From Ignavibacteriota bacterium (GTDB taxonomy: Bacteria > Bacteroidota > Ignavibacteria > Ignavibacteriales > Melioribacteraceae): a DNA stretch of 48,155 nucleotides. Where the stretch lies: contig JABFGH010000034.1 in NCBI GenBank assembly GCA_013112585.1, positions 1-48,155 on the forward strand, written 5' to 3'. Below the pieces are notes generated by a model. It was not told where the DNA came from. It did no database searches and worked only from the letters and a program-made list of their open reading frames with translations. The position numbers were made by a program, and so were the translations under genes. This document shows, piece by piece, positions 1 through 48,155 of this stretch (positions are counted from its first letter, which is position 1; each line of letters starts with the position of its first letter).

Positions 1-135
1 TTTTCCTTCTAAAACCGAGTTTATTACTTTTATTTTAAAGGATTCACTATACTTTCTTTTTTGTTTTTTCATACTTTTGTCCTGGTTTTTGTTGACTTTT
101 TTAGTCAACCTATTTCAGGACTATACAACTGGTTC

Positions 136-250
136 TTGTCATTGCGATCCCGATGCTGTTTATCGGGAGAAGCAATCTGCCAAAAAGTGAGAGATTGCCA
201 CATCCGTCTCCGTCTCCGTCGGCTGACGGATGACGGATTTTCAATGACAA
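136..250. repeat. Nested palindromic (REP-like) element downstream of recQ
   Basis: The outer arms TTGTCATTG (136-144) and CAATGACAA (242-250) are perfect inverted repeats. Nested inside are a 7-bp hairpin (TCCCGAT 148-154, ATCGGGA 162-168, 7-nt loop), a second pair GCAATCT/AGATTGC (172-178 and 192-198), and a GC-richer CCGTC/GACGG pair near 216-230. This nesting is typical of dispersed non-coding palindromic elements in bacterial genomes. It begins 9 bp past the recQ stop, so it may also act as transcript end. A 75-residue plus-strand frame crossing it (61-288) is best explained as chance. Confidence 0.75.
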
Positions 251-258
251 AATATAGG

Positions 259-1737
259 TTATTCAAAGGTTTCTTTTATGCTATCTAAAGATTCATTCAG
301 AGTGCAGACATCACAATTTCCGCAGGGCTTTTCTCCGGGGAAACCAAAATAGTCCGAGATAAAAACTCTGCGGCAGTTTTCCGACTTAAAATAATTCACA
401 ACCGAAAGAAGTTTTTTATTATCGTTCATTAATTTGTCTGCTATCCGCTTGTCATCTTCAAGTTCTTGCGGAAGACTGGTAACTATCTTAAGATTCTTAT
501 TCTCTACTTCACCTTCTGTAACACCATACCGGTCAAGCATTGCCAGAACAGTTTCAACTCTAAAATCATTTCTATCCTTAAAACTTATTTGCTCTCTTAG
601 ATAATCAACACCCATGGAGTTAACTTTCTCTAAATCAGATTTTAGAATATCAAAAACGCGGTAGTAGTATTCAGCATCCGGATTCGCCCACTTTATAAAT
701 TCCATTTGCGTATATAAGTCTTTCTGATTGTAAACAAGCATGCACAAAGAATCTTTACCATCTCTGCCTGCTCTTCCGATTTCCTGGTAATATGATTCTA
801 TTGATGAGGGAACTTCAGAATGAATTACAAATCGGATATCCGGTTTATCAATTCCCATCCCGAAGGCATTTGTTGCTAAAATTAGATTCTGCTTCCCCGA
901 TAAAAAATCACGCTGTATATGTTTTCGTCTTTGTGCATCCAGCTTGCCGTGATAAATGCTGTGCTTGTAACCTTTATCTCCAATTACCTGTGAGTAATAT
1001 TCCAGCTTTTTAATTAATGAAAAATAAATTATACCCGAACCCGGGTAATTATCAAGCACATGATAAATTGTTTTTAACGTTTCCTGTTCGTCATAAACGT
1101 CCGCTGCTTCAAGTCGCAGATTAGGTCGCTGTATTCCTTGATGAAATATTTTTATATCATCTTTTGTTAATCCCAATTTAGCAATGATATCATTCTGTAC
1201 TTCGGGTGTAGCTGTAGCCGTAAGAGCAACGGTTAAGGGGTTTCCCATCAGTTCTCTAAACTCTGCTATTCTTGAATAGTCGGGTCGAAAATCATGCCCC
1301 CACTCCGATATACAGTGAGCTTCATCAACTGCCAGTAGTGAAATATCTGCGGTTTTTAGCTGCTCAACAAAATCCGGTTTTCTAAATCTTTCAGGCGTTA
1401 CATAAAGCAGTTTAGTTTTTCCATCCACAAAGGATTGCAGTCTTTCTTTACGCTGATTCGGTTTAACCGTTGAGTTTATAAATTCAGCGGGAATATTTTT
1501 CTTTTTGAGAACATCAACCTGGTCCTGCATTAAAGCTATTAACGGACTAATTACAATTGTGCCCCCATCAAAAAATAGGGCAGGCACCTGGTAGCATAAA
1601 GATTTTCCGCCGCCGGTGGGCATTAAAACAAGTGAATGCTTTTGCTCCTGTGTAAGCCTGTTTATTATTTCTTCTTGCTTACCCTTAAATGAATTAAAAC
1701 CGAATGAGTCTTTTAATATTTGTAAAGTGTTTTTCAT
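259..1737 (-). CDS. recQ: RecQ-family ATP-dependent DNA helicase, short form
   Basis: A 3'-5' superfamily 2 DNA helicase used in replication-fork and recombination repair. Walker A MPTGGGKS lies near residues 39-46, the DEAH box (VDEAHCISEWGHDFRP) near 138, and the helicase C domain shows YYQEIGRAGRDG. Four cysteines near the C-terminus (about 455, 472, 475, 478; CGNCDVC) form the RecQ zinc site. The protein stops about 14 residues after that site, so the usual C-terminal winged helix and HRDC domains are absent, as in shorter RecQ/RecS-type proteins. I start at the ATG at 1737; an in-frame GTG at 1761 would extend the protein into the tandem repeat and is less likely. Family assignment is firm; the RecS-like subtype is inference. 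Confidence 0.93.
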   Translation of the reverse strand: MKNTLQILKDSFGFNSFKGKQEEIINRLTQEQKHSLVLMPTGGGKSLCYQVPALFFDGGTIVISPLIALMQDQVDVLKKKNIPAEFINSTVKPNQRKERLQSFVDGKTKLLYVTPERFRKPDFVEQLKTADISLLAVDEAHCISEWGHDFRPDYSRIAEFRELMGNPLTVALTATATPEVQNDIIAKLGLTKDDIKIFHQGIQRPNLRLEAADVYDEQETLKTIYHVLDNYPGSGIIYFSLIKKLEYYSQVIGDKGYKHSIYHGKLDAQRRKHIQRDFLSGKQNLILATNAFGMGIDKPDIRFVIHSEVPSSIESYYQEIGRAGRDGKDSLCMLVYNQKDLYTQMEFIKWANPDAEYYYRVFDILKSDLEKVNSMGVDYLREQISFKDRNDFRVETVLAMLDRYGVTEGEVENKNLKIVTSLPQELEDDKRIADKLMNDNKKLLSVVNYFKSENCRRVFISDYFGFPGEKPCGNCDVCTLNESLDSIKETFE

Positions 1738-1743
1738 AATTGA

Positions 1744-1980
1744 AAATTGTTTTTTCCACACTACCGTTTTCGATAGGTCCGATAAAAAGCATCGGACTAC
1801 TCAAACTACGTTGAGGTTTAAATTGTTTTTTCCACACTACCGTTTTCGATACATTCGATAAAAAGCATCGGACTACTCAAACTACGCTGAGGTTAAAATT
1901 GTTTTTCCACACTACCGTTTTCGATACGTCCGATAAGAAGCATCGGACTACTCAAACTACGCTGAGATTAAAATTGTTTT
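1744..1980. repeat. Three tandem copies of a 76-bp repeat with internal hairpin
   Basis: Copies run 1744-1819, 1820-1895 and 1896-1970 (75 bp), followed by a 10-base start of a fourth (1971-1980). Each contains the motif CCACACTACCGTTTTCGAT, then a hairpin and ACTCAAACTACG. The hairpin is perfect in copy 1 (GTCCGAT 1777-1783, ATCGGAC 1791-1797) and copy 3 (1928-1934, 1942-1948) and degraded on its left arm in copy 2 (1853-1859). It sits directly upstream of recQ and fills most of the gap to the histidine kinase gene. There is no spacer diversity, so it is not a CRISPR. Confidence 0.92.
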
Positions 1981-2071
1981 ATTCAATAGGTTTCATTTAG
2001 GTTATTAAAAAACTATCGGGGTTGCGGGGTTAAATTAAAATTGCTGAACCTATTAAAACTGTGTTAAATTT
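1981..2071. other. Rest of the recQ / histidine kinase intergenic gap
   Basis: Together with the tandem repeats this makes up the 310-bp gap between recQ and the 3' end of the histidine kinase gene. I see no coding frame, no clear terminator hairpin and no confident promoter in this remainder. Confidence 0.5.
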
Positions 2072-4033
2072 CTATTGACTTGAAATTTTTGGTAATTCCA
2101 CATTAAATGTGCTGCCTGCATTTAAACTGCTTTCCACACTTATTGTTCCGCCGTGTTTCTCTACAAATTCCTTAGCAAGCAGAAGCCCAATACCGGAGCC
2201 TGATTCACCGGCAGTGCCGCGTGTTAATACTTTTTTATCCAGCCGGAAAAGATTATCAATAGTAAATTGGTCCATACCTAATCCATTATCATTTACTGTA
2301 ATTTTAACTGAATTAGTTTTTTGAATAACATCAATAGTAATTTTACCGTTTAACCTGGTAAACTTAACGGCATTAAAAATTAAATTCCTTAAAATCGAAT
2401 TCAGCATTTGCTCATCGGCAGTTAGAGTACAATTATCTTTACAATTTATTTCAACTGAAATATTTTTCCTTGTGAAATTACCTTTTATCAAACTTAGGTT
2501 ATTCTCAATGATATTTTTTAAATTTAATTTAATGGGCTTAAAAATAATATCGTTGCTGTGACTTCTTGACCAAATAAGTAAATTCTCCAAAAGTTCATAA
2601 TCTTTTTTTACAGCTTTTTGAATCGTGTCGATTAATTTTATTCGTTCATCTTTACTTAGTTCATCATAGCTGTCTTTAAAAATATCAATTGATCCAAGTA
2701 TTGCACTGAAAGGTTCACGTAAATCATGTGCGATGATTCTGAAAAATTTATCTTTAACTAAGTTAGTCTGCTTAAGCTGTTCGCTTAATCTTTTCTTCTC
2801 ATAAAAACGGTATGTAATAATTGCGGCAATAATAATCAGCAGTACTAAAATAACTAGAAAATAATTGCGCTGATTTTTTTGAATTTCAAGTTCTTTTTGT
2901 AAAACAGCTTTTTCATTTTCAGCTTTTTCTATTCTCAGCAATGACTCCAATTCACCAAGTTTAATTACCTCTTCATTTGTGAAAACGGAATCTTTAAGCT
3001 GATGATATTTTTCAAAGTATTGTATCGATTTTTTAAGGTTGCCGGTTTCCTTATAAAATTCATAATGGGTTTTATACATATCCAAAATTGAATAGGGGTC
3101 ATTTACATTCGCAGATTTATTTCGTGCCTCGGTAAGATATTTTTCACCCTTGCTGATATTGCCTAAGGATTGATAGATCAATGCAATATTGTTTAAATTT
3201 GCTACTTCACCTTCGGCGTATAATATTTTTTTATTCAGCGATTGTGCTTTAAGCGAATAGTCCAAGGCAGTTTTGTACTTCTTCTTTTTATGAAAAACCT
3301 CACCGAGTTTATTCCAGGTTTCTGCAAGACCTTTCAAGTAATTTACTTCCTGATAATAATTTTCAAGTTCTAAATATGCAGTTTTTGCATCACGGTATTC
3401 ACCTTTAATAAATTGAACATTGGCTATATCTAATAAAACTCTTGCCTTCATATCTTCAATTTCAATTTCAGATGCTATATCCAAGGCGCGCTTAAAATAT
3501 TTTAAACTCTTATCATAATTCTCTTGATTTCTATACAGCTTACCAATGTTGATTGAGCAGTATGCAAGTCCGGTTTTATTTTTTATTTCCTCAAAAATTT
3601 TAATTGCTTTTTGGATGTTGTCAATAGCTTGTGTAAGATCATTTTTGAATCCGTAAATACCACCAATATTATTATACGAATAAGCTATCTGTACTTTGTC
3701 ATCTGCTTCCTCTGCTACTTTAAGAGCGGCTTTGTGGTGATCTAAAGCTATATCGTTAGCACCGAGATTTGAATAAATAATACCCAAATAATTTAAGGAT
3801 TTTGATTGAGCTTTTTTATCGTCAATTTCAACAGACAGCTCAAGAGCATATTTGGCAATCTGCATAGCTGATAAGGGATCATTACTTCTCAGATTCCAAG
3901 CCTCATCTAAAAGGGTGGTAATGTTGTTGGAATCAATTTGAACTTCTAAATTTGAAAAAATAGAATCGGCTTTTTCTTGAGGTACTATATTTGAAAAAAT
4001 GAAAAATAAAATTGGCAGCAGCTTTGAAAGCAT
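2072..4033 (-). CDS. TPR-repeat sensor histidine kinase, membrane bound
   Basis: A 653-residue sensor kinase. It has an N-terminal signal peptide (about 1-18), a run of TPR helices (about 45-345) that would face the periplasm, a short coiled coil, one membrane segment (about 391-409), then a HisKA domain with the phosphoacceptor His436 (IIAHDLREP) and a HATPase_c domain with N box (NLIFNAVKF, around 550), G1 box NDNGLGMD (581-588) and a G2-like SGSGIGLLLA. This architecture is common in Bacteroidota, where the TPR part is thought to sense protein or peptide ligands. No response regulator is adjacent, so it is an orphan here. The kinase assignment is secure; the signal is unknown. Confidence 0.92.
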   Translation of the reverse strand: MLSKLLPILFFIFSNIVPQEKADSIFSNLEVQIDSNNITTLLDEAWNLRSNDPLSAMQIAKYALELSVEIDDKKAQSKSLNYLGIIYSNLGANDIALDHHKAALKVAEEADDKVQIAYSYNNIGGIYGFKNDLTQAIDNIQKAIKIFEEIKNKTGLAYCSINIGKLYRNQENYDKSLKYFKRALDIASEIEIEDMKARVLLDIANVQFIKGEYRDAKTAYLELENYYQEVNYLKGLAETWNKLGEVFHKKKKYKTALDYSLKAQSLNKKILYAEGEVANLNNIALIYQSLGNISKGEKYLTEARNKSANVNDPYSILDMYKTHYEFYKETGNLKKSIQYFEKYHQLKDSVFTNEEVIKLGELESLLRIEKAENEKAVLQKELEIQKNQRNYFLVILVLLIIIAAIITYRFYEKKRLSEQLKQTNLVKDKFFRIIAHDLREPFSAILGSIDIFKDSYDELSKDERIKLIDTIQKAVKKDYELLENLLIWSRSHSNDIIFKPIKLNLKNIIENNLSLIKGNFTRKNISVEINCKDNCTLTADEQMLNSILRNLIFNAVKFTRLNGKITIDVIQKTNSVKITVNDNGLGMDQFTIDNLFRLDKKVLTRGTAGESGSGIGLLLAKEFVEKHGGTISVESSLNAGSTFNVELPKISSQ

Positions 4034-4114
4034 TAAACATCCCGTTTTTTTTGAGTGTTAAAATACACTAAAATTTGAAAACTTCCTTAATATAAATAAG
4101 CCAATCATTAAATA

Positions 4115-6790
4115 TTATTTCAATAAAATCATCTTCATAGTTTTAGAAAAACTGCCTGCGGTAATTTTGTAAAAGTAAATTCCGCTTGGCTGATTTACTG
4201 CATTCCACTCCACTTCATAAGTCCCCGGTGATTTTTGTTCGTTCACTAAGTCAGCAAGCATGTTACCAAGTATGTCGTAGATTTTTATTTGTACTTTTGA
4301 CATTTCACCTTTCACATCTGCCGGTAATTGATATTTAATTTTTGTTGTTGGGTTAAATGGATTCGGATAATTCTGCGACAAGCTGTATGCTGTCGGCACT
4401 ACTTGCTGTTTATCGTTTACATCTACAATACTTGGATCAAAATAGAGCAGTGCATTTACTATAACTAGATCAAATGCCGTATTATCAGCTGTAGTCTCCA
4501 GCGGAAAAGCAAGATAAATTAATTTGCCAGTTGTATTCGATCCGCCGAAAGCTCCGGTGTACTCAATGCCGGCAGTTTTTTGATTTGAATAGAGCATGCA
4601 GATTGTGCTGCCTCCGTATGGTGCAATTTCATCGGGAAAATTTTCATCATAAGTCTGACCGAAATACAAGCTGCAGTAATGCATTGAAGTATTAGGCTTG
4701 CCGGCAGCATATAACACCCCGGCATCATCACTAACGTAATCTGCTTTCAAATAATTATTATAAAAACTTCTATCCGATGCAGAGCCTTTATAATCAAGAT
4801 CATAGCCGATTTCACTTCCGCTTACAAATAGGTTTCCGCCGTTTTCTAAATAACTTGCAATAACAGACTGCTCGTACGAGTTGAATGTTTCATCATCCGT
4901 GCCTTGATCTCCTGCAATCCAAAACACTCCGGCATAATTTGTTAAGTTAATTCCTGCACTTTCCAATTCACTGCTTTTTATCGATTCAAAATTTACGGGG
5001 CTGCTAATCAATGATTTGCCATACCTCCCTGCAAACTTATGTCCTGCTCCTCTCCAGCTGTCGTCTTCTCTATCAAAGCCGTCAACTATCAAATAAGTAT
5101 CATCGTACCCGTAATTACCAAATCCAAGTTCGTTCGATAAGTCGCTTTCAGAATAATTAGGGGGATTATTTTTTACGCTCGAAACTCTATAATAAGAATC
5201 ACCCTGCTGGAAACTAATAGTTGCAAATTTTTCGGTTAAGGTGCTTTCATTTTGAATTAGTGACCAGTCAACTCTGTCAGGTGATCTGTAAAGCCTGTAG
5301 CCTTTAACCTCAGCTTCATTACATTCCCATTTAATATTTACATTACTGTTTTCCAGGGTTACCGATAATAGTTTCGGCTGATTTTCAAAATAATCGTCTT
5401 CCATGTTAGTGTAATATCTAGGAGTATAACTTTGTAAATCGGAAGGTGCATAGCTAAAGTAAGAAACTCCCCAGCCCCTGCTTGTTGATTCAACAATTTT
5501 TATACTTCCATTGGGCTGCGTGGAAATATATAATCGCACGTGTCCGACTTTATGAACTGCATCACCCGGCTTTAAGTTTGACCAATCACCGTATAAATTT
5601 GTAATATTCGGCATGTAGCTTGTTGATGCATGATAGCCCATCTGCCAGCAGCGGCTTACAAAACCGGAACAGTCAACGCCGACTGCGTAGGATGATACTC
5701 CATTGGTATTTATATCACCGGCATATTTTCCTTGTGCCAATCCGGCATCAAATTGAGTTAATGTGCTGAAGCCGCCCCACTTATAAGGCACACGGGCATT
5801 AGGTCCAACCCGTAATCGAGCGGGTGTACGTACAATATCTCCATCCGGTGCGATTACATCCGAAGGGGCTAAATTCGCAGATGTACAATAATATTTATGA
5901 TAGACATAGCTTTCACCTATTCGGAGAGCCATAGTTCTTTTGGCGGAAGTGATTTTATTCTGAACCGGTTCTGTTTCAATTTCATTTACGGGCAGAAGCT
6001 CATTAAAATGTAGTTGATAATTATACTTTATCGGGTAGTGGATTATCTTTTCCGATTTATTTTTTAACCCTTCCCACTTGAATATTTCTAATCGGTCTTC
6101 AAGAGTGAGTAAATGAAAAAGGTTTCCTTCTTCATCTATTTGAAGATCATTAATTGTAAATAAATATTTTATGTGCGGCAGCTGCAAAATTGATTGTATT
6201 TCTCCTCTGCCCGTGAGTGTATAAACCTCGCGCCGGATTTTTAAGGGAACTTGCTGAATATATTTTTCAATCAATAAATAAATAAAGCCGTCTGCATCAA
6301 TGCCTATAAGGTCGGCATAGGCAAGATCGTTTTCAAAATATAGTTTTTGTTGTATTTGATTTTTTGGCAATGAACTATTTATGAGCAGGAAACTTTTGTT
6401 TTCAATTTTTAATGAAAAACTATCTCCAAGAATATTTTTCAAAATTCCATCATCATTGAATAGATCAGTTTTTCCTCCCTCAAAGAAAATTGGTTTTGTT
6501 ATGGTTTTCCGGTTTGGATCAGAAGCAATATTGTTTTTGTCGGTTGTAAGTTCAACTGTATTTACAAAATTATTTTTGTTGAAATAGTGCTTTACAGGTT
6601 TGTTGAAATCGATAAGAGAAATTTTATTCTTTTCAATTTCAAAATTTGAAACAGCATAAATTCCCGAACATTCAATTTTAACATCAAATGGTGCTTGATC
6701 ATAGGGGAGGGATAAGATGATGCTTTTATTAATTTGAGCAAAAATATTTGATGAAAGAATAAATAAGAATATTGCTATGATCTTTTTCAT
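4115..6790 (-). CDS. Secreted NlpC/P60-like hydrolase with FN3-like domain and T9SS sorting domain
   Basis: 891 residues. After a signal peptide (about 1-18) comes an N-terminal region of about 270 residues that I do not recognise. An NlpC/P60-like cysteine hydrolase domain follows (about 330-450) with Cys374 in GVDCSGFVSRC and His417 in KVGHVRLY. Next are a fibronectin type III-like domain (about 470-550) and a region (about 560-790) with alternating beta/alpha character containing YLENGGNLFVSGSEIG, resembling domains often annotated 'xanthan lyase' in this phylum. The C-terminus carries a T9SS type A sorting domain (SLSQNYPNPFNP), so the product should cross the outer membrane. NlpC/P60 enzymes usually cut peptidoglycan stem peptides. 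The lipoprotein gene lies just upstream, 21 bp away, probably in one operon. The substrate is not predictable. Confidence 0.85.
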   Translation of the reverse strand: MKKIIAIFLFILSSNIFAQINKSIILSLPYDQAPFDVKIECSGIYAVSNFEIEKNKISLIDFNKPVKHYFNKNNFVNTVELTTDKNNIASDPNRKTITKPIFFEGGKTDLFNDDGILKNILGDSFSLKIENKSFLLINSSLPKNQIQQKLYFENDLAYADLIGIDADGFIYLLIEKYIQQVPLKIRREVYTLTGRGEIQSILQLPHIKYLFTINDLQIDEEGNLFHLLTLEDRLEIFKWEGLKNKSEKIIHYPIKYNYQLHFNELLPVNEIETEPVQNKITSAKRTMALRIGESYVYHKYYCTSANLAPSDVIAPDGDIVRTPARLRVGPNARVPYKWGGFSTLTQFDAGLAQGKYAGDINTNGVSSYAVGVDCSGFVSRCWQMGYHASTSYMPNITNLYGDWSNLKPGDAVHKVGHVRLYISTQPNGSIKIVESTSRGWGVSYFSYAPSDLQSYTPRYYTNMEDDYFENQPKLLSVTLENSNVNIKWECNEAEVKGYRLYRSPDRVDWSLIQNESTLTEKFATISFQQGDSYYRVSSVKNNPPNYSESDLSNELGFGNYGYDDTYLIVDGFDREDDSWRGAGHKFAGRYGKSLISSPVNFESIKSSELESAGINLTNYAGVFWIAGDQGTDDETFNSYEQSVIASYLENGGNLFVSGSEIGYDLDYKGSASDRSFYNNYLKADYVSDDAGVLYAAGKPNTSMHYCSLYFGQTYDENFPDEIAPYGGSTICMLYSNQKTAGIEYTGAFGGSNTTGKLIYLAFPLETTADNTAFDLVIVNALLYFDPSIVDVNDKQQVVPTAYSLSQNYPNPFNPTTKIKYQLPADVKGEMSKVQIKIYDILGNMLADLVNEQKSPGTYEVEWNAVNQPSGIYFYKITAGSFSKTMKMILLK

Positions 6791-6811
6791 AAAGCGGCTC
6801 GGTTAAAATTA

Positions 6812-7309
6812 TTAGGGGATATAAATTTCTTCAATTTTTTGAACTTCATTATTTTTAAAAGTTATTTTGAATGGCAGACGAGAATAATATTTTTCAGTTT
6901 CATTCTTAAACAATTTACCGAACATTTTTAATTCAGCTTGTTTTCCTTCCAGCTTACTTTCCTGATTATAATACTCGAATGTTTTAACTATTATTTTAAC
7001 ATTATCAGCAAGTTTATATTTCAGGTCATCAACAGTTTTATTTCGAATGTAAAAAGTTGATTCTTCAATTTCGCCACCTGTGTCTTCCCGGTAGGCTTGT
7101 TCGGCTTTCTCACCGGTGAAAAACTGAATGGAATCGGCACTCATAAAAACATCATCATTTTCAAAAATTAAATTTTTAATAAAAACTGTTTTAACGCCGC
7201 TAAGTTGAGGTTCGGATAATTTTTCAGCGAAATCATTTTTTTTATCACATGAAAAGGTAAGAATCATAACAAAAATTGAAATAAGTAAAATCGAAAAGAC
7301 ATTTTTCAT
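6812..7309 (-). CDS. Uncharacterised lipoprotein
   Basis: About 165 residues from the ATG at 7309; an upstream ATG at 7336 would place nine extra residues before the signal sequence. The N-terminus is a lipoprotein signal (MKNVFSILLISIF... with lipobox LTFSC), so it is probably anchored in the outer or inner membrane. The body contains FTGEKAEQAYREDTGG followed by FYIRN, a pattern I associate with small secreted lipoproteins of unknown function. It is probably co-transcribed with the NlpC/P60 gene downstream and diverges from the caspase-like gene. No enzymatic function is suggested. Confidence 0.8.
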   Translation of the reverse strand: MKNVFSILLISIFVMILTFSCDKKNDFAEKLSEPQLSGVKTVFIKNLIFENDDVFMSADSIQFFTGEKAEQAYREDTGGEIEESTFYIRNKTVDDLKYKLADNVKIIVKTFEYYNQESKLEGKQAELKMFGKLFKNETEKYYSRLPFKITFKNNEVQKIEEIYIP

Positions 7310-7551
7310 AGTTAACCTCAAATATTTTTCAAGCATTTAAAATTACAAAAATGTTCGGTTAAATTTAAGATTGAAATCAAACTTTAATCTGCCGCTTTAT
7401 TATTCAATGAATAATTTTTTAAAAAACGTCCGAATATTATTTATTGATAAATAAAAAAATACTTGATAATAAGACAAAATATCCGCAAATTATTCACGAG
7501 AGAGCGTCCCACCGTAAAATAAACTATTTGTACTCACTAATAGGAGTTACG

Positions 7552-9771
7552 ATGAAAAATATTTACAGAGCCACAATCTTACTTCTCCTCCTAACTTTAT
7601 CTTTATCTTCAAGCCTAATTGCAACCGACTTAAAATTTAATACACTTATTACAGTTGATTATTGGGAAAATGAAAATGAAGATTCCGTTGAAGTAATAAT
7701 CGAAAATGATAATGTTTTAACCGCGGTAGGCTATTCAGTTTCATTTGAGATAAAGGATTGGAACAACAATATAGTTTTTGAAGACACAGTTGAACCTGAA
7801 CCGATCTTGCCTTTCACAACATTATCGGTTAAATCTAACTTAACTTGGACACCCGAACTAACCGGGCAGTACACTCTTACCAGCAGTATTGATTTTATTG
7901 ATGACATAGATACATCAAACAATACAGCATCAGGTGAGTTTCCCGTTATCTGGGGTTTAGATATCGGTATTTCAAAGTTTCAGGAATGGTCATTAAAACT
8001 TTGTTATGAGCCGGATGAATCTTGGGGATTTATGCCACAAAAGCCTTATCCTGCGGGCACTACTTTTGAATCTTACGATGATACAGAATTTAATCTAGTA
8101 ACAGACGGCTGGAAATATTACGGATATTTAGATTGTAATAAATCAGCCAGGTATGGTCATGTGGGCTATGCCTTTACAATGGATGCTTTTGACAGTTCAC
8201 AGGTTGATACATTTAAAGTAAATTATTGGACTAAGATAAATGGCGAAGATTATATGGCTGGTTTCACATCAAGGATTGATACTGCTGATGCAGTAGTTGG
8301 CAGTGAACCTCAACTTGAAACAACTGATAATTCAAACACGATTTCCAGCCAAACTACACCGGAACCAAAAGATTCAGTTTGTGCAATACTTGTATCGGGC
8401 AAGGGAAATGATGCAAGTGAACAAGCAGCATTTGATTTTGATGTTGAGCTTATGAAAAACAATCTGATGCTTGAAAGTCTTGGTCCGAAATTATCAGCAG
8501 ATAATATAGTTGTTCTAAATAATCCTACAAAAACTGAATTATATAATGCTATTTTTGCATTAACAAATAATTATCGTAAGCTGACATTCTACTATTCCGG
8601 ACATGGCTGGGGAGCGGGGATTATTACAAAAGATACAAATTTTCTTATGACTCCCAGCTATTTAGACCTTTCCGAAAGGATGGCTGCAACCGGAATTGAT
8701 GAACTTGAAATGATAATTGATGCATGCCATGCGGGCAGCGCAATTAAATATTACGATACTTTTAGATGGCGCGAAAAAGATGTAACTCTTATTGCAGCAT
8801 GTGCCGAGGATACTGTTTCATACACCAGAAGACTTTTTGTTACTGCCGGAGGTGATACAATTAGGGTAGGCGCTTATTCCTGGTTTTTAATGAAATGCTT
8901 TGGGGACCCTGCGGCAGATAGAGATGGAATTAACGGCGTTACATGGAAAGAAGCTTACGAATGGGTGAGATCAAGGAATGAAACATTTGGTTCTAGAAAT
9001 ATCAATAGGGATTTGATGCCGCAATTATATGTGCACAAAGCAGAACCGCCCAGGCAGCCTGTAAATATACCGCCGGATACTGATTTAGAATTTTCATCCG
9101 ATCAACCGGATACAAATGCAACATACTATTTTGAAATGAGAACTGACTTTAAAGACTTTAGTACATTGGATACGACCATTGCGGATATCTCAAAGTACAG
9201 ATACTGGTCCTACAGCAGTACACTACTGGAAGGAAGCTATACTTATAATTTGAAGTTCAAGTATAATACTCAACTTGATAGTTTTACAACAGACGGTGAT
9301 CCAGGAATTCTTTTTAGAGATTCTGCGGGAGTTGAGTGGGAGGCATATAATAACTATACATGGAGCGCCGAGTCGAGCTATGTTCAGGGATTGGACATTG
9401 ATAAATACGGCGACTTTGCCTTGGGAACAATAAAAATAGTAGTGGATGTAAATGATGATGAAAACTTAATAGTTGATAATTATGACCTCTCGCAGAATTA
9501 TCCGAATCCATTTAATCCGTCAACGACAATTAATTTTTCATTACCGGAAGCCGGAATTGTAACCATCAAAATATTTGATCTGTTAGGAAAAGAGATTACT
9601 ACATTAATAAATGATGACTTTGCCGCGGGACGCTATGATGTTAAATTTGATGCCGCTACTATCAATCGGCAAATTTCAAGCGGGATATATTTTTACCAGA
9701 TCAATGTTCAGCCGAACAACGATACTGGAAATGATTTTATGGAAACTAAAAAAATGCTGCTCTTGAAATAA
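7552..9771 (+). CDS. Secreted caspase-like (clan CD) peptidase with T9SS sorting domain
   Basis: 739 residues from the ATG at 7552, which follows TAGGAG (7541-7546) by five bases; a frame starting at 7444 would add 36 residues ahead of the clear signal peptide. After the signal comes a beta-rich region of about 240 residues. A clan CD peptidase domain follows: His351 lies in FYYSGHGWGAG and Cys392 in IIDACHAGS, the His-Gly and Asp-x-Cys dyad of caspase/metacaspase (C14) and legumain (C13) families. The end holds a T9SS sorting domain (DLSQNYPNPFNPS), so the protein should be surface-bound or secreted. Gingipains are a known case of clan CD peptidases exported by T9SS, but the active-site motifs here look more caspase-like. 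Specificity is unknown. Confidence 0.87.
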   Translation: MKNIYRATILLLLLTLSLSSSLIATDLKFNTLITVDYWENENEDSVEVIIENDNVLTAVGYSVSFEIKDWNNNIVFEDTVEPEPILPFTTLSVKSNLTWTPELTGQYTLTSSIDFIDDIDTSNNTASGEFPVIWGLDIGISKFQEWSLKLCYEPDESWGFMPQKPYPAGTTFESYDDTEFNLVTDGWKYYGYLDCNKSARYGHVGYAFTMDAFDSSQVDTFKVNYWTKINGEDYMAGFTSRIDTADAVVGSEPQLETTDNSNTISSQTTPEPKDSVCAILVSGKGNDASEQAAFDFDVELMKNNLMLESLGPKLSADNIVVLNNPTKTELYNAIFALTNNYRKLTFYYSGHGWGAGIITKDTNFLMTPSYLDLSERMAATGIDELEMIIDACHAGSAIKYYDTFRWREKDVTLIAACAEDTVSYTRRLFVTAGGDTIRVGAYSWFLMKCFGDPAADRDGINGVTWKEAYEWVRSRNETFGSRNINRDLMPQLYVHKAEPPRQPVNIPPDTDLEFSSDQPDTNATYYFEMRTDFKDFSTLDTTIADISKYRYWSYSSTLLEGSYTYNLKFKYNTQLDSFTTDGDPGILFRDSAGVEWEAYNNYTWSAESSYVQGLDIDKYGDFALGTIKIVVDVNDDENLIVDNYDLSQNYPNPFNPSTTINFSLPEAGIVTIKIFDLLGKEITTLINDDFAAGRYDVKFDAATINRQISSGIYFYQINVQPNNDTGNDFMETKKMLLLK

Positions 9772-9796
9772 TTTGCCGTAAAATTTATTTCACTTA

Positions 9797-9835
9797 ATTA
9801 AGGGCAGTCACAATTCGAAGGTGACTGCCCTTAAT
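9797..9835 (+). terminator. Strong hairpin terminator after the caspase-like gene
   Basis: ATTAAGGGCAGTCAC (9797-9811) and GTGACTGCCCTTAAT (9821-9835) form a perfect 15-bp stem with a 9-nt loop, followed by ATTTT. It lies 26 bp after the stop codon, the position expected of an intrinsic terminator. Because the stem is symmetric it could act in both directions. Confidence 0.85.
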
Positions 9836-10077
9836 ATTTTCTGAACCAATTTTAGCCCAACCCTTTCAATCCTATAACAACAATTAAATTTTCAATTCCT
9901 GCAAGAGGTGTAGGCATACCAAACATAATACTCATAGCTTATGACCTTTAGGAAATAAAGTTGTAAATTTAATTGATGAAAAATTCAAGGCAGTTACGGT
10001 CGCATCGTGACTTGCTTTTGTAAGACGAGTACGAATATATTTCGTTAGAACAAGATCTATTGGAATTCAAATAAACT
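9836..10077. other. Intergenic stretch before the zinc-ribbon gene
   Basis: With the terminator this forms a 306-bp gap. A 27-codon minus-strand frame (9852-9935) is the only notable frame and is too short to support. I see no clear promoter of the Bacteroidota type and no clear ribosome binding site before the ATG at 10078. Confidence 0.5.
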
Positions 10078-10641
10078 ATGAACTACCCCAAAACATGCTC
10101 ATCATGCGGCATCGAATCAACACCGGAGGATAAATTTTGTCCTCAGTGCGGAATTGAAAAAGCTGAGCTATTAACAAAAGTAAAATTTTTTGATTCGGTT
10201 GTTAATGACATTGCAGAAAAATTAACCTTTCTTGATAACCCCGAAATTTTTGTTAGGATAGTTTTCAAACTAACAATTTTGCTCCTAGCCGGATTGCTTT
10301 TACCTGCATTCATTCAGCAAAGTGAATTTGTTTGGATGATACTTTTGGCTTACTCTGTATTTGGGGTTGTTAGGGAAGTCGAATTTCGAATAGAGAGAAT
10401 TACCGGAATATATTTGTATTCACAAGCACTGTTTTACGCATATATCGGCGCGGGATTCGGCAACTTAATTTCGCACACCGGCAGAAATTATTATTACAGT
10501 ATTGGCTACTATTTTAATATAAAATTTATTTTCAGTGAGATAGGCAGATTAAATGCTTTACCATTAGTTGGAGCAATAGCCGGAATTGGATTATTTATTT
10601 TTATGAGAGTTATTAAAAAAATATTGGGTGAGGGTGAGTGA
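10078..10641 (+). CDS. Zinc-ribbon membrane protein of unknown function
   Basis: 187 residues. The N-terminus is a zinc ribbon with Cys7, Cys10, Cys21 and Cys24 (CSSCG...CPQCG), followed by about four hydrophobic segments (roughly 62-82, 85-100, 115-135, 160-180). Small membrane proteins with a leading zinc ribbon are common and mostly uncharacterised. It is followed by a separate small gene after about 90 bp with no visible functional link. I cannot assign a function. Confidence 0.75.
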   Translation: MNYPKTCSSCGIESTPEDKFCPQCGIEKAELLTKVKFFDSVVNDIAEKLTFLDNPEIFVRIVFKLTILLLAGLLLPAFIQQSEFVWMILLAYSVFGVVREVEFRIERITGIYLYSQALFYAYIGAGFGNLISHTGRNYYYSIGYYFNIKFIFSEIGRLNALPLVGAIAGIGLFIFMRVIKKILGEGE

Positions 10642-10734
10642 AAAAAATAAATACTCATCGTGTGACTGTGAGAAAAAGTATAAAAGAAATACAAATAAAT
10701 AAAAATGTAAATAATTAAAATCCGGTTATATTTT

Positions 10735-11106
10735 ATGTGGTACAGTAAAAGGAGTGCGATTAAATCTTATTTTAAAAAACTTTCAGTTCATTTAAAGAGA
10801 AAGTATGGAAAGCATAAACACTATTCTTTTGAGCAAGTTCAAAATAGTATAAAGGAACTCGGATTAAATGCAAATTACATCGATTATGCATTAGCAATGT
10901 ATATCAGTAAAAATGAGTATCGCAATCAAATAAAAAATAATTCTGATTATTACGATCTTTATAGAGAGGAGATATCGAGTAAATACTTTAATGGCGATTC
11001 AAAATTTAATATTCATGATATATTGCGCTTTGCTGAGGACTCATCGAACTTACATATGCCCCAGAATTTTGAAGATGACATAGATGAGAATGATAATATA
11101 TACTAG
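10735..11106 (+). CDS. Small uncharacterised protein (DUF6559-like?)
   Basis: 123 residues, soluble, basic N-terminal half and acidic C-terminus. The N-terminal pattern (AIKSYFKKL..., KRKYGKHKHYSFEQV, YALAMYIS) reminds me of a small family of unknown function (DUF6559), but this is from memory and unsure. No signal peptide or membrane segment is seen. Codon and amino-acid use resemble the neighbours, which supports a real gene. Confidence 0.6.
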   Translation: MWYSKRSAIKSYFKKLSVHLKRKYGKHKHYSFEQVQNSIKELGLNANYIDYALAMYISKNEYRNQIKNNSDYYDLYREEISSKYFNGDSKFNIHDILRFAEDSSNLHMPQNFEDDIDENDNIY

Positions 11107-11189
11107 TATTTTTAGTCCATCATTCCATCATTTGCTTCTGCATTTAGAAAGTAAAAATCAATTTTAAAAACTCCTACCCGTTCGTGCAG

Positions 11190-11221
11190 TTTGTCTTTAT
11201 AACAATTCATTTGTAATTTTA
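11190..11221 (+). promoter_or_regulatory. Putative Bacteroidota-type promoter for the phosphatase/amylase pair
   Basis: TTTG (11190-11193), a 20-base spacer, then TAATTTTA (11214-11221). This matches the Bacteroidota primary sigma consensus TTTG-N19-21-TAnnTTTG at 11 of 12 scored positions. The predicted transcript start is about 20 bases before the ATG at 11250. It was found by eye in AT-rich DNA, so chance matches are possible. Confidence 0.4.
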
Positions 11222-11249
11222 TCAATTCTAAAAATGCATAAAATGGTGT

Positions 11250-11894
11250 ATGAAAAATTTACTTACCGCATGGAGCAGCCAATTTTCCGATAAAAATTTT
11301 CGAGTCATATTTTTTGCAACTATCGTAGTTCTAATAATTTGCTTAACTGCATTATCAAATTTTTTAACATACAACGATACGCTAAGCGGCGTTGCCTACA
11401 TTGATCCGATATTAAAATACTTTAAACCGATTGATGTAACTTATGTAACATTTTTTCTTATCTATGGCGGACTACTGGCAGGTCTAATAGTATTGCTCCA
11501 ATACCCTAAGCATCTGCTGATCGCATTTCAAGCATATTCTTTAATGGCAGTGTTCCGTATCTGTGTAATGTATTCATTACCTCTTGATCCGGTTCCCGAT
11601 ACTATCCCGCTTGAAGATCCGCTAGTTCAGCTTTTTGGAACGGGAGAAATTTTAATGAGAGACTTATTTTTTTCAGGTCACACTTCAACAATGTTTCTGC
11701 TTAGTTTAACCGCTCCATTAAAAAAAATAAAATATATTTTTATTGTGTTAACTGTTTTAGTCGGACTCGCAGTTTTAATTCAGCATGCGCATTACACTGT
11801 TGATGTGTTAGCGGCTCCGTTTTTTGCATATACCAGCTATCGTATAATTATTATTTTGAATAAAAAATTTAACTTAATCAGTTTGGAGAAGTAG
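11250..11894 (+). CDS. PAP2-type membrane phosphatase, sphingomyelin synthase-like (PAP2_C)
   Basis: 214 residues with about six membrane segments. The motifs FFSGHTSTMF (His144) and HAHYTVDVLAAP (His181, Asp185) are those of the PAP2_C / sphingomyelin synthase-like branch of lipid phosphatases and phosphotransferases. These act at the membrane surface on phosphorylated lipids, either hydrolysing them or moving a head group. Its stop (TAG 11892-11894) directly abuts the start of the amylase gene, indicating translational coupling. The family is well supported; the lipid substrate is unknown. Confidence 0.82.
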   Translation: MKNLLTAWSSQFSDKNFRVIFFATIVVLIICLTALSNFLTYNDTLSGVAYIDPILKYFKPIDVTYVTFFLIYGGLLAGLIVLLQYPKHLLIAFQAYSLMAVFRICVMYSLPLDPVPDTIPLEDPLVQLFGTGEILMRDLFFSGHTSTMFLLSLTAPLKKIKYIFIVLTVLVGLAVLIQHAHYTVDVLAAPFFAYTSYRIIIILNKKFNLISLEK

Positions 11895-14297
11895 ATGAAA
11901 GGTTTTCAATATTTATTAAATTTAATTTTTGCTAGTGCTTTTCTCTTAGTTTCTTGTCAAATCAATTCGCAAGTAATTACCGATGTAATAAAACCAATAA
12001 ATACAACTGCCGGAAAATCAACGACAGTAATTTTAAGTGACGTTTATTATGCAGAAAATTACAACCCAAAATTTTTAGAGAATAAAAATTTAACCGCGCT
12101 CTATTCTGCTGAGGAAAATAAATTAACTATAACTCCGAATAACATTTTTGAAGGAATGACCTTACTTGAATTTAAAGTTGATGGAAATGTTTACAGCATT
12201 CCGGTTAAATCCAACAAGGAAAAGTATTACCTGTTTACATTTAAGCCATCAAAAAAATATGATAAGATAAATTTGTTCGGCAGCTTTAACGGCTGGAACA
12301 GACATCAAATACCGATGCTTGATGAAGATCAGGATGGAGTTTACGAAGCTGAGGCGGCGCTTGAACCGGGCGTTTATCAGTATAAGTTTTTTGCTGATGG
12401 TAAAGAACTGATTGATCCGGATAACCCGGTTAAAGTATCAAACGGAATGGGGGATTATAACTCGGTTAGAACTATAGCTGAATCATCAGGCGACAAATTA
12501 TTTTTGCACATCAAAGGTAAAAGAGAAGAAGGCGATAAATCTATTTTTGATTTTTCAATTGAGTTTGGTGCACGCTATAAGTTCGAAAAGGAAAATGTTA
12601 TTGCCTTATTAAACAACAGTAAGATTGATACTCAAAAAATAACTTTGTTAAAAAACCATTTATCAATTGAATTAAAAACCGCTGAATTAAAAGGAGAAAA
12701 TCTATTAAGAACAGCGGCGGTTAAAAATGGAGCGGTTTCAAATATTCAAAAAATATTTTTATTTGACGGAAAGCCTGCAAACAATGAAAACTTTACCTGG
12801 TACGACGGAATTATTTATTCATTAATGATCGATAGGTTTAATGATGGAGATAAATCATTGAACAATCCTATTGAACATGACTCGCTTGCAGATAAAGCTA
12901 ATTACATGGGCGGTGACCTTAAAGGAATAATTGATAAACTTGAAGAAGGTTATTTTGATTCATTAGGGATAAACACTCTTTGGATATCGCCGGTTAATGA
13001 TAATCCGAATGAACCATTTAGAGAATATCCTGCACCCCATAGATATTACACAGGCTACCATGGTTACTGGCCTATTGATGATAAACGCGTGGAGGAAAAA
13101 TTTGGAACGATTGACGATGTTAAAAAATTAGTAGAGACAGCACATAAAAAAAATATTAAAGTACTGCTGGATTTCGTATCAAATCATGTTCATGAGCAGC
13201 ATCCGTTCTATCAAAATAATAAAGATTGGTTCGGCACACTCGAATTGCCTGATGGGAGATTGAATTTACGCTTTTGGGATGAGTTTCGTTTGACTACCTG
13301 GTTCGAGCCTTACATGCCTTCATTTGATTATTTAGGCTCGGAAGAGGCAATTGAAACAATGATTGAAAATGCTGCCTGGTGGCTTACTGAAACAGGAGCT
13401 GACGGTTTTAGGCATGATGCTGTAAAGCATGTACCAAATAAATTTTGGCGGGAATTAACGAGAAAACTTAAAAGTAAAGTCGGATCAAAAAGAAAACTAA
13501 ATGTTTATCAAATCGGTGAAACATTCGGCAGTTATGATCTAATCAGTTCCTACGTAAATAATGGTCAGCTTAGTTCGCAATTTAATTTTAATCTTTATGA
13601 TGTTGCGATTGCCACCTTCATCAATGATGATTCAAACTTTGATGTGTTAAATAAGGAGATGCAGAAAAGTTTTAATGTTTACGGTGAATTGAACTTGATG
13701 GGCAACATTATGGATAGCCATGATAAAAACAGATTTATGGCTTATGCTGATGGCGACTTGGATGTTACTCAATGGAGTGCGATAGAGGAAGGCTGGAATA
13801 ACCCGCCAAAAGTGGATGACCCAGAAAGTTATAAAAAGCTGATTCTATACATGGCTTATATGAATACAATTCCAGGTTTGCCTGTAATTTACTACGGCAG
13901 CGAGTTTGGTATGACCGGTGCTTCAGACCCTGATAATAGACGGATGATGAGATTTGATGAAAGTTTAACAGAAGATGAAATGAAGACACGCGATGAAGTA
14001 AGCAAAATTATTAATCTGCGTAAAAATCATTCTGCATTACGTTACGGAGATTTTTATACTCTTAAGGCGAATAAAAACATTTTTGCTTATACAAGATCGG
14101 ATGCAAATGAAAGATTACTTATTGTGTTAAACAAAAGCATTGATACCAAACGAGTAAGTGTAACTTTACCGGCAGCATATCAGACTTATCTTTTAGAGGA
14201 TTTAATAACGGGAGAAAAAGTGCCTTCGGAACGTGATGCTGCAGCAATAGTTGTTGATGGAATGAGTTGGAGAGTTTTTAGACTGATAAAAGATTAA
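11895..14297 (+). CDS. Lipoprotein alpha-amylase family enzyme (GH13) with N-terminal CBM48-like domain
   Basis: 800 residues. A lipoprotein signal ends at Cys21 (LLVSC), so the enzyme is anchored to a membrane. A CBM48/AMPK-type glycogen-binding-like domain lies around 112-195 (NLFGSFNGW, YQYKFFADG). The GH13 barrel starts around 300. Region I is DFVSNH (426-431), the nucleophile is Asp508 in GFRHDAVKHV, the acid/base is Glu542 in QIGETFG, and the transition-state Asp610 is in MDSHD. All three catalytic residues are present, so it should be active on alpha-glucans such as starch, glycogen or maltodextrin. It abuts the phosphatase gene and ends 11 bp from the convergent regulator gene. Confidence 0.93.
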   Translation: MKGFQYLLNLIFASAFLLVSCQINSQVITDVIKPINTTAGKSTTVILSDVYYAENYNPKFLENKNLTALYSAEENKLTITPNNIFEGMTLLEFKVDGNVYSIPVKSNKEKYYLFTFKPSKKYDKINLFGSFNGWNRHQIPMLDEDQDGVYEAEAALEPGVYQYKFFADGKELIDPDNPVKVSNGMGDYNSVRTIAESSGDKLFLHIKGKREEGDKSIFDFSIEFGARYKFEKENVIALLNNSKIDTQKITLLKNHLSIELKTAELKGENLLRTAAVKNGAVSNIQKIFLFDGKPANNENFTWYDGIIYSLMIDRFNDGDKSLNNPIEHDSLADKANYMGGDLKGIIDKLEEGYFDSLGINTLWISPVNDNPNEPFREYPAPHRYYTGYHGYWPIDDKRVEEKFGTIDDVKKLVETAHKKNIKVLLDFVSNHVHEQHPFYQNNKDWFGTLELPDGRLNLRFWDEFRLTTWFEPYMPSFDYLGSEEAIETMIENAAWWLTETGADGFRHDAVKHVPNKFWRELTRKLKSKVGSKRKLNVYQIGETFGSYDLISSYVNNGQLSSQFNFNLYDVAIATFINDDSNFDVLNKEMQKSFNVYGELNLMGNIMDSHDKNRFMAYADGDLDVTQWSAIEEGWNNPPKVDDPESYKKLILYMAYMNTIPGLPVIYYGSEFGMTGASDPDNRRMMRFDESLTEDEMKTRDEVSKIINLRKNHSALRYGDFYTLKANKNIFAYTRSDANERLLIVLNKSIDTKRVSVTLPAAYQTYLLEDLITGEKVPSERDAAAIVVDGMSWRVFRLIKD

Positions 14298-14308
14298 TTT
14301 TATCCAAA

Positions 14309-15733
14309 CTACTCTTCATTTCTACGAGTTCTAAGTCTGCGGCTAAGCGCCTGTCTTGTTACGCCCAATAACTGTGCTGCAATACTTTGATTGTTCTGTG
14401 ATCGAACTAATGCTTCATCAATTAAAGCGTTCTGTACTTGTTTAAGTGTCGGCAGTCTATCTGAAAACAGAACTAACTTATCTTTAGGGAAATCATCAAA
14501 GTTATCAAGTTCCTGCTCATCCAGGAAATCTTGATTAATTGATCTTTTAAATGAATCCATTGAAAGTATTTTTGATTTGTGAGTACTTACAGCATCAAAT
14601 ACCATTGCCTGCAGTTCGCGGATGTTACCTGGAAAGTGATACGCCGAAAGAAGTTTAAACAATTCCGGCGGGGGAGTAGGTTTTGGTTTATTCAACGCTT
14701 TAGCAGCAGATTCTAAGAAGTGATCGACCAGCAGTGGGATGTCATCTAATCTTTCGCGCAAAGGTATTGGATGAATGCGGTGAACATTTAATCTATAATA
14801 TAAATCATTCCTAAATACTTTTTTAACTTTTAAATGGTAAAGATCTTGATTAGTAGCAACAACAACTAACGCATCAGAATATTTCGGTTCATCTTCGCCC
14901 AAGGGGTAGTATTCATGTTCCTGCAAAAGTCGAAGTAATTTTACTTGAGATATTGTTCCTAAATCTCCAATCTCATCTAAGAATAATGTTCCCCCTTTTG
15001 CTTTTTCTATTAGTCCGGCTCTGTCACTTTCTGCATTAGTAAATGCTCCTTTTTTATGACCAAATAATGTGTCGGTAAACATTTGGTCATCTAAACCGGC
15101 AATATTTATAGTAACAAATTTTCCTTTTCTATTACTTAAGTCATGAATTGCTTTAGCAATTAATTCTTTCCCGACCCCGGTTTCGCCGGTAATTAAAATT
15201 GGTTCGGTAGTGTTAGCAATAGCTTCCATATACTGAAACATCGATTTCATCTGTTCGTTATTTGTAATGATTTCTTTAAATATATCGGGGTTTTCAATTT
15301 CATTACTAAGTAATCGATTCTTCAGTAATAAATTTTCTTCTTCAAGCTCACTTTTTTTGAGAATGTTTTTTATGCAGCTGACTAACCTGTTTGGCTCAAC
15401 CGGTTTTACTAAATAATCAGATGCACCGGCTTGCATGCATCTAACAGCAGTTTCAATATCATTGCTGCCGGTTATAACAACAATTGGAATTTCAGGATAT
15501 TTTTCGCCAATGATTTGTAAAAGTTCTTCGCCTGTTAATTTTGGCATGCTCAGGTCAAGCATTATCAATTGAATTTTGCTCCCGTCCAATATTGACTCAA
15601 CATCTGTGCTGTCGGTACATAAACGAGTATTATTAATGCCGGCATCTGCTAAAGTAATATCAAAAGAATTAAGTAAATGAATTTCGTCATCTACCATTAA
15701 AATAGGATACTTTGGATAGAGTGTGTTATCCAT
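14309..15733 (-). CDS. NtrC-family sigma-54-dependent response regulator (GAFTNA variant)
   Basis: 474 residues from the ATG at 15733, chosen because AGGAG precedes it; a longer frame to 15799 lies inside the kinase gene. The receiver domain has Asp60 (IMLDLSMP) as phosphoacceptor. The AAA+ domain has Walker A GETGVGKE (183-190), Walker B TLFLDEIGD and FRNDLYYRLNV. The sigma-54 contact loop reads GAFTNA (229-234) instead of GAFTGA. The C-terminus is a Fis-type helix-turn-helix (NQSIAAQLLGVTRQALSRR). The start overlaps the kinase gene by 8 bp, so the two form a two-component system. Target genes are unknown; the nearby EPS locus is a candidate by position only. Confidence 0.92.
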   Translation of the reverse strand: MDNTLYPKYPILMVDDEIHLLNSFDITLADAGINNTRLCTDSTDVESILDGSKIQLIMLDLSMPKLTGEELLQIIGEKYPEIPIVVITGSNDIETAVRCMQAGASDYLVKPVEPNRLVSCIKNILKKSELEEENLLLKNRLLSNEIENPDIFKEIITNNEQMKSMFQYMEAIANTTEPILITGETGVGKELIAKAIHDLSNRKGKFVTINIAGLDDQMFTDTLFGHKKGAFTNAESDRAGLIEKAKGGTLFLDEIGDLGTISQVKLLRLLQEHEYYPLGEDEPKYSDALVVVATNQDLYHLKVKKVFRNDLYYRLNVHRIHPIPLRERLDDIPLLVDHFLESAAKALNKPKPTPPPELFKLLSAYHFPGNIRELQAMVFDAVSTHKSKILSMDSFKRSINQDFLDEQELDNFDDFPKDKLVLFSDRLPTLKQVQNALIDEALVRSQNNQSIAAQLLGVTRQALSRRLRTRRNEE

Positions 15734-17375
15734 TATTTTTCTCCTCATAATTTTTTTGCGTGGCAGCAGGTAAAAGAATTTTTGCTGCTGTTCCCTCATT
15801 CAATACAGATTCAAATTTTAATTTGCCGCTGTGTGCGCTTACAATTTTTGAAGATACTGATAGTCCGAGACCTGTACCGCCGATATCCCGCTTGGTAGTG
15901 TAAAACGGATCGGTAATTTCTTTTATAATTTCGGGGTCCATTCCTACTCCTTCATCTTTAACTTCAATAACCACACAATGATCAACTTCTTCAAAATAAG
16001 TTTTTACAGAAATTTGTTTTGAATTATTCTGCAGCGCCTGACAGCTATTTTCTAAAAGATTAATTACAACTTGTTCCAGTTTTTGAAAATTTCCTTTTAC
16101 TGGAGGAAGATTTTCGCCAAAGCTAACTGAAAAATTTTTTGTTGAACTTTTGATAATATTTACAATTAAATTTATTGCTGCATTTACAACCTTATTTACA
16201 TCAACTTTTTGATCAGTTTCTGAAGATTCTTTACGTGCAAAGTTTTTAAGTTCCTCAACAATTTTTTTAATTCTTTCTGAACCATCTTCAATTCCTTGAA
16301 GTATTTCCGGTAAAGATTTTCTAATTTTAGAATACCTTAATTTGCCGCCTGCATAAAAATCTCCATGCTCATCATAATAATTATCTAATATTGGAATAAC
16401 TGCTGCCCAAATTTTTTTAAGTATTGGAGTATTAAGCATAATGAAATTATTAGGATTATTAATTTCATGAGCAACGCCTGAGACTAATGTTCCAAGCGCT
16501 ATCATTTTATCGGCTTGCATCAATTGTTCATTTTGAATTTTTGCTTCCTCTTCAGCAATTATTCTTTCTGTAATATCCTGCTTTATCGAAATAAAATATT
16601 CAATTTCATTTTCAAGATTCATAACAGGAGTAATGGTTTGCTCCTCGCACCATTCCGAACCGTCTTTTCGGCGATTAGTAATATTGCCATGCCATACTTT
16701 ACCCTTACGTACAGTGTCCCACAAATTTTTATAAAACTTATTATCGTGTTTACCCGATTTAAGAATTCGAATATTTTTATAAACTATTTCATCAAAATTA
16801 TAGCCGGAAAGTTCGGTAAATGCAGGGTTAACCCAAACAACATCACCGCGGTTATTTGTAATAACAATGCTATTTGCGGCAACTTCAAGTGCTCTGCTTC
16901 TTAATTTTAATAATTCCTCATTACGTTTTTTATTTGTAATGTTTTCATCAAAACATAATATTTCTACAATCTTTCCTTCATCATTTTTAACGGGGTATGC
17001 TTTTCTATGTATTTCAATTGCCTCACCGTCTTTGCGTATATATTGAAACTCATATTCAATTGATTCTTTACTTCTCAATTCCAAAAACATTTCCTTTGAA
17101 AACTCCTTCATCGGGAATGCAATAAGATTATGAATACTGGTGCCCATTAGTTCTGGTTTCTGCATCATGTAATAAGTGCTGCTCTTATCATTGCAATCCA
17201 ATATTATTCCGGTGGGATCAACAAAAAAAACTGCAAATGGCGAATGAATAAATAATAGTGTGTAATGGGTTTTATAAAATTTTGTTAGATTTATTGAGGA
17301 CTCCAAGTCCTTTTTAATGAGTTGAATATCGTCTTCTGTTTTACTGATATTATTTACGTTTTCAGGTTTGCTCAT
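15726..17375 (-). CDS. Cytoplasmic PAS-domain sensor histidine kinase
   Basis: 549 residues with no membrane segment. Two PAS domains occupy about 38-148 and 160-272; the second carries the usual GYNFDEIVYKNIRILKSGKH pattern. The dimerisation region has the phosphoacceptor His303 in VSGVAHEINNPNNF, followed by a HATPase_c domain with N box around Asn443 (VVINLLENSCQAL), G1 DEGVGMD (474-480) and G2 GGTGLGLSV. This is the NtrB-like kinase type normally paired with NtrC-type regulators, which fits the overlapping regulator gene downstream. PAS domains suggest sensing of redox, a small molecule or an internal cofactor; no heme or flavin ligand can be named. Confidence 0.92.
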   Translation of the reverse strand: MSKPENVNNISKTEDDIQLIKKDLESSINLTKFYKTHYTLLFIHSPFAVFFVDPTGIILDCNDKSSTYYMMQKPELMGTSIHNLIAFPMKEFSKEMFLELRSKESIEYEFQYIRKDGEAIEIHRKAYPVKNDEGKIVEILCFDENITNKKRNEELLKLRSRALEVAANSIVITNNRGDVVWVNPAFTELSGYNFDEIVYKNIRILKSGKHDNKFYKNLWDTVRKGKVWHGNITNRRKDGSEWCEEQTITPVMNLENEIEYFISIKQDITERIIAEEEAKIQNEQLMQADKMIALGTLVSGVAHEINNPNNFIMLNTPILKKIWAAVIPILDNYYDEHGDFYAGGKLRYSKIRKSLPEILQGIEDGSERIKKIVEELKNFARKESSETDQKVDVNKVVNAAINLIVNIIKSSTKNFSVSFGENLPPVKGNFQKLEQVVINLLENSCQALQNNSKQISVKTYFEEVDHCVVIEVKDEGVGMDPEIIKEITDPFYTTKRDIGGTGLGLSVSSKIVSAHSGKLKFESVLNEGTAAKILLPAATQKNYEEKNNG

Positions 17376-17717
17376 AACTTTTTTTTCTGATTAGTAAGCA
17401 TTTAATATAAAAAAAATAAATAAAGGAACAATTTTTGATTTTATACTAAACAATCTAAATTTTAATTCGATAATAAATTTGTAGCATTATATAGAATTCA
17501 CAAAAATAGTAAAGCAATTAAATTTAAGTTCTTTTTTTTATGAATAAAGTAAGTTGAAATCAGTTCGATTTTAGACGAATTAACGAATTATTACTTTTTT
17601 ATTCATTATCGATAGATAAAAATTTTTGTTAATTACTAATTATTTCTGATTTGTAAATAAAGCTGCAGAAAAAAAATAAGTAAATATTGCCGAAAATAAA
17701 CGGGAGATTCTACTGAA
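17376..17717. other. Divergent intergenic region between the two-component pair and a small membrane protein gene
   Basis: 342 bp, very AT-rich, holding the upstream regions of both the kinase (minus) and the small gene at 17718 (plus). I see no coding frame, no strong hairpin and no sigma-54 type GG-N10-GC box. Promoters must lie here but I cannot place them with confidence. Confidence 0.5.
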
Positions 17718-17945
17718 ATGATTATCGACAAAAAATCTCAAAAAAAAATAAGCCGAATCAAACAGGCGGAATTGAAGAACAAACATATTCAACAGCCTGA
17801 GATATCAAAATCAAATATTGTAGTAGGTGAAAAATATTTTTTAAAGGATATTAATGAAATTGAAAAGAATTTTCTTCTTAAAGTTGGAATGGGAATTTCT
17901 TACGCAGTAGTAATTTCATTTTTAGTATTTAAACTTTTGGCTTAA
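17718..17945 (+). CDS. Small single-pass membrane protein of unknown function
   Basis: 75 residues: a basic, lysine-rich soluble N-terminal part and one hydrophobic helix near the C-terminus (about 53-73, GMGISYAVVISFLVFKLL). GGGAGA-like sequence (CGGGAGATT) lies about 12 bases before the ATG. The stop codon overlaps the stop of the convergent DUF4091 gene. The tail-anchored layout suggests a small regulator or membrane adaptor, but no family is recognised. Confidence 0.6.
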   Translation: MIIDKKSQKKISRIKQAELKNKHIQQPEISKSNIVVGEKYFLKDINEIEKNFLLKVGMGISYAVVISFLVFKLLA

Positions 17946-19654
17946 AAGCTTTTATCAATTTCAATAATATTGTTAATTATTTCATTTCGTAAAAAATCCA
18001 GGTCGTCATTAGGGTCAATTGAATCAACAAAGTATTTAAATTCTGCTGCATCAATTCCTAGTTTTTCTAATTTTTCAATTCTATTTAATAGCGTAGTTAA
18101 ATACTTTACATCGTCAACAGCCTCGCGAAAACCCTCCCACTGAATTGTTGAAATAAGTCCATCCTCGGTTGGGTAAACAAATGTTTCTTCCCGGTACCTT
18201 TTTCTGGGGTCATCAAAATCATTCCAAACATTTCCATAAGATTTGAAGTAAGCATAGTTCATAGCGCCGTTATAGCCGGCTTTCCACAAAGCTAATCCAT
18301 AATTTCTTCGGTAAACTTCCGGGTTCTCCTGTCCCACTTGTGGATTGTGATAAGAATATATTTCATGTCCGATTGATTGATATAACTTAGCTTGATTCGG
18401 CATCAACTCGCCATGCAGAACAGCTGCATCCAAAAGGTCTCCGACCAAGTTAAATGCACGCGAATTTACTGCTACAAATATTTTTGCATTATTCTTTCTA
18501 ATTTCTTTCCAGATATCACGCTGCTTTATCAGCAGTTTTCCTTTTGCCTCGTCAATTCCATACACATATAATTCATTGTAACCCTGCATTTTAATTATGG
18601 ATTTATAATTTTCAATATCATTTTTAATTTGATTCTGAATGGAATCACTTTTAAAAAGTTTATGAATATTAAAAACATCCGTTGAAAAAAGCCTATCGTT
18701 TGGCAAACCGACTTTATTTCTAATCTGCAAATGTTTGTTTAAATATTTTTTACTCTGACCAATTGTTGGATATAAAACGCCATGATTTTTTAAGTCAGTT
18801 AATTCCATCTCCAATCGTTCTTCGTCGCGATCAATAAAATGATACTTGCGCTGATAATCTTTCAGTTCCCCGTGGTAGTAAAGTCCATATCTTAAAATCG
18901 AAGAATCAAGTTTGAACGGCAGTACCTCTAATTCAATTTGCTGAGAATTAATTGTGTTATCATTTTTAATTATTTCGATTTGATTACTGTAAATTCCGGG
19001 GGCAGCATTTTCTGGTACTTGTATAGTAAACCATAGTTGCTTTGCAGCTGCTGAATCGATTGAGAAAGGTTTAAGGTGCTTAGCCTGAAATATTTTAGCA
19101 CTATCCGGAAACTCAAATTTCCGTGATGTGACATCTATATACTCACTTTGACTGTTTTCATAATTAATGTGTAAGTAGTTTTTTCTTAAAGACATATCTA
19201 CTTTAACTAAGGAATCATCTTTAAGCAGCAGTTCTTGCACGAAAACAATTTTGGAAGTATCGCGAATATCCTTTGAACTTATGCCTGCTTGGAACCATCC
19301 TTTTATAATGAAGGCGTCCATAATTGAACCGGGTAAATTATTGTTTCCTTCAAAACTATTCCACTTAATCGAAAGATTACTTATTGAATCATTGGCGGAA
19401 AGTATTATTGAAAAGGGTTCATACTCAGCCGGGCAAGCCCTTATAGAGATAATGTCTTTCTCTTCTAATGATTTAATATATTCTAAATTAGTTATATCAA
19501 TTTTTTTTAATGCGGGATGATAAAATACATTTAAACGGTTTGTAATTTCGGAAGAGCCGGATTCGGTTAATTTAATTAAGCCGAGTAGAAGAAAAATGCT
19601 GACTAATAAAAAAAATATTTTTGTTAGATTAAATGTTAATCTATTGTTTTCCAT
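17942..19654 (-). CDS. DUF4091 domain protein (glycoside hydrolase-like), membrane anchored or exported
   Basis: 570 residues. A basic-hydrophobic N-terminal segment (about 10-29) is a signal anchor or signal peptide. A beta-rich domain follows, then a TIM-barrel-like region ending in the DUF4091 signature: TIQWEGFREAVDDVKYL near residue 520, preceded by LALWKAGYNGAMNYAYF. DUF4091 proteins are thought to be glycoside hydrolases, with little biochemistry known to me. The gene lies 41 bp after the WecA-like gene, so it is probably the last gene of a three-gene unit starting at 22589. That suggests a role in trimming or processing a surface glycan. Confidence 0.8.
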   Translation of the reverse strand: MENNRLTFNLTKIFFLLVSIFLLLGLIKLTESGSSEITNRLNVFYHPALKKIDITNLEYIKSLEEKDIISIRACPAEYEPFSIILSANDSISNLSIKWNSFEGNNNLPGSIMDAFIIKGWFQAGISSKDIRDTSKIVFVQELLLKDDSLVKVDMSLRKNYLHINYENSQSEYIDVTSRKFEFPDSAKIFQAKHLKPFSIDSAAAKQLWFTIQVPENAAPGIYSNQIEIIKNDNTINSQQIELEVLPFKLDSSILRYGLYYHGELKDYQRKYHFIDRDEERLEMELTDLKNHGVLYPTIGQSKKYLNKHLQIRNKVGLPNDRLFSTDVFNIHKLFKSDSIQNQIKNDIENYKSIIKMQGYNELYVYGIDEAKGKLLIKQRDIWKEIRKNNAKIFVAVNSRAFNLVGDLLDAAVLHGELMPNQAKLYQSIGHEIYSYHNPQVGQENPEVYRRNYGLALWKAGYNGAMNYAYFKSYGNVWNDFDDPRKRYREETFVYPTEDGLISTIQWEGFREAVDDVKYLTTLLNRIEKLEKLGIDAAEFKYFVDSIDPNDDLDFLRNEIINNIIEIDKSF

Positions 19655-19695
19655 ATGTTATTAAATTTACGTAGAAGTTTATTTTGAAGGAGAAA

Positions 19696-21363
19696 CTATT
19701 TGCCGAGAAACATAAGCAGCATAGCAACAAATGGCAATACAAATGAAAAAGTAAAAATATATTTTGCATAGTTTTCTTTTATTCTGGCAATAACTTTAAA
19801 GAGCAAATAAAGTATGTATGCTTGATAAAGACTCATATTAAGGAAACTCAATTTTTCATATCCAATAATATTGTTGATTACAAAAAGTAATGCAACAAAA
19901 AGAATCATTATCAAATCGATGCCGGTAAGTAGTGCTTCTTTTGAACCGAAGATTTTTTCGCGCATAAAAATATAAATTATTACCGAAAGAATAATAAAAG
20001 AGAAAATAATGCTGAACACATTCTCAAAGAAGAAACCGGTCATTTCTAAATTACTATAAATAGATTCCGACAAACTGCTCAGAATTAGGAATACGGCAGT
20101 ATTCAGCAATACAAAAATTCCGGCAATTTCTTTTGTACGTTTATAGTGAATAAAGGCTAAAGTTAAAATAAAAAATGCCATTATCATCAAGAAAACCAGT
20201 TCATCGCTGGATAATGTTGTTTTAACAGGAATTAGTAGAACTAAAAGCAAACCTGCAACAGCGGAAGCAAGCGGGATCCAAATTTTTTTATATACGCTTA
20301 CCACTTTATGCGGCATTTTAAGAACATTCTTTTCATAAATATTTGTATATGCATTTGTAAATATTTTTACTTTTGTAAAAATCGGTTCAATAAATAATTG
20401 AAGCGTTCCGAAAAATGCAAATAATGCAATACCGAGAACTCTAAATCCCTGGAAATATAAAAGTGCAACAACAAGGTATATTATAGTTAATCCTTGTACA
20501 ATAAATACCGTGTACTTATGCTCTATCTTATTACCAAAAATTACGTGATGAATATGAGTTTTATCCGGATGAAAAGGATTTTTCCTTTTAATTACTCTTG
20601 TCAGCATAACTTTAAGCGTATCAATTATAGGTACTCCAAGTACAATAATTGCAAATGTTAAATCGAGTTCATCGGGATAAAGTTTATTAGAAATTGATAC
20701 TGAGGAAAACAGCAGGAAAAATCCTAATAACAGCGAACCGGTATCACCAAGAAATATTTTTGCCGGGTGTGCATTGTAATTTAAGAATCCCAGTAATGTG
20801 CCTGTTAGTGCTGCCATTGAAACCATGAGCAATTCATCTTGCAGTATGCTTGCTAAAACAAAAAACATCGAAAACACTAAAAGAGAAAAACCGCTTGCTA
20901 ATCCATCTAAGCCGTCTAGTAAATTTACTGAGTTTATTACGCCTACCATAAACACACATAAAACTATATAATCCAATGGTGAGGGGAGTGTAATTCCAAA
21001 AATTTTTAGACTCGAAAAACTAGGTGAGAAGTAGGTTATTAAAAAAAGTGCAGCGATAAAAATAAATAAAAATTTTACATGCCATTTAGTTGTTAAAATA
21101 TCATCCAAAGTACCGCAAACGGAAATCAGTAATGCAGAAACTATTAATAGTCTTATTGAATTTAGATCAGGGAAGAAACTAAAAATTAGAAGCATGATCA
21201 CAACAAAAATGATTACACCGCCCATACGCGGTATGGTGGTTGTGTTAATCCTTCTTCTATCAGGCTTATCCACTATCTCAAATCTTTGTAAAAAAGTTAT
21301 CAGATAGGGAGTAAGAAAAATTGTTATTACTAAACCTGCAAAAAATATTAATGGATATTTCAT
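19696..21363 (-). CDS. WecA/TagO-like polyprenyl-phosphate glycosyl-1-phosphate transferase with C-terminal membrane extension
   Basis: 555 residues, multi-pass. It belongs to the MraY/WecA family that transfers a sugar-1-phosphate (commonly GlcNAc-1-P) from UDP-sugar to undecaprenyl phosphate. Visible motifs are TTTIPRMGG (41-49), Asp87-Asp88 in GTLDDI, NLLDGLDG (147-154), FLGDTGS (204-210) and THIHH (269-273), the last typical of WecA-type rather than MraY. The catalytic core normally ends near residue 330-350. Here about 200 further residues form roughly seven more membrane helices without recognised motifs. It overlaps the upstream glycosyltransferase gene by 4 bp. It is the only initiating transferase in the window, so it is the likely first step for the polymer made by the large locus. 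Confidence 0.88.
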   Translation of the reverse strand: MKYPLIFFAGLVITIFLTPYLITFLQRFEIVDKPDRRRINTTTIPRMGGVIIFVVIMLLIFSFFPDLNSIRLLIVSALLISVCGTLDDILTTKWHVKFLFIFIAALFLITYFSPSFSSLKIFGITLPSPLDYIVLCVFMVGVINSVNLLDGLDGLASGFSLLVFSMFFVLASILQDELLMVSMAALTGTLLGFLNYNAHPAKIFLGDTGSLLLGFFLLFSSVSISNKLYPDELDLTFAIIVLGVPIIDTLKVMLTRVIKRKNPFHPDKTHIHHVIFGNKIEHKYTVFIVQGLTIIYLVVALLYFQGFRVLGIALFAFFGTLQLFIEPIFTKVKIFTNAYTNIYEKNVLKMPHKVVSVYKKIWIPLASAVAGLLLVLLIPVKTTLSSDELVFLMIMAFFILTLAFIHYKRTKEIAGIFVLLNTAVFLILSSLSESIYSNLEMTGFFFENVFSIIFSFIILSVIIYIFMREKIFGSKEALLTGIDLIMILFVALLFVINNIIGYEKLSFLNMSLYQAYILYLLFKVIARIKENYAKYIFTFSFVLPFVAMLLMFLGK

Positions 21364-22589
21364 AAGACAGTTTGCTTAATACTGGATAAATATTGATTAG
21401 CTATTTTTTCTCTGTCAAAATTATTTTTAACATAAGTATAACCATTGTTGCCAAAGGTCTCTTCGAGTTTCTTGTCATCTCTTATTCTGGCAATTTTATC
21501 AATTAAATCAATCTCATTTTCCGGTTCAAAAAATAAACCGCATTCTGCATCTTCAACTATTGTTCTAGATTCTCCATCAACTCCAATGAGTATCGGCTTT
21601 TTCATTGCCATACCTTCAAAAAGCTTTGAGGGAATTACAGTTTTAAATAACGGATCTTTTTTTAGGTGCACACAAAAAATATCTAACTTATTTATTATCG
21701 AAGGTATTTGATCCTTTGATTGTATTGGAAATACTTTAATGTTAGTTAAATTTTTTGCTTTTATTTCTCGTTCGATATTTGCACGCTGAGCACCAGAACC
21801 AACTATAATGAAATTTACATTTGAGTCTTTAAGCTTTTCTGCTGCTTTTACAAGTGTAAAAATTGAATGTGCTAAACCGATTGTTCCGATATAACCGATT
21901 GAAAACCCGGAATTTAAATAATTATTCAGTTCAGTATCTTTTATTGCTGCGCCGTTAGTAAATACATCAAAAGAAACACCATTAAACATTACTTCAATTT
22001 TTGATTTTTCAATACCTCTGGATACTAAATTTTCTTTAAATGATCTGGTAACCGATATAATTTTTTTTGCCGACTTATATAAGTTTAGTTCAATATTTTC
22101 TAAAATTTTAATAATGGTTTTATTTTTTATTGCTCCCACTGCAATAATGGATTCCGGCCAAAGATCTCTTAATTCTAATATGAATGGCTTGCGTTTAATT
22201 TTGGATATGTATTTACCTGCAAGTCCGCAAAAGAACTGGGGGGTTGTTGCGATAACAACATCAAATTTTATTCTTGAAAATAATGTGTAAAGAATTGCGC
22301 CAAACATGTAAATAAGAAAATTTAATGTTCGGAGTACAAATCCTTCATTAGGAGTAATAAAAGTCCAAATCCGAACAACATTAATTCCATTTATATTTTC
22401 TTTTTGTACTAATTTGTTTTTATAATCTTCAAATATTTGTCCATCGGGGTGATTAGGAAAGTTTGTTAAAACAGTTACATCAGCATCATTAACCCATCTT
22501 CTGGCATGCTCAAATGTTCTATTTGCAGGAGCATTTACTTCGGGTGTAAAATAATGAGTTAAAAACAATATATGAAGTCGCTTTTTCAT
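21360..22589 (-). CDS. Glycosyltransferase family 4, WbuB-like
   Basis: 409 residues with GT-B fold. The N-terminus (ILFLTHYFTPEVNAPANRTFEHARRW) is typical of WbuB/GT4_WbuB-like enzymes in O-antigen and capsule loci, and the C-terminal half shows FSIGYIGTIGLAHS and IPSKLFEGMAMKKPI with the donor-binding glutamate. It should add a sugar from a nucleotide donor to the lipid-linked acceptor in the cytoplasm. It overlaps the WecA-like gene (ATGA), which would supply that acceptor. It starts a separate unit after a 306-bp gap from the large operon. Confidence 0.87.
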   Translation of the reverse strand: MKKRLHILFLTHYFTPEVNAPANRTFEHARRWVNDADVTVLTNFPNHPDGQIFEDYKNKLVQKENINGINVVRIWTFITPNEGFVLRTLNFLIYMFGAILYTLFSRIKFDVVIATTPQFFCGLAGKYISKIKRKPFILELRDLWPESIIAVGAIKNKTIIKILENIELNLYKSAKKIISVTRSFKENLVSRGIEKSKIEVMFNGVSFDVFTNGAAIKDTELNNYLNSGFSIGYIGTIGLAHSIFTLVKAAEKLKDSNVNFIIVGSGAQRANIEREIKAKNLTNIKVFPIQSKDQIPSIINKLDIFCVHLKKDPLFKTVIPSKLFEGMAMKKPILIGVDGESRTIVEDAECGLFFEPENEIDLIDKIARIRDDKKLEETFGNNGYTYVKNNFDREKIANQYLSSIKQTVL

Positions 22590-22895
22590 ATTTTTGTTTT
22601 CGTATGTGTAATATGGTAAAAATCAGTCATGCGGTAAAAATTCCTCTCTCTCTTGTAATAAACTTAAAACTTTTATAGACACAAAATTGTGATTTGAGGC
22701 AAAATATAAAGTAAATTAAAAGTTTTAATCTATTTTTAAGTACTATCCACAATTTCTGAACCAAGAAATTATCGATGCAAAAATAGTTAAAAACAATGAA
22801 TAAATTACCATTAATTTTGTGTTAGTTTTAAATTGATTTGAGGTGTATCATTCTAAAGCAACAGTGTTTTATTATTGGAAAAATTAAGGAAGAGC
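22590..22895. other. Intergenic gap separating two EPS transcription units
   Basis: 306 bp between the 3' end of the large EPS operon (stop at 22896) and the start of the GT/WecA-like/DUF4091 unit. No gene is visible. A short symmetric element CACAA-AA-TTGTG lies at 22680-22691 and could be an operator, with low confidence. No clear terminator or consensus promoter was found. Confidence 0.5.
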
Positions 22896-24527
22896 TTAAT
22901 ATGAAATTGTATATTCTAAAACTTGCGGCAGTTCAGAATGTTCGCACATAGTCAATTTGTAATTCTTAATTCTCTCACCAAATCGGGGATAATAAAAACC
23001 CTCTTCAATGCTCAAATTAGTACTTTTTGAATCAATACTTAATTTATGATCTGAGATTGAAAAGTGAGCCTTATTCTGTTCAGATTGTAATAATAATAAA
23101 TTCGGGTGCAGATGAACAAAACTTTCTATCAAATGAGTACCTAAACCGTTTACTTTATCAGTTATAATAATTTCTCTTTTTGCTTTATTAAGCTTTATTG
23201 TTCTTTCGTGAATTATATTTTGACCAATCAATTTTGAATAGCCATCGTAAAAACCGCTAAAGACGAATCCGCTTTCAGAAATTTCAAACGATATACTTTT
23301 AGGTTCGTACCTTCGTGCAACTCTAAAACTACCCCAGCATTCCACTTGATCTAAATTATCTATACAAACTGTATTGTGAGATTTTGTTGAACGTAATTCT
23401 TGCCGAATTTTTCCATTTGTATATTCAAATACACCTGTATCAACTATAGCCTTTTTATCATTTATTGATAACTCATAGCTGAAAATATCTGCGTGTGCAT
23501 GAGCCGGAAGAAAATCAGGTCCAATTTCTCCGCCGTCAATTATAATGTAAATATCATCGTCTTTATAAATGTAATAACCTGATGAAGGAAATGAATTGTT
23601 AAACTTTGGTGAATATTTCAATAACTTTTCGGCATATTCTAATAGAGTTTTAGTTGCCGGAGCAATATCATTTGCTGAATCATTGAACAATGCAAGTTCA
23701 CCATTTGGATGAGTATTCGATATTAAAAAGTCCAGCATACTGCAAATAGTTTTTTCAAGTTTCTGATAAAGTTTAAAATCTAAAGGAAGTATATTTAGAA
23801 TATCTAAAAACCCATGCAGCATAATAGCATGGTACATTTGTGTCCGCTCAAAATATCCGCCGTCCGGCAGTACTTGCACAGGTAATTCTTTTAAAAATAT
23901 TTTTACACCTTTATTAAGCCACTTTTCTGATTGTTTAAATTCCTTAAAATATAAGCCTGCAAAAATTAAAGCTTTAGCATTTTCAAGATAGTGATTACCC
24001 GGATGATAAAACTCTAAATTTTTATAAAGATACTCAGTTTGGAAAAACAAACTTCTTTCAATCTCCTCATCATTAAAATTAGCCTTACACCAATTCACTA
24101 TTCTTAATGAAAGGGGATAGGGCGACCAGCCGGTACCATGGGGAAATGGATTATTATTAATCCAGTCTTTACAAAGTTTTATCCGGTCTCTATCCGAGAG
24201 TAAATTGAGATAATTAAAATAGTGTAAGTTATAATCCCAAAGAGGTGAGGATTCTTTTACAATCCACTTATTTGAACCCTCTAATTTCTTGGTGTGACTA
24301 AGAAAAGTAAATTCATATTTTAAAATATTATTAGCTGAATTCCAAGGATCATGATTTAGAAAGGGGACACGGGGAATTAATGAACCTGAAATTTTTATTT
24401 CGGGAATTTTAACATTACTTAAATTTAGTTTTCTTTTAACTGTGGCATATGCTCTTCCAATAGTTTGGCGGGGTTTAAGGTATTTTATAGTGTGGTAATA
24501 TTTTAGGAGAGTGTTAATTTTTGACAA
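22896..24527 (-). CDS. Heparinase II/III-like protein (copy A), no visible signal peptide
   Basis: 543 residues. An alpha-barrel N-terminal domain is followed by a beta-sheet domain, as in heparinase II/III and alginate-lyase-type enzymes. Candidate catalytic residues are Asn178-His179 (PGNHYLENAKAL), Tyr232-His233 (TQMYHAIM), His343/His345 (AHAHADIFSYEL) and His384 (STKSHNTVCID). These enzymes cleave or, in the related dermatan sulfate epimerase, C5-epimerise uronic acid residues. The N-terminus (MSKINTLLKYYHTIKYLKP) is basic without a cleavable signal, so it probably stays inside the cell. It is the last gene of the large EPS operon, 27 bp after a glycosyltransferase gene. Confidence 0.87.
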   Translation of the reverse strand: MSKINTLLKYYHTIKYLKPRQTIGRAYATVKRKLNLSNVKIPEIKISGSLIPRVPFLNHDPWNSANNILKYEFTFLSHTKKLEGSNKWIVKESSPLWDYNLHYFNYLNLLSDRDRIKLCKDWINNNPFPHGTGWSPYPLSLRIVNWCKANFNDEEIERSLFFQTEYLYKNLEFYHPGNHYLENAKALIFAGLYFKEFKQSEKWLNKGVKIFLKELPVQVLPDGGYFERTQMYHAIMLHGFLDILNILPLDFKLYQKLEKTICSMLDFLISNTHPNGELALFNDSANDIAPATKTLLEYAEKLLKYSPKFNNSFPSSGYYIYKDDDIYIIIDGGEIGPDFLPAHAHADIFSYELSINDKKAIVDTGVFEYTNGKIRQELRSTKSHNTVCIDNLDQVECWGSFRVARRYEPKSISFEISESGFVFSGFYDGYSKLIGQNIIHERTIKLNKAKREIIITDKVNGLGTHLIESFVHLHPNLLLLQSEQNKAHFSISDHKLSIDSKSTNLSIEEGFYYPRFGERIKNYKLTMCEHSELPQVLEYTISY

Positions 24528-24554
24528 GATAAAAAATTCCTAATAATTATACAG

Positions 24555-25670
24555 TTAGTCTAAAAACGGGAGAATATTTTCTCTTAATCTTTCGCCAACT
24601 TTTTCCCAGGTGTAATTATTTTTTACAAAATTATGTGCATTTTCACCAAAACGTTTGCATAATTCCGGATAGTCTAAAAGATAAATTAATGATTTAGTTA
24701 ATTGTTCTACATCACCTGGTTCCACGAGTAAACCATTTTCATTTTCAATGATAAGATCAGGCAGAGCTGCAATTCTAGTTGCGACAACAGGTAATTTATG
24801 CATCATAGCGTCAAGGAAAACAATTCCAAATGGTTCTCTTTTCGTCGGCAGACAAAAAATAGACGATCTTGAATATTGAATTGACAACTCCTCTAAACTA
24901 ATATCTCCTAAAATTTCACAATTTCCAATTTCAATTTTCGGTGAGGCACCAGCAATTATTAGCTTAGCATCTGGATGGGTTAATAAGACTTTTTTAAATG
25001 CTCTAATAAGTTCAGGTCCACCTTTTCTATTCCAATCTCTCCCAACAAAAATTATAGTTTTGTTTTTGTAATTATTATTAATAGGCTCCCAGTTATCAGC
25101 AAGTGAAACACTTCCACCTACTCCAACTATTGCAACTCGGTCTTCAGGACACAAATAGTCTTCAACTAATGAGTTTTTTATATTATTCGCGTAGACAAAA
25201 TTTTTCGTGGATTTATTAAATATTATCTTTTCGCGTGAGGAATACTTTGGTGAATAATTGAGATATTCATTGTAATCAGGATATTTTAAGTTTTCAGCGT
25301 GGGTATGATCAGTATAAATAAAATGGGGAATCTTTCCAGTGCTGGTTTCAAACAGAGAATTTCGCTGAAACGTAAATACATATTCCTCAATAGATAATAA
25401 TTCATCAATTATTTTTTTTGACTGTTTAAAAAAATAGTCAGATTTAAAAAAAAGTTTTTTAAAGTTACCGCCTCTTAATGCCTTAGATAAGCCCAATTCT
25501 TTTACTAGATAAAATGAGTTTTTTAATAAAATAAAAAAATTATTTTTTGCAATTTTTACCAAGTCAAATTCTACTACTTCATACTCTGGAAACTTTTTTA
25601 TTAATTGGTCAAGAGTATTATAGCTTGCTGGATGTTGATGAGAATGTATGTAAGCAATTTTCTTTTTCAT
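24555..25670 (-). CDS. Glycosyltransferase family 4
   Basis: 371 residues, GT-B fold. The C-terminal half has IIFVGRDWNRKGGPELIRAF and PTKREPFGIVFLDAMMH, the GT4 donor-binding region; the second acidic residue of the usual EX7E motif is Asp instead of Glu. No signal or membrane segment is seen, so it acts on the cytoplasmic face. It sits between the bi-domain oxidoreductase A and heparinase-like A genes with gaps of 19 and 27 bp, in the same operon. Sugar specificity is unknown. Confidence 0.85.
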   Translation of the reverse strand: MKKKIAYIHSHQHPASYNTLDQLIKKFPEYEVVEFDLVKIAKNNFFILLKNSFYLVKELGLSKALRGGNFKKLFFKSDYFFKQSKKIIDELLSIEEYVFTFQRNSLFETSTGKIPHFIYTDHTHAENLKYPDYNEYLNYSPKYSSREKIIFNKSTKNFVYANNIKNSLVEDYLCPEDRVAIVGVGGSVSLADNWEPINNNYKNKTIIFVGRDWNRKGGPELIRAFKKVLLTHPDAKLIIAGASPKIEIGNCEILGDISLEELSIQYSRSSIFCLPTKREPFGIVFLDAMMHKLPVVATRIAALPDLIIENENGLLVEPGDVEQLTKSLIYLLDYPELCKRFGENAHNFVKNNYTWEKVGERLRENILPFLD

Positions 25671-25689
25671 TTAATATAACAAAGGTTTA

Positions 25690-27813
25690 TCAATATACTA
25701 TGGTTTTCCTAGTATTAATCGATTTAATTATATCAAAACTCATTAAGGTTGAATAATAAATTTCTTCAAAACTAATCGGTGTATCATTACCAAGTTTTAC
25801 AGAATCTAAAAATGATTTAATCTCGGCTTCATGACCTTTATCTTGATTGAGTAATTTCTTGCTTGATTTTTTATTAGAATAAATTTCCATTGATTTAAAG
25901 TCATCTATCACAATTGACATTCCATTTGAAAACACTTCGAGATATTCTTTTGGCATTACTTTAGACCCATTTGAAAAATAAGAAACATTTGCAATACTTC
26001 CATTTTTAAATCTGATATTTACGTTTAATGTGTCCATCAATCCCTGTGGGTCTTCCATCGTATTTGCGGAAAGTGATTCAGGAAGCGAACCTGCTATATG
26101 CATTGCTAAGTCAATAAAATGACAAACCTCACCAAGTATTCTTCCGCCTCCGACTAATTTATCCTGTGTCCAATGATCAAATGGAATAAACCCGGCATTA
26201 ATTCTATAATTAATTGCTTTAGGACCTTTTGCTTTCATTAACTTGTTTTGCTCTGCTATCAATGGGGCAAATCTTCTGTTAAATCCAACCATTAGATGAA
26301 CATCTTGTTTTTGATACTCTTCTTTAATTTCTTCTAGCTCTTCTCTGGTTAAGCATAAAGGTTTCTCAACAAATACATGCTTTCCATTTTTAATTGATTT
26401 TAAAACAAATTCTGCATGAAGATTATGCCTGGTAGTTATAAAAACTACATTAGTGTTCTCATCATTAATTATATCATCAGCATTGCAGGTTGACGAACTG
26501 AAATTAAATTTGTTTGCTATATTTTTAGCTGTATGACTTGATTTGGTCGCAATTGTTCTTAAGGGAAGTTTATCCATATTCGGGAGTAATAAACTTTGAG
26601 CGAATGATCCTGCGCCAATGTAACTTATTCCTAAGGTATCAGCTTTTTTTGTTTGTTTATCTTTTTCAAACTTTGGAGTATGATCCTTTTCAGTATCATA
26701 TCTTAAAAGTATTCCAAGAAAAAAATCACTCTTATCAACTATCATTTGATAAGCATCTATTGCCTGGTTGAAGTCAAATTCATGTGTTGTTAAGTCTTTT
26801 ACGTTCAGTTTACCTTGAGACATTAAATCAAGAACTGATTTCATGTTTCTATTCTCAGTCCACCGAACATAAGCAATCGGGTAATCTAAACCTTTTTCTT
26901 CGTAATTTGCATTATACCGCCCTGGTCCGTAAGAACATGACATTTTCAATTCTAACTCTTTTTTATAGTAATTATCTCTACTGAATCCAGTTGGTACAGC
27001 TCCGACTATCACAACGGTGCCTTTGGTTCTGGATAGTTTACCGGCTGTTTCTACGGGACCTAAACTTGAAGTACCCGCTGTTATTATAACTGCGTCAACC
27101 CCATGCCTATCGGTAGCGTTTAACACAGCTTGTTCCAACTGAGCGTCTGCTGAATTTATTAAAAGTCCGCTGCAAACTTTTTTAGATTCTTCTAATATTT
27201 TATCGCTGAGGTCTGTGCCAATAACTTTAACGCCCGAAGCTTCTAATAATTGAGCTGTTATTTGTCCAATTAATCCCATACCAATAACAAGGCAATTTTC
27301 ACCAAGTGATAAATCAGCTTGCCTAACACCCTGCATTGCTATAGCGCAGACAGTTGTATATGCGGCTTCTTTAAATGAAACATTTTCAGGAATTTTAGCA
27401 ATTAAATTTTCGGTAACTGATATTACCTCTGCATGATTAGCCATTCCTGCTCCTGCACAGGCAACTCTATCACCGACTCTAATTCCTTTTATGTTTTCTC
27501 CAACTTCAGTAACGACTCCCGCTGTTGAATAACCAAGTGGATTAAGAGCATCCAATTTTGTCATCACCTTTTTATAGGTATTAACAATTCCTTCTCGCTT
27601 AACTGTTTCGAGAACTTGCTTTACTTGCTCGGGCTTTTCTTTCGCCTTGCCTATATATCCTTTACGTGCAACCGATACCATTGAGCCTTCGGTGCCGGCA
27701 CTTATTAAGGAGTTATGATTTTTTACTATAACACTGTTTGCATCTAACGATGGAATCGGTACTTCCGTAATTTCCATTTTACCGGTTTTTAAATTCTGTG
27801 TTAACTGTAACAT
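25690..27813 (-). CDS. Bi-domain oxidoreductase A: ADH-like domain fused to Gfo/Idh/MocA domain
   Basis: 707 residues. Residues 1-370 form a medium-chain alcohol dehydrogenase-like unit with NAD(P)-binding GMGLIG (178-183). The usual zinc ligand region (CGSD) reads ISAGTEGS, so the catalytic zinc site looks absent, as in BchC-like relatives. Residues about 394-700 form a Gfo/Idh/MocA sugar dehydrogenase-like unit with GAGSFA (400-405), EKP (483-485) and GEVCHFIDL. Between the two, the motif SCSYGPGRYNANYEEKG...RWTENRNM (292-324) is nearly identical in paralog B. Two dinucleotide sites in one chain suggest linked oxidation and reduction of a sugar. The substrate is unknown; a sugar nucleotide or glycan is likely from context. 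Confidence 0.88.
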   Translation of the reverse strand: MLQLTQNLKTGKMEITEVPIPSLDANSVIVKNHNSLISAGTEGSMVSVARKGYIGKAKEKPEQVKQVLETVKREGIVNTYKKVMTKLDALNPLGYSTAGVVTEVGENIKGIRVGDRVACAGAGMANHAEVISVTENLIAKIPENVSFKEAAYTTVCAIAMQGVRQADLSLGENCLVIGMGLIGQITAQLLEASGVKVIGTDLSDKILEESKKVCSGLLINSADAQLEQAVLNATDRHGVDAVIITAGTSSLGPVETAGKLSRTKGTVVIVGAVPTGFSRDNYYKKELELKMSCSYGPGRYNANYEEKGLDYPIAYVRWTENRNMKSVLDLMSQGKLNVKDLTTHEFDFNQAIDAYQMIVDKSDFFLGILLRYDTEKDHTPKFEKDKQTKKADTLGISYIGAGSFAQSLLLPNMDKLPLRTIATKSSHTAKNIANKFNFSSSTCNADDIINDENTNVVFITTRHNLHAEFVLKSIKNGKHVFVEKPLCLTREELEEIKEEYQKQDVHLMVGFNRRFAPLIAEQNKLMKAKGPKAINYRINAGFIPFDHWTQDKLVGGGRILGEVCHFIDLAMHIAGSLPESLSANTMEDPQGLMDTLNVNIRFKNGSIANVSYFSNGSKVMPKEYLEVFSNGMSIVIDDFKSMEIYSNKKSSKKLLNQDKGHEAEIKSFLDSVKLGNDTPISFEEIYYSTLMSFDIIKSINTRKTIVY

Positions 27814-27828
27814 TAAAAAGCCTTGTTT

Positions 27829-28833
27829 TTACTTTATTAGTATTCTGTAATTTTCTAAAATATTTTTATTAAAATCTTCTTTCTTATGATTATTCACCTC
27901 TAATTCACCTGCATAAACTTGATGAATTTTTTTTGCTAAATCTTTTGCATCACCTGTGTTGAACAAAATAGTTCCTTCCGGTCTTATACTGCAATCACTT
28001 GCAATTATGGGAATATCAAAATGGAGCGCCTCCCTTACTGTAAGAGCATCTCCGTCACTTCTTGTGGGTCTAACCACAACATCCGATTTTTTTATTAATG
28101 ATGAAAAATCTATATAACTTCCAACAAATAAAATTTCATTATTATTTTTTGATTTAAATTTTTTCTTTTCATTTTCAAAAAAATCTTTCATCGAATTACT
28201 CGGGTCTACTAACACTAAAAGTGAATTGCTAATTTTATCTTCACTAACTAGATTGAAATATGTATCAATCAAAGTATCAAAACCATAAAGTTGTTTGCCG
28301 TCAAATTGTACATTCTTAAAACAATTAGCTGAAATGATAAAATCAAATTTTTCTAAATTGTGTAAAAGTGATTCGGGCAGTTCTTCCAATTCGGTTGGTT
28401 CAATGAATGCCGGAATGACCGATATTTTGTTCTCATTCAACTTTGATGAATCTAAATTTGTATTTTTATTATTCACAAGTATGAACTTATCACATAAAAG
28501 AAAAAAAAATCGAAATTTAATTCCATCATTTATTCTAGAATTATGCTGAGTATAAATTACTTTTTTACCAAAAATTTTTGAAAGAATAGCAAAAAAGATT
28601 TTAGAATTATTTGAAATATGTATGTGAACAATTTTTGAACCGAAGAAAGTTCTAACGAAGTTGAGTAAACCAAACTGCTTTCCGTTTCTAAAAACTTTCC
28701 GCTTTCGCAAATCAAACAAACTTAATTCAAAATCATTATCATTTTTATTGATCTCGATAAAACGCTTTAGATGAATAGTAATGCCGCCTACGGGAGGGGG
28801 CAAAGTTCCGAGTATTAGTACTTTTTTCTTCAT
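27829..28833 (-). CDS. Glycosyltransferase (GT4-like), paired with bi-domain oxidoreductase A
   Basis: 334 residues. The N-terminus ILGTLPPPVGGITIHLKRF is a GT-B start, and the C-terminal half has VVVRPTRSDGDALTVREAL followed by PIIASDCSIRPEGTILF. The middle (VIPAFIEPTELEELPE, KQLYGFDTLID) matches the glycosyltransferase at 36975-38036, so the two are paralogs. It lies 15 bp upstream of bi-domain gene A. It probably acts in the cytoplasm on a lipid-linked acceptor. Confidence 0.83.
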   Translation of the reverse strand: MKKKVLILGTLPPPVGGITIHLKRFIEINKNDNDFELSLFDLRKRKVFRNGKQFGLLNFVRTFFGSKIVHIHISNNSKIFFAILSKIFGKKVIYTQHNSRINDGIKFRFFFLLCDKFILVNNKNTNLDSSKLNENKISVIPAFIEPTELEELPESLLHNLEKFDFIISANCFKNVQFDGKQLYGFDTLIDTYFNLVSEDKISNSLLVLVDPSNSMKDFFENEKKKFKSKNNNEILFVGSYIDFSSLIKKSDVVVRPTRSDGDALTVREALHFDIPIIASDCSIRPEGTILFNTGDAKDLAKKIHQVYAGELEVNNHKKEDFNKNILENYRILIK

Positions 28834-28842
28834 TTTATAAGA

Positions 28843-29964
28843 CTATAAAGCTGCTATCATTTTAAGATAATTTTCGGCACCCTTATCAACGCTAAATTCT
28901 TTTGCTCGATTAATTAAAATTGTTTTATCAATATTTCTATCCAAGGTTTTTATTATTTTATCAGCTAAGATCTCATAATCACCAACAGGAGAAAGATAAC
29001 CAATCGATTCATTGTTTATCACTTCATTTGGTCCGCTTGGACAATCCGTACTGACTACCGGGCATCCGCAAGCCAGAGCTTGTATTAGTACTCCCGGAAG
29101 TCCTTCCCACTTTGATGAAAGAACAAAAACCGATGCACGTGATAAGTAAGCAAAGGGATTAGAAACAAATCCTTCAAACTTAACTTTATCACTTATCCCA
29201 AGTTCATTTATCAACTCAATCAACTTCACATACTCTTGATCATTTTCATTGTATTTGCCGAGAATAAGCAAACGTATTTCTTTTTGCTGTGATACTATAT
29301 TGAAAGCTTTTATGAGTGTAGAGAAATCCTTCTGCTCTGATATTCTTCCAACACCAATAATAACAGGTATCTCTTCATCATTGAACCAATCATTATCAAC
29401 AGGTTCATCAGCTCGCTCAAATACCTCTTCATCAATAACAGGATTATAAATAACAGTAATTTTACTTTTTAATCTTGGTAAAGTTTTTTTAAGATCATCA
29501 GCAACACCTTCTGATACTGCAACTATTTTATCACCCCGTCTATAAAGTATTTTTATCATTGAGTCTATTATTTTATCCCAGATGCTTTTATTAGAATCCA
29601 AGTAAACAGAGAATGTATTTGCTTCACGTAGAATTAGTTTAGTATTTACTCCTGCTAAACTTTTAGCAATAATCGCGGCAATATTAACTCTGCTTAGTGT
29701 TGATATTAATACATCAGGTTTTTGTTCAACAAGATATTTACGGAGTTTATTTATAGAGTACAAAACCTTTTTAGATTCAAAGTCAATTACTTCTATGCTG
29801 CTTGGTATATCTTTTAAGTAAGGTCCTTCAGCAATTGCCAGAACCAATTGAGTTTCAATTCCTTTTTCTGCAAAACCTTTTGCCAAGTTCAGCATCATCC
29901 TTTCGGCACCGCCGCCGTATAGATTTGCAACAAATACTGCTATTTTTAATTTACTATTATCCAT
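28843..29964 (-). CDS. Glycosyltransferase family 4
   Basis: 373 residues, GT-B fold, starting IAVFVANLYGGGAERMMLNLA. The donor site region reads VIIGVGRISEQKDFSTLI and SSKWEGLPGVLIQALACG. In the EX7E motif the second Glu is Gln (E-GLPGVLI-Q), a variation seen in some members of the family. It overlaps the epimerase gene by 8 bp and precedes the next glycosyltransferase by 9 bp. It resembles GT4 enzymes of capsule and O-antigen loci; specificity is unknown. Confidence 0.88.
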   Translation of the reverse strand: MDNSKLKIAVFVANLYGGGAERMMLNLAKGFAEKGIETQLVLAIAEGPYLKDIPSSIEVIDFESKKVLYSINKLRKYLVEQKPDVLISTLSRVNIAAIIAKSLAGVNTKLILREANTFSVYLDSNKSIWDKIIDSMIKILYRRGDKIVAVSEGVADDLKKTLPRLKSKITVIYNPVIDEEVFERADEPVDNDWFNDEEIPVIIGVGRISEQKDFSTLIKAFNIVSQQKEIRLLILGKYNENDQEYVKLIELINELGISDKVKFEGFVSNPFAYLSRASVFVLSSKWEGLPGVLIQALACGCPVVSTDCPSGPNEVINNESIGYLSPVGDYEILADKIIKTLDRNIDKTILINRAKEFSVDKGAENYLKMIAAL

Positions 29965-30934
29965 TCGTGCTTTCTAATTCATTCAGTAGCCACGAGCAGT
30001 ATTTTTTAATACCCTCTTCAATTTTAGTTGAAGGATTATAATTAATTAATTTTTTTGCCTTTGATATGTCAGCGTAAGTAATATTAACATCACCGGGTTG
30101 TTTGTCGGCGTAAACTACTTTGGCTTTTTTTCTAAGGTGTTTCTCTAATGTTTTAACTAGTTGGTTCAATCCTACAACTTGCGATTCACCTAAATTTAAT
30201 ACTTCAAACCCACTAACATTTTCAATGCATGAATAAATCCCATCAACTATATCATCAATGTAAGTATAGTCTCTTGAAGTACTGCCTGCTTTATCATAAA
30301 GCGTAATCTCTTCGTCATTTAAAATTTTATTGGCAAATTTTGCAATTGCCATTTCAGGTCGTTGCCTCGGTCCGTAAACTGTAAAAAATCTTAAAGCAAA
30401 AATATCCATATCATAAAGGTGATGATAAGTATGACATATTAACTCGCCGCTTTTTTTTGAGGCAGCGTAAGGGGAAATTGGGAAGTCCACAATATCATTT
30501 TCCGAGAAAGGAACTTTTTTATTATTACCATAGACTGATGATGATGAAGCGAATACTAATTTTTTAATATCGTTTTTAACCATCGCATCAAGCAGATTTA
30601 CTGTACCGGTAACATTAGTTTCAAAATATCCTTTTGGATCTTGAATTGACGGACGAACGCCTGCCTTGGCGGCAAGGTGAACAACTTTTGAAATTTTATT
30701 TTTTTGAAAAATTGAATTCATGGAATCAATATCAAGCAAATCGGATTCGTAAAATTTAAAAGTTTCTCTATTCTTAAATTGACTTAAGTTGTTCTCCTTG
30801 ATCTCTCTTGAATAGAATGGATCGAAATTATCTAATCCAATAACTGTGAAACCTTTTTCTAATAGTCTTTTAACCAGGTTCGATCCTATGAATCCGGCTG
30901 CACCGGTTACTAATATTTGAGATTTATCTTTCAT
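29957..30934 (-). CDS. NAD-dependent epimerase, UDP-glucuronate 4-epimerase-like
   Basis: 325 residues, extended short-chain dehydrogenase. The NAD site is GAAGFIG (11-17), and the active site has SSSVYGNNKKVPFSEND and the Tyr156-x3-Lys160 pair in PYAASKKSGE. The pattern HTYHHLYDMDIFALRFFTVYGPRQRPEMA is characteristic of UDP-glucuronate 4-epimerases, which make UDP-galacturonate. This would supply a uronic acid to the polymer, which fits the two heparinase-fold proteins in the operon. UDP-glucose 4-epimerase activity cannot be excluded. No UDP-glucose dehydrogenase is present in the window to make the glucuronate. Confidence 0.88.
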   Translation of the reverse strand: MKDKSQILVTGAAGFIGSNLVKRLLEKGFTVIGLDNFDPFYSREIKENNLSQFKNRETFKFYESDLLDIDSMNSIFQKNKISKVVHLAAKAGVRPSIQDPKGYFETNVTGTVNLLDAMVKNDIKKLVFASSSSVYGNNKKVPFSENDIVDFPISPYAASKKSGELICHTYHHLYDMDIFALRFFTVYGPRQRPEMAIAKFANKILNDEEITLYDKAGSTSRDYTYIDDIVDGIYSCIENVSGFEVLNLGESQVVGLNQLVKTLEKHLRKKAKVVYADKQPGDVNITYADISKAKKLINYNPSTKIEEGIKKYCSWLLNELESTNG

Positions 30935-30952
30935 ATATATATTAAAATTAAT

Positions 30953-32176
30953 TTATAGCTCTTTGTATATGGTGTTTAATTTATTTGAGTAATTAATTTT
31001 TGCAAAATTTTTATAACCAAGTTTCGAAATTTCTTCCCGAGATAACTTAGATGTATCTGATAAAAAAGCGGATAACTTATTTATATATTCTTTCCGTGAG
31101 TTTTTGTTTGTTACAACGAAGCCAAGGTTATGCCTTTCAACAAAATTGCTATAGTCTCCTATACTTTCGGAAATCATAATGGATAAACCTGTCATAACGT
31201 ATTCAGCGAACTTTGTTGGAGCTGCTACTTCGTTCAATGGATGATTTTCGCGGAGTAAAATTCCCATATCGGCAGCCATCAAATAATTAGGGACCTCCTC
31301 GCGCGTAGCTTTTTTAATATAATAACTCCCATTTGGTAAATTTTCATTTGCATATTTTTTAGCTTCTTCTGTTTGACCCGTGAGAATGACAAAATAAAAA
31401 TTATCCCAGATGTTCATTAATACACGCATGATCTCAAATACTTTATCAGTATAGTGCCAGTATCCCATTCCGCCTGAGTATACAAATACATATTTATTTT
31501 CAATAGATAGAGAATCCCGAATCCTTTCTCTTATTTTCTGATCGAAATAAAATTTTTTATTATCAGCTAAACATGGAATCACATTAATCTTGTCTTTTTC
31601 TGCATGATATTTCTCGACAACCCTTTCTTTTAGCACATTGGAAACACAAAAAATTTGATTTGCTCCGCTTACTAGTTTACTCTGCATTTTTTTATCTATC
31701 CGTGTAATCTTCTCTATTTTTTTTTCGGAAACATTCTGTTTTTTAGCATGATAAATATATTCGGCTAAGGAATCACCACGAATATCATAAACAATTCCAA
31801 TATTTTTATATATTCTTCTTAGTGTTATTGCAATTTCTGCAACAAATGCTCCACGAGTATGCAATATAATTTTCTTTTTCTTTTTTTCTTTTAATAGTTT
31901 TAAAGAAAGAATGCATGTTCCAATAAATTTACTAAATGAACCATACGATTTTCCAATAGGATAGATACTTACATGACCATTAATTTTTTTCTCAATTTCT
32001 TTTTTGTGAAATTTTAAATCCTTGAATCCCGTAATATATGGTCCAAGTCTAATGAAAAAAATCATATTAAATTTTATCCCATTATCCTGAAGTACTTGAA
32101 GATATTCTACTACTTGGGACGTAATTACAGCTTTTGGATATTCTTTAATTAATGAATAGTAAACTCTATTGTTCAA
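30953..32176 (-). CDS. Glycosyltransferase, GT-B type
   Basis: 407 residues. The C-terminal half shows KYVFVYSGGMGYWHYTDKVF and AAPTKFAEYVMTGLSIM, typical of GT4-like enzymes in O-antigen loci; the middle has IVYDIRGDSLAEYIYHA. No signal peptide or membrane helix is evident. Its start overlaps the stop of heparinase-like B by 4 bp (ATGA), suggesting translational coupling. Donor and acceptor are unknown. Confidence 0.8.
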   Translation of the reverse strand: MNNRVYYSLIKEYPKAVITSQVVEYLQVLQDNGIKFNMIFFIRLGPYITGFKDLKFHKKEIEKKINGHVSIYPIGKSYGSFSKFIGTCILSLKLLKEKKKKKIILHTRGAFVAEIAITLRRIYKNIGIVYDIRGDSLAEYIYHAKKQNVSEKKIEKITRIDKKMQSKLVSGANQIFCVSNVLKERVVEKYHAEKDKINVIPCLADNKKFYFDQKIRERIRDSLSIENKYVFVYSGGMGYWHYTDKVFEIMRVLMNIWDNFYFVILTGQTEEAKKYANENLPNGSYYIKKATREEVPNYLMAADMGILLRENHPLNEVAAPTKFAEYVMTGLSIMISESIGDYSNFVERHNLGFVVTNKNSRKEYINKLSAFLSDTSKLSREEISKLGYKNFAKINYSNKLNTIYKEL

Positions 32177-34437
32177 TTATTTGTCTTTTTTGTTGAAGTA
32201 TAATTAACTGTTAAATCTTTAATTTTAATTGAATCAGAAAAATTAGCAGATTCAACTTTAAACTTTTGTATATCTTTATTTAAATTCTCTACTTTAAATT
32301 TATAGTTGGAACTCGGAGATAAGTCGATAAAAACACCTCTGAGTAAAGGAATACTTTCATCATATTTAAATCTTAAAATAGCAGACTCATGTTTCTCACC
32401 ATATTTATCTGATGCCCATCCATCGATAGGTTCCAAATTTGCATTTATTAAATCAATGATAGGCATTGAATCTCCAAATGCACAAATGGAAATTGAATCT
32501 GAATTATTTTTTAAAGATAAAGAAATTTTTCTATTTTTTGATTCAACATTTAATTTTCGATTGTCAATATTAAAATGTTGAATAATTTTATGTTTGCCGG
32601 TACCTTCAATAAAGTCAACAATAATAAGATATTTCTGCTTAACGAATAAAAATTTTCTTTTATGAACAATTCCATTGCTAATATATCCATTGTGACTCAT
32701 TTCAATATAATCGAACTCGGCTTTAGTTTTGAGACTGGATAAAGTAGATGTAGGGAGATTTGAAATTCCAAACCTTGAAGCGGTTACGTTGACCATATCG
32801 GTATCGTCAATTGAGATTGTATTATGTGCACAAGATTTTCTAAAATAAAACCGCCAACTATCATCCAATCCGTATAAATAAGTTCCAGGATCAATTAAGT
32901 ATGTGTAACCATTTTTGTAAAGCTCAAAACTTAAAAAATCCGCATGATTATGACTTTTAGATACACTCTTTCTTAACTTGGTTGGACCACCTCGGAAACA
33001 TATATGAGTTGAGTCTTTTTCAACTCCATCTCTAAATATAGCAAATCCGGTTGGTTCAAAATATTTTGATAATTCTATGGTACTTGTATCAGCGACAGAA
33101 CTAAATTTATTAAATCCATCCAGTCCCATCAACCAAAAGGCTTCTTCATTAAATTTTTTAGTAACGGTTTTAAAGTTGGGTTGATTAAATAACACAGTCC
33201 CAACTGATAAATAATATCTTCTATCGTTTTCATCATATTCTGAAAGTTTAAAGGCTCTGCCAGAATCATTATCTCCAATCTTTGGAATTGTGCCATCTGG
33301 TCTAATAAAAAAAGAGGCATACTCAATCATTTTTTCAATTCGATCACTAACTTCGCTTGAAACAGGTTGTTTGTTTTTTTGAAATAAAATATAAGTTTGA
33401 ATAAGTGAATCTAAAACAAAAAGATGGTAATTAGTTGAAAGTTCACCACTGGGACCCGATTCCCAAATTTGTTTAAGTACTTCACGCTCAAAAATTTTTT
33501 TAGAAATTCTTAACCACTTTTTAGACATTTTGAATTCGGGGAACATAAGAGAAAACATTGCGAGCCCGCAAATTTCGGAAATCAAATGATTGTGAGTAAC
33601 AGCGTTGCGGGAAAGTTTATAATATGTGAATTCTGCATGCTGGTATATAGATTTTAAAAGTTCAATTTTGTTTTCTGTTGTGAAATATTTAGAAGACTTA
33701 AAAAAATAATAACTCCAGATTAAAGAGTTCAGCCTTATTGCACTTTCTTGTGAATTATGCCAGTTTATCCCGTAACCGCAAGGGTTGTCTTTAATCCAAT
33801 CATTTATTATATCTACATATTTTTTTGAATATATTTCATCACCGGTGGCAAAATAAGCCTTGCCTAAAGTTACTAAAAACTGCAATCTATTTAATTCCCA
33901 AAGCTGCCTGGCATCGCCTAACCGTTTTGCACTAAAAATATCTAGGTCTAAAAAGAAAGTTAATGCCCACTGTTTGCCAGAATTAAAATCTTTTCGCCAA
34001 TGAATTGTATCTTCAAATTTCGGACAACTCGGAGTTATCCAATCAAATCTATTTTCCAAAATATATTTTGCTTTTGAAATTGTTTGGGATAGTTCATCTT
34101 TGTAATTGTCCTTGTAAAATGTCTTTAAATTATCATCTAAAGATGTAATAAAAAACGAAGGTTCTTTTCTGTTATCAATATAATCGACAAGTAATTCTAA
34201 AGCATTTTTTTTATTTGCAGATTTAATCGAGTCAATGAGCTTGGATGGAAATTTATTACTGACTTTAATCTGTTCAAAAAAAATTTCATTAGATAAAAAT
34301 TTATCACGACTTGAGAATTTTTTTCTATTTAGTTTTTTAAAATATGGTTTTATAATTCTATTAAAGTAGAAAGATTTTACCAATGAACTAAAACCATCAT
34401 GCTTAATTCTATTTATAATGTTTTTATTAGTTATCAT
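32173..34437 (-). CDS. Heparinase II/III-like protein (copy B), no visible signal peptide
   Basis: 754 residues, about 200 longer than copy A. An extra N-terminal segment (1-130) precedes the alpha-barrel. Candidate active-site residues are Asn283-His284 (VTHNHLISE), Tyr337-His338 (STNYHLFVLD), His496/His498 (SKSHNHADFLSFEL) and His538 (CAHNTISID), in the same order as in copy A. The N-terminus is basic and not a signal peptide. It is tightly placed between the flippase (6 bp) and a glycosyltransferase (4-bp overlap). Likely a lyase or epimerase acting on uronic acids; the intracellular site is inferred from the missing signal. Confidence 0.87.
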   Translation of the reverse strand: MITNKNIINRIKHDGFSSLVKSFYFNRIIKPYFKKLNRKKFSSRDKFLSNEIFFEQIKVSNKFPSKLIDSIKSANKKNALELLVDYIDNRKEPSFFITSLDDNLKTFYKDNYKDELSQTISKAKYILENRFDWITPSCPKFEDTIHWRKDFNSGKQWALTFFLDLDIFSAKRLGDARQLWELNRLQFLVTLGKAYFATGDEIYSKKYVDIINDWIKDNPCGYGINWHNSQESAIRLNSLIWSYYFFKSSKYFTTENKIELLKSIYQHAEFTYYKLSRNAVTHNHLISEICGLAMFSLMFPEFKMSKKWLRISKKIFEREVLKQIWESGPSGELSTNYHLFVLDSLIQTYILFQKNKQPVSSEVSDRIEKMIEYASFFIRPDGTIPKIGDNDSGRAFKLSEYDENDRRYYLSVGTVLFNQPNFKTVTKKFNEEAFWLMGLDGFNKFSSVADTSTIELSKYFEPTGFAIFRDGVEKDSTHICFRGGPTKLRKSVSKSHNHADFLSFELYKNGYTYLIDPGTYLYGLDDSWRFYFRKSCAHNTISIDDTDMVNVTASRFGISNLPTSTLSSLKTKAEFDYIEMSHNGYISNGIVHKRKFLFVKQKYLIIVDFIEGTGKHKIIQHFNIDNRKLNVESKNRKISLSLKNNSDSISICAFGDSMPIIDLINANLEPIDGWASDKYGEKHESAILRFKYDESIPLLRGVFIDLSPSSNYKFKVENLNKDIQKFKVESANFSDSIKIKDLTVNYTSTKKTNN

Positions 34438-34443
34438 GATACC

Positions 34444-35754
34444 TTAATTTTGGTTTTCACCTTGCAGAATTTTTTCTTCTACAGAATCAAAATGTTTATT
34501 TATTGCTTTTTTGGAGATGATTATTATTATAAACATAGCAGCTAACGAAGTAAAAGTTTGAGCAATTGCCGCACCAATTAAACCTAGATATGAAATAAGT
34601 ACATAATTAAAAACAAGGGAAAGCGGTAAGTATATTGTTGTAGAAATAAAATTAAACTTCATCATTCCTAATGCAATAAGAGATGTTGAGAGCAGTGCAA
34701 TATTGCTATGGAATATAAATCCTATTACTAGGACAAAAAAATAAGAGTTTACGCTATAATATTCCTCACCAAAAAACAGATAAATAATAAGTGGAACAGC
34801 AATCGAAGAAAGTGCAGCAATACCAATCGATTGAAGTAACATTAACTTTCTGTATTTTTTTAATACCCTATTAAATTCTTTTCTGTCGTTCTGTTTCTCT
34901 GAGAAGTATGGAAGTGCAACTTCTCGAATAGATTTTGTTATTTCGCGAAGTGGGACTAAAAAAATTGTTGCTAGACTATAATATCCAAATCCAATTCTAT
35001 CAGCTATTAAGAAGTTTAAAATCAAAATATCCATAGATCTTGTGAGGCGTTCAATAACATTTGCTGCAACACTCCATTTTGCAAGATAAAAACTTTTTTG
35101 AAAGATTAATTTTGAAGCAACTTTTTTACTTCCAGTGATAAACTGTTTAATAAATTTATAAACAAATGGCAATAAGAGGTAACTAATAGTAACTGAAGAA
35201 ATGATGTAGCCCCAGATTCCAAATAAATAAGTCAGTAGTATTAATGATACAATGCCGATAGTTCTAAAAATAATTTGTACTGTCGCCATTTTTTTTATTT
35301 CTTTTAATGCCTGGAGGTAATTGGAAAGTATGCTAGTAATTACTCCCGCAGGAATCGATAGCATAAATATCGGCAGCATCTGATTGATACTATCATCGGG
35401 GGAAAGAACTTTGAACTTTGCTAATAAAAACAATGTTAAAAGTGAAACTGCTGTTGAAGCAAATGAGAATTTAATATTCTGCCTTAGAATTGATGATTTT
35501 TCTTCAAGGGGTCTCTTTTCAGAACATAATTTTAAAACAGATATGTTAAAACCAAATCCTGCTACTATTAATGCAAGCATCGAAAATGACTGCATTGTCC
35601 TTATTTGCCCCAATTCAACCGGAGATAAAAATTTAGCCACAAACAGAACTGATCCAAAACCAAGTACTCGTAATAAAATACGTGCTGATAGTAGGTGAAA
35701 TAATCCCTTTTTCTTAACATCATTTACAAGTGATGTAAAATTTTTAATTTTCAT
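34444..35754 (-). CDS. wzx: Wzx-type polysaccharide flippase
   Basis: 436 residues with about 12 membrane helices, MATE/MOP-superfamily polysaccharide transporter. Typical features are the start LLSARILLRVLGFGSVLFVAKFL, an LSPVELGQIRT loop after helix 1, and charged residues between helices (RLTRSMDILILNF). It would move the lipid-linked repeat unit from the cytoplasmic to the periplasmic side. Its presence with a polymerase and a Wzc-like protein supports a Wzx/Wzy mechanism. The gene symbol is by role, not by close identity. Confidence 0.88.
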   Translation of the reverse strand: MKIKNFTSLVNDVKKKGLFHLLSARILLRVLGFGSVLFVAKFLSPVELGQIRTMQSFSMLALIVAGFGFNISVLKLCSEKRPLEEKSSILRQNIKFSFASTAVSLLTLFLLAKFKVLSPDDSINQMLPIFMLSIPAGVITSILSNYLQALKEIKKMATVQIIFRTIGIVSLILLTYLFGIWGYIISSVTISYLLLPFVYKFIKQFITGSKKVASKLIFQKSFYLAKWSVAANVIERLTRSMDILILNFLIADRIGFGYYSLATIFLVPLREITKSIREVALPYFSEKQNDRKEFNRVLKKYRKLMLLQSIGIAALSSIAVPLIIYLFFGEEYYSVNSYFFVLVIGFIFHSNIALLSTSLIALGMMKFNFISTTIYLPLSLVFNYVLISYLGLIGAAIAQTFTSLAAMFIIIIISKKAINKHFDSVEEKILQGENQN

Positions 35755-35778
35755 ATTTATATTAACAATTTTATCCTT

Positions 35779-36939
35779 TTAGAGTGAATCAGTCGACCTA
35801 ATTGGATAAAGTCCCGCTTTGAGATTCTTAGCTAATTGTGTAGTTGTTATAACCTCAATATCATTTGCGTTTGCAAGGTATTCAGCATGTTTTTCTATAC
35901 TTTCAAAATTTCCAATGTTTTTTGTATGGTTGGCAATTATTATAGGAACAAATTCTAAGGAGGAATGATAAGCTTTTTCTCTAATATCACTCATCATTTT
36001 TTTAAAAAGCGAATAATTCAAAATTGATAAGTCAGAAATTCTATGCTTTTTCTGTATAAATATTTGTATCTTATTCCAAAAATTATTCCTTGGTTTTACT
36101 GAATTCCCATTAATAAAATATGAATATTCCTTTAAATTATATCCAGCATCTTTAATATTTATCACTCTTGGTGATAAATACCTATCAAGTTTTCCAACAT
36201 AATTACTAAATATTTTATGATTTCTTAGCTTTTCAAGCAAATAAAATCCAACATTGGTTCTTGCATAAAAAGAGTGAGTAGGAACACAGATTATGGAATT
36301 TTTCGATGTTCCGATCCTTCTAGCATCATTTAAGTTTGGGTAGTATGGCAAAAAGGGTTCTTCAAGATTAGTGTAATCAAATTTAACCGGGAAATTACTA
36401 ACCAAATTATTTACCAAACTCATATCAAATATCATTTGATTTCTTTTTAAGACTCGAATAATGAAATCACTTGGTGCAATTGCCCAAGTACCTGCTCTAA
36501 ATGATATTGACTTATAATTTGAATCAATTGGTTTTAGTAATCCTTCCAAATAACTGATACTTTGTTTAATAAGCTTATCAGCAATTTCCTCGTTGTAGTT
36601 TACAATGTTCCAATCAGATGTTAGGTCCCATCTAAAATTGTTATAGGTCCCATCAATCCAATGAGTATGAAGATGAATTTGCATATCATGCCCGCGAGAG
36701 AAAGCATCTTTCACAACCTCTTCCCATTCATCAGAAATTTCTTGAAGTTCACTAAATTTATCTCCAAACTTTTTATGATAGAATTGTTGCATCAACTCTA
36801 CATTGAAAGATCCTTTTAATCCATAATTATCGTAAATTTTGGTTATTTTCTTTAATGTATCAAATTGAATTGCTCTAGCATTTCCACTACCATCACCCCG
36901 TAATTCCCAATCGTCAGTAAGTACCAGATGTATTTTCAT
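35779..36939 (-). CDS. Polysaccharide deacetylase-like protein (NodB-type barrel)
   Basis: 386 residues, no signal peptide. The N-terminal part begins MKIHLVLTDDWELRGDGSG with two candidate metal-binding aspartates (9, 10) and continues with a histidine-rich motif GHDMQIHLHTHW (His84, 89, 91, 93). This resembles polysaccharide deacetylase/WalW-like barrels that bind a metal. Related proteins appear in capsule loci, often with unproven activity. It lies between the GT paralog B and the flippase with short gaps (35 and 24 bp). If active, it would remove an acetyl group from a lipid-linked or nucleotide sugar in the cytoplasm. Function is inferred. Confidence 0.65.
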   Translation of the reverse strand: MKIHLVLTDDWELRGDGSGNARAIQFDTLKKITKIYDNYGLKGSFNVELMQQFYHKKFGDKFSELQEISDEWEEVVKDAFSRGHDMQIHLHTHWIDGTYNNFRWDLTSDWNIVNYNEEIADKLIKQSISYLEGLLKPIDSNYKSISFRAGTWAIAPSDFIIRVLKRNQMIFDMSLVNNLVSNFPVKFDYTNLEEPFLPYYPNLNDARRIGTSKNSIICVPTHSFYARTNVGFYLLEKLRNHKIFSNYVGKLDRYLSPRVINIKDAGYNLKEYSYFINGNSVKPRNNFWNKIQIFIQKKHRISDLSILNYSLFKKMMSDIREKAYHSSLEFVPIIIANHTKNIGNFESIEKHAEYLANANDIEVITTTQLAKNLKAGLYPIRSTDSL

Positions 36940-36974
36940 TTATTTTTACTCAATAATTATTCAAGATCTTTTTA

Positions 36975-38036
36975 TTATAATTTTTTTATCAAAGAAATAA
37001 TTTCTCTGTAGTAATTAAGGTAACCAATTTTTTTAATTTCATTTTTATATTTATCCAAATGTAAAAGTGTTTTGTTCACAATATTGTAATAATCGTTCAA
37101 ACTCCTATTTTCAAATAAAATACAACCATCAGGCCTGCTAACTGCATTACTTGCCACCACGGGAATATTCAAATACAAAGATTCCCTAATTGATAGTGCA
37201 TCACCGTCTGTGTTAGTTGGACGAACAAATAAATCAGATATTGCTATCAATGCTGAAAATGAGATATTATAAGTAATAAACAGAATGTTATCATTCAATG
37301 AATATTTATCGACAAGATTAATAAGAGAATTAAAGTAGTTTATATTGGCAGTATCTGGAACTACTAATATTAGACCAACATCAAACTCATTGTTATTTTT
37401 TTTTAATAATTTCATCAATTCAATTGACAGATCAAATCCGTATAGATCTTCACCTTTATAAAATTTTAATTTTGCAGCGTTAGATGCAATTACTCTATTA
37501 AAGCGACTTCGAAATCTTAGTATTTCCTTTGGTAAATTTTCTTTTTTAAGTTCATCCTCAGTTGGTGGGATAAAGGCAGGAATATTCTTTATTTTTTTTG
37601 ATGGAATAAACATAAAATCAGTATTTGGATTTACACTTATTACTAACTTAGAAAATGTAAAATACAAACGAGTGAAAATTCGTAATGCTGGTCTAACTGC
37701 TAAATAGAAATCTCTGAACCTATTATTGTGATAATAAATAATTGTTTTAACCCCAAATATTGACGATAAGATTGATACAAGTAAATGAAACCTCCAACTT
37801 TGGAATTGATGAACAAGGAGAATATCGTATTCATGTTTGATGCCCTTAAAAAAAATCTGCCAGTGAGTTAAATACTTAAAATTTATTTTTTCTCTATGCG
37901 CATAGTAGTGATAAAATTGAAAATCTAATTCTTTATCCTTATTCAATAAATTAAGAAACCGTTTCATATGAGTTTCCACCCCCCCATTGGCAAGTGGATG
38001 AGGCCCATAAATAAGCAATCGTTTATTATTTTTCAT
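36975..38036 (-). CDS. Glycosyltransferase (GT4-like), paired with bi-domain oxidoreductase B
   Basis: 353 residues. The start LLIYGPHPLANGGVETHMKRF and the C-terminal LFVRPTNTDGDALSIRESL, VVASNAVSRPDGCILF mark a GT-B enzyme. Shared segments with the glycosyltransferase at 27829-28833 (IPAFI-P-TE-EL; EDLYGFD; RPT-DGDAL-RE-L) show the two are paralogs. It overlaps the stop of the bi-domain gene B by 4 bp, so the two should be made together. Specificity is unknown. Confidence 0.83.
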   Translation of the reverse strand: MKNNKRLLIYGPHPLANGGVETHMKRFLNLLNKDKELDFQFYHYYAHREKINFKYLTHWQIFFKGIKHEYDILLVHQFQSWRFHLLVSILSSIFGVKTIIYYHNNRFRDFYLAVRPALRIFTRLYFTFSKLVISVNPNTDFMFIPSKKIKNIPAFIPPTEDELKKENLPKEILRFRSRFNRVIASNAAKLKFYKGEDLYGFDLSIELMKLLKKNNNEFDVGLILVVPDTANINYFNSLINLVDKYSLNDNILFITYNISFSALIAISDLFVRPTNTDGDALSIRESLYLNIPVVASNAVSRPDGCILFENRSLNDYYNIVNKTLLHLDKYKNEIKKIGYLNYYREIISLIKKL

Positions 38037-40192
38037 TGTTTTAAATTTTTATTAAAATTAAGTAAACTATCAACAAAAATAGATATTTTAGCTGCGAGAG
38101 TAGATTCATTTATAGTAATAAGCTCAGATTTTTGACCTTTAACCTTTTTAATAAATTCAATCATTTGCTCCTCATGACCTTTATTCTGTTTTTTCAGTTC
38201 AATATCTTTTCTACTAAATCCAAATAGTTTCAATTTTGTAAAATCATCAATAATAATTGATTTACCATTTGAATGCACTTCAATATACTCCTTCGATTGT
38301 TTAGTACTGCTAATACTCGTATATATTAAATTACCAATGGAGCCATTTTTATATTTAATTGTAGTGACAACATTATCTTTAGCAATTACACTTTGATTAT
38401 CAACGTTAATATAATCTGCAGAGATTGATTCAACTTCTGATTCAATGAAAAAGTTCATTAAATCAAAAAAATGACATCCCTCGCCAATTATTCTACCACC
38501 CCCAATATCTTTTTGTTGTGTCCAATGTTCAATGGGGATTACGCCTGCGTTCACCCTATAATTAATAATCATAGGAGAATTTTCTCTGCTAAGAATTTTT
38601 TTTGCTTCTACTGCAAGTGGCGAGTATCTTCTATTATATCCGACTGCAAATACTACTTTACTTTCCGACGCCAGTTTTTCAAGAGATTCAACTTCTTCAC
38701 TGAAAATACCCATGGGTTTTTCAAGAAGAATATGTTTTTTGTGTTTTAGTGAATCAATTGCCATTGGAAAGTGAAGATTATGTCGCGAAGCGATTATAAC
38801 ACAATCAACGGAATTATCGTTCAATATTTCAGAATAGTCAGTAGAACAATAATTAGCGCCAAAATCATCTGCAATTTTTTGTGCACTTTTCCCAGTTTTA
38901 GTCGCAACTGCTAATAAGTTAGTATCCTTTAGTTTGTGAATTAATGGAAGATGTGTGCGGCTAGCAAACCCACCTGCACCGAGAACAGCAAAATTAATTT
39001 CTTTATTTTTTTCTATTTTCTGAACGCTTGTACTTCCGGTCGTTTTTTTCAGTAGTTTTCGATCAACATCTGAATTTGGATAGTTTAACACTACTGCAAT
39101 TGTTTGCTTGGACTTCGAAATTATCTGTTGAAAAGCTTGTACAGAATTTTCAATATCATAGTAACCGCTGATTAATGCTTTTACATCAATCATTTTTTGA
39201 GATAACATCCAAAGAAAAGCCTGCATATTCCTATTTTCTGTCCAGCGAACATAGCCTATAGGATAATCGATTCCCTTTTCTTCATAATTTGCATCATATC
39301 TTCCCGGTCCATAGGAACATGAAATTGTAAAGTCCAATTCCTTCATATAGAATGGTCCTCTTATCAAGTCCATCCCTACTAACCCGACAATGACAACTTT
39401 TCCCTTCTTACGTGCAATCTGTAAAGCCTGATTTGCAGGCTCACTACTCGGGGTTGCCGCGCAAATTAAAACTGAATCAGCCCCAGCTTGTGAAGTAAGA
39501 GATTTTATATTATCTACAACTGCGTCCTCACCTTCAACAAAGCCATAATCCATACCGAGGGATTTAGCAAAGTCAACTCTTTCTCTATTCAAATCAATGC
39601 CGAATACTCTACAGCCTGAAGCTTTTAATATTTGTACCGTTAATAAACCAATAAGTCCAAGTCCAATAACAACAGCATTTTCACCGAGTTGTACATTAGC
39701 TTGCCTGACTCCTTGAAGAGCAATACTGCCCACAGTAGTGAAACTTGCTTCAACAAAATCAACTGGATCAGGCAATTTCGTCACTAAGTTTTTAGGTACT
39801 GAAACAACTTCCGCATGTCCTGCAATTCCGGAACCTGCGGCTGCAACCCTATCCCCAATTTCAAAATCAATAATGTTTTTACCTTTATTTATAACTATAC
39901 CTGAAACACTATAACCACTAGCAGATGCAATATTATCTCTACTTTTTAATTTTCTTAAAAACTCTTCATAACCTTTATCTGCTATATAGCTGCTAGCTTT
40001 TTTTAATTCAGAGACTTTTTTTGTAATCGCTCCGCCTGCAGATTTACGGTCACCTTTTAGTCCAATTGTTTCGGTGCCACTGCTTATTAAAGAATTTTTT
40101 ACCTCAATCAATATCTCACCATCTCCAACAGATGGTGCAGGAACGTCTTTAACAATAAATTTTTTATTACCCGTTTTGAACAATTGTTTCAT
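38033..40192 (-). CDS. Bi-domain oxidoreductase B: ADH-like domain fused to Gfo/Idh/MocA domain
   Basis: 719 residues, same architecture as paralog A. The ADH-like half has GLGLIG (177-182), and the zinc-ligand region reads ISSGTETI without the usual Cys. The Gfo/Idh/MocA half has GAGGFA (405-410), EKP (491-493), VIPIEHWTQ and GEGCHFFDL. The 291-323 segment (SCSYGPGRYD...RWTENRNM) is almost the same as in A. The gene overlaps the polymerase gene by 26 bp and the glycosyltransferase gene by 4 bp. The shared linker signature suggests the two paralogs handle chemically similar substrates. Reaction unknown. Confidence 0.88.
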   Translation of the reverse strand: MKQLFKTGNKKFIVKDVPAPSVGDGEILIEVKNSLISSGTETIGLKGDRKSAGGAITKKVSELKKASSYIADKGYEEFLRKLKSRDNIASASGYSVSGIVINKGKNIIDFEIGDRVAAAGSGIAGHAEVVSVPKNLVTKLPDPVDFVEASFTTVGSIALQGVRQANVQLGENAVVIGLGLIGLLTVQILKASGCRVFGIDLNRERVDFAKSLGMDYGFVEGEDAVVDNIKSLTSQAGADSVLICAATPSSEPANQALQIARKKGKVVIVGLVGMDLIRGPFYMKELDFTISCSYGPGRYDANYEEKGIDYPIGYVRWTENRNMQAFLWMLSQKMIDVKALISGYYDIENSVQAFQQIISKSKQTIAVVLNYPNSDVDRKLLKKTTGSTSVQKIEKNKEINFAVLGAGGFASRTHLPLIHKLKDTNLLAVATKTGKSAQKIADDFGANYCSTDYSEILNDNSVDCVIIASRHNLHFPMAIDSLKHKKHILLEKPMGIFSEEVESLEKLASESKVVFAVGYNRRYSPLAVEAKKILSRENSPMIINYRVNAGVIPIEHWTQQKDIGGGRIIGEGCHFFDLMNFFIESEVESISADYINVDNQSVIAKDNVVTTIKYKNGSIGNLIYTSISSTKQSKEYIEVHSNGKSIIIDDFTKLKLFGFSRKDIELKKQNKGHEEQMIEFIKKVKGQKSELITINESTLAAKISIFVDSLLNFNKNLKQ

Positions 40193-41669
40193 TAAAATTT
40201 TCTCCGAATGTTGTATTAATCTGATTTTGATTTAAGTCTAAAATTCTTTTACTGAATGATAAAGATATTCCTAAAATAATACCAAAGATATAATTTAATT
40301 TATATTGGTTAGTGAAAATTGGTTCAGTAATTCCCATAAGCAAAAACCCAGTTATAAAAAGAAAAACAAATGCAAAAGCATTTTTCTCAATACTATTTCT
40401 AGTTTTTTTGTATGCTCTGATAATGAATGATATGGCTTGCACAACAAGTAAAAGAAATGACACAAAGCCTAAATAACCTGTTTGCACAAGCATTTGTAAA
40501 TACATACTGTGTGGATTCGCCCAAAATATATTTCCATATTTCATTAATATGGGAGAATAGTCATGCCATGTAAGCCCTACTCCCAGCGGATAATCCCTAA
40601 TAATTTTAAAAGTATAAAACCAAATTATCTCTCTGGGTGATTCAGTCCCTTTTCTCGTGATTTCATCAATTGCCCTATCAAAAAATTCTTGCAAATAGTT
40701 GCCAATGACCAGTTCAGCTCCAAATACCAGGGCAATTATAAATCCAATTCCAATTAAAATTTGTTTCAAATTTATTTTAAGAAAGAAAAGAGATAAAATA
40801 ATATTTAACGCAATAAATAATAGAGCTCCTCTACTTGCACCAATGAAAGTTGAAATTATCATTAGTAAAATGGCAATAACCGAAATAACTCTAATACTTA
40901 ATCTAACTTCATTAAATAGAAGAACTAAGCCGCCGGGGATCAGCATTACATAAAAAGCAGACATCGAATTTACATTTCCAAAGAAACCTCCATATCTCCA
41001 ATTACCCTCTGATAAATCTCGTGATGCAGAAACCATTTCTTGTCCTCGCATCATTTCGAGGTTTATTCCTGTTGTAATTGAAAATATATGCCCCGCTGCG
41101 GTCATTAATCCAAAGATAAAAAGAATAAGTACGATTTTATAAAGATCACCTGCATTTTCTATGCTTTGGTAACCGATATAGAAAAATAAAATAAAACCCA
41201 AATAATAAGTTATTAAATCGGAGATATTTACATATAAATATTCTTTCCCTTTTGCACTTCCGATTACAAGCGAAATAATTGCTGTAAGTATAAAAAGGGA
41301 AAACAATACTTTTGAATACTTTGGATATGCGTATTTTTTTTTATGCCATATTATCGAAGCAAAGACAGTCAGACCAAAAATCAATGTAATACCGATCCTC
41401 AAGAATGGTCCAAATGGTATACGGCTAATAATAATATTCTCAACGAAAATCAGAACAAAGAGTGGGGCAATAACCTTAACATAGGTTTTTTTATATCGAA
41501 ATAGAATGAAAAGAAAAAATGGTGCAATAAAAAAATAAACTACGTATTTGGAAGTTAAGCTGCCTATAAAATTCAAATAAAGAAATAATAACGCTCCAAA
41601 TAATACGTTTAATAATATTATAATTAGAAACTGTTTTTTAGAAAAAAAATCAATAAGAGAATTAAACAT
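40167..41669 (-). CDS. wzy: O-antigen ligase / Wzy-type polymerase family membrane protein
   Basis: 500 residues with about 12 membrane helices and a large periplasmic loop. The loop contains GGFFGNVNSMSAFYVML, and later segments read GASRGALLFIALN and NPHSMYLQMLVQTGYLGF, the Wzy_C/O-antigen ligase pattern with its conserved Arg and His. With a Wzx flippase and a Wzc-like protein in the locus, a polymerase role is more likely than ligase. It begins the long run of tightly spaced genes down to 22896. The 115-bp gap before it (41670-41784) shows nothing I can identify. Confidence 0.85.
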   Translation of the reverse strand: MFNSLIDFFSKKQFLIIILLNVLFGALLFLYLNFIGSLTSKYVVYFFIAPFFLFILFRYKKTYVKVIAPLFVLIFVENIIISRIPFGPFLRIGITLIFGLTVFASIIWHKKKYAYPKYSKVLFSLFILTAIISLVIGSAKGKEYLYVNISDLITYYLGFILFFYIGYQSIENAGDLYKIVLILFIFGLMTAAGHIFSITTGINLEMMRGQEMVSASRDLSEGNWRYGGFFGNVNSMSAFYVMLIPGGLVLLFNEVRLSIRVISVIAILLMIISTFIGASRGALLFIALNIILSLFFLKINLKQILIGIGFIIALVFGAELVIGNYLQEFFDRAIDEITRKGTESPREIIWFYTFKIIRDYPLGVGLTWHDYSPILMKYGNIFWANPHSMYLQMLVQTGYLGFVSFLLLVVQAISFIIRAYKKTRNSIEKNAFAFVFLFITGFLLMGITEPIFTNQYKLNYIFGIILGISLSFSKRILDLNQNQINTTFGENFNETIVQNG

Positions 41670-41784
41670 TTATTTTTTTATGTAATTAAATTTAAGTATT
41701 GTAAAGACATTAATCATTTTATTAAACATCTTAAATTTTGCTCAATTAGATATAATTTATTAAAAATATTAAGAGGGCTTCAAA

Positions 41785-42249
41785 TTATTTACTGAGTCTG
41801 TCTAAAGCTATTGCAATAGTTGCAAGTAAAGCAAGCGGTGCTGCGATTAGTGAAAAGAAATCCCTCCAACCTACACCTGCACTGTAATCAATTACAATTG
41901 TATCCTCATCAAAGAGTTTTAAATCTGCTGGAACTGAATCTTCAGGATCTTCCAAATCGATTTCAAGTTCAATCATTTTTTCATTTTCATTAACTCTATA
42001 AATCACAATATCGTCCATGGTTGCATGAGTTTTGGGACCGCCTGCGAAAGTTAAAAGTTGAAGCAGATTTGTAGAAATGGGCACTTCATACCTTCCGGGA
42101 AGATTAACATAACCCCACAAATTAACATTAATTTTAAGTTCACCCGGGGTACCCTCAATACTATAATTTGCAGCAGCTTTTTGACCAGAAATATCTGCAA
42201 AAATAAATAAAAAATATAGTAAGAATATTTTATAGATGTTCTTTCCCAT
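41785..42249 (-). CDS. Small SLBB-domain periplasmic protein, polysaccharide export related
   Basis: 154 residues from the ATG at 42249, which has GGAG ten bases upstream; an ATG at 42261 is also in frame. A signal peptide (about 1-20) is followed by an SLBB-type domain (VNLWGYVNLPGRYEVPISTNL, LLTFAGGP) and ends in a hydrophobic helix (SLIAAPLALLATIAIAL). The Poly_export domain of Wza-type outer membrane exporters is missing, so it cannot be a complete exporter. It lies just after the Wzc-like gene (39 bp gap), which suggests a partner of that protein or of an exporter encoded elsewhere. Confidence 0.8.
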   Translation of the reverse strand: MGKNIYKIFLLYFLFIFADISGQKAAANYSIEGTPGELKINVNLWGYVNLPGRYEVPISTNLLQLLTFAGGPKTHATMDDIVIYRVNENEKMIELEIDLEDPEDSVPADLKLFDEDTIVIDYSAGVGWRDFFSLIAAPLALLATIAIALDRLSK

Positions 42250-42288
42250 TAGTATCTCCATTGAGATTAGTCTAAACTGAATTTAAAT

Positions 42289-44703
42289 TTATTCATCAAT
42301 ATTTAAATCATTATTATTTAGTGAACCCCGATTAGAAAAATTAGTAGTTTTATTCGGTCTTAACAAATTTCTATTTCGGATATTTATATTTTTGACTTTA
42401 CTTTTCCTTTTCATACTCTTTGAGTTTTCACTTGAATAAAAACCGTAGTATTGACCATAATAGGAACTTAATTTTGAATTATCGTAATCATTTAGTACAA
42501 CTCCGCCAATTTTTATATGAAACTGTTCAAATATCTGATTCGCACGTCTAAGTTCTTCAACATTTGTCTTGTCAGCTCTTGCAATTAAGATAACTTCATC
42601 AGTATTTTTTGCAAGGTGAATGGCATCTGTAACAGCATTTACAGGAGGCGAATCATAAATTACAAAATCATAAATTTCATCAACCTTCTTCATAAAACTG
42701 ATCATTTTTTTTGATGTTAAAACTAATGCCGGGTTTTCAGCAAACTCAATAGATGTTATAAAGTCTAATCCGTCCACGTCAGATTTTTTAATAATTTCTT
42801 CAAATGTACATTTGCCGTAGAGATAATGAACAAGGGATGGTTTTGGTGAGACATTAAAATATTTGTGTATAGCCGGTTTTCTCATATCTGTATCAACTAG
42901 TAAAACCTTCTTGCCGGAATCGGCCAAGTTAATAGCTAAATTAGATGCTGTTCCACTCTTACCTTCACCCGGTCCGGAACTTGTTACAACTAAAGATTTA
43001 ATATTTTTATCCAAAAGTCCATAGGATAGATAAATTTGAAGTCTTTGAAATGACTCCATTGCAATTGAATAAGAACTTTTGGCGGACAATAATTTTTGAT
43101 TTGAAATATCTTCGCCTGATCCGAGTAATTTTCCATTTCCATTTGAACTTTGAAGCTTGGGTATCGTTGAGATTAATCTAAAACCTAGGGATTCAACATC
43201 TTGAGGTGTACGTACATAATGAAACATAAAATTAAGTAAATATGCAATGATAACTCCAAATAGCAAACCTAAAATAGCTCCAACGAGCATGTTGATCATT
43301 AATCGAGGACTAATTGGGGTACTGCTTTTTACTGCCCTATCAATTATCTGGATATTTCCAAAAGTGGATTGTTCTCCCAATCTTGCATCTTCATACTGCT
43401 TAATATAATTTAATACAATTTGTTCGTTCCGTTCTTTTTCGTTTCTTAATTTGCTTAAAGTGATACTCTGTTGCGGTAGTCTGCCAAACTGCTTTTGATA
43501 CTTTTCAAGTTGCTTTTGAAGAGCAGACCGACTAAGTTTCAATGATGACGTTTTTAATTTTAATGAATGTATTTCACCTGTTAATTGTGAAATTATATTC
43601 CCTGCATCATTTTTTGAAATTCCTTCAAATGAAATATTTGGCAGTGAATTTTCGATATATTGATTAGTTCTTTGCTCAAGAATACTTCTCAGAGAATCAA
43701 TAGCAGATTGTTTAGCTTCAATTTGTCTAATAAAATCGGGATTTTTAGATTCTGAACCACTTACTATTTTTGAGATATCTAGTTCCGATTCTTTGATCGC
43801 GATGATTTTTTGAAGTTCCTTAATATACATATCATCTACATTCACAATCTTGTCGGTCATTAACGGCGTTATACGTTTAAGTTCAGCGATATAGTTTTCC
43901 AATTTCAGGGCACTTGTTTCATATTCTATCTGATTTTTTTCGATTTGTGTTTCAAGTTCAGAGATTCTTGTAATTAGTGATTCAGACTGGCGACCCAGTT
44001 CAGAAACACCTTCTTTTTCCATAAAATCCTGCAATTCTTTTTCGCTCTCTGCCAAATCCCTTCTGCTTTTCTCTAATTGTTTTTCAATAAACAGTTTTAT
44101 TTCCGAGGCATTACTCCTAGTTCTCTTTAAGTCCTTTTCATAATATGTATCGGCATATATATTTGCAGTAATAGCTGCCTCTGCCGGATTTGGACTTTTG
44201 ACTGAGATCTTTAAGACATTGTTTGTTTTACCGACATCAAAACTTGTTCTTACAAGGGTAGATCTCATTATTTTATCTAAAAATTCAGGCGTGTCTAAGC
44301 TACTTGCACCGGTTTGATAGAATGCCGACTTTAAAACTAATAATGTATCCTTTTTTTCTTCCGAAGTAATGTAGAATTTATCATAAAGTTTTTCAGCTAC
44401 TGTTTTTAACAACGACCGGGATTTCAATATTTCTAATTCATTGTTAATGTTTTCTGTAGCATTTCCTGAAAAGTCTTCGATTCCAACACCGGCTGTTATG
44501 CGGTCGGACTTAACAATAATCGATACAGTTGATTGATATATATAAGGTTGCTTTTTTGTATAAAAAAATACAATTGTAAGAATTAAGAAAAAGGTTGATA
44601 AAATTGCCCACTTATATCTCAAGAGTATTTGAATATGACGAACTATCTTATTTCTTTCTTCACTCGTATTTTGAAATAAATTTCTGTTGCTATCGTTATA
44701 CAT
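42289..44703 (-). CDS. wzc: Wzc-like polysaccharide co-polymerase with BY-kinase domain
   Basis: 804 residues. Inner-membrane helix at about 32-48, Wzz chain-length domain, long coiled coils (about 200-430), a second helix near 468-492, then a cytoplasmic tyrosine kinase domain. Walker A is SGPGEGKSG (Lys582), Walker A' is LLVDTDMRKP (601-610), Walker B is VIYDSPPV (Asp684). A tyrosine cluster (Tyr748, 749, 752, 753, 756) is the likely autophosphorylation site. After it comes a basic, low-complexity tail of about 48 residues, which is unusual because the cluster normally ends the protein. Phosphorylation cycles of such kinases control polymer length. No cognate phosphatase gene is in the window. 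Confidence 0.92.
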   Translation of the reverse strand: MYNDSNRNLFQNTSEERNKIVRHIQILLRYKWAILSTFFLILTIVFFYTKKQPYIYQSTVSIIVKSDRITAGVGIEDFSGNATENINNELEILKSRSLLKTVAEKLYDKFYITSEEKKDTLLVLKSAFYQTGASSLDTPEFLDKIMRSTLVRTSFDVGKTNNVLKISVKSPNPAEAAITANIYADTYYEKDLKRTRSNASEIKLFIEKQLEKSRRDLAESEKELQDFMEKEGVSELGRQSESLITRISELETQIEKNQIEYETSALKLENYIAELKRITPLMTDKIVNVDDMYIKELQKIIAIKESELDISKIVSGSESKNPDFIRQIEAKQSAIDSLRSILEQRTNQYIENSLPNISFEGISKNDAGNIISQLTGEIHSLKLKTSSLKLSRSALQKQLEKYQKQFGRLPQQSITLSKLRNEKERNEQIVLNYIKQYEDARLGEQSTFGNIQIIDRAVKSSTPISPRLMINMLVGAILGLLFGVIIAYLLNFMFHYVRTPQDVESLGFRLISTIPKLQSSNGNGKLLGSGEDISNQKLLSAKSSYSIAMESFQRLQIYLSYGLLDKNIKSLVVTSSGPGEGKSGTASNLAINLADSGKKVLLVDTDMRKPAIHKYFNVSPKPSLVHYLYGKCTFEEIIKKSDVDGLDFITSIEFAENPALVLTSKKMISFMKKVDEIYDFVIYDSPPVNAVTDAIHLAKNTDEVILIARADKTNVEELRRANQIFEQFHIKIGGVVLNDYDNSKLSSYYGQYYGFYSSENSKSMKRKSKVKNINIRNRNLLRPNKTTNFSNRGSLNNNDLNIDE

Positions 44704-44900
44704 ATAAGGAAATTACCTAATTTTAAATATATAATTTAGTATAAAAATTAATAAAATCAATCAAACAATTCTTTGAGTAAAAATACAAAGCTGTATTTAG
44801 CCAATACTTCAAACAAATATCTTGAATATTATAGAATGATTTTTACTATTAAGACTTACTTATTAATCACAATTGTAATAAAAATCAATATCATTTGATA

Positions 44901-45581
44901 CTATTTTAATAATATCATTTTTTTAGTAATAATTGATCCTTCAATTGCTAAGCGATAAAAATATATTCCCGAATTATAATTAGATGCATCAAACGTAATA
45001 TTATGATAACCTGCATTTAATTTTTCATCAACTAATACAGCTACTTGTTCACCCGTAATATTATATACTAATAATTTAATATCAAGGGATTTATTTAATG
45101 TAAAAGTAATATTTGTTGAAGGATTAAACGGATTCGGGAAATTCTGTCTTAATTCAATAGAAGTAGGTCTGATTACGTTTACTTTTAATTCCTGTGAGAA
45201 TGTAAAAGTCCCATCATTATCAATCTGCTTTAGTCTGTAAAAGAATGCACCATCACTTTTAATTTTCTCATTGAATGAATACTCAACAGAGGAATTTATA
45301 TTCCCTCGTCCTAAAACAAAACCTGCTTTTTCCCAGTATGTGTTTCTTTCACTTCTACGCTGAACTTCGAAACCATAATTTTCTATTTCAGTTGCTGTAT
45401 TCCAGAATAATAATACTGTATTATTTTTTATATCTGCCTTAAAAGATACTAGTTCAACCGGTAAAGGTCCTTCAGTAAAAATAGATGAAGAATAACCACT
45501 TCCGAAACCACCATTATATTGGGCAAATTTAGCTGCTGGTAAGATTAAAATAAGAACAAATAAAATAATTAAATTTTTCAT
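44901..45581 (-). CDS. Secreted protein with T9SS sorting domain
   Basis: 226 residues. Signal peptide (about 1-20), a glycine/serine-rich short stretch, then a fibronectin-like domain beginning PLPVELVSFKADIKNN and a T9SS type A sorting domain (LRQNFPNPFNPSTNITF) ending MILLK. The segment LPVELVSF before a sorting domain is very common in this phylum and carries no known activity. With little else in the protein, it may be a surface or matrix component. It lies 35 bp after the SUMF1-like gene and 197 bp before the Wzc-like gene; that gap has only a weak hairpin (44781-44798). Confidence 0.85.
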   Translation of the reverse strand: MKNLIILFVLILILPAAKFAQYNGGFGSGYSSSIFTEGPLPVELVSFKADIKNNTVLLFWNTATEIENYGFEVQRRSERNTYWEKAGFVLGRGNINSSVEYSFNEKIKSDGAFFYRLKQIDNDGTFTFSQELKVNVIRPTSIELRQNFPNPFNPSTNITFTLNKSLDIKLLVYNITGEQVAVLVDEKLNAGYHNITFDASNYNSGIYFYRLAIEGSIITKKMILLK

Positions 45582-45616
45582 TTTTTCCCTGTAATATATT
45601 TAAATTTTCAACTATT

Positions 45617-47224
45617 TTAAGGCGCGGTTCGGACGCATCTAAATCCTCTTGTCCGAAATCTTGTAAGTTCTACTCTATTTACAGTGCTTCGTTCAGAAAT
45701 TCTAAGGAATCTTGATAGATCATTCCATCCGCCCCCCTTAAAACCAAAATATATTGGCCAGTTGGACACATTTGCGTCGCCATTTAATGTTAAAGAACCA
45801 TCCCCATGAAGTCCGGTAAATAATCTTGCATTCACCGAGCCAATGCTAACGACTTTTTCTGTTAAGTTTCCGCTTAAATCCATTACACCATAATAGCCAG
45901 TTCCTGACTTAGTCCTATTACTATTTGAAGATGCAAATATGCCGCAGCGAAAAGGACCTTTATCACCATCGTCTGAGTCATGTACATCTTGATAAAGGGC
46001 ATTACCTAGCAATGCATTTAAGGCAACATTTTCATTGAAAGCACCTGGATTATTTATATTGTATCGCATAGAATTTATATCCGCATTGCCCCATGAGTAC
46101 TCTCCGGTAACAACAGAACTTGGACCGCGAGCGGCTTTTTCAAATTCAAGCTCAGTCATTGGTCTTAGACCAGCCCAATCAGCATAAGCTTTATCATCGT
46201 CCCAACCTAAAAAGTTACAAGGTAAGTCTAAACCGTCATCTAGTTCATTTGGCACGCCATTATTGTTATAGTCGCAATAAAAGTTAACAGGCGTGGGGGT
46301 AGAACCAATTAACGTATCGCACCTTATAGCATTACGATAATAGGGAGTTGCAGTACCACTACTTGAGCCCATCACGAATACATTTCTAATGTTGACCGTA
46401 CTATCGGATAGACTAGCTGTAACTCTATTATTTTGTTGTTGTCTTGTTAAAGTATTTAAAAAATCCACATATTGTTTTTGACTAATTTCATATTTCATAA
46501 TATAGAATCCGTTAAAACCTTTGGGAAAGGCTGCCGGCAGATTAACACTGACCAAATCATTAAAATCATCAGTATCGGTACTGTCATTATCTATCATACC
46601 TACGGTATTATTGTTTCCCATACTGCCAACACTTCCTCCGCCCAATGTTAAGGAGTGCTCTCCGGTAATTAAAAAAGGAGAACCTGAGGTTTGAGATTCT
46701 AATTGACCTGCTAAATCTGTTGTTAAAGTTGTGCTGTCTCCGACATAAAAACTTCTACCTGGAATAAAAACCATTTCGATTGCAAAAACTCTTACTTCAA
46801 CTTGGTCCTCATCGGCTATTCCATCAAAGGCATAATTCCATTTAAGTTTCGTGTCTGCCCAATTTACTGAGCCAGTTCCATTATTTGCTCTATAGATAAA
46901 TGCCCCTTTCGCATCACTACTAGTAGAAATTGTTGAACCGGCAGCAGGAAGATGCCCAGAGATAGCCAAGGTGGCATGATTCCAAGATAGTTCACCAGCA
47001 ATCTTATATTTCAAAAATACCCAAACGGCATCCCAATTACTTGGTATGATTGATGGATTATCTAATCGCCACGAGTTATCCCAGCTGATATCAAATTCAA
47101 CAAAAGTATGAGAATTATTAACCTGTCCTACCAAATTCACATTTTGAATTGAAATATTATTTGCTGTTAAAATATTATTTATTAAAAAAATAAATATTAA
47201 AACAATAGTTTTTATGTTTCCCAT
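45617..47224 (-). CDS. Secreted SUMF1/FGE-like domain protein without the catalytic cysteines
   Basis: 535 residues. Signal peptide (about 1-21), a beta-rich N-terminal domain (25-148), then a formylglycine-generating-enzyme/SUMF1-like domain starting MVFIPGRSFYVG (151-162) and ending FRTRGFRCVR. Visible markers are MKYEISQKQYVDFLN, LRPMTELEFEKAARG and YGVMDLSGNLTEKV. In true FGE a pair of copper-binding cysteines follows the GG motif; here the stretch after GGGW (497-500) has none, so sulfatase activation is unlikely. SUMF1-like domains without that pair often serve as binding modules. GGAGG lies 12 bases before the ATG. First gene of the minus-strand block. Confidence 0.85.
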   Translation of the reverse strand: MGNIKTIVLIFIFLINNILTANNISIQNVNLVGQVNNSHTFVEFDISWDNSWRLDNPSIIPSNWDAVWVFLKYKIAGELSWNHATLAISGHLPAAGSTISTSSDAKGAFIYRANNGTGSVNWADTKLKWNYAFDGIADEDQVEVRVFAIEMVFIPGRSFYVGDSTTLTTDLAGQLESQTSGSPFLITGEHSLTLGGGSVGSMGNNNTVGMIDNDSTDTDDFNDLVSVNLPAAFPKGFNGFYIMKYEISQKQYVDFLNTLTRQQQNNRVTASLSDSTVNIRNVFVMGSSSGTATPYYRNAIRCDTLIGSTPTPVNFYCDYNNNGVPNELDDGLDLPCNFLGWDDDKAYADWAGLRPMTELEFEKAARGPSSVVTGEYSWGNADINSMRYNINNPGAFNENVALNALLGNALYQDVHDSDDGDKGPFRCGIFASSNSNRTKSGTGYYGVMDLSGNLTEKVVSIGSVNARLFTGLHGDGSLTLNGDANVSNWPIYFGFKGGGWNDLSRFLRISERSTVNRVELTRFRTRGFRCVRTAP

Positions 47225-47310
47225 TTAATTTTAAGACCTCCATAAAAATTCAGAGTTATTTGGTCTCTGATTAAATTACTAAATTTAATTAGAAAATTAA
47301 CTATAACTAC

Positions 47311-47342
47311 CAAATATTATACCAAAAGTGATTAAAACCAAA
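47311..47342 (-). promoter_or_regulatory. Putative Bacteroidota-type promoter for the minus-strand surface/EPS block
   Basis: On the minus strand, TTTG (47342-47339), a 20-base spacer and AATATTTG (47318-47311) match TTTG-N19-21-TAnnTTTG with one mismatch. The predicted transcript starts about 80 bases before the ATG at 47224. Found by eye in AT-rich DNA. Confidence 0.35.
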
Positions 47343-47508
47343 TTTGTTCCTAATCACAAGTATAGTATTGTATTATCAGTTTAGTTTTTAACCTCGATAA
47401 ACTTAGTGTGTCATTATAAAACAAATTTATATTAATTTGAGAATTATAATCTCCAAAAGTATCATTTAACTTATTCCAGCCTAATAATGAAATTTAATCA
47501 AATTAAAT

Positions 47509-47540
47509 GTTGCATTGATTTAAATCACATCTTATATTTG
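47509..47540 (+). promoter_or_regulatory. Possible promoter for the beta-helix gene
   Basis: GTTG (47509-47512), 20-base spacer, TATATTTG (47533-47540): the second box is a perfect match to the Bacteroidota consensus, the first has one mismatch. It would leave a leader of nearly 400 bases before the ATG at 47942, so it may not be the promoter used. Confidence 0.22.
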
Positions 47541-47941
47541 AGTACTAAATATTCTGCTACAATTTTATCCCTCTTCCCAATGTTTTTTATATTCCGAATG
47601 TAGTAATCTTTGTTAAGTACTCGCGTTTGAAACATCGAGTCTATTGTTTATGAGTAATATAAGTATAGTAGCTTAATCTTTTAAAAAAATAATTTATCAG
47701 TCAGCACAAAAATAATAACAAATTGGATTTAAAAAATAATTTTCTGAAAGAAAAATGTCTTTCTAACGATAGAGTGTTATAAATATTTCTAAAGTTAAAG
47801 AATAATATTAAATATTATACATAATCACCTTAATATTTGATTATAAAATTATTCTATGTAAAAAAAGTATTGTAATTCTCGATAACACCTATTTAAAGGA
47901 AGCACACGATTAATGAATTAAATGTTTAAAAAGGTTTTAAT

Positions 47942-48155
47942 ATGAAACATAATGGAAGTTTAATAACTAAATTAAAAAAAACTTATTTATTGTTAATAAT
48001 TTCAGTCTTTTCATTGACAATTCAAGCTCAAACGACATATTATATATCGAATAGTCAAGGAAATGATTCGAATATTGGGACAACAGAATCAACTGCGTGG
48101 AAAAGTTTGGATAAACTTAATAGCAGTTGGAATTTAGTTCAACCTGGTGATAGTG
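47942..48155 (+). CDS. Secreted right-handed beta-helix-type protein, 5' part only
   Basis: The first 71 codons are visible and the frame stays open to the window end. Too short here for more than a family guess. A signal peptide (KKTYLLLIISVFSLTIQAQ) is followed by TYYISNSQGNDSNIGT and AWKSLDKLN. This 'YY(V/I)S..G.D.N.GT...PW.tl..' opening is typical of parallel beta-helix proteins, including polysaccharide lyases and surface adhesins. AAAGG-like sequence precedes the ATG. It diverges from the EPS block and may act on or bind the polymer, which is inference. Confidence 0.75.
   Translation, partial: MKHNGSLITKLKKTYLLLIISVFSLTIQAQTTYYISNSQGNDSNIGTTESTAWKSLDKLNSSWNLVQPGDS

Follow-up and report, generated by a model that had tools for sequence, protein, structure and literature searches.

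A recurrent pair of a bi-domain oxidoreductase and a heparinase-fold protein in bacterial polysaccharide loci and its possible role in uronic acid stereo-editing

Described gene pairs and related enzymes

The closest described system is zbdP-hepP of P. aeruginosa PA14 (PA14_23420-PA14_23430), a two-gene operon for which mutants were made (PMC5732420). By its published description, it resembles the genes analyzed here in joining an oxidoreductase with MDR and Gfo/Idh/MocA domains (OX) to a heparinase II/III-type protein of ~550 aa (HEP). According to the available part of that paper, HepP had no export signal that PSORTb could detect, the recombinant protein cleared heparin in a plate assay, which was taken as heparinase activity, and the genes are strain-restricted at the DNA level (PA14OR, serotype O10, and a further strain). 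The biofilm was well developed in the zbdP mutant and not in the hepP mutant (PMC5732420), and therefore the two genes are not equivalent there. The same part presents the pair as a virulence-related heparinase and does not tie it to the sugar chemistry of the O-antigen. In V. vulnificus YJ016, VV0357 and VV0358 are each required for the capsule, as judged by mutants (PMC6037467). Likened by published description, they are probably a pair of the OX-HEP type, but Phyre2 predicted two transmembrane helices in VV0357, which distinguishes it from OX (PMC6037467, in the part available). L-configured amino-uronic acids are present in the PA14 O-antigen, which includes L-GalNAcA (PMC2997053), and in the VPS of V. 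cholerae, for which C5 inversion of D-ManNAcA was proposed (PMC3901696); the accessible text of neither paper names the inversion enzyme. A sequence-only reading of the present locus had considered it the best candidate for an undescribed system in the window. In fact, zbdP-hepP and probably VV0357-VV0358 were already in print, and what stands is that nobody was found to treat the two genes as a module: in the open-licence PMC literature, we found no paper describing OX-HEP as a module or assigning the inversion to L-GalNAcA.

The WecB-WecC pathway to UDP-ManNAcA is often encoded in OX loci; it yields a D-sugar and does not include the step to L-GalNAcA or L-GulNAcA. In the case of OX, the C-terminal half is similar in sequence, fold, and Glu-Lys-Pro motif to IolG, KanD2, GenD2, and sulfoquinovosidases, but compared with the Gfo/Idh/MocA sugar dehydrogenases OX alone has a fused second, MDR-type NAD(P) domain. 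HEP shares a fold over most of the protein with heparinase III and HepC, which we take to be family PL12, and the Asn-His, Tyr, and His...Asp regions can be aligned. It differs from them in falling under the equivalog cut-offs, in having no evident export signal, and in lying in a biosynthesis locus. The same fold, at 13% identity, is found in human dermatan sulfate epimerase 1, described in the available text as a C5 uronosyl epimerase with a lyase-like fold that takes part in biosynthesis in the Golgi lumen, where the polymer is its substrate (PMC8006597).

Gene content of the locus and origin of its paired genes

The window, the whole stretch of 48,155 nucleotides that was analyzed, contains a polysaccharide locus of the Wzx/Wzy type and comes from a Bacteroidota genome. 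All six ORFs on which the sequence-only reading was built were found where it had placed them, each on the (-) strand like the other genes given here, and the gene classes were backed by Pfam: ADH_zinc_N and GFO_IDH_MocA for OX_A and OX_B, group-1 glycosyltransferase models for GT_A and GT_B, and Hepar_II_III_C and Hepar_II_III_N for HEP_A and HEP_B. Trees were used for all six, with a hydropathy scan for HEP_A and HEP_B and a structure model for HEP_A. In the order of transcription, OX_B (38033..40192) is followed by GT_B (36975..38036), which overlaps it and belongs to a rare subfamily, the gene at 35779, a Wzx-type flippase (34444..35754), and HEP_B (32173..34437). The segment 28843..32176 encodes a group-1 GT, an SDR nucleotide-sugar epimerase/dehydratase (29957-30934), and a GT with a weak Pfam match. 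Then come GT_A (27829..28833), a paralog of GT_B located 15 bp ahead of OX_A (25690..27813), another group-1 GT (24555..25670), and HEP_A (22896..24527), a short protein with a TTG start codon. HEP_A belongs to a block common to a relative, L192, the remainder of which (17942..22589) encodes a 570-aa protein with a weak GH123_N match, a WecA-like PF00953 phosphoglycosyltransferase, and a group-1 GT. A Wzy_C polymerase/ligase, an SLBB export protein, and a Wzc-like co-polymerase/kinase are encoded at 40167..44703. The product of the locus is a Wzx/Wzy-dependent surface polysaccharide. No wecB, wecC, or ugd was found within the window; such genes are present on other contigs of the same genome.

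The two sets had been read as a duplicated OX+GT+HEP cassette inside the operon, giving two related modifications. Three homologous pairs do share the locus, and pairwise alignments upheld the similarity noted earlier for the oxidoreductases (283/721 identical, 39%, E 3e-168) and the glycosyltransferases (109/314, 35%, E 5e-43) as true homology; GT_A and GT_B are also sisters in the GT tree, with a support of 0.71. HEP_A and HEP_B are likewise true homologs (120/499 identical, 24%, E 4e-23), with 22% identity in another comparison. Against duplication, the OX/GT order is reversed between sets A and B, and the HEP positions differ too. OX_A and OX_B form two deep, separate clades and are not sisters, the clade-mates of OX_B being L003_759, L113, and L114. 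HEP_A and HEP_B likewise fall into different clades, and HEP_A is more similar to a third copy from this genome, G000:C10 (42% identity), than to HEP_B (22%). No bi-domain oxidoreductase was found in L192. The matching A/B splits expected across the trees did not appear either: rank correlations of tree distances were -0.14 for OX_A-HEP_A, 0.55 for OX_A-HEP_B, 0.44 for OX_B-HEP_B, and 0.02 for OX_B-HEP_A, and the swapped OX/HEP pairing gave a better tree fit in 26/30 and 57/60 bootstraps. The HEP_B distances thus fit both OX_A and OX_B, and the HEP_A distances fit neither window OX. The sister pairs OX_A-L039 and HEP_B-L039 were seen only in trees restricted to loci bearing both genes; in wider trees, the leaf nearest to OX_A is L001 and that nearest to HEP_B is L195. 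The pairing claim therefore rests on the distance correlations. Based on gene order and the OX and HEP trees, we rejected tandem or segmental copying of a three-gene cassette, to which we give hardly any credence. Two OX and two HEP genes of differing origin were brought together in one locus.

Linkage and co-phylogeny of OX and HEP

Outside the window's class, the OX-HEP linkage exceeds background. A HEP lay within 10 kb of OX at 21/36 places in a sample of other Bacteroidota classes and at 25/36 places in the class around a Methyloversatilis genome, where the chance expectations per place, at assumed mean genome sizes, are ~0.002 and ~0.001, respectively. The same distance was found on five of the seven plasmids with a full-length OX, and the edges of the OX and HEP matches were at most 500 bp apart at 28/72 sampled places. 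Among named genome contigs, 10/80 OX loci had a HEP. In the window's own class such loci are rare (3/77 read), and the linkage therefore depends on clade. That class gave 101 non-window OX rows, 77 of which were read with their flanks, the others being judged by coordinates against the HEP matches listed (E to ~1e-11). Loci L081-L110, with a flank of ~1.5 kb each, were excluded from the neighbourhood counts. The loci with OX and HEP are spread across at least five phyla.

OX and HEP were each also found alone. An OX clade of 73 leaves has no HEP, a GT-type gene was near only 7 of its 51 members read, and three scanned OX loci adjoin housekeeping genes, which indicates that OX has other roles. 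The sequence-only reading had proposed a three-class module and a survey of gene neighbourhoods. The neighbourhoods of OX confirmed the proposal for HEP, which co-occurs with OX above background, and not for GT: among the OX loci read, the GT_A/GT_B subfamily is near OX at just four non-window places. Within the window's class, the subfamily was found in 10 other genomes of 197, all of one family, in which no OX match was detected. It was thus rejected as a general third member. An AsnB-like protein was also considered; 7/7 such neighbours tested matched Asn_synthase in Pfam, and of the remaining three proteins in that 10-protein set, one was a GT, one a Wzy_C protein, and the third gave no match. 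AsnB was present at 11/37 OX loci with HEP and 37/135 without it, or 11/36 versus 32/66 where at least one GT was present. As it is not enriched at OX loci carrying HEP, it was rejected as well.

The distances in the OX and HEP trees were correlated over 36 pairs (r 0.50, 0/5000 permutations), after removal of host phylum (34 pairs, r 0.45, 0/5000), and within Bacteroidota only (27 pairs, r 0.45, 1/5000). L033, with an aberrant HEP, and L234 and L235, near copies of L229, were left out of the tree tests, and the host-phylum-corrected test omits L053 and L077, for which the host phylum is unnamed. Two groupings cross phyla in both trees, namely Lewinellaceae L071 with L070 (a delta-proteobacterium) and L053, and Sphingobium L227 with Bacteroidota L244 and L246. 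The window's own OX_A-HEP_A pair departs from this overall pattern. These data show that OX and HEP co-evolve as a recurrent pair. The linkage might instead reflect mere shared residence in polysaccharide islands, with independent functions of the two proteins, and both their separate occurrence and the misfit of HEP_A to either window OX agree with that. The short distances between the genes, a co-phylogeny that crosses host phyla, and the lack of enrichment of AsnB, another island gene, with HEP speak against it and make this explanation improbable.

A uronate-forming dehydrogenase or WecB was encoded at 27/37 OX loci with HEP and 28/135 without it (loci of at least 12 kb), and at 26/36 versus 19/66 where at least one GT was present (p 3e-5). 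UDP-sugar dehydrogenases were counted with strand-checked seed sequences. NCBIfam equivalogs identified WecB and WecC in L246 and WecC in L227. In the window's class, no wecB or dehydrogenase gene was found near 23 OX-free HEP loci, 13 of which had AsnB nearby; these loci were hand-picked from the class HEP matches listed and own-genome matches, and are not a random sample.

Protein features and candidate activities

OX is a single chain of ~700 aa with an MDR domain followed by a Gfo/Idh/MocA domain; its annotated plasmid relatives bear the PGAP name "bi-domain-containing oxidoreductase". The Gfo domain has Glu-Lys-Pro and a His in 28/28 sequences. In the MDR domain, Ser37-x-Gly-Thr-Glu and Gly93-Tyr-Ser are invariant in the same number (28/28; sequence positions only), as is His126. 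The Ser37 and Gly93 sites are where the canonical Cys and Gly-His-Glu of zinc alcohol dehydrogenases are expected, and the domain may have no canonical zinc ligands. The folds near the OX model include KanD2 and GenD2, which oxidise a 3'' hydroxyl, and NAD-dependent sulfoquinovosidases. Since the latter are glycoside-cleaving Gfo/Idh/MocA enzymes, OX might make a 3-keto (or 4-keto) uronosyl unit from which HEP would beta-eliminate to an unsaturated or deoxy uronic acid, as one example of other sequential action on one sugar. Linkage and co-evolution would be the same as for stereo-editing. In the available part of its description, however, the PA14 O-antigen, the sole known polysaccharide structure tied to such a pair, has L-GalNAcA and no unsaturated sugar (PMC2997053), and we regard this chemistry as quite unlikely.

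The HEP_A model (pLDDT 74.9) has the heparinase III (alpha/alpha) toroid and beta-sandwich fold. It matched HepC 4mmh with Z 27.5 over 428 residues and human dermatan sulfate epimerase 6hzn with Z 20.8 and rmsd 4.0 over 459 residues; the nearest solved structures are lyases. N178, H179, Y232, D347, Y369, and H384 are invariant in a first set of 12 HEPs. In a second set of 12, H179, Y232, and H384 are invariant, and N178 and Y369 nearly so (at least 90%). N178, H179, Y232, and H384 are present in both HEP_A and HEP_B. The Asn, Tyr, and His among these are presumably the active-site residues of heparinase III-type lyases. HEP and HepC can be aligned in the GNH and YH regions, and among the HEP sequences Tyr232 and Tyr369 are conserved, for comparison with the His/double-Tyr catalytic set of DS-epi1. 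Neither window protein reached the NCBIfam HepC equivalog cut-offs: HEP_A scored 74.2 and 52.2 bits (cut-offs 600-700), and HEP_B 142.5 bits (cut-off 600) and 136.1 bits (cut-off 700). A simple hydropathy scan found no N-terminal hydrophobic stretch in 19/20 OX-linked HEPs, HEP_A and HEP_B included, which therefore seem to have no export signals. Among seven HEPs from loci that had neither GT nor AsnB genes, L201 alone had a hydrophobic N-terminus; with 6/7 also without it, the trait is not distinctive of OX-linked HEPs.

Such lyase-type residues, with heparinase III as the closest structure, would also suit a genuine polysaccharide lyase whose task is to trim mis-assembled polymer, or clear it away, in the course of biosynthesis, next to an unrelated nucleotide-sugar enzyme (OX) of the same pathway. 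An alginate lyase plays such a clearing role in alginate operons. As far as the available parts of these papers go, the heparinase activity of recombinant HepP (PMC5732420) and the leaning of the V. vulnificus authors (PMC6037467) favour this explanation. Nevertheless, a HEP with no evident export signal would not meet the finished polymer, loss of HEP abolished the V. vulnificus capsule (PMC6037467, same part), and co-evolution with a cytoplasmic oxidoreductase is not expected of a clearing enzyme. We consider a clearing lyase unlikely, though worth keeping in mind.

From the linkage, co-phylogeny, uronate-gene enrichment, fold, active-site residues, and absence of an evident export signal, we infer both reactions, their substrate, and their site, and tentatively propose that OX and HEP form a cytoplasmic stereo-editing module for a hexuronic acid, in which HEP would invert C5 and OX would invert C3. 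HEP retains the heparinase/dermatan-epimerase fold and active-site residues and would act intracellularly, abstracting and returning the C5 proton of the uronate with no cutting of polymer. In OX, one NAD domain would oxidise the hydroxyl at C3, and the second would reduce the resulting ketone from the opposite face. Editing would take place at the cytoplasmic face, and could either precede or follow transfer of the uronate to the lipid carrier. The starting sugar would be UDP-ManNAcA from WecB and WecC; in the window, UDP-GlcA or UDP-GalA could also be the donor. D-Man and L-Gul differ at C5, and D-Man and L-Gal at C3 and C5, so that C5 inversion of ManNAcA would yield L-GulNAcA, and inversion at both carbons L-GalNAcA. 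With two OX and two HEP genes of different origin in this locus, there may be two edited uronic acids per repeat unit.

Several observations were counted against stereo-editing. They include the plate activity of HepP, the unequal zbdP and hepP mutants, and the lyases nearest to HEP_A, together with the rare linkage in the window's class, the OX roles elsewhere, and a window without wecB, wecC, or ugd. The misfit of HEP_A to either OX, the OX-free HEP loci without wecB or dehydrogenase, and the less than full invariance of N178 and Y369 in the second HEP set were counted likewise.

It is conceivable, if somewhat doubtful, that HEP is the missing C5 epimerase, and OX the missing C3 epimerase, for the conversion of D-ManNAcA, or other D-uronic units, to L-GulNAcA and L-GalNAcA in bacterial cells. 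HEPs would then be the first cytoplasmic bacterial C5-epimerases of the heparinase fold, acting on a precursor or lipid-linked unit, and OX a C3 epimerase with two fused NAD domains. If this is true, it is a mistake to see degradation or virulence enzymes in many "heparinase" and "zinc-binding dehydrogenase" genes of capsule loci, and gene content could predict the stereochemistry of the polysaccharide, with HEP alone indicating C5 inversion and HEP with OX inversion at both C3 and C5.

Gene content of the window locus and origin of its paired genes

ORF calling and Pfam annotation showed that the window, which is contig C34 of a 4.94 Mb genome in 77 contigs, contains a polysaccharide locus on the minus strand. 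In locus order, it encodes a Wzc-like protein, an SLBB export protein, a Wzy_C protein, the bi-domain oxidoreductase OX_B (MDR and Gfo/Idh/MocA; 38033-40192), the group-1 glycosyltransferase GT_B (36975-38036), a 386-aa protein (35779-36939) that matched no family of Pfam or NCBIfam (threshold E 0.001), Wzx, the heparinase II/III-fold protein HEP_B (32173-34437), glycosyltransferases (GTs), an SDR epimerase, GT_A (27829-28833), OX_A (25690-27813), a GT, HEP_A (22896-24527), a further GT, a WecA-like phosphoglycosyltransferase and, as its neighbour, a 570-aa protein (17942-19654) with a weak GH123_N match. The locus is adjoined by a Por_Secre_tail protein, as expected in Bacteroidota; beside it, at the locus edge, lies an FGE-sulfatase-domain protein (45617-47224). 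One Ugd-like gene, one other nucleotide-sugar dehydrogenase gene and two wecB-type epimerase genes are present in the genome, all on other contigs.

The six ORFs singled out in the sequence-only reading are present and homologous in pairs, with identities of 39% (OX), 35% (GT) and 24% (HEP). Its claim that they represent a duplicated cassette was not borne out. The order of transcription, OX_B-GT_B ... HEP_B ... GT_A-OX_A-GT-HEP_A, differs between the two sets, and the OX and HEP paralogs lie apart in their trees. The oxidoreductase tree (170 sequences) places OX_B in a ten-leaf clade (including L003_759, L113 and L114) far from OX_A. In the HEP tree (50 sequences), HEP_A clusters with a third copy from the same genome (L111; 42% identity) and with the HEPs of L192, L169 and L228; HEP_B is placed elsewhere. 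L111 (contig C10, 32500-52400) is another polysaccharide locus of this genome and encodes a 544-aa HEP_A-like protein, a MurJ-like flippase, a Wzy_C protein, GT4 and GT9; it adjoins a 1908-aa Peptidase_C25 protein, and no OX was found within this stretch.

At L192, from a genome of the window's order (G157), the run of a 570-aa-type protein, a PF00953 transferase, a GT, a HEP and a GT is the same as in the window, and a relative of the window's 570-aa protein (496 bits) occupies the equivalent place. Since G157 had no OX match in the class-wide search of 197 genomes, the block around HEP_A also occurs where OX is absent, and it is probably an older one. HEP_A-type proteins are linked to OX from other clades at L228, L256 and L263. 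Mixing of A- and B-clade OX also happened independently outside the window, because L003 (Delongbacteria) holds both together, with HEP and AsnB.

Linkage and co-evolution of OX and HEP

We consider it very likely that OX and HEP form a functional module. In the other classes of the phylum (genomes G200-G404), a HEP lay within 10 kb of OX at 21 of 36 places, and the match edges were at most 500 bp apart at 12. In the class that includes G420, from which the Methyloversatilis locus L074 comes (370 genomes; presumably Gammaproteobacteria in GTDB), the corresponding counts were 25 of 36 and 16. With mean genome sizes assumed, the chance expectation per place was ~0.002 and ~0.001, respectively. 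Nine plasmid records contained OX, which was full-length in seven, and HEP adjoined it in five of these seven. Co-occurrence was thus above background in both samples. In the window's class, 93 of the 197 genomes contain OX and at least 115 contain PF07940, but HEP was present at only 3 of the 77 OX loci outside the window whose flanks were read. HEP was also found at 10 of 80 OX loci of named genome contigs, which were the best matches to OX_A and included many short contigs.

Much of the rarity of HEP in the window's class is due to a 73-leaf OX clade without HEP (support 0.74). A GT-type gene was found at 7 of the 51 members of this clade read with flanks; among the OX leaves read outside it, 66/87 had a GT-type gene and 14/87 a HEP. 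The OX genes of L116, L152 and L267 adjoin housekeeping-type genes (bacA, DNA polymerase III delta, ymdB, FAA hydrolase), and L116 and L152 are members of the HEP-less clade, which argues for a role of the bi-domain enzyme outside polysaccharide islands. In Mesobacillus foraminis (NZ_CP033045.1, 4793-6229), a single match (hit H8) covers two annotated genes, one for the MDR half and one for the Gfo/Idh/MocA half. This arrangement is a natural split form of OX.

The GT had been proposed as the third member of the module, and this did not hold as a general rule. Among the OX loci read, the GT_A/GT_B subfamily was near OX outside the window only at L063, L067, L266 and L275 (34 to 1351 bp). Of the 197 genomes of the class, 11 contained it. 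Besides the genome of the window, these were ten members of a single family (f16), and the ten had no OX match in the class-wide search. Among the matches listed, the GT and a HEP match shared one contig in at least 9 of the 10 f16 genomes, ~5.6-11.4 kb apart (including L187-L190). The GT is therefore at most an occasional companion of OX or HEP.

Tree distances of OX and HEP were correlated over 36 loci holding both genes, with L033, L234 and L235 excluded (r 0.50, 0/5000 permutations). The correlation was r 0.45 after removal of host phylum (34 loci, 0/5000) and r 0.45 within Bacteroidota (27 loci, 1/5000). Host-crossing groupings common to both trees (L071 with L070 and L053; the Sphingobium plasmid locus L227 with L244 and L246) suggest that the two genes were transferred jointly. 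The matching A/B splits predicted in the sequence-only reading were not seen in these two trees. Rank correlations for the window were 0.55 (OX_A-HEP_B), 0.44 (OX_B-HEP_B), 0.02 (OX_B-HEP_A) and -0.14 (OX_A-HEP_A), and the swapped pairing exceeded the pairing of A with A and B with B in 26 of 30 bootstraps; in a separate set, it was better in 57/60 (raw) and 53/60 (normalised). In trees restricted to loci with both genes, the Cyclobacteriaceae locus L039 is sister of both OX_A and HEP_B; in wider trees, the nearest leaves are L001 and L195, respectively. At L039, a PEP mutase and cytidylyltransferase protein (3803-5098) directly follows HEP.

Uronate supply and published precedents

Genes for uronate supply (UGD/WecC-type dehydrogenase or wecB) were counted at OX loci of at least 12 kb. 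They were found at 27 of 37 loci with HEP versus 28 of 135 without. For loci with at least one GT, the counts were 26/36 versus 19/66 (p 3e-5), or 21/31 versus 17/64 with plasmids left out (p 3e-4). AsnB (asparagine synthase) was not enriched at such GT-containing loci with HEP (11/36 versus 32/66). NCBIfam confirmed WecB and UDP-ManNAc dehydrogenase at L246 and the latter at L227; the nearest NCBIfam family of the L263 dehydrogenase was TviB, below cut-off. L227 comes from strain AntQ-1 and holds both OX and HEP; its sister locus L237, in Sphingobium sp. CFD-2, has HEP and wecBC, and its annotation shows no OX in that stretch. Against the supply link counts the finding that none of 23 hand-picked OX-free HEP loci of the window's class had a dehydrogenase or wecB nearby. 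AsnB was present at 13 of these 23, which hints at uronamide formation. Bacteroidia OX-free HEP loci with AsnB are among L169, L170, L187-L191, L194, L195 and L202-L205.

We assume that zbdP and hepP of Pseudomonas aeruginosa PA14 are located in its O-antigen cluster. This agrees with the strain restriction described in PMC5732420, where zbdP (MDR and Gfo/Idh/MocA) and hepP form one operon, rHepP cleared heparin, and mutation of hepP impaired pellicle, biofilm and the killing of worms while mutation of zbdP hardly did. Two further papers give the PA14 serotype as O10 (PMC3974807) and the O-antigen as -4)-alpha-L-GalNAcA-(1-3)-alpha-D-QuiNAc-(1-3)-alpha-L-Rha-(1- (PMC2997053). The V. vulnificus capsule needs each of VV0357 and VV0358 (PMC6037467). 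V. cholerae VPS contains L-GulNAcA, for which the authors proposed C5 inversion of D-ManNAcA (PMC3901696).

Protein features and proposed chemistry

In 28 of 28 aligned OX members, the positions that we take to be the canonical zinc MDR ligand sites hold Ser and Tyr-Ser; Glu491-Lys492-Pro493 and His574 of the Gfo domain are kept in the same alignment. The OX_B model (pLDDT 82.6) matched MDR enzymes and Gfo/Idh/MocA enzymes, the latter including KanD2, GenD2 and NAD-dependent sulfoquinovosidases. For the HEP_A model (pLDDT 74.9), the best match was heparinase III (Z 27.5); human dermatan sulfate C5-epimerase also matched, with Z 20.8 over 459 residues. HEP residues N178, H179, Y232, D347, Y369 and H384 were invariant in one set of 12; in a second set, N178 and Y369 were at 90% or more. 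An N-terminal hydrophobic stretch was absent in 19/20 OX-linked HEPs, in 22/23 HEPs from further loci that carry a GT or AsnB gene and in 6/7 from loci that carry neither (the exception being L201), in a scan where some mechanically set starts, mostly high-GC, may be wrong.

D-manno and L-galacto sugars differ at C3 and C5, and D-manno and L-gulo at C5. The two fused NAD domains of OX would suit oxidation then re-reduction at one carbon. DS-epi1 is a precedent for a heparinase-fold C5-epimerase (PMC8006597). From this stereochemistry, precedent and domain fusion, we tentatively propose, at somewhat less than even confidence, that HEP would invert C5 and OX would invert C3 of a hexuronic unit, both on the cytoplasmic side.
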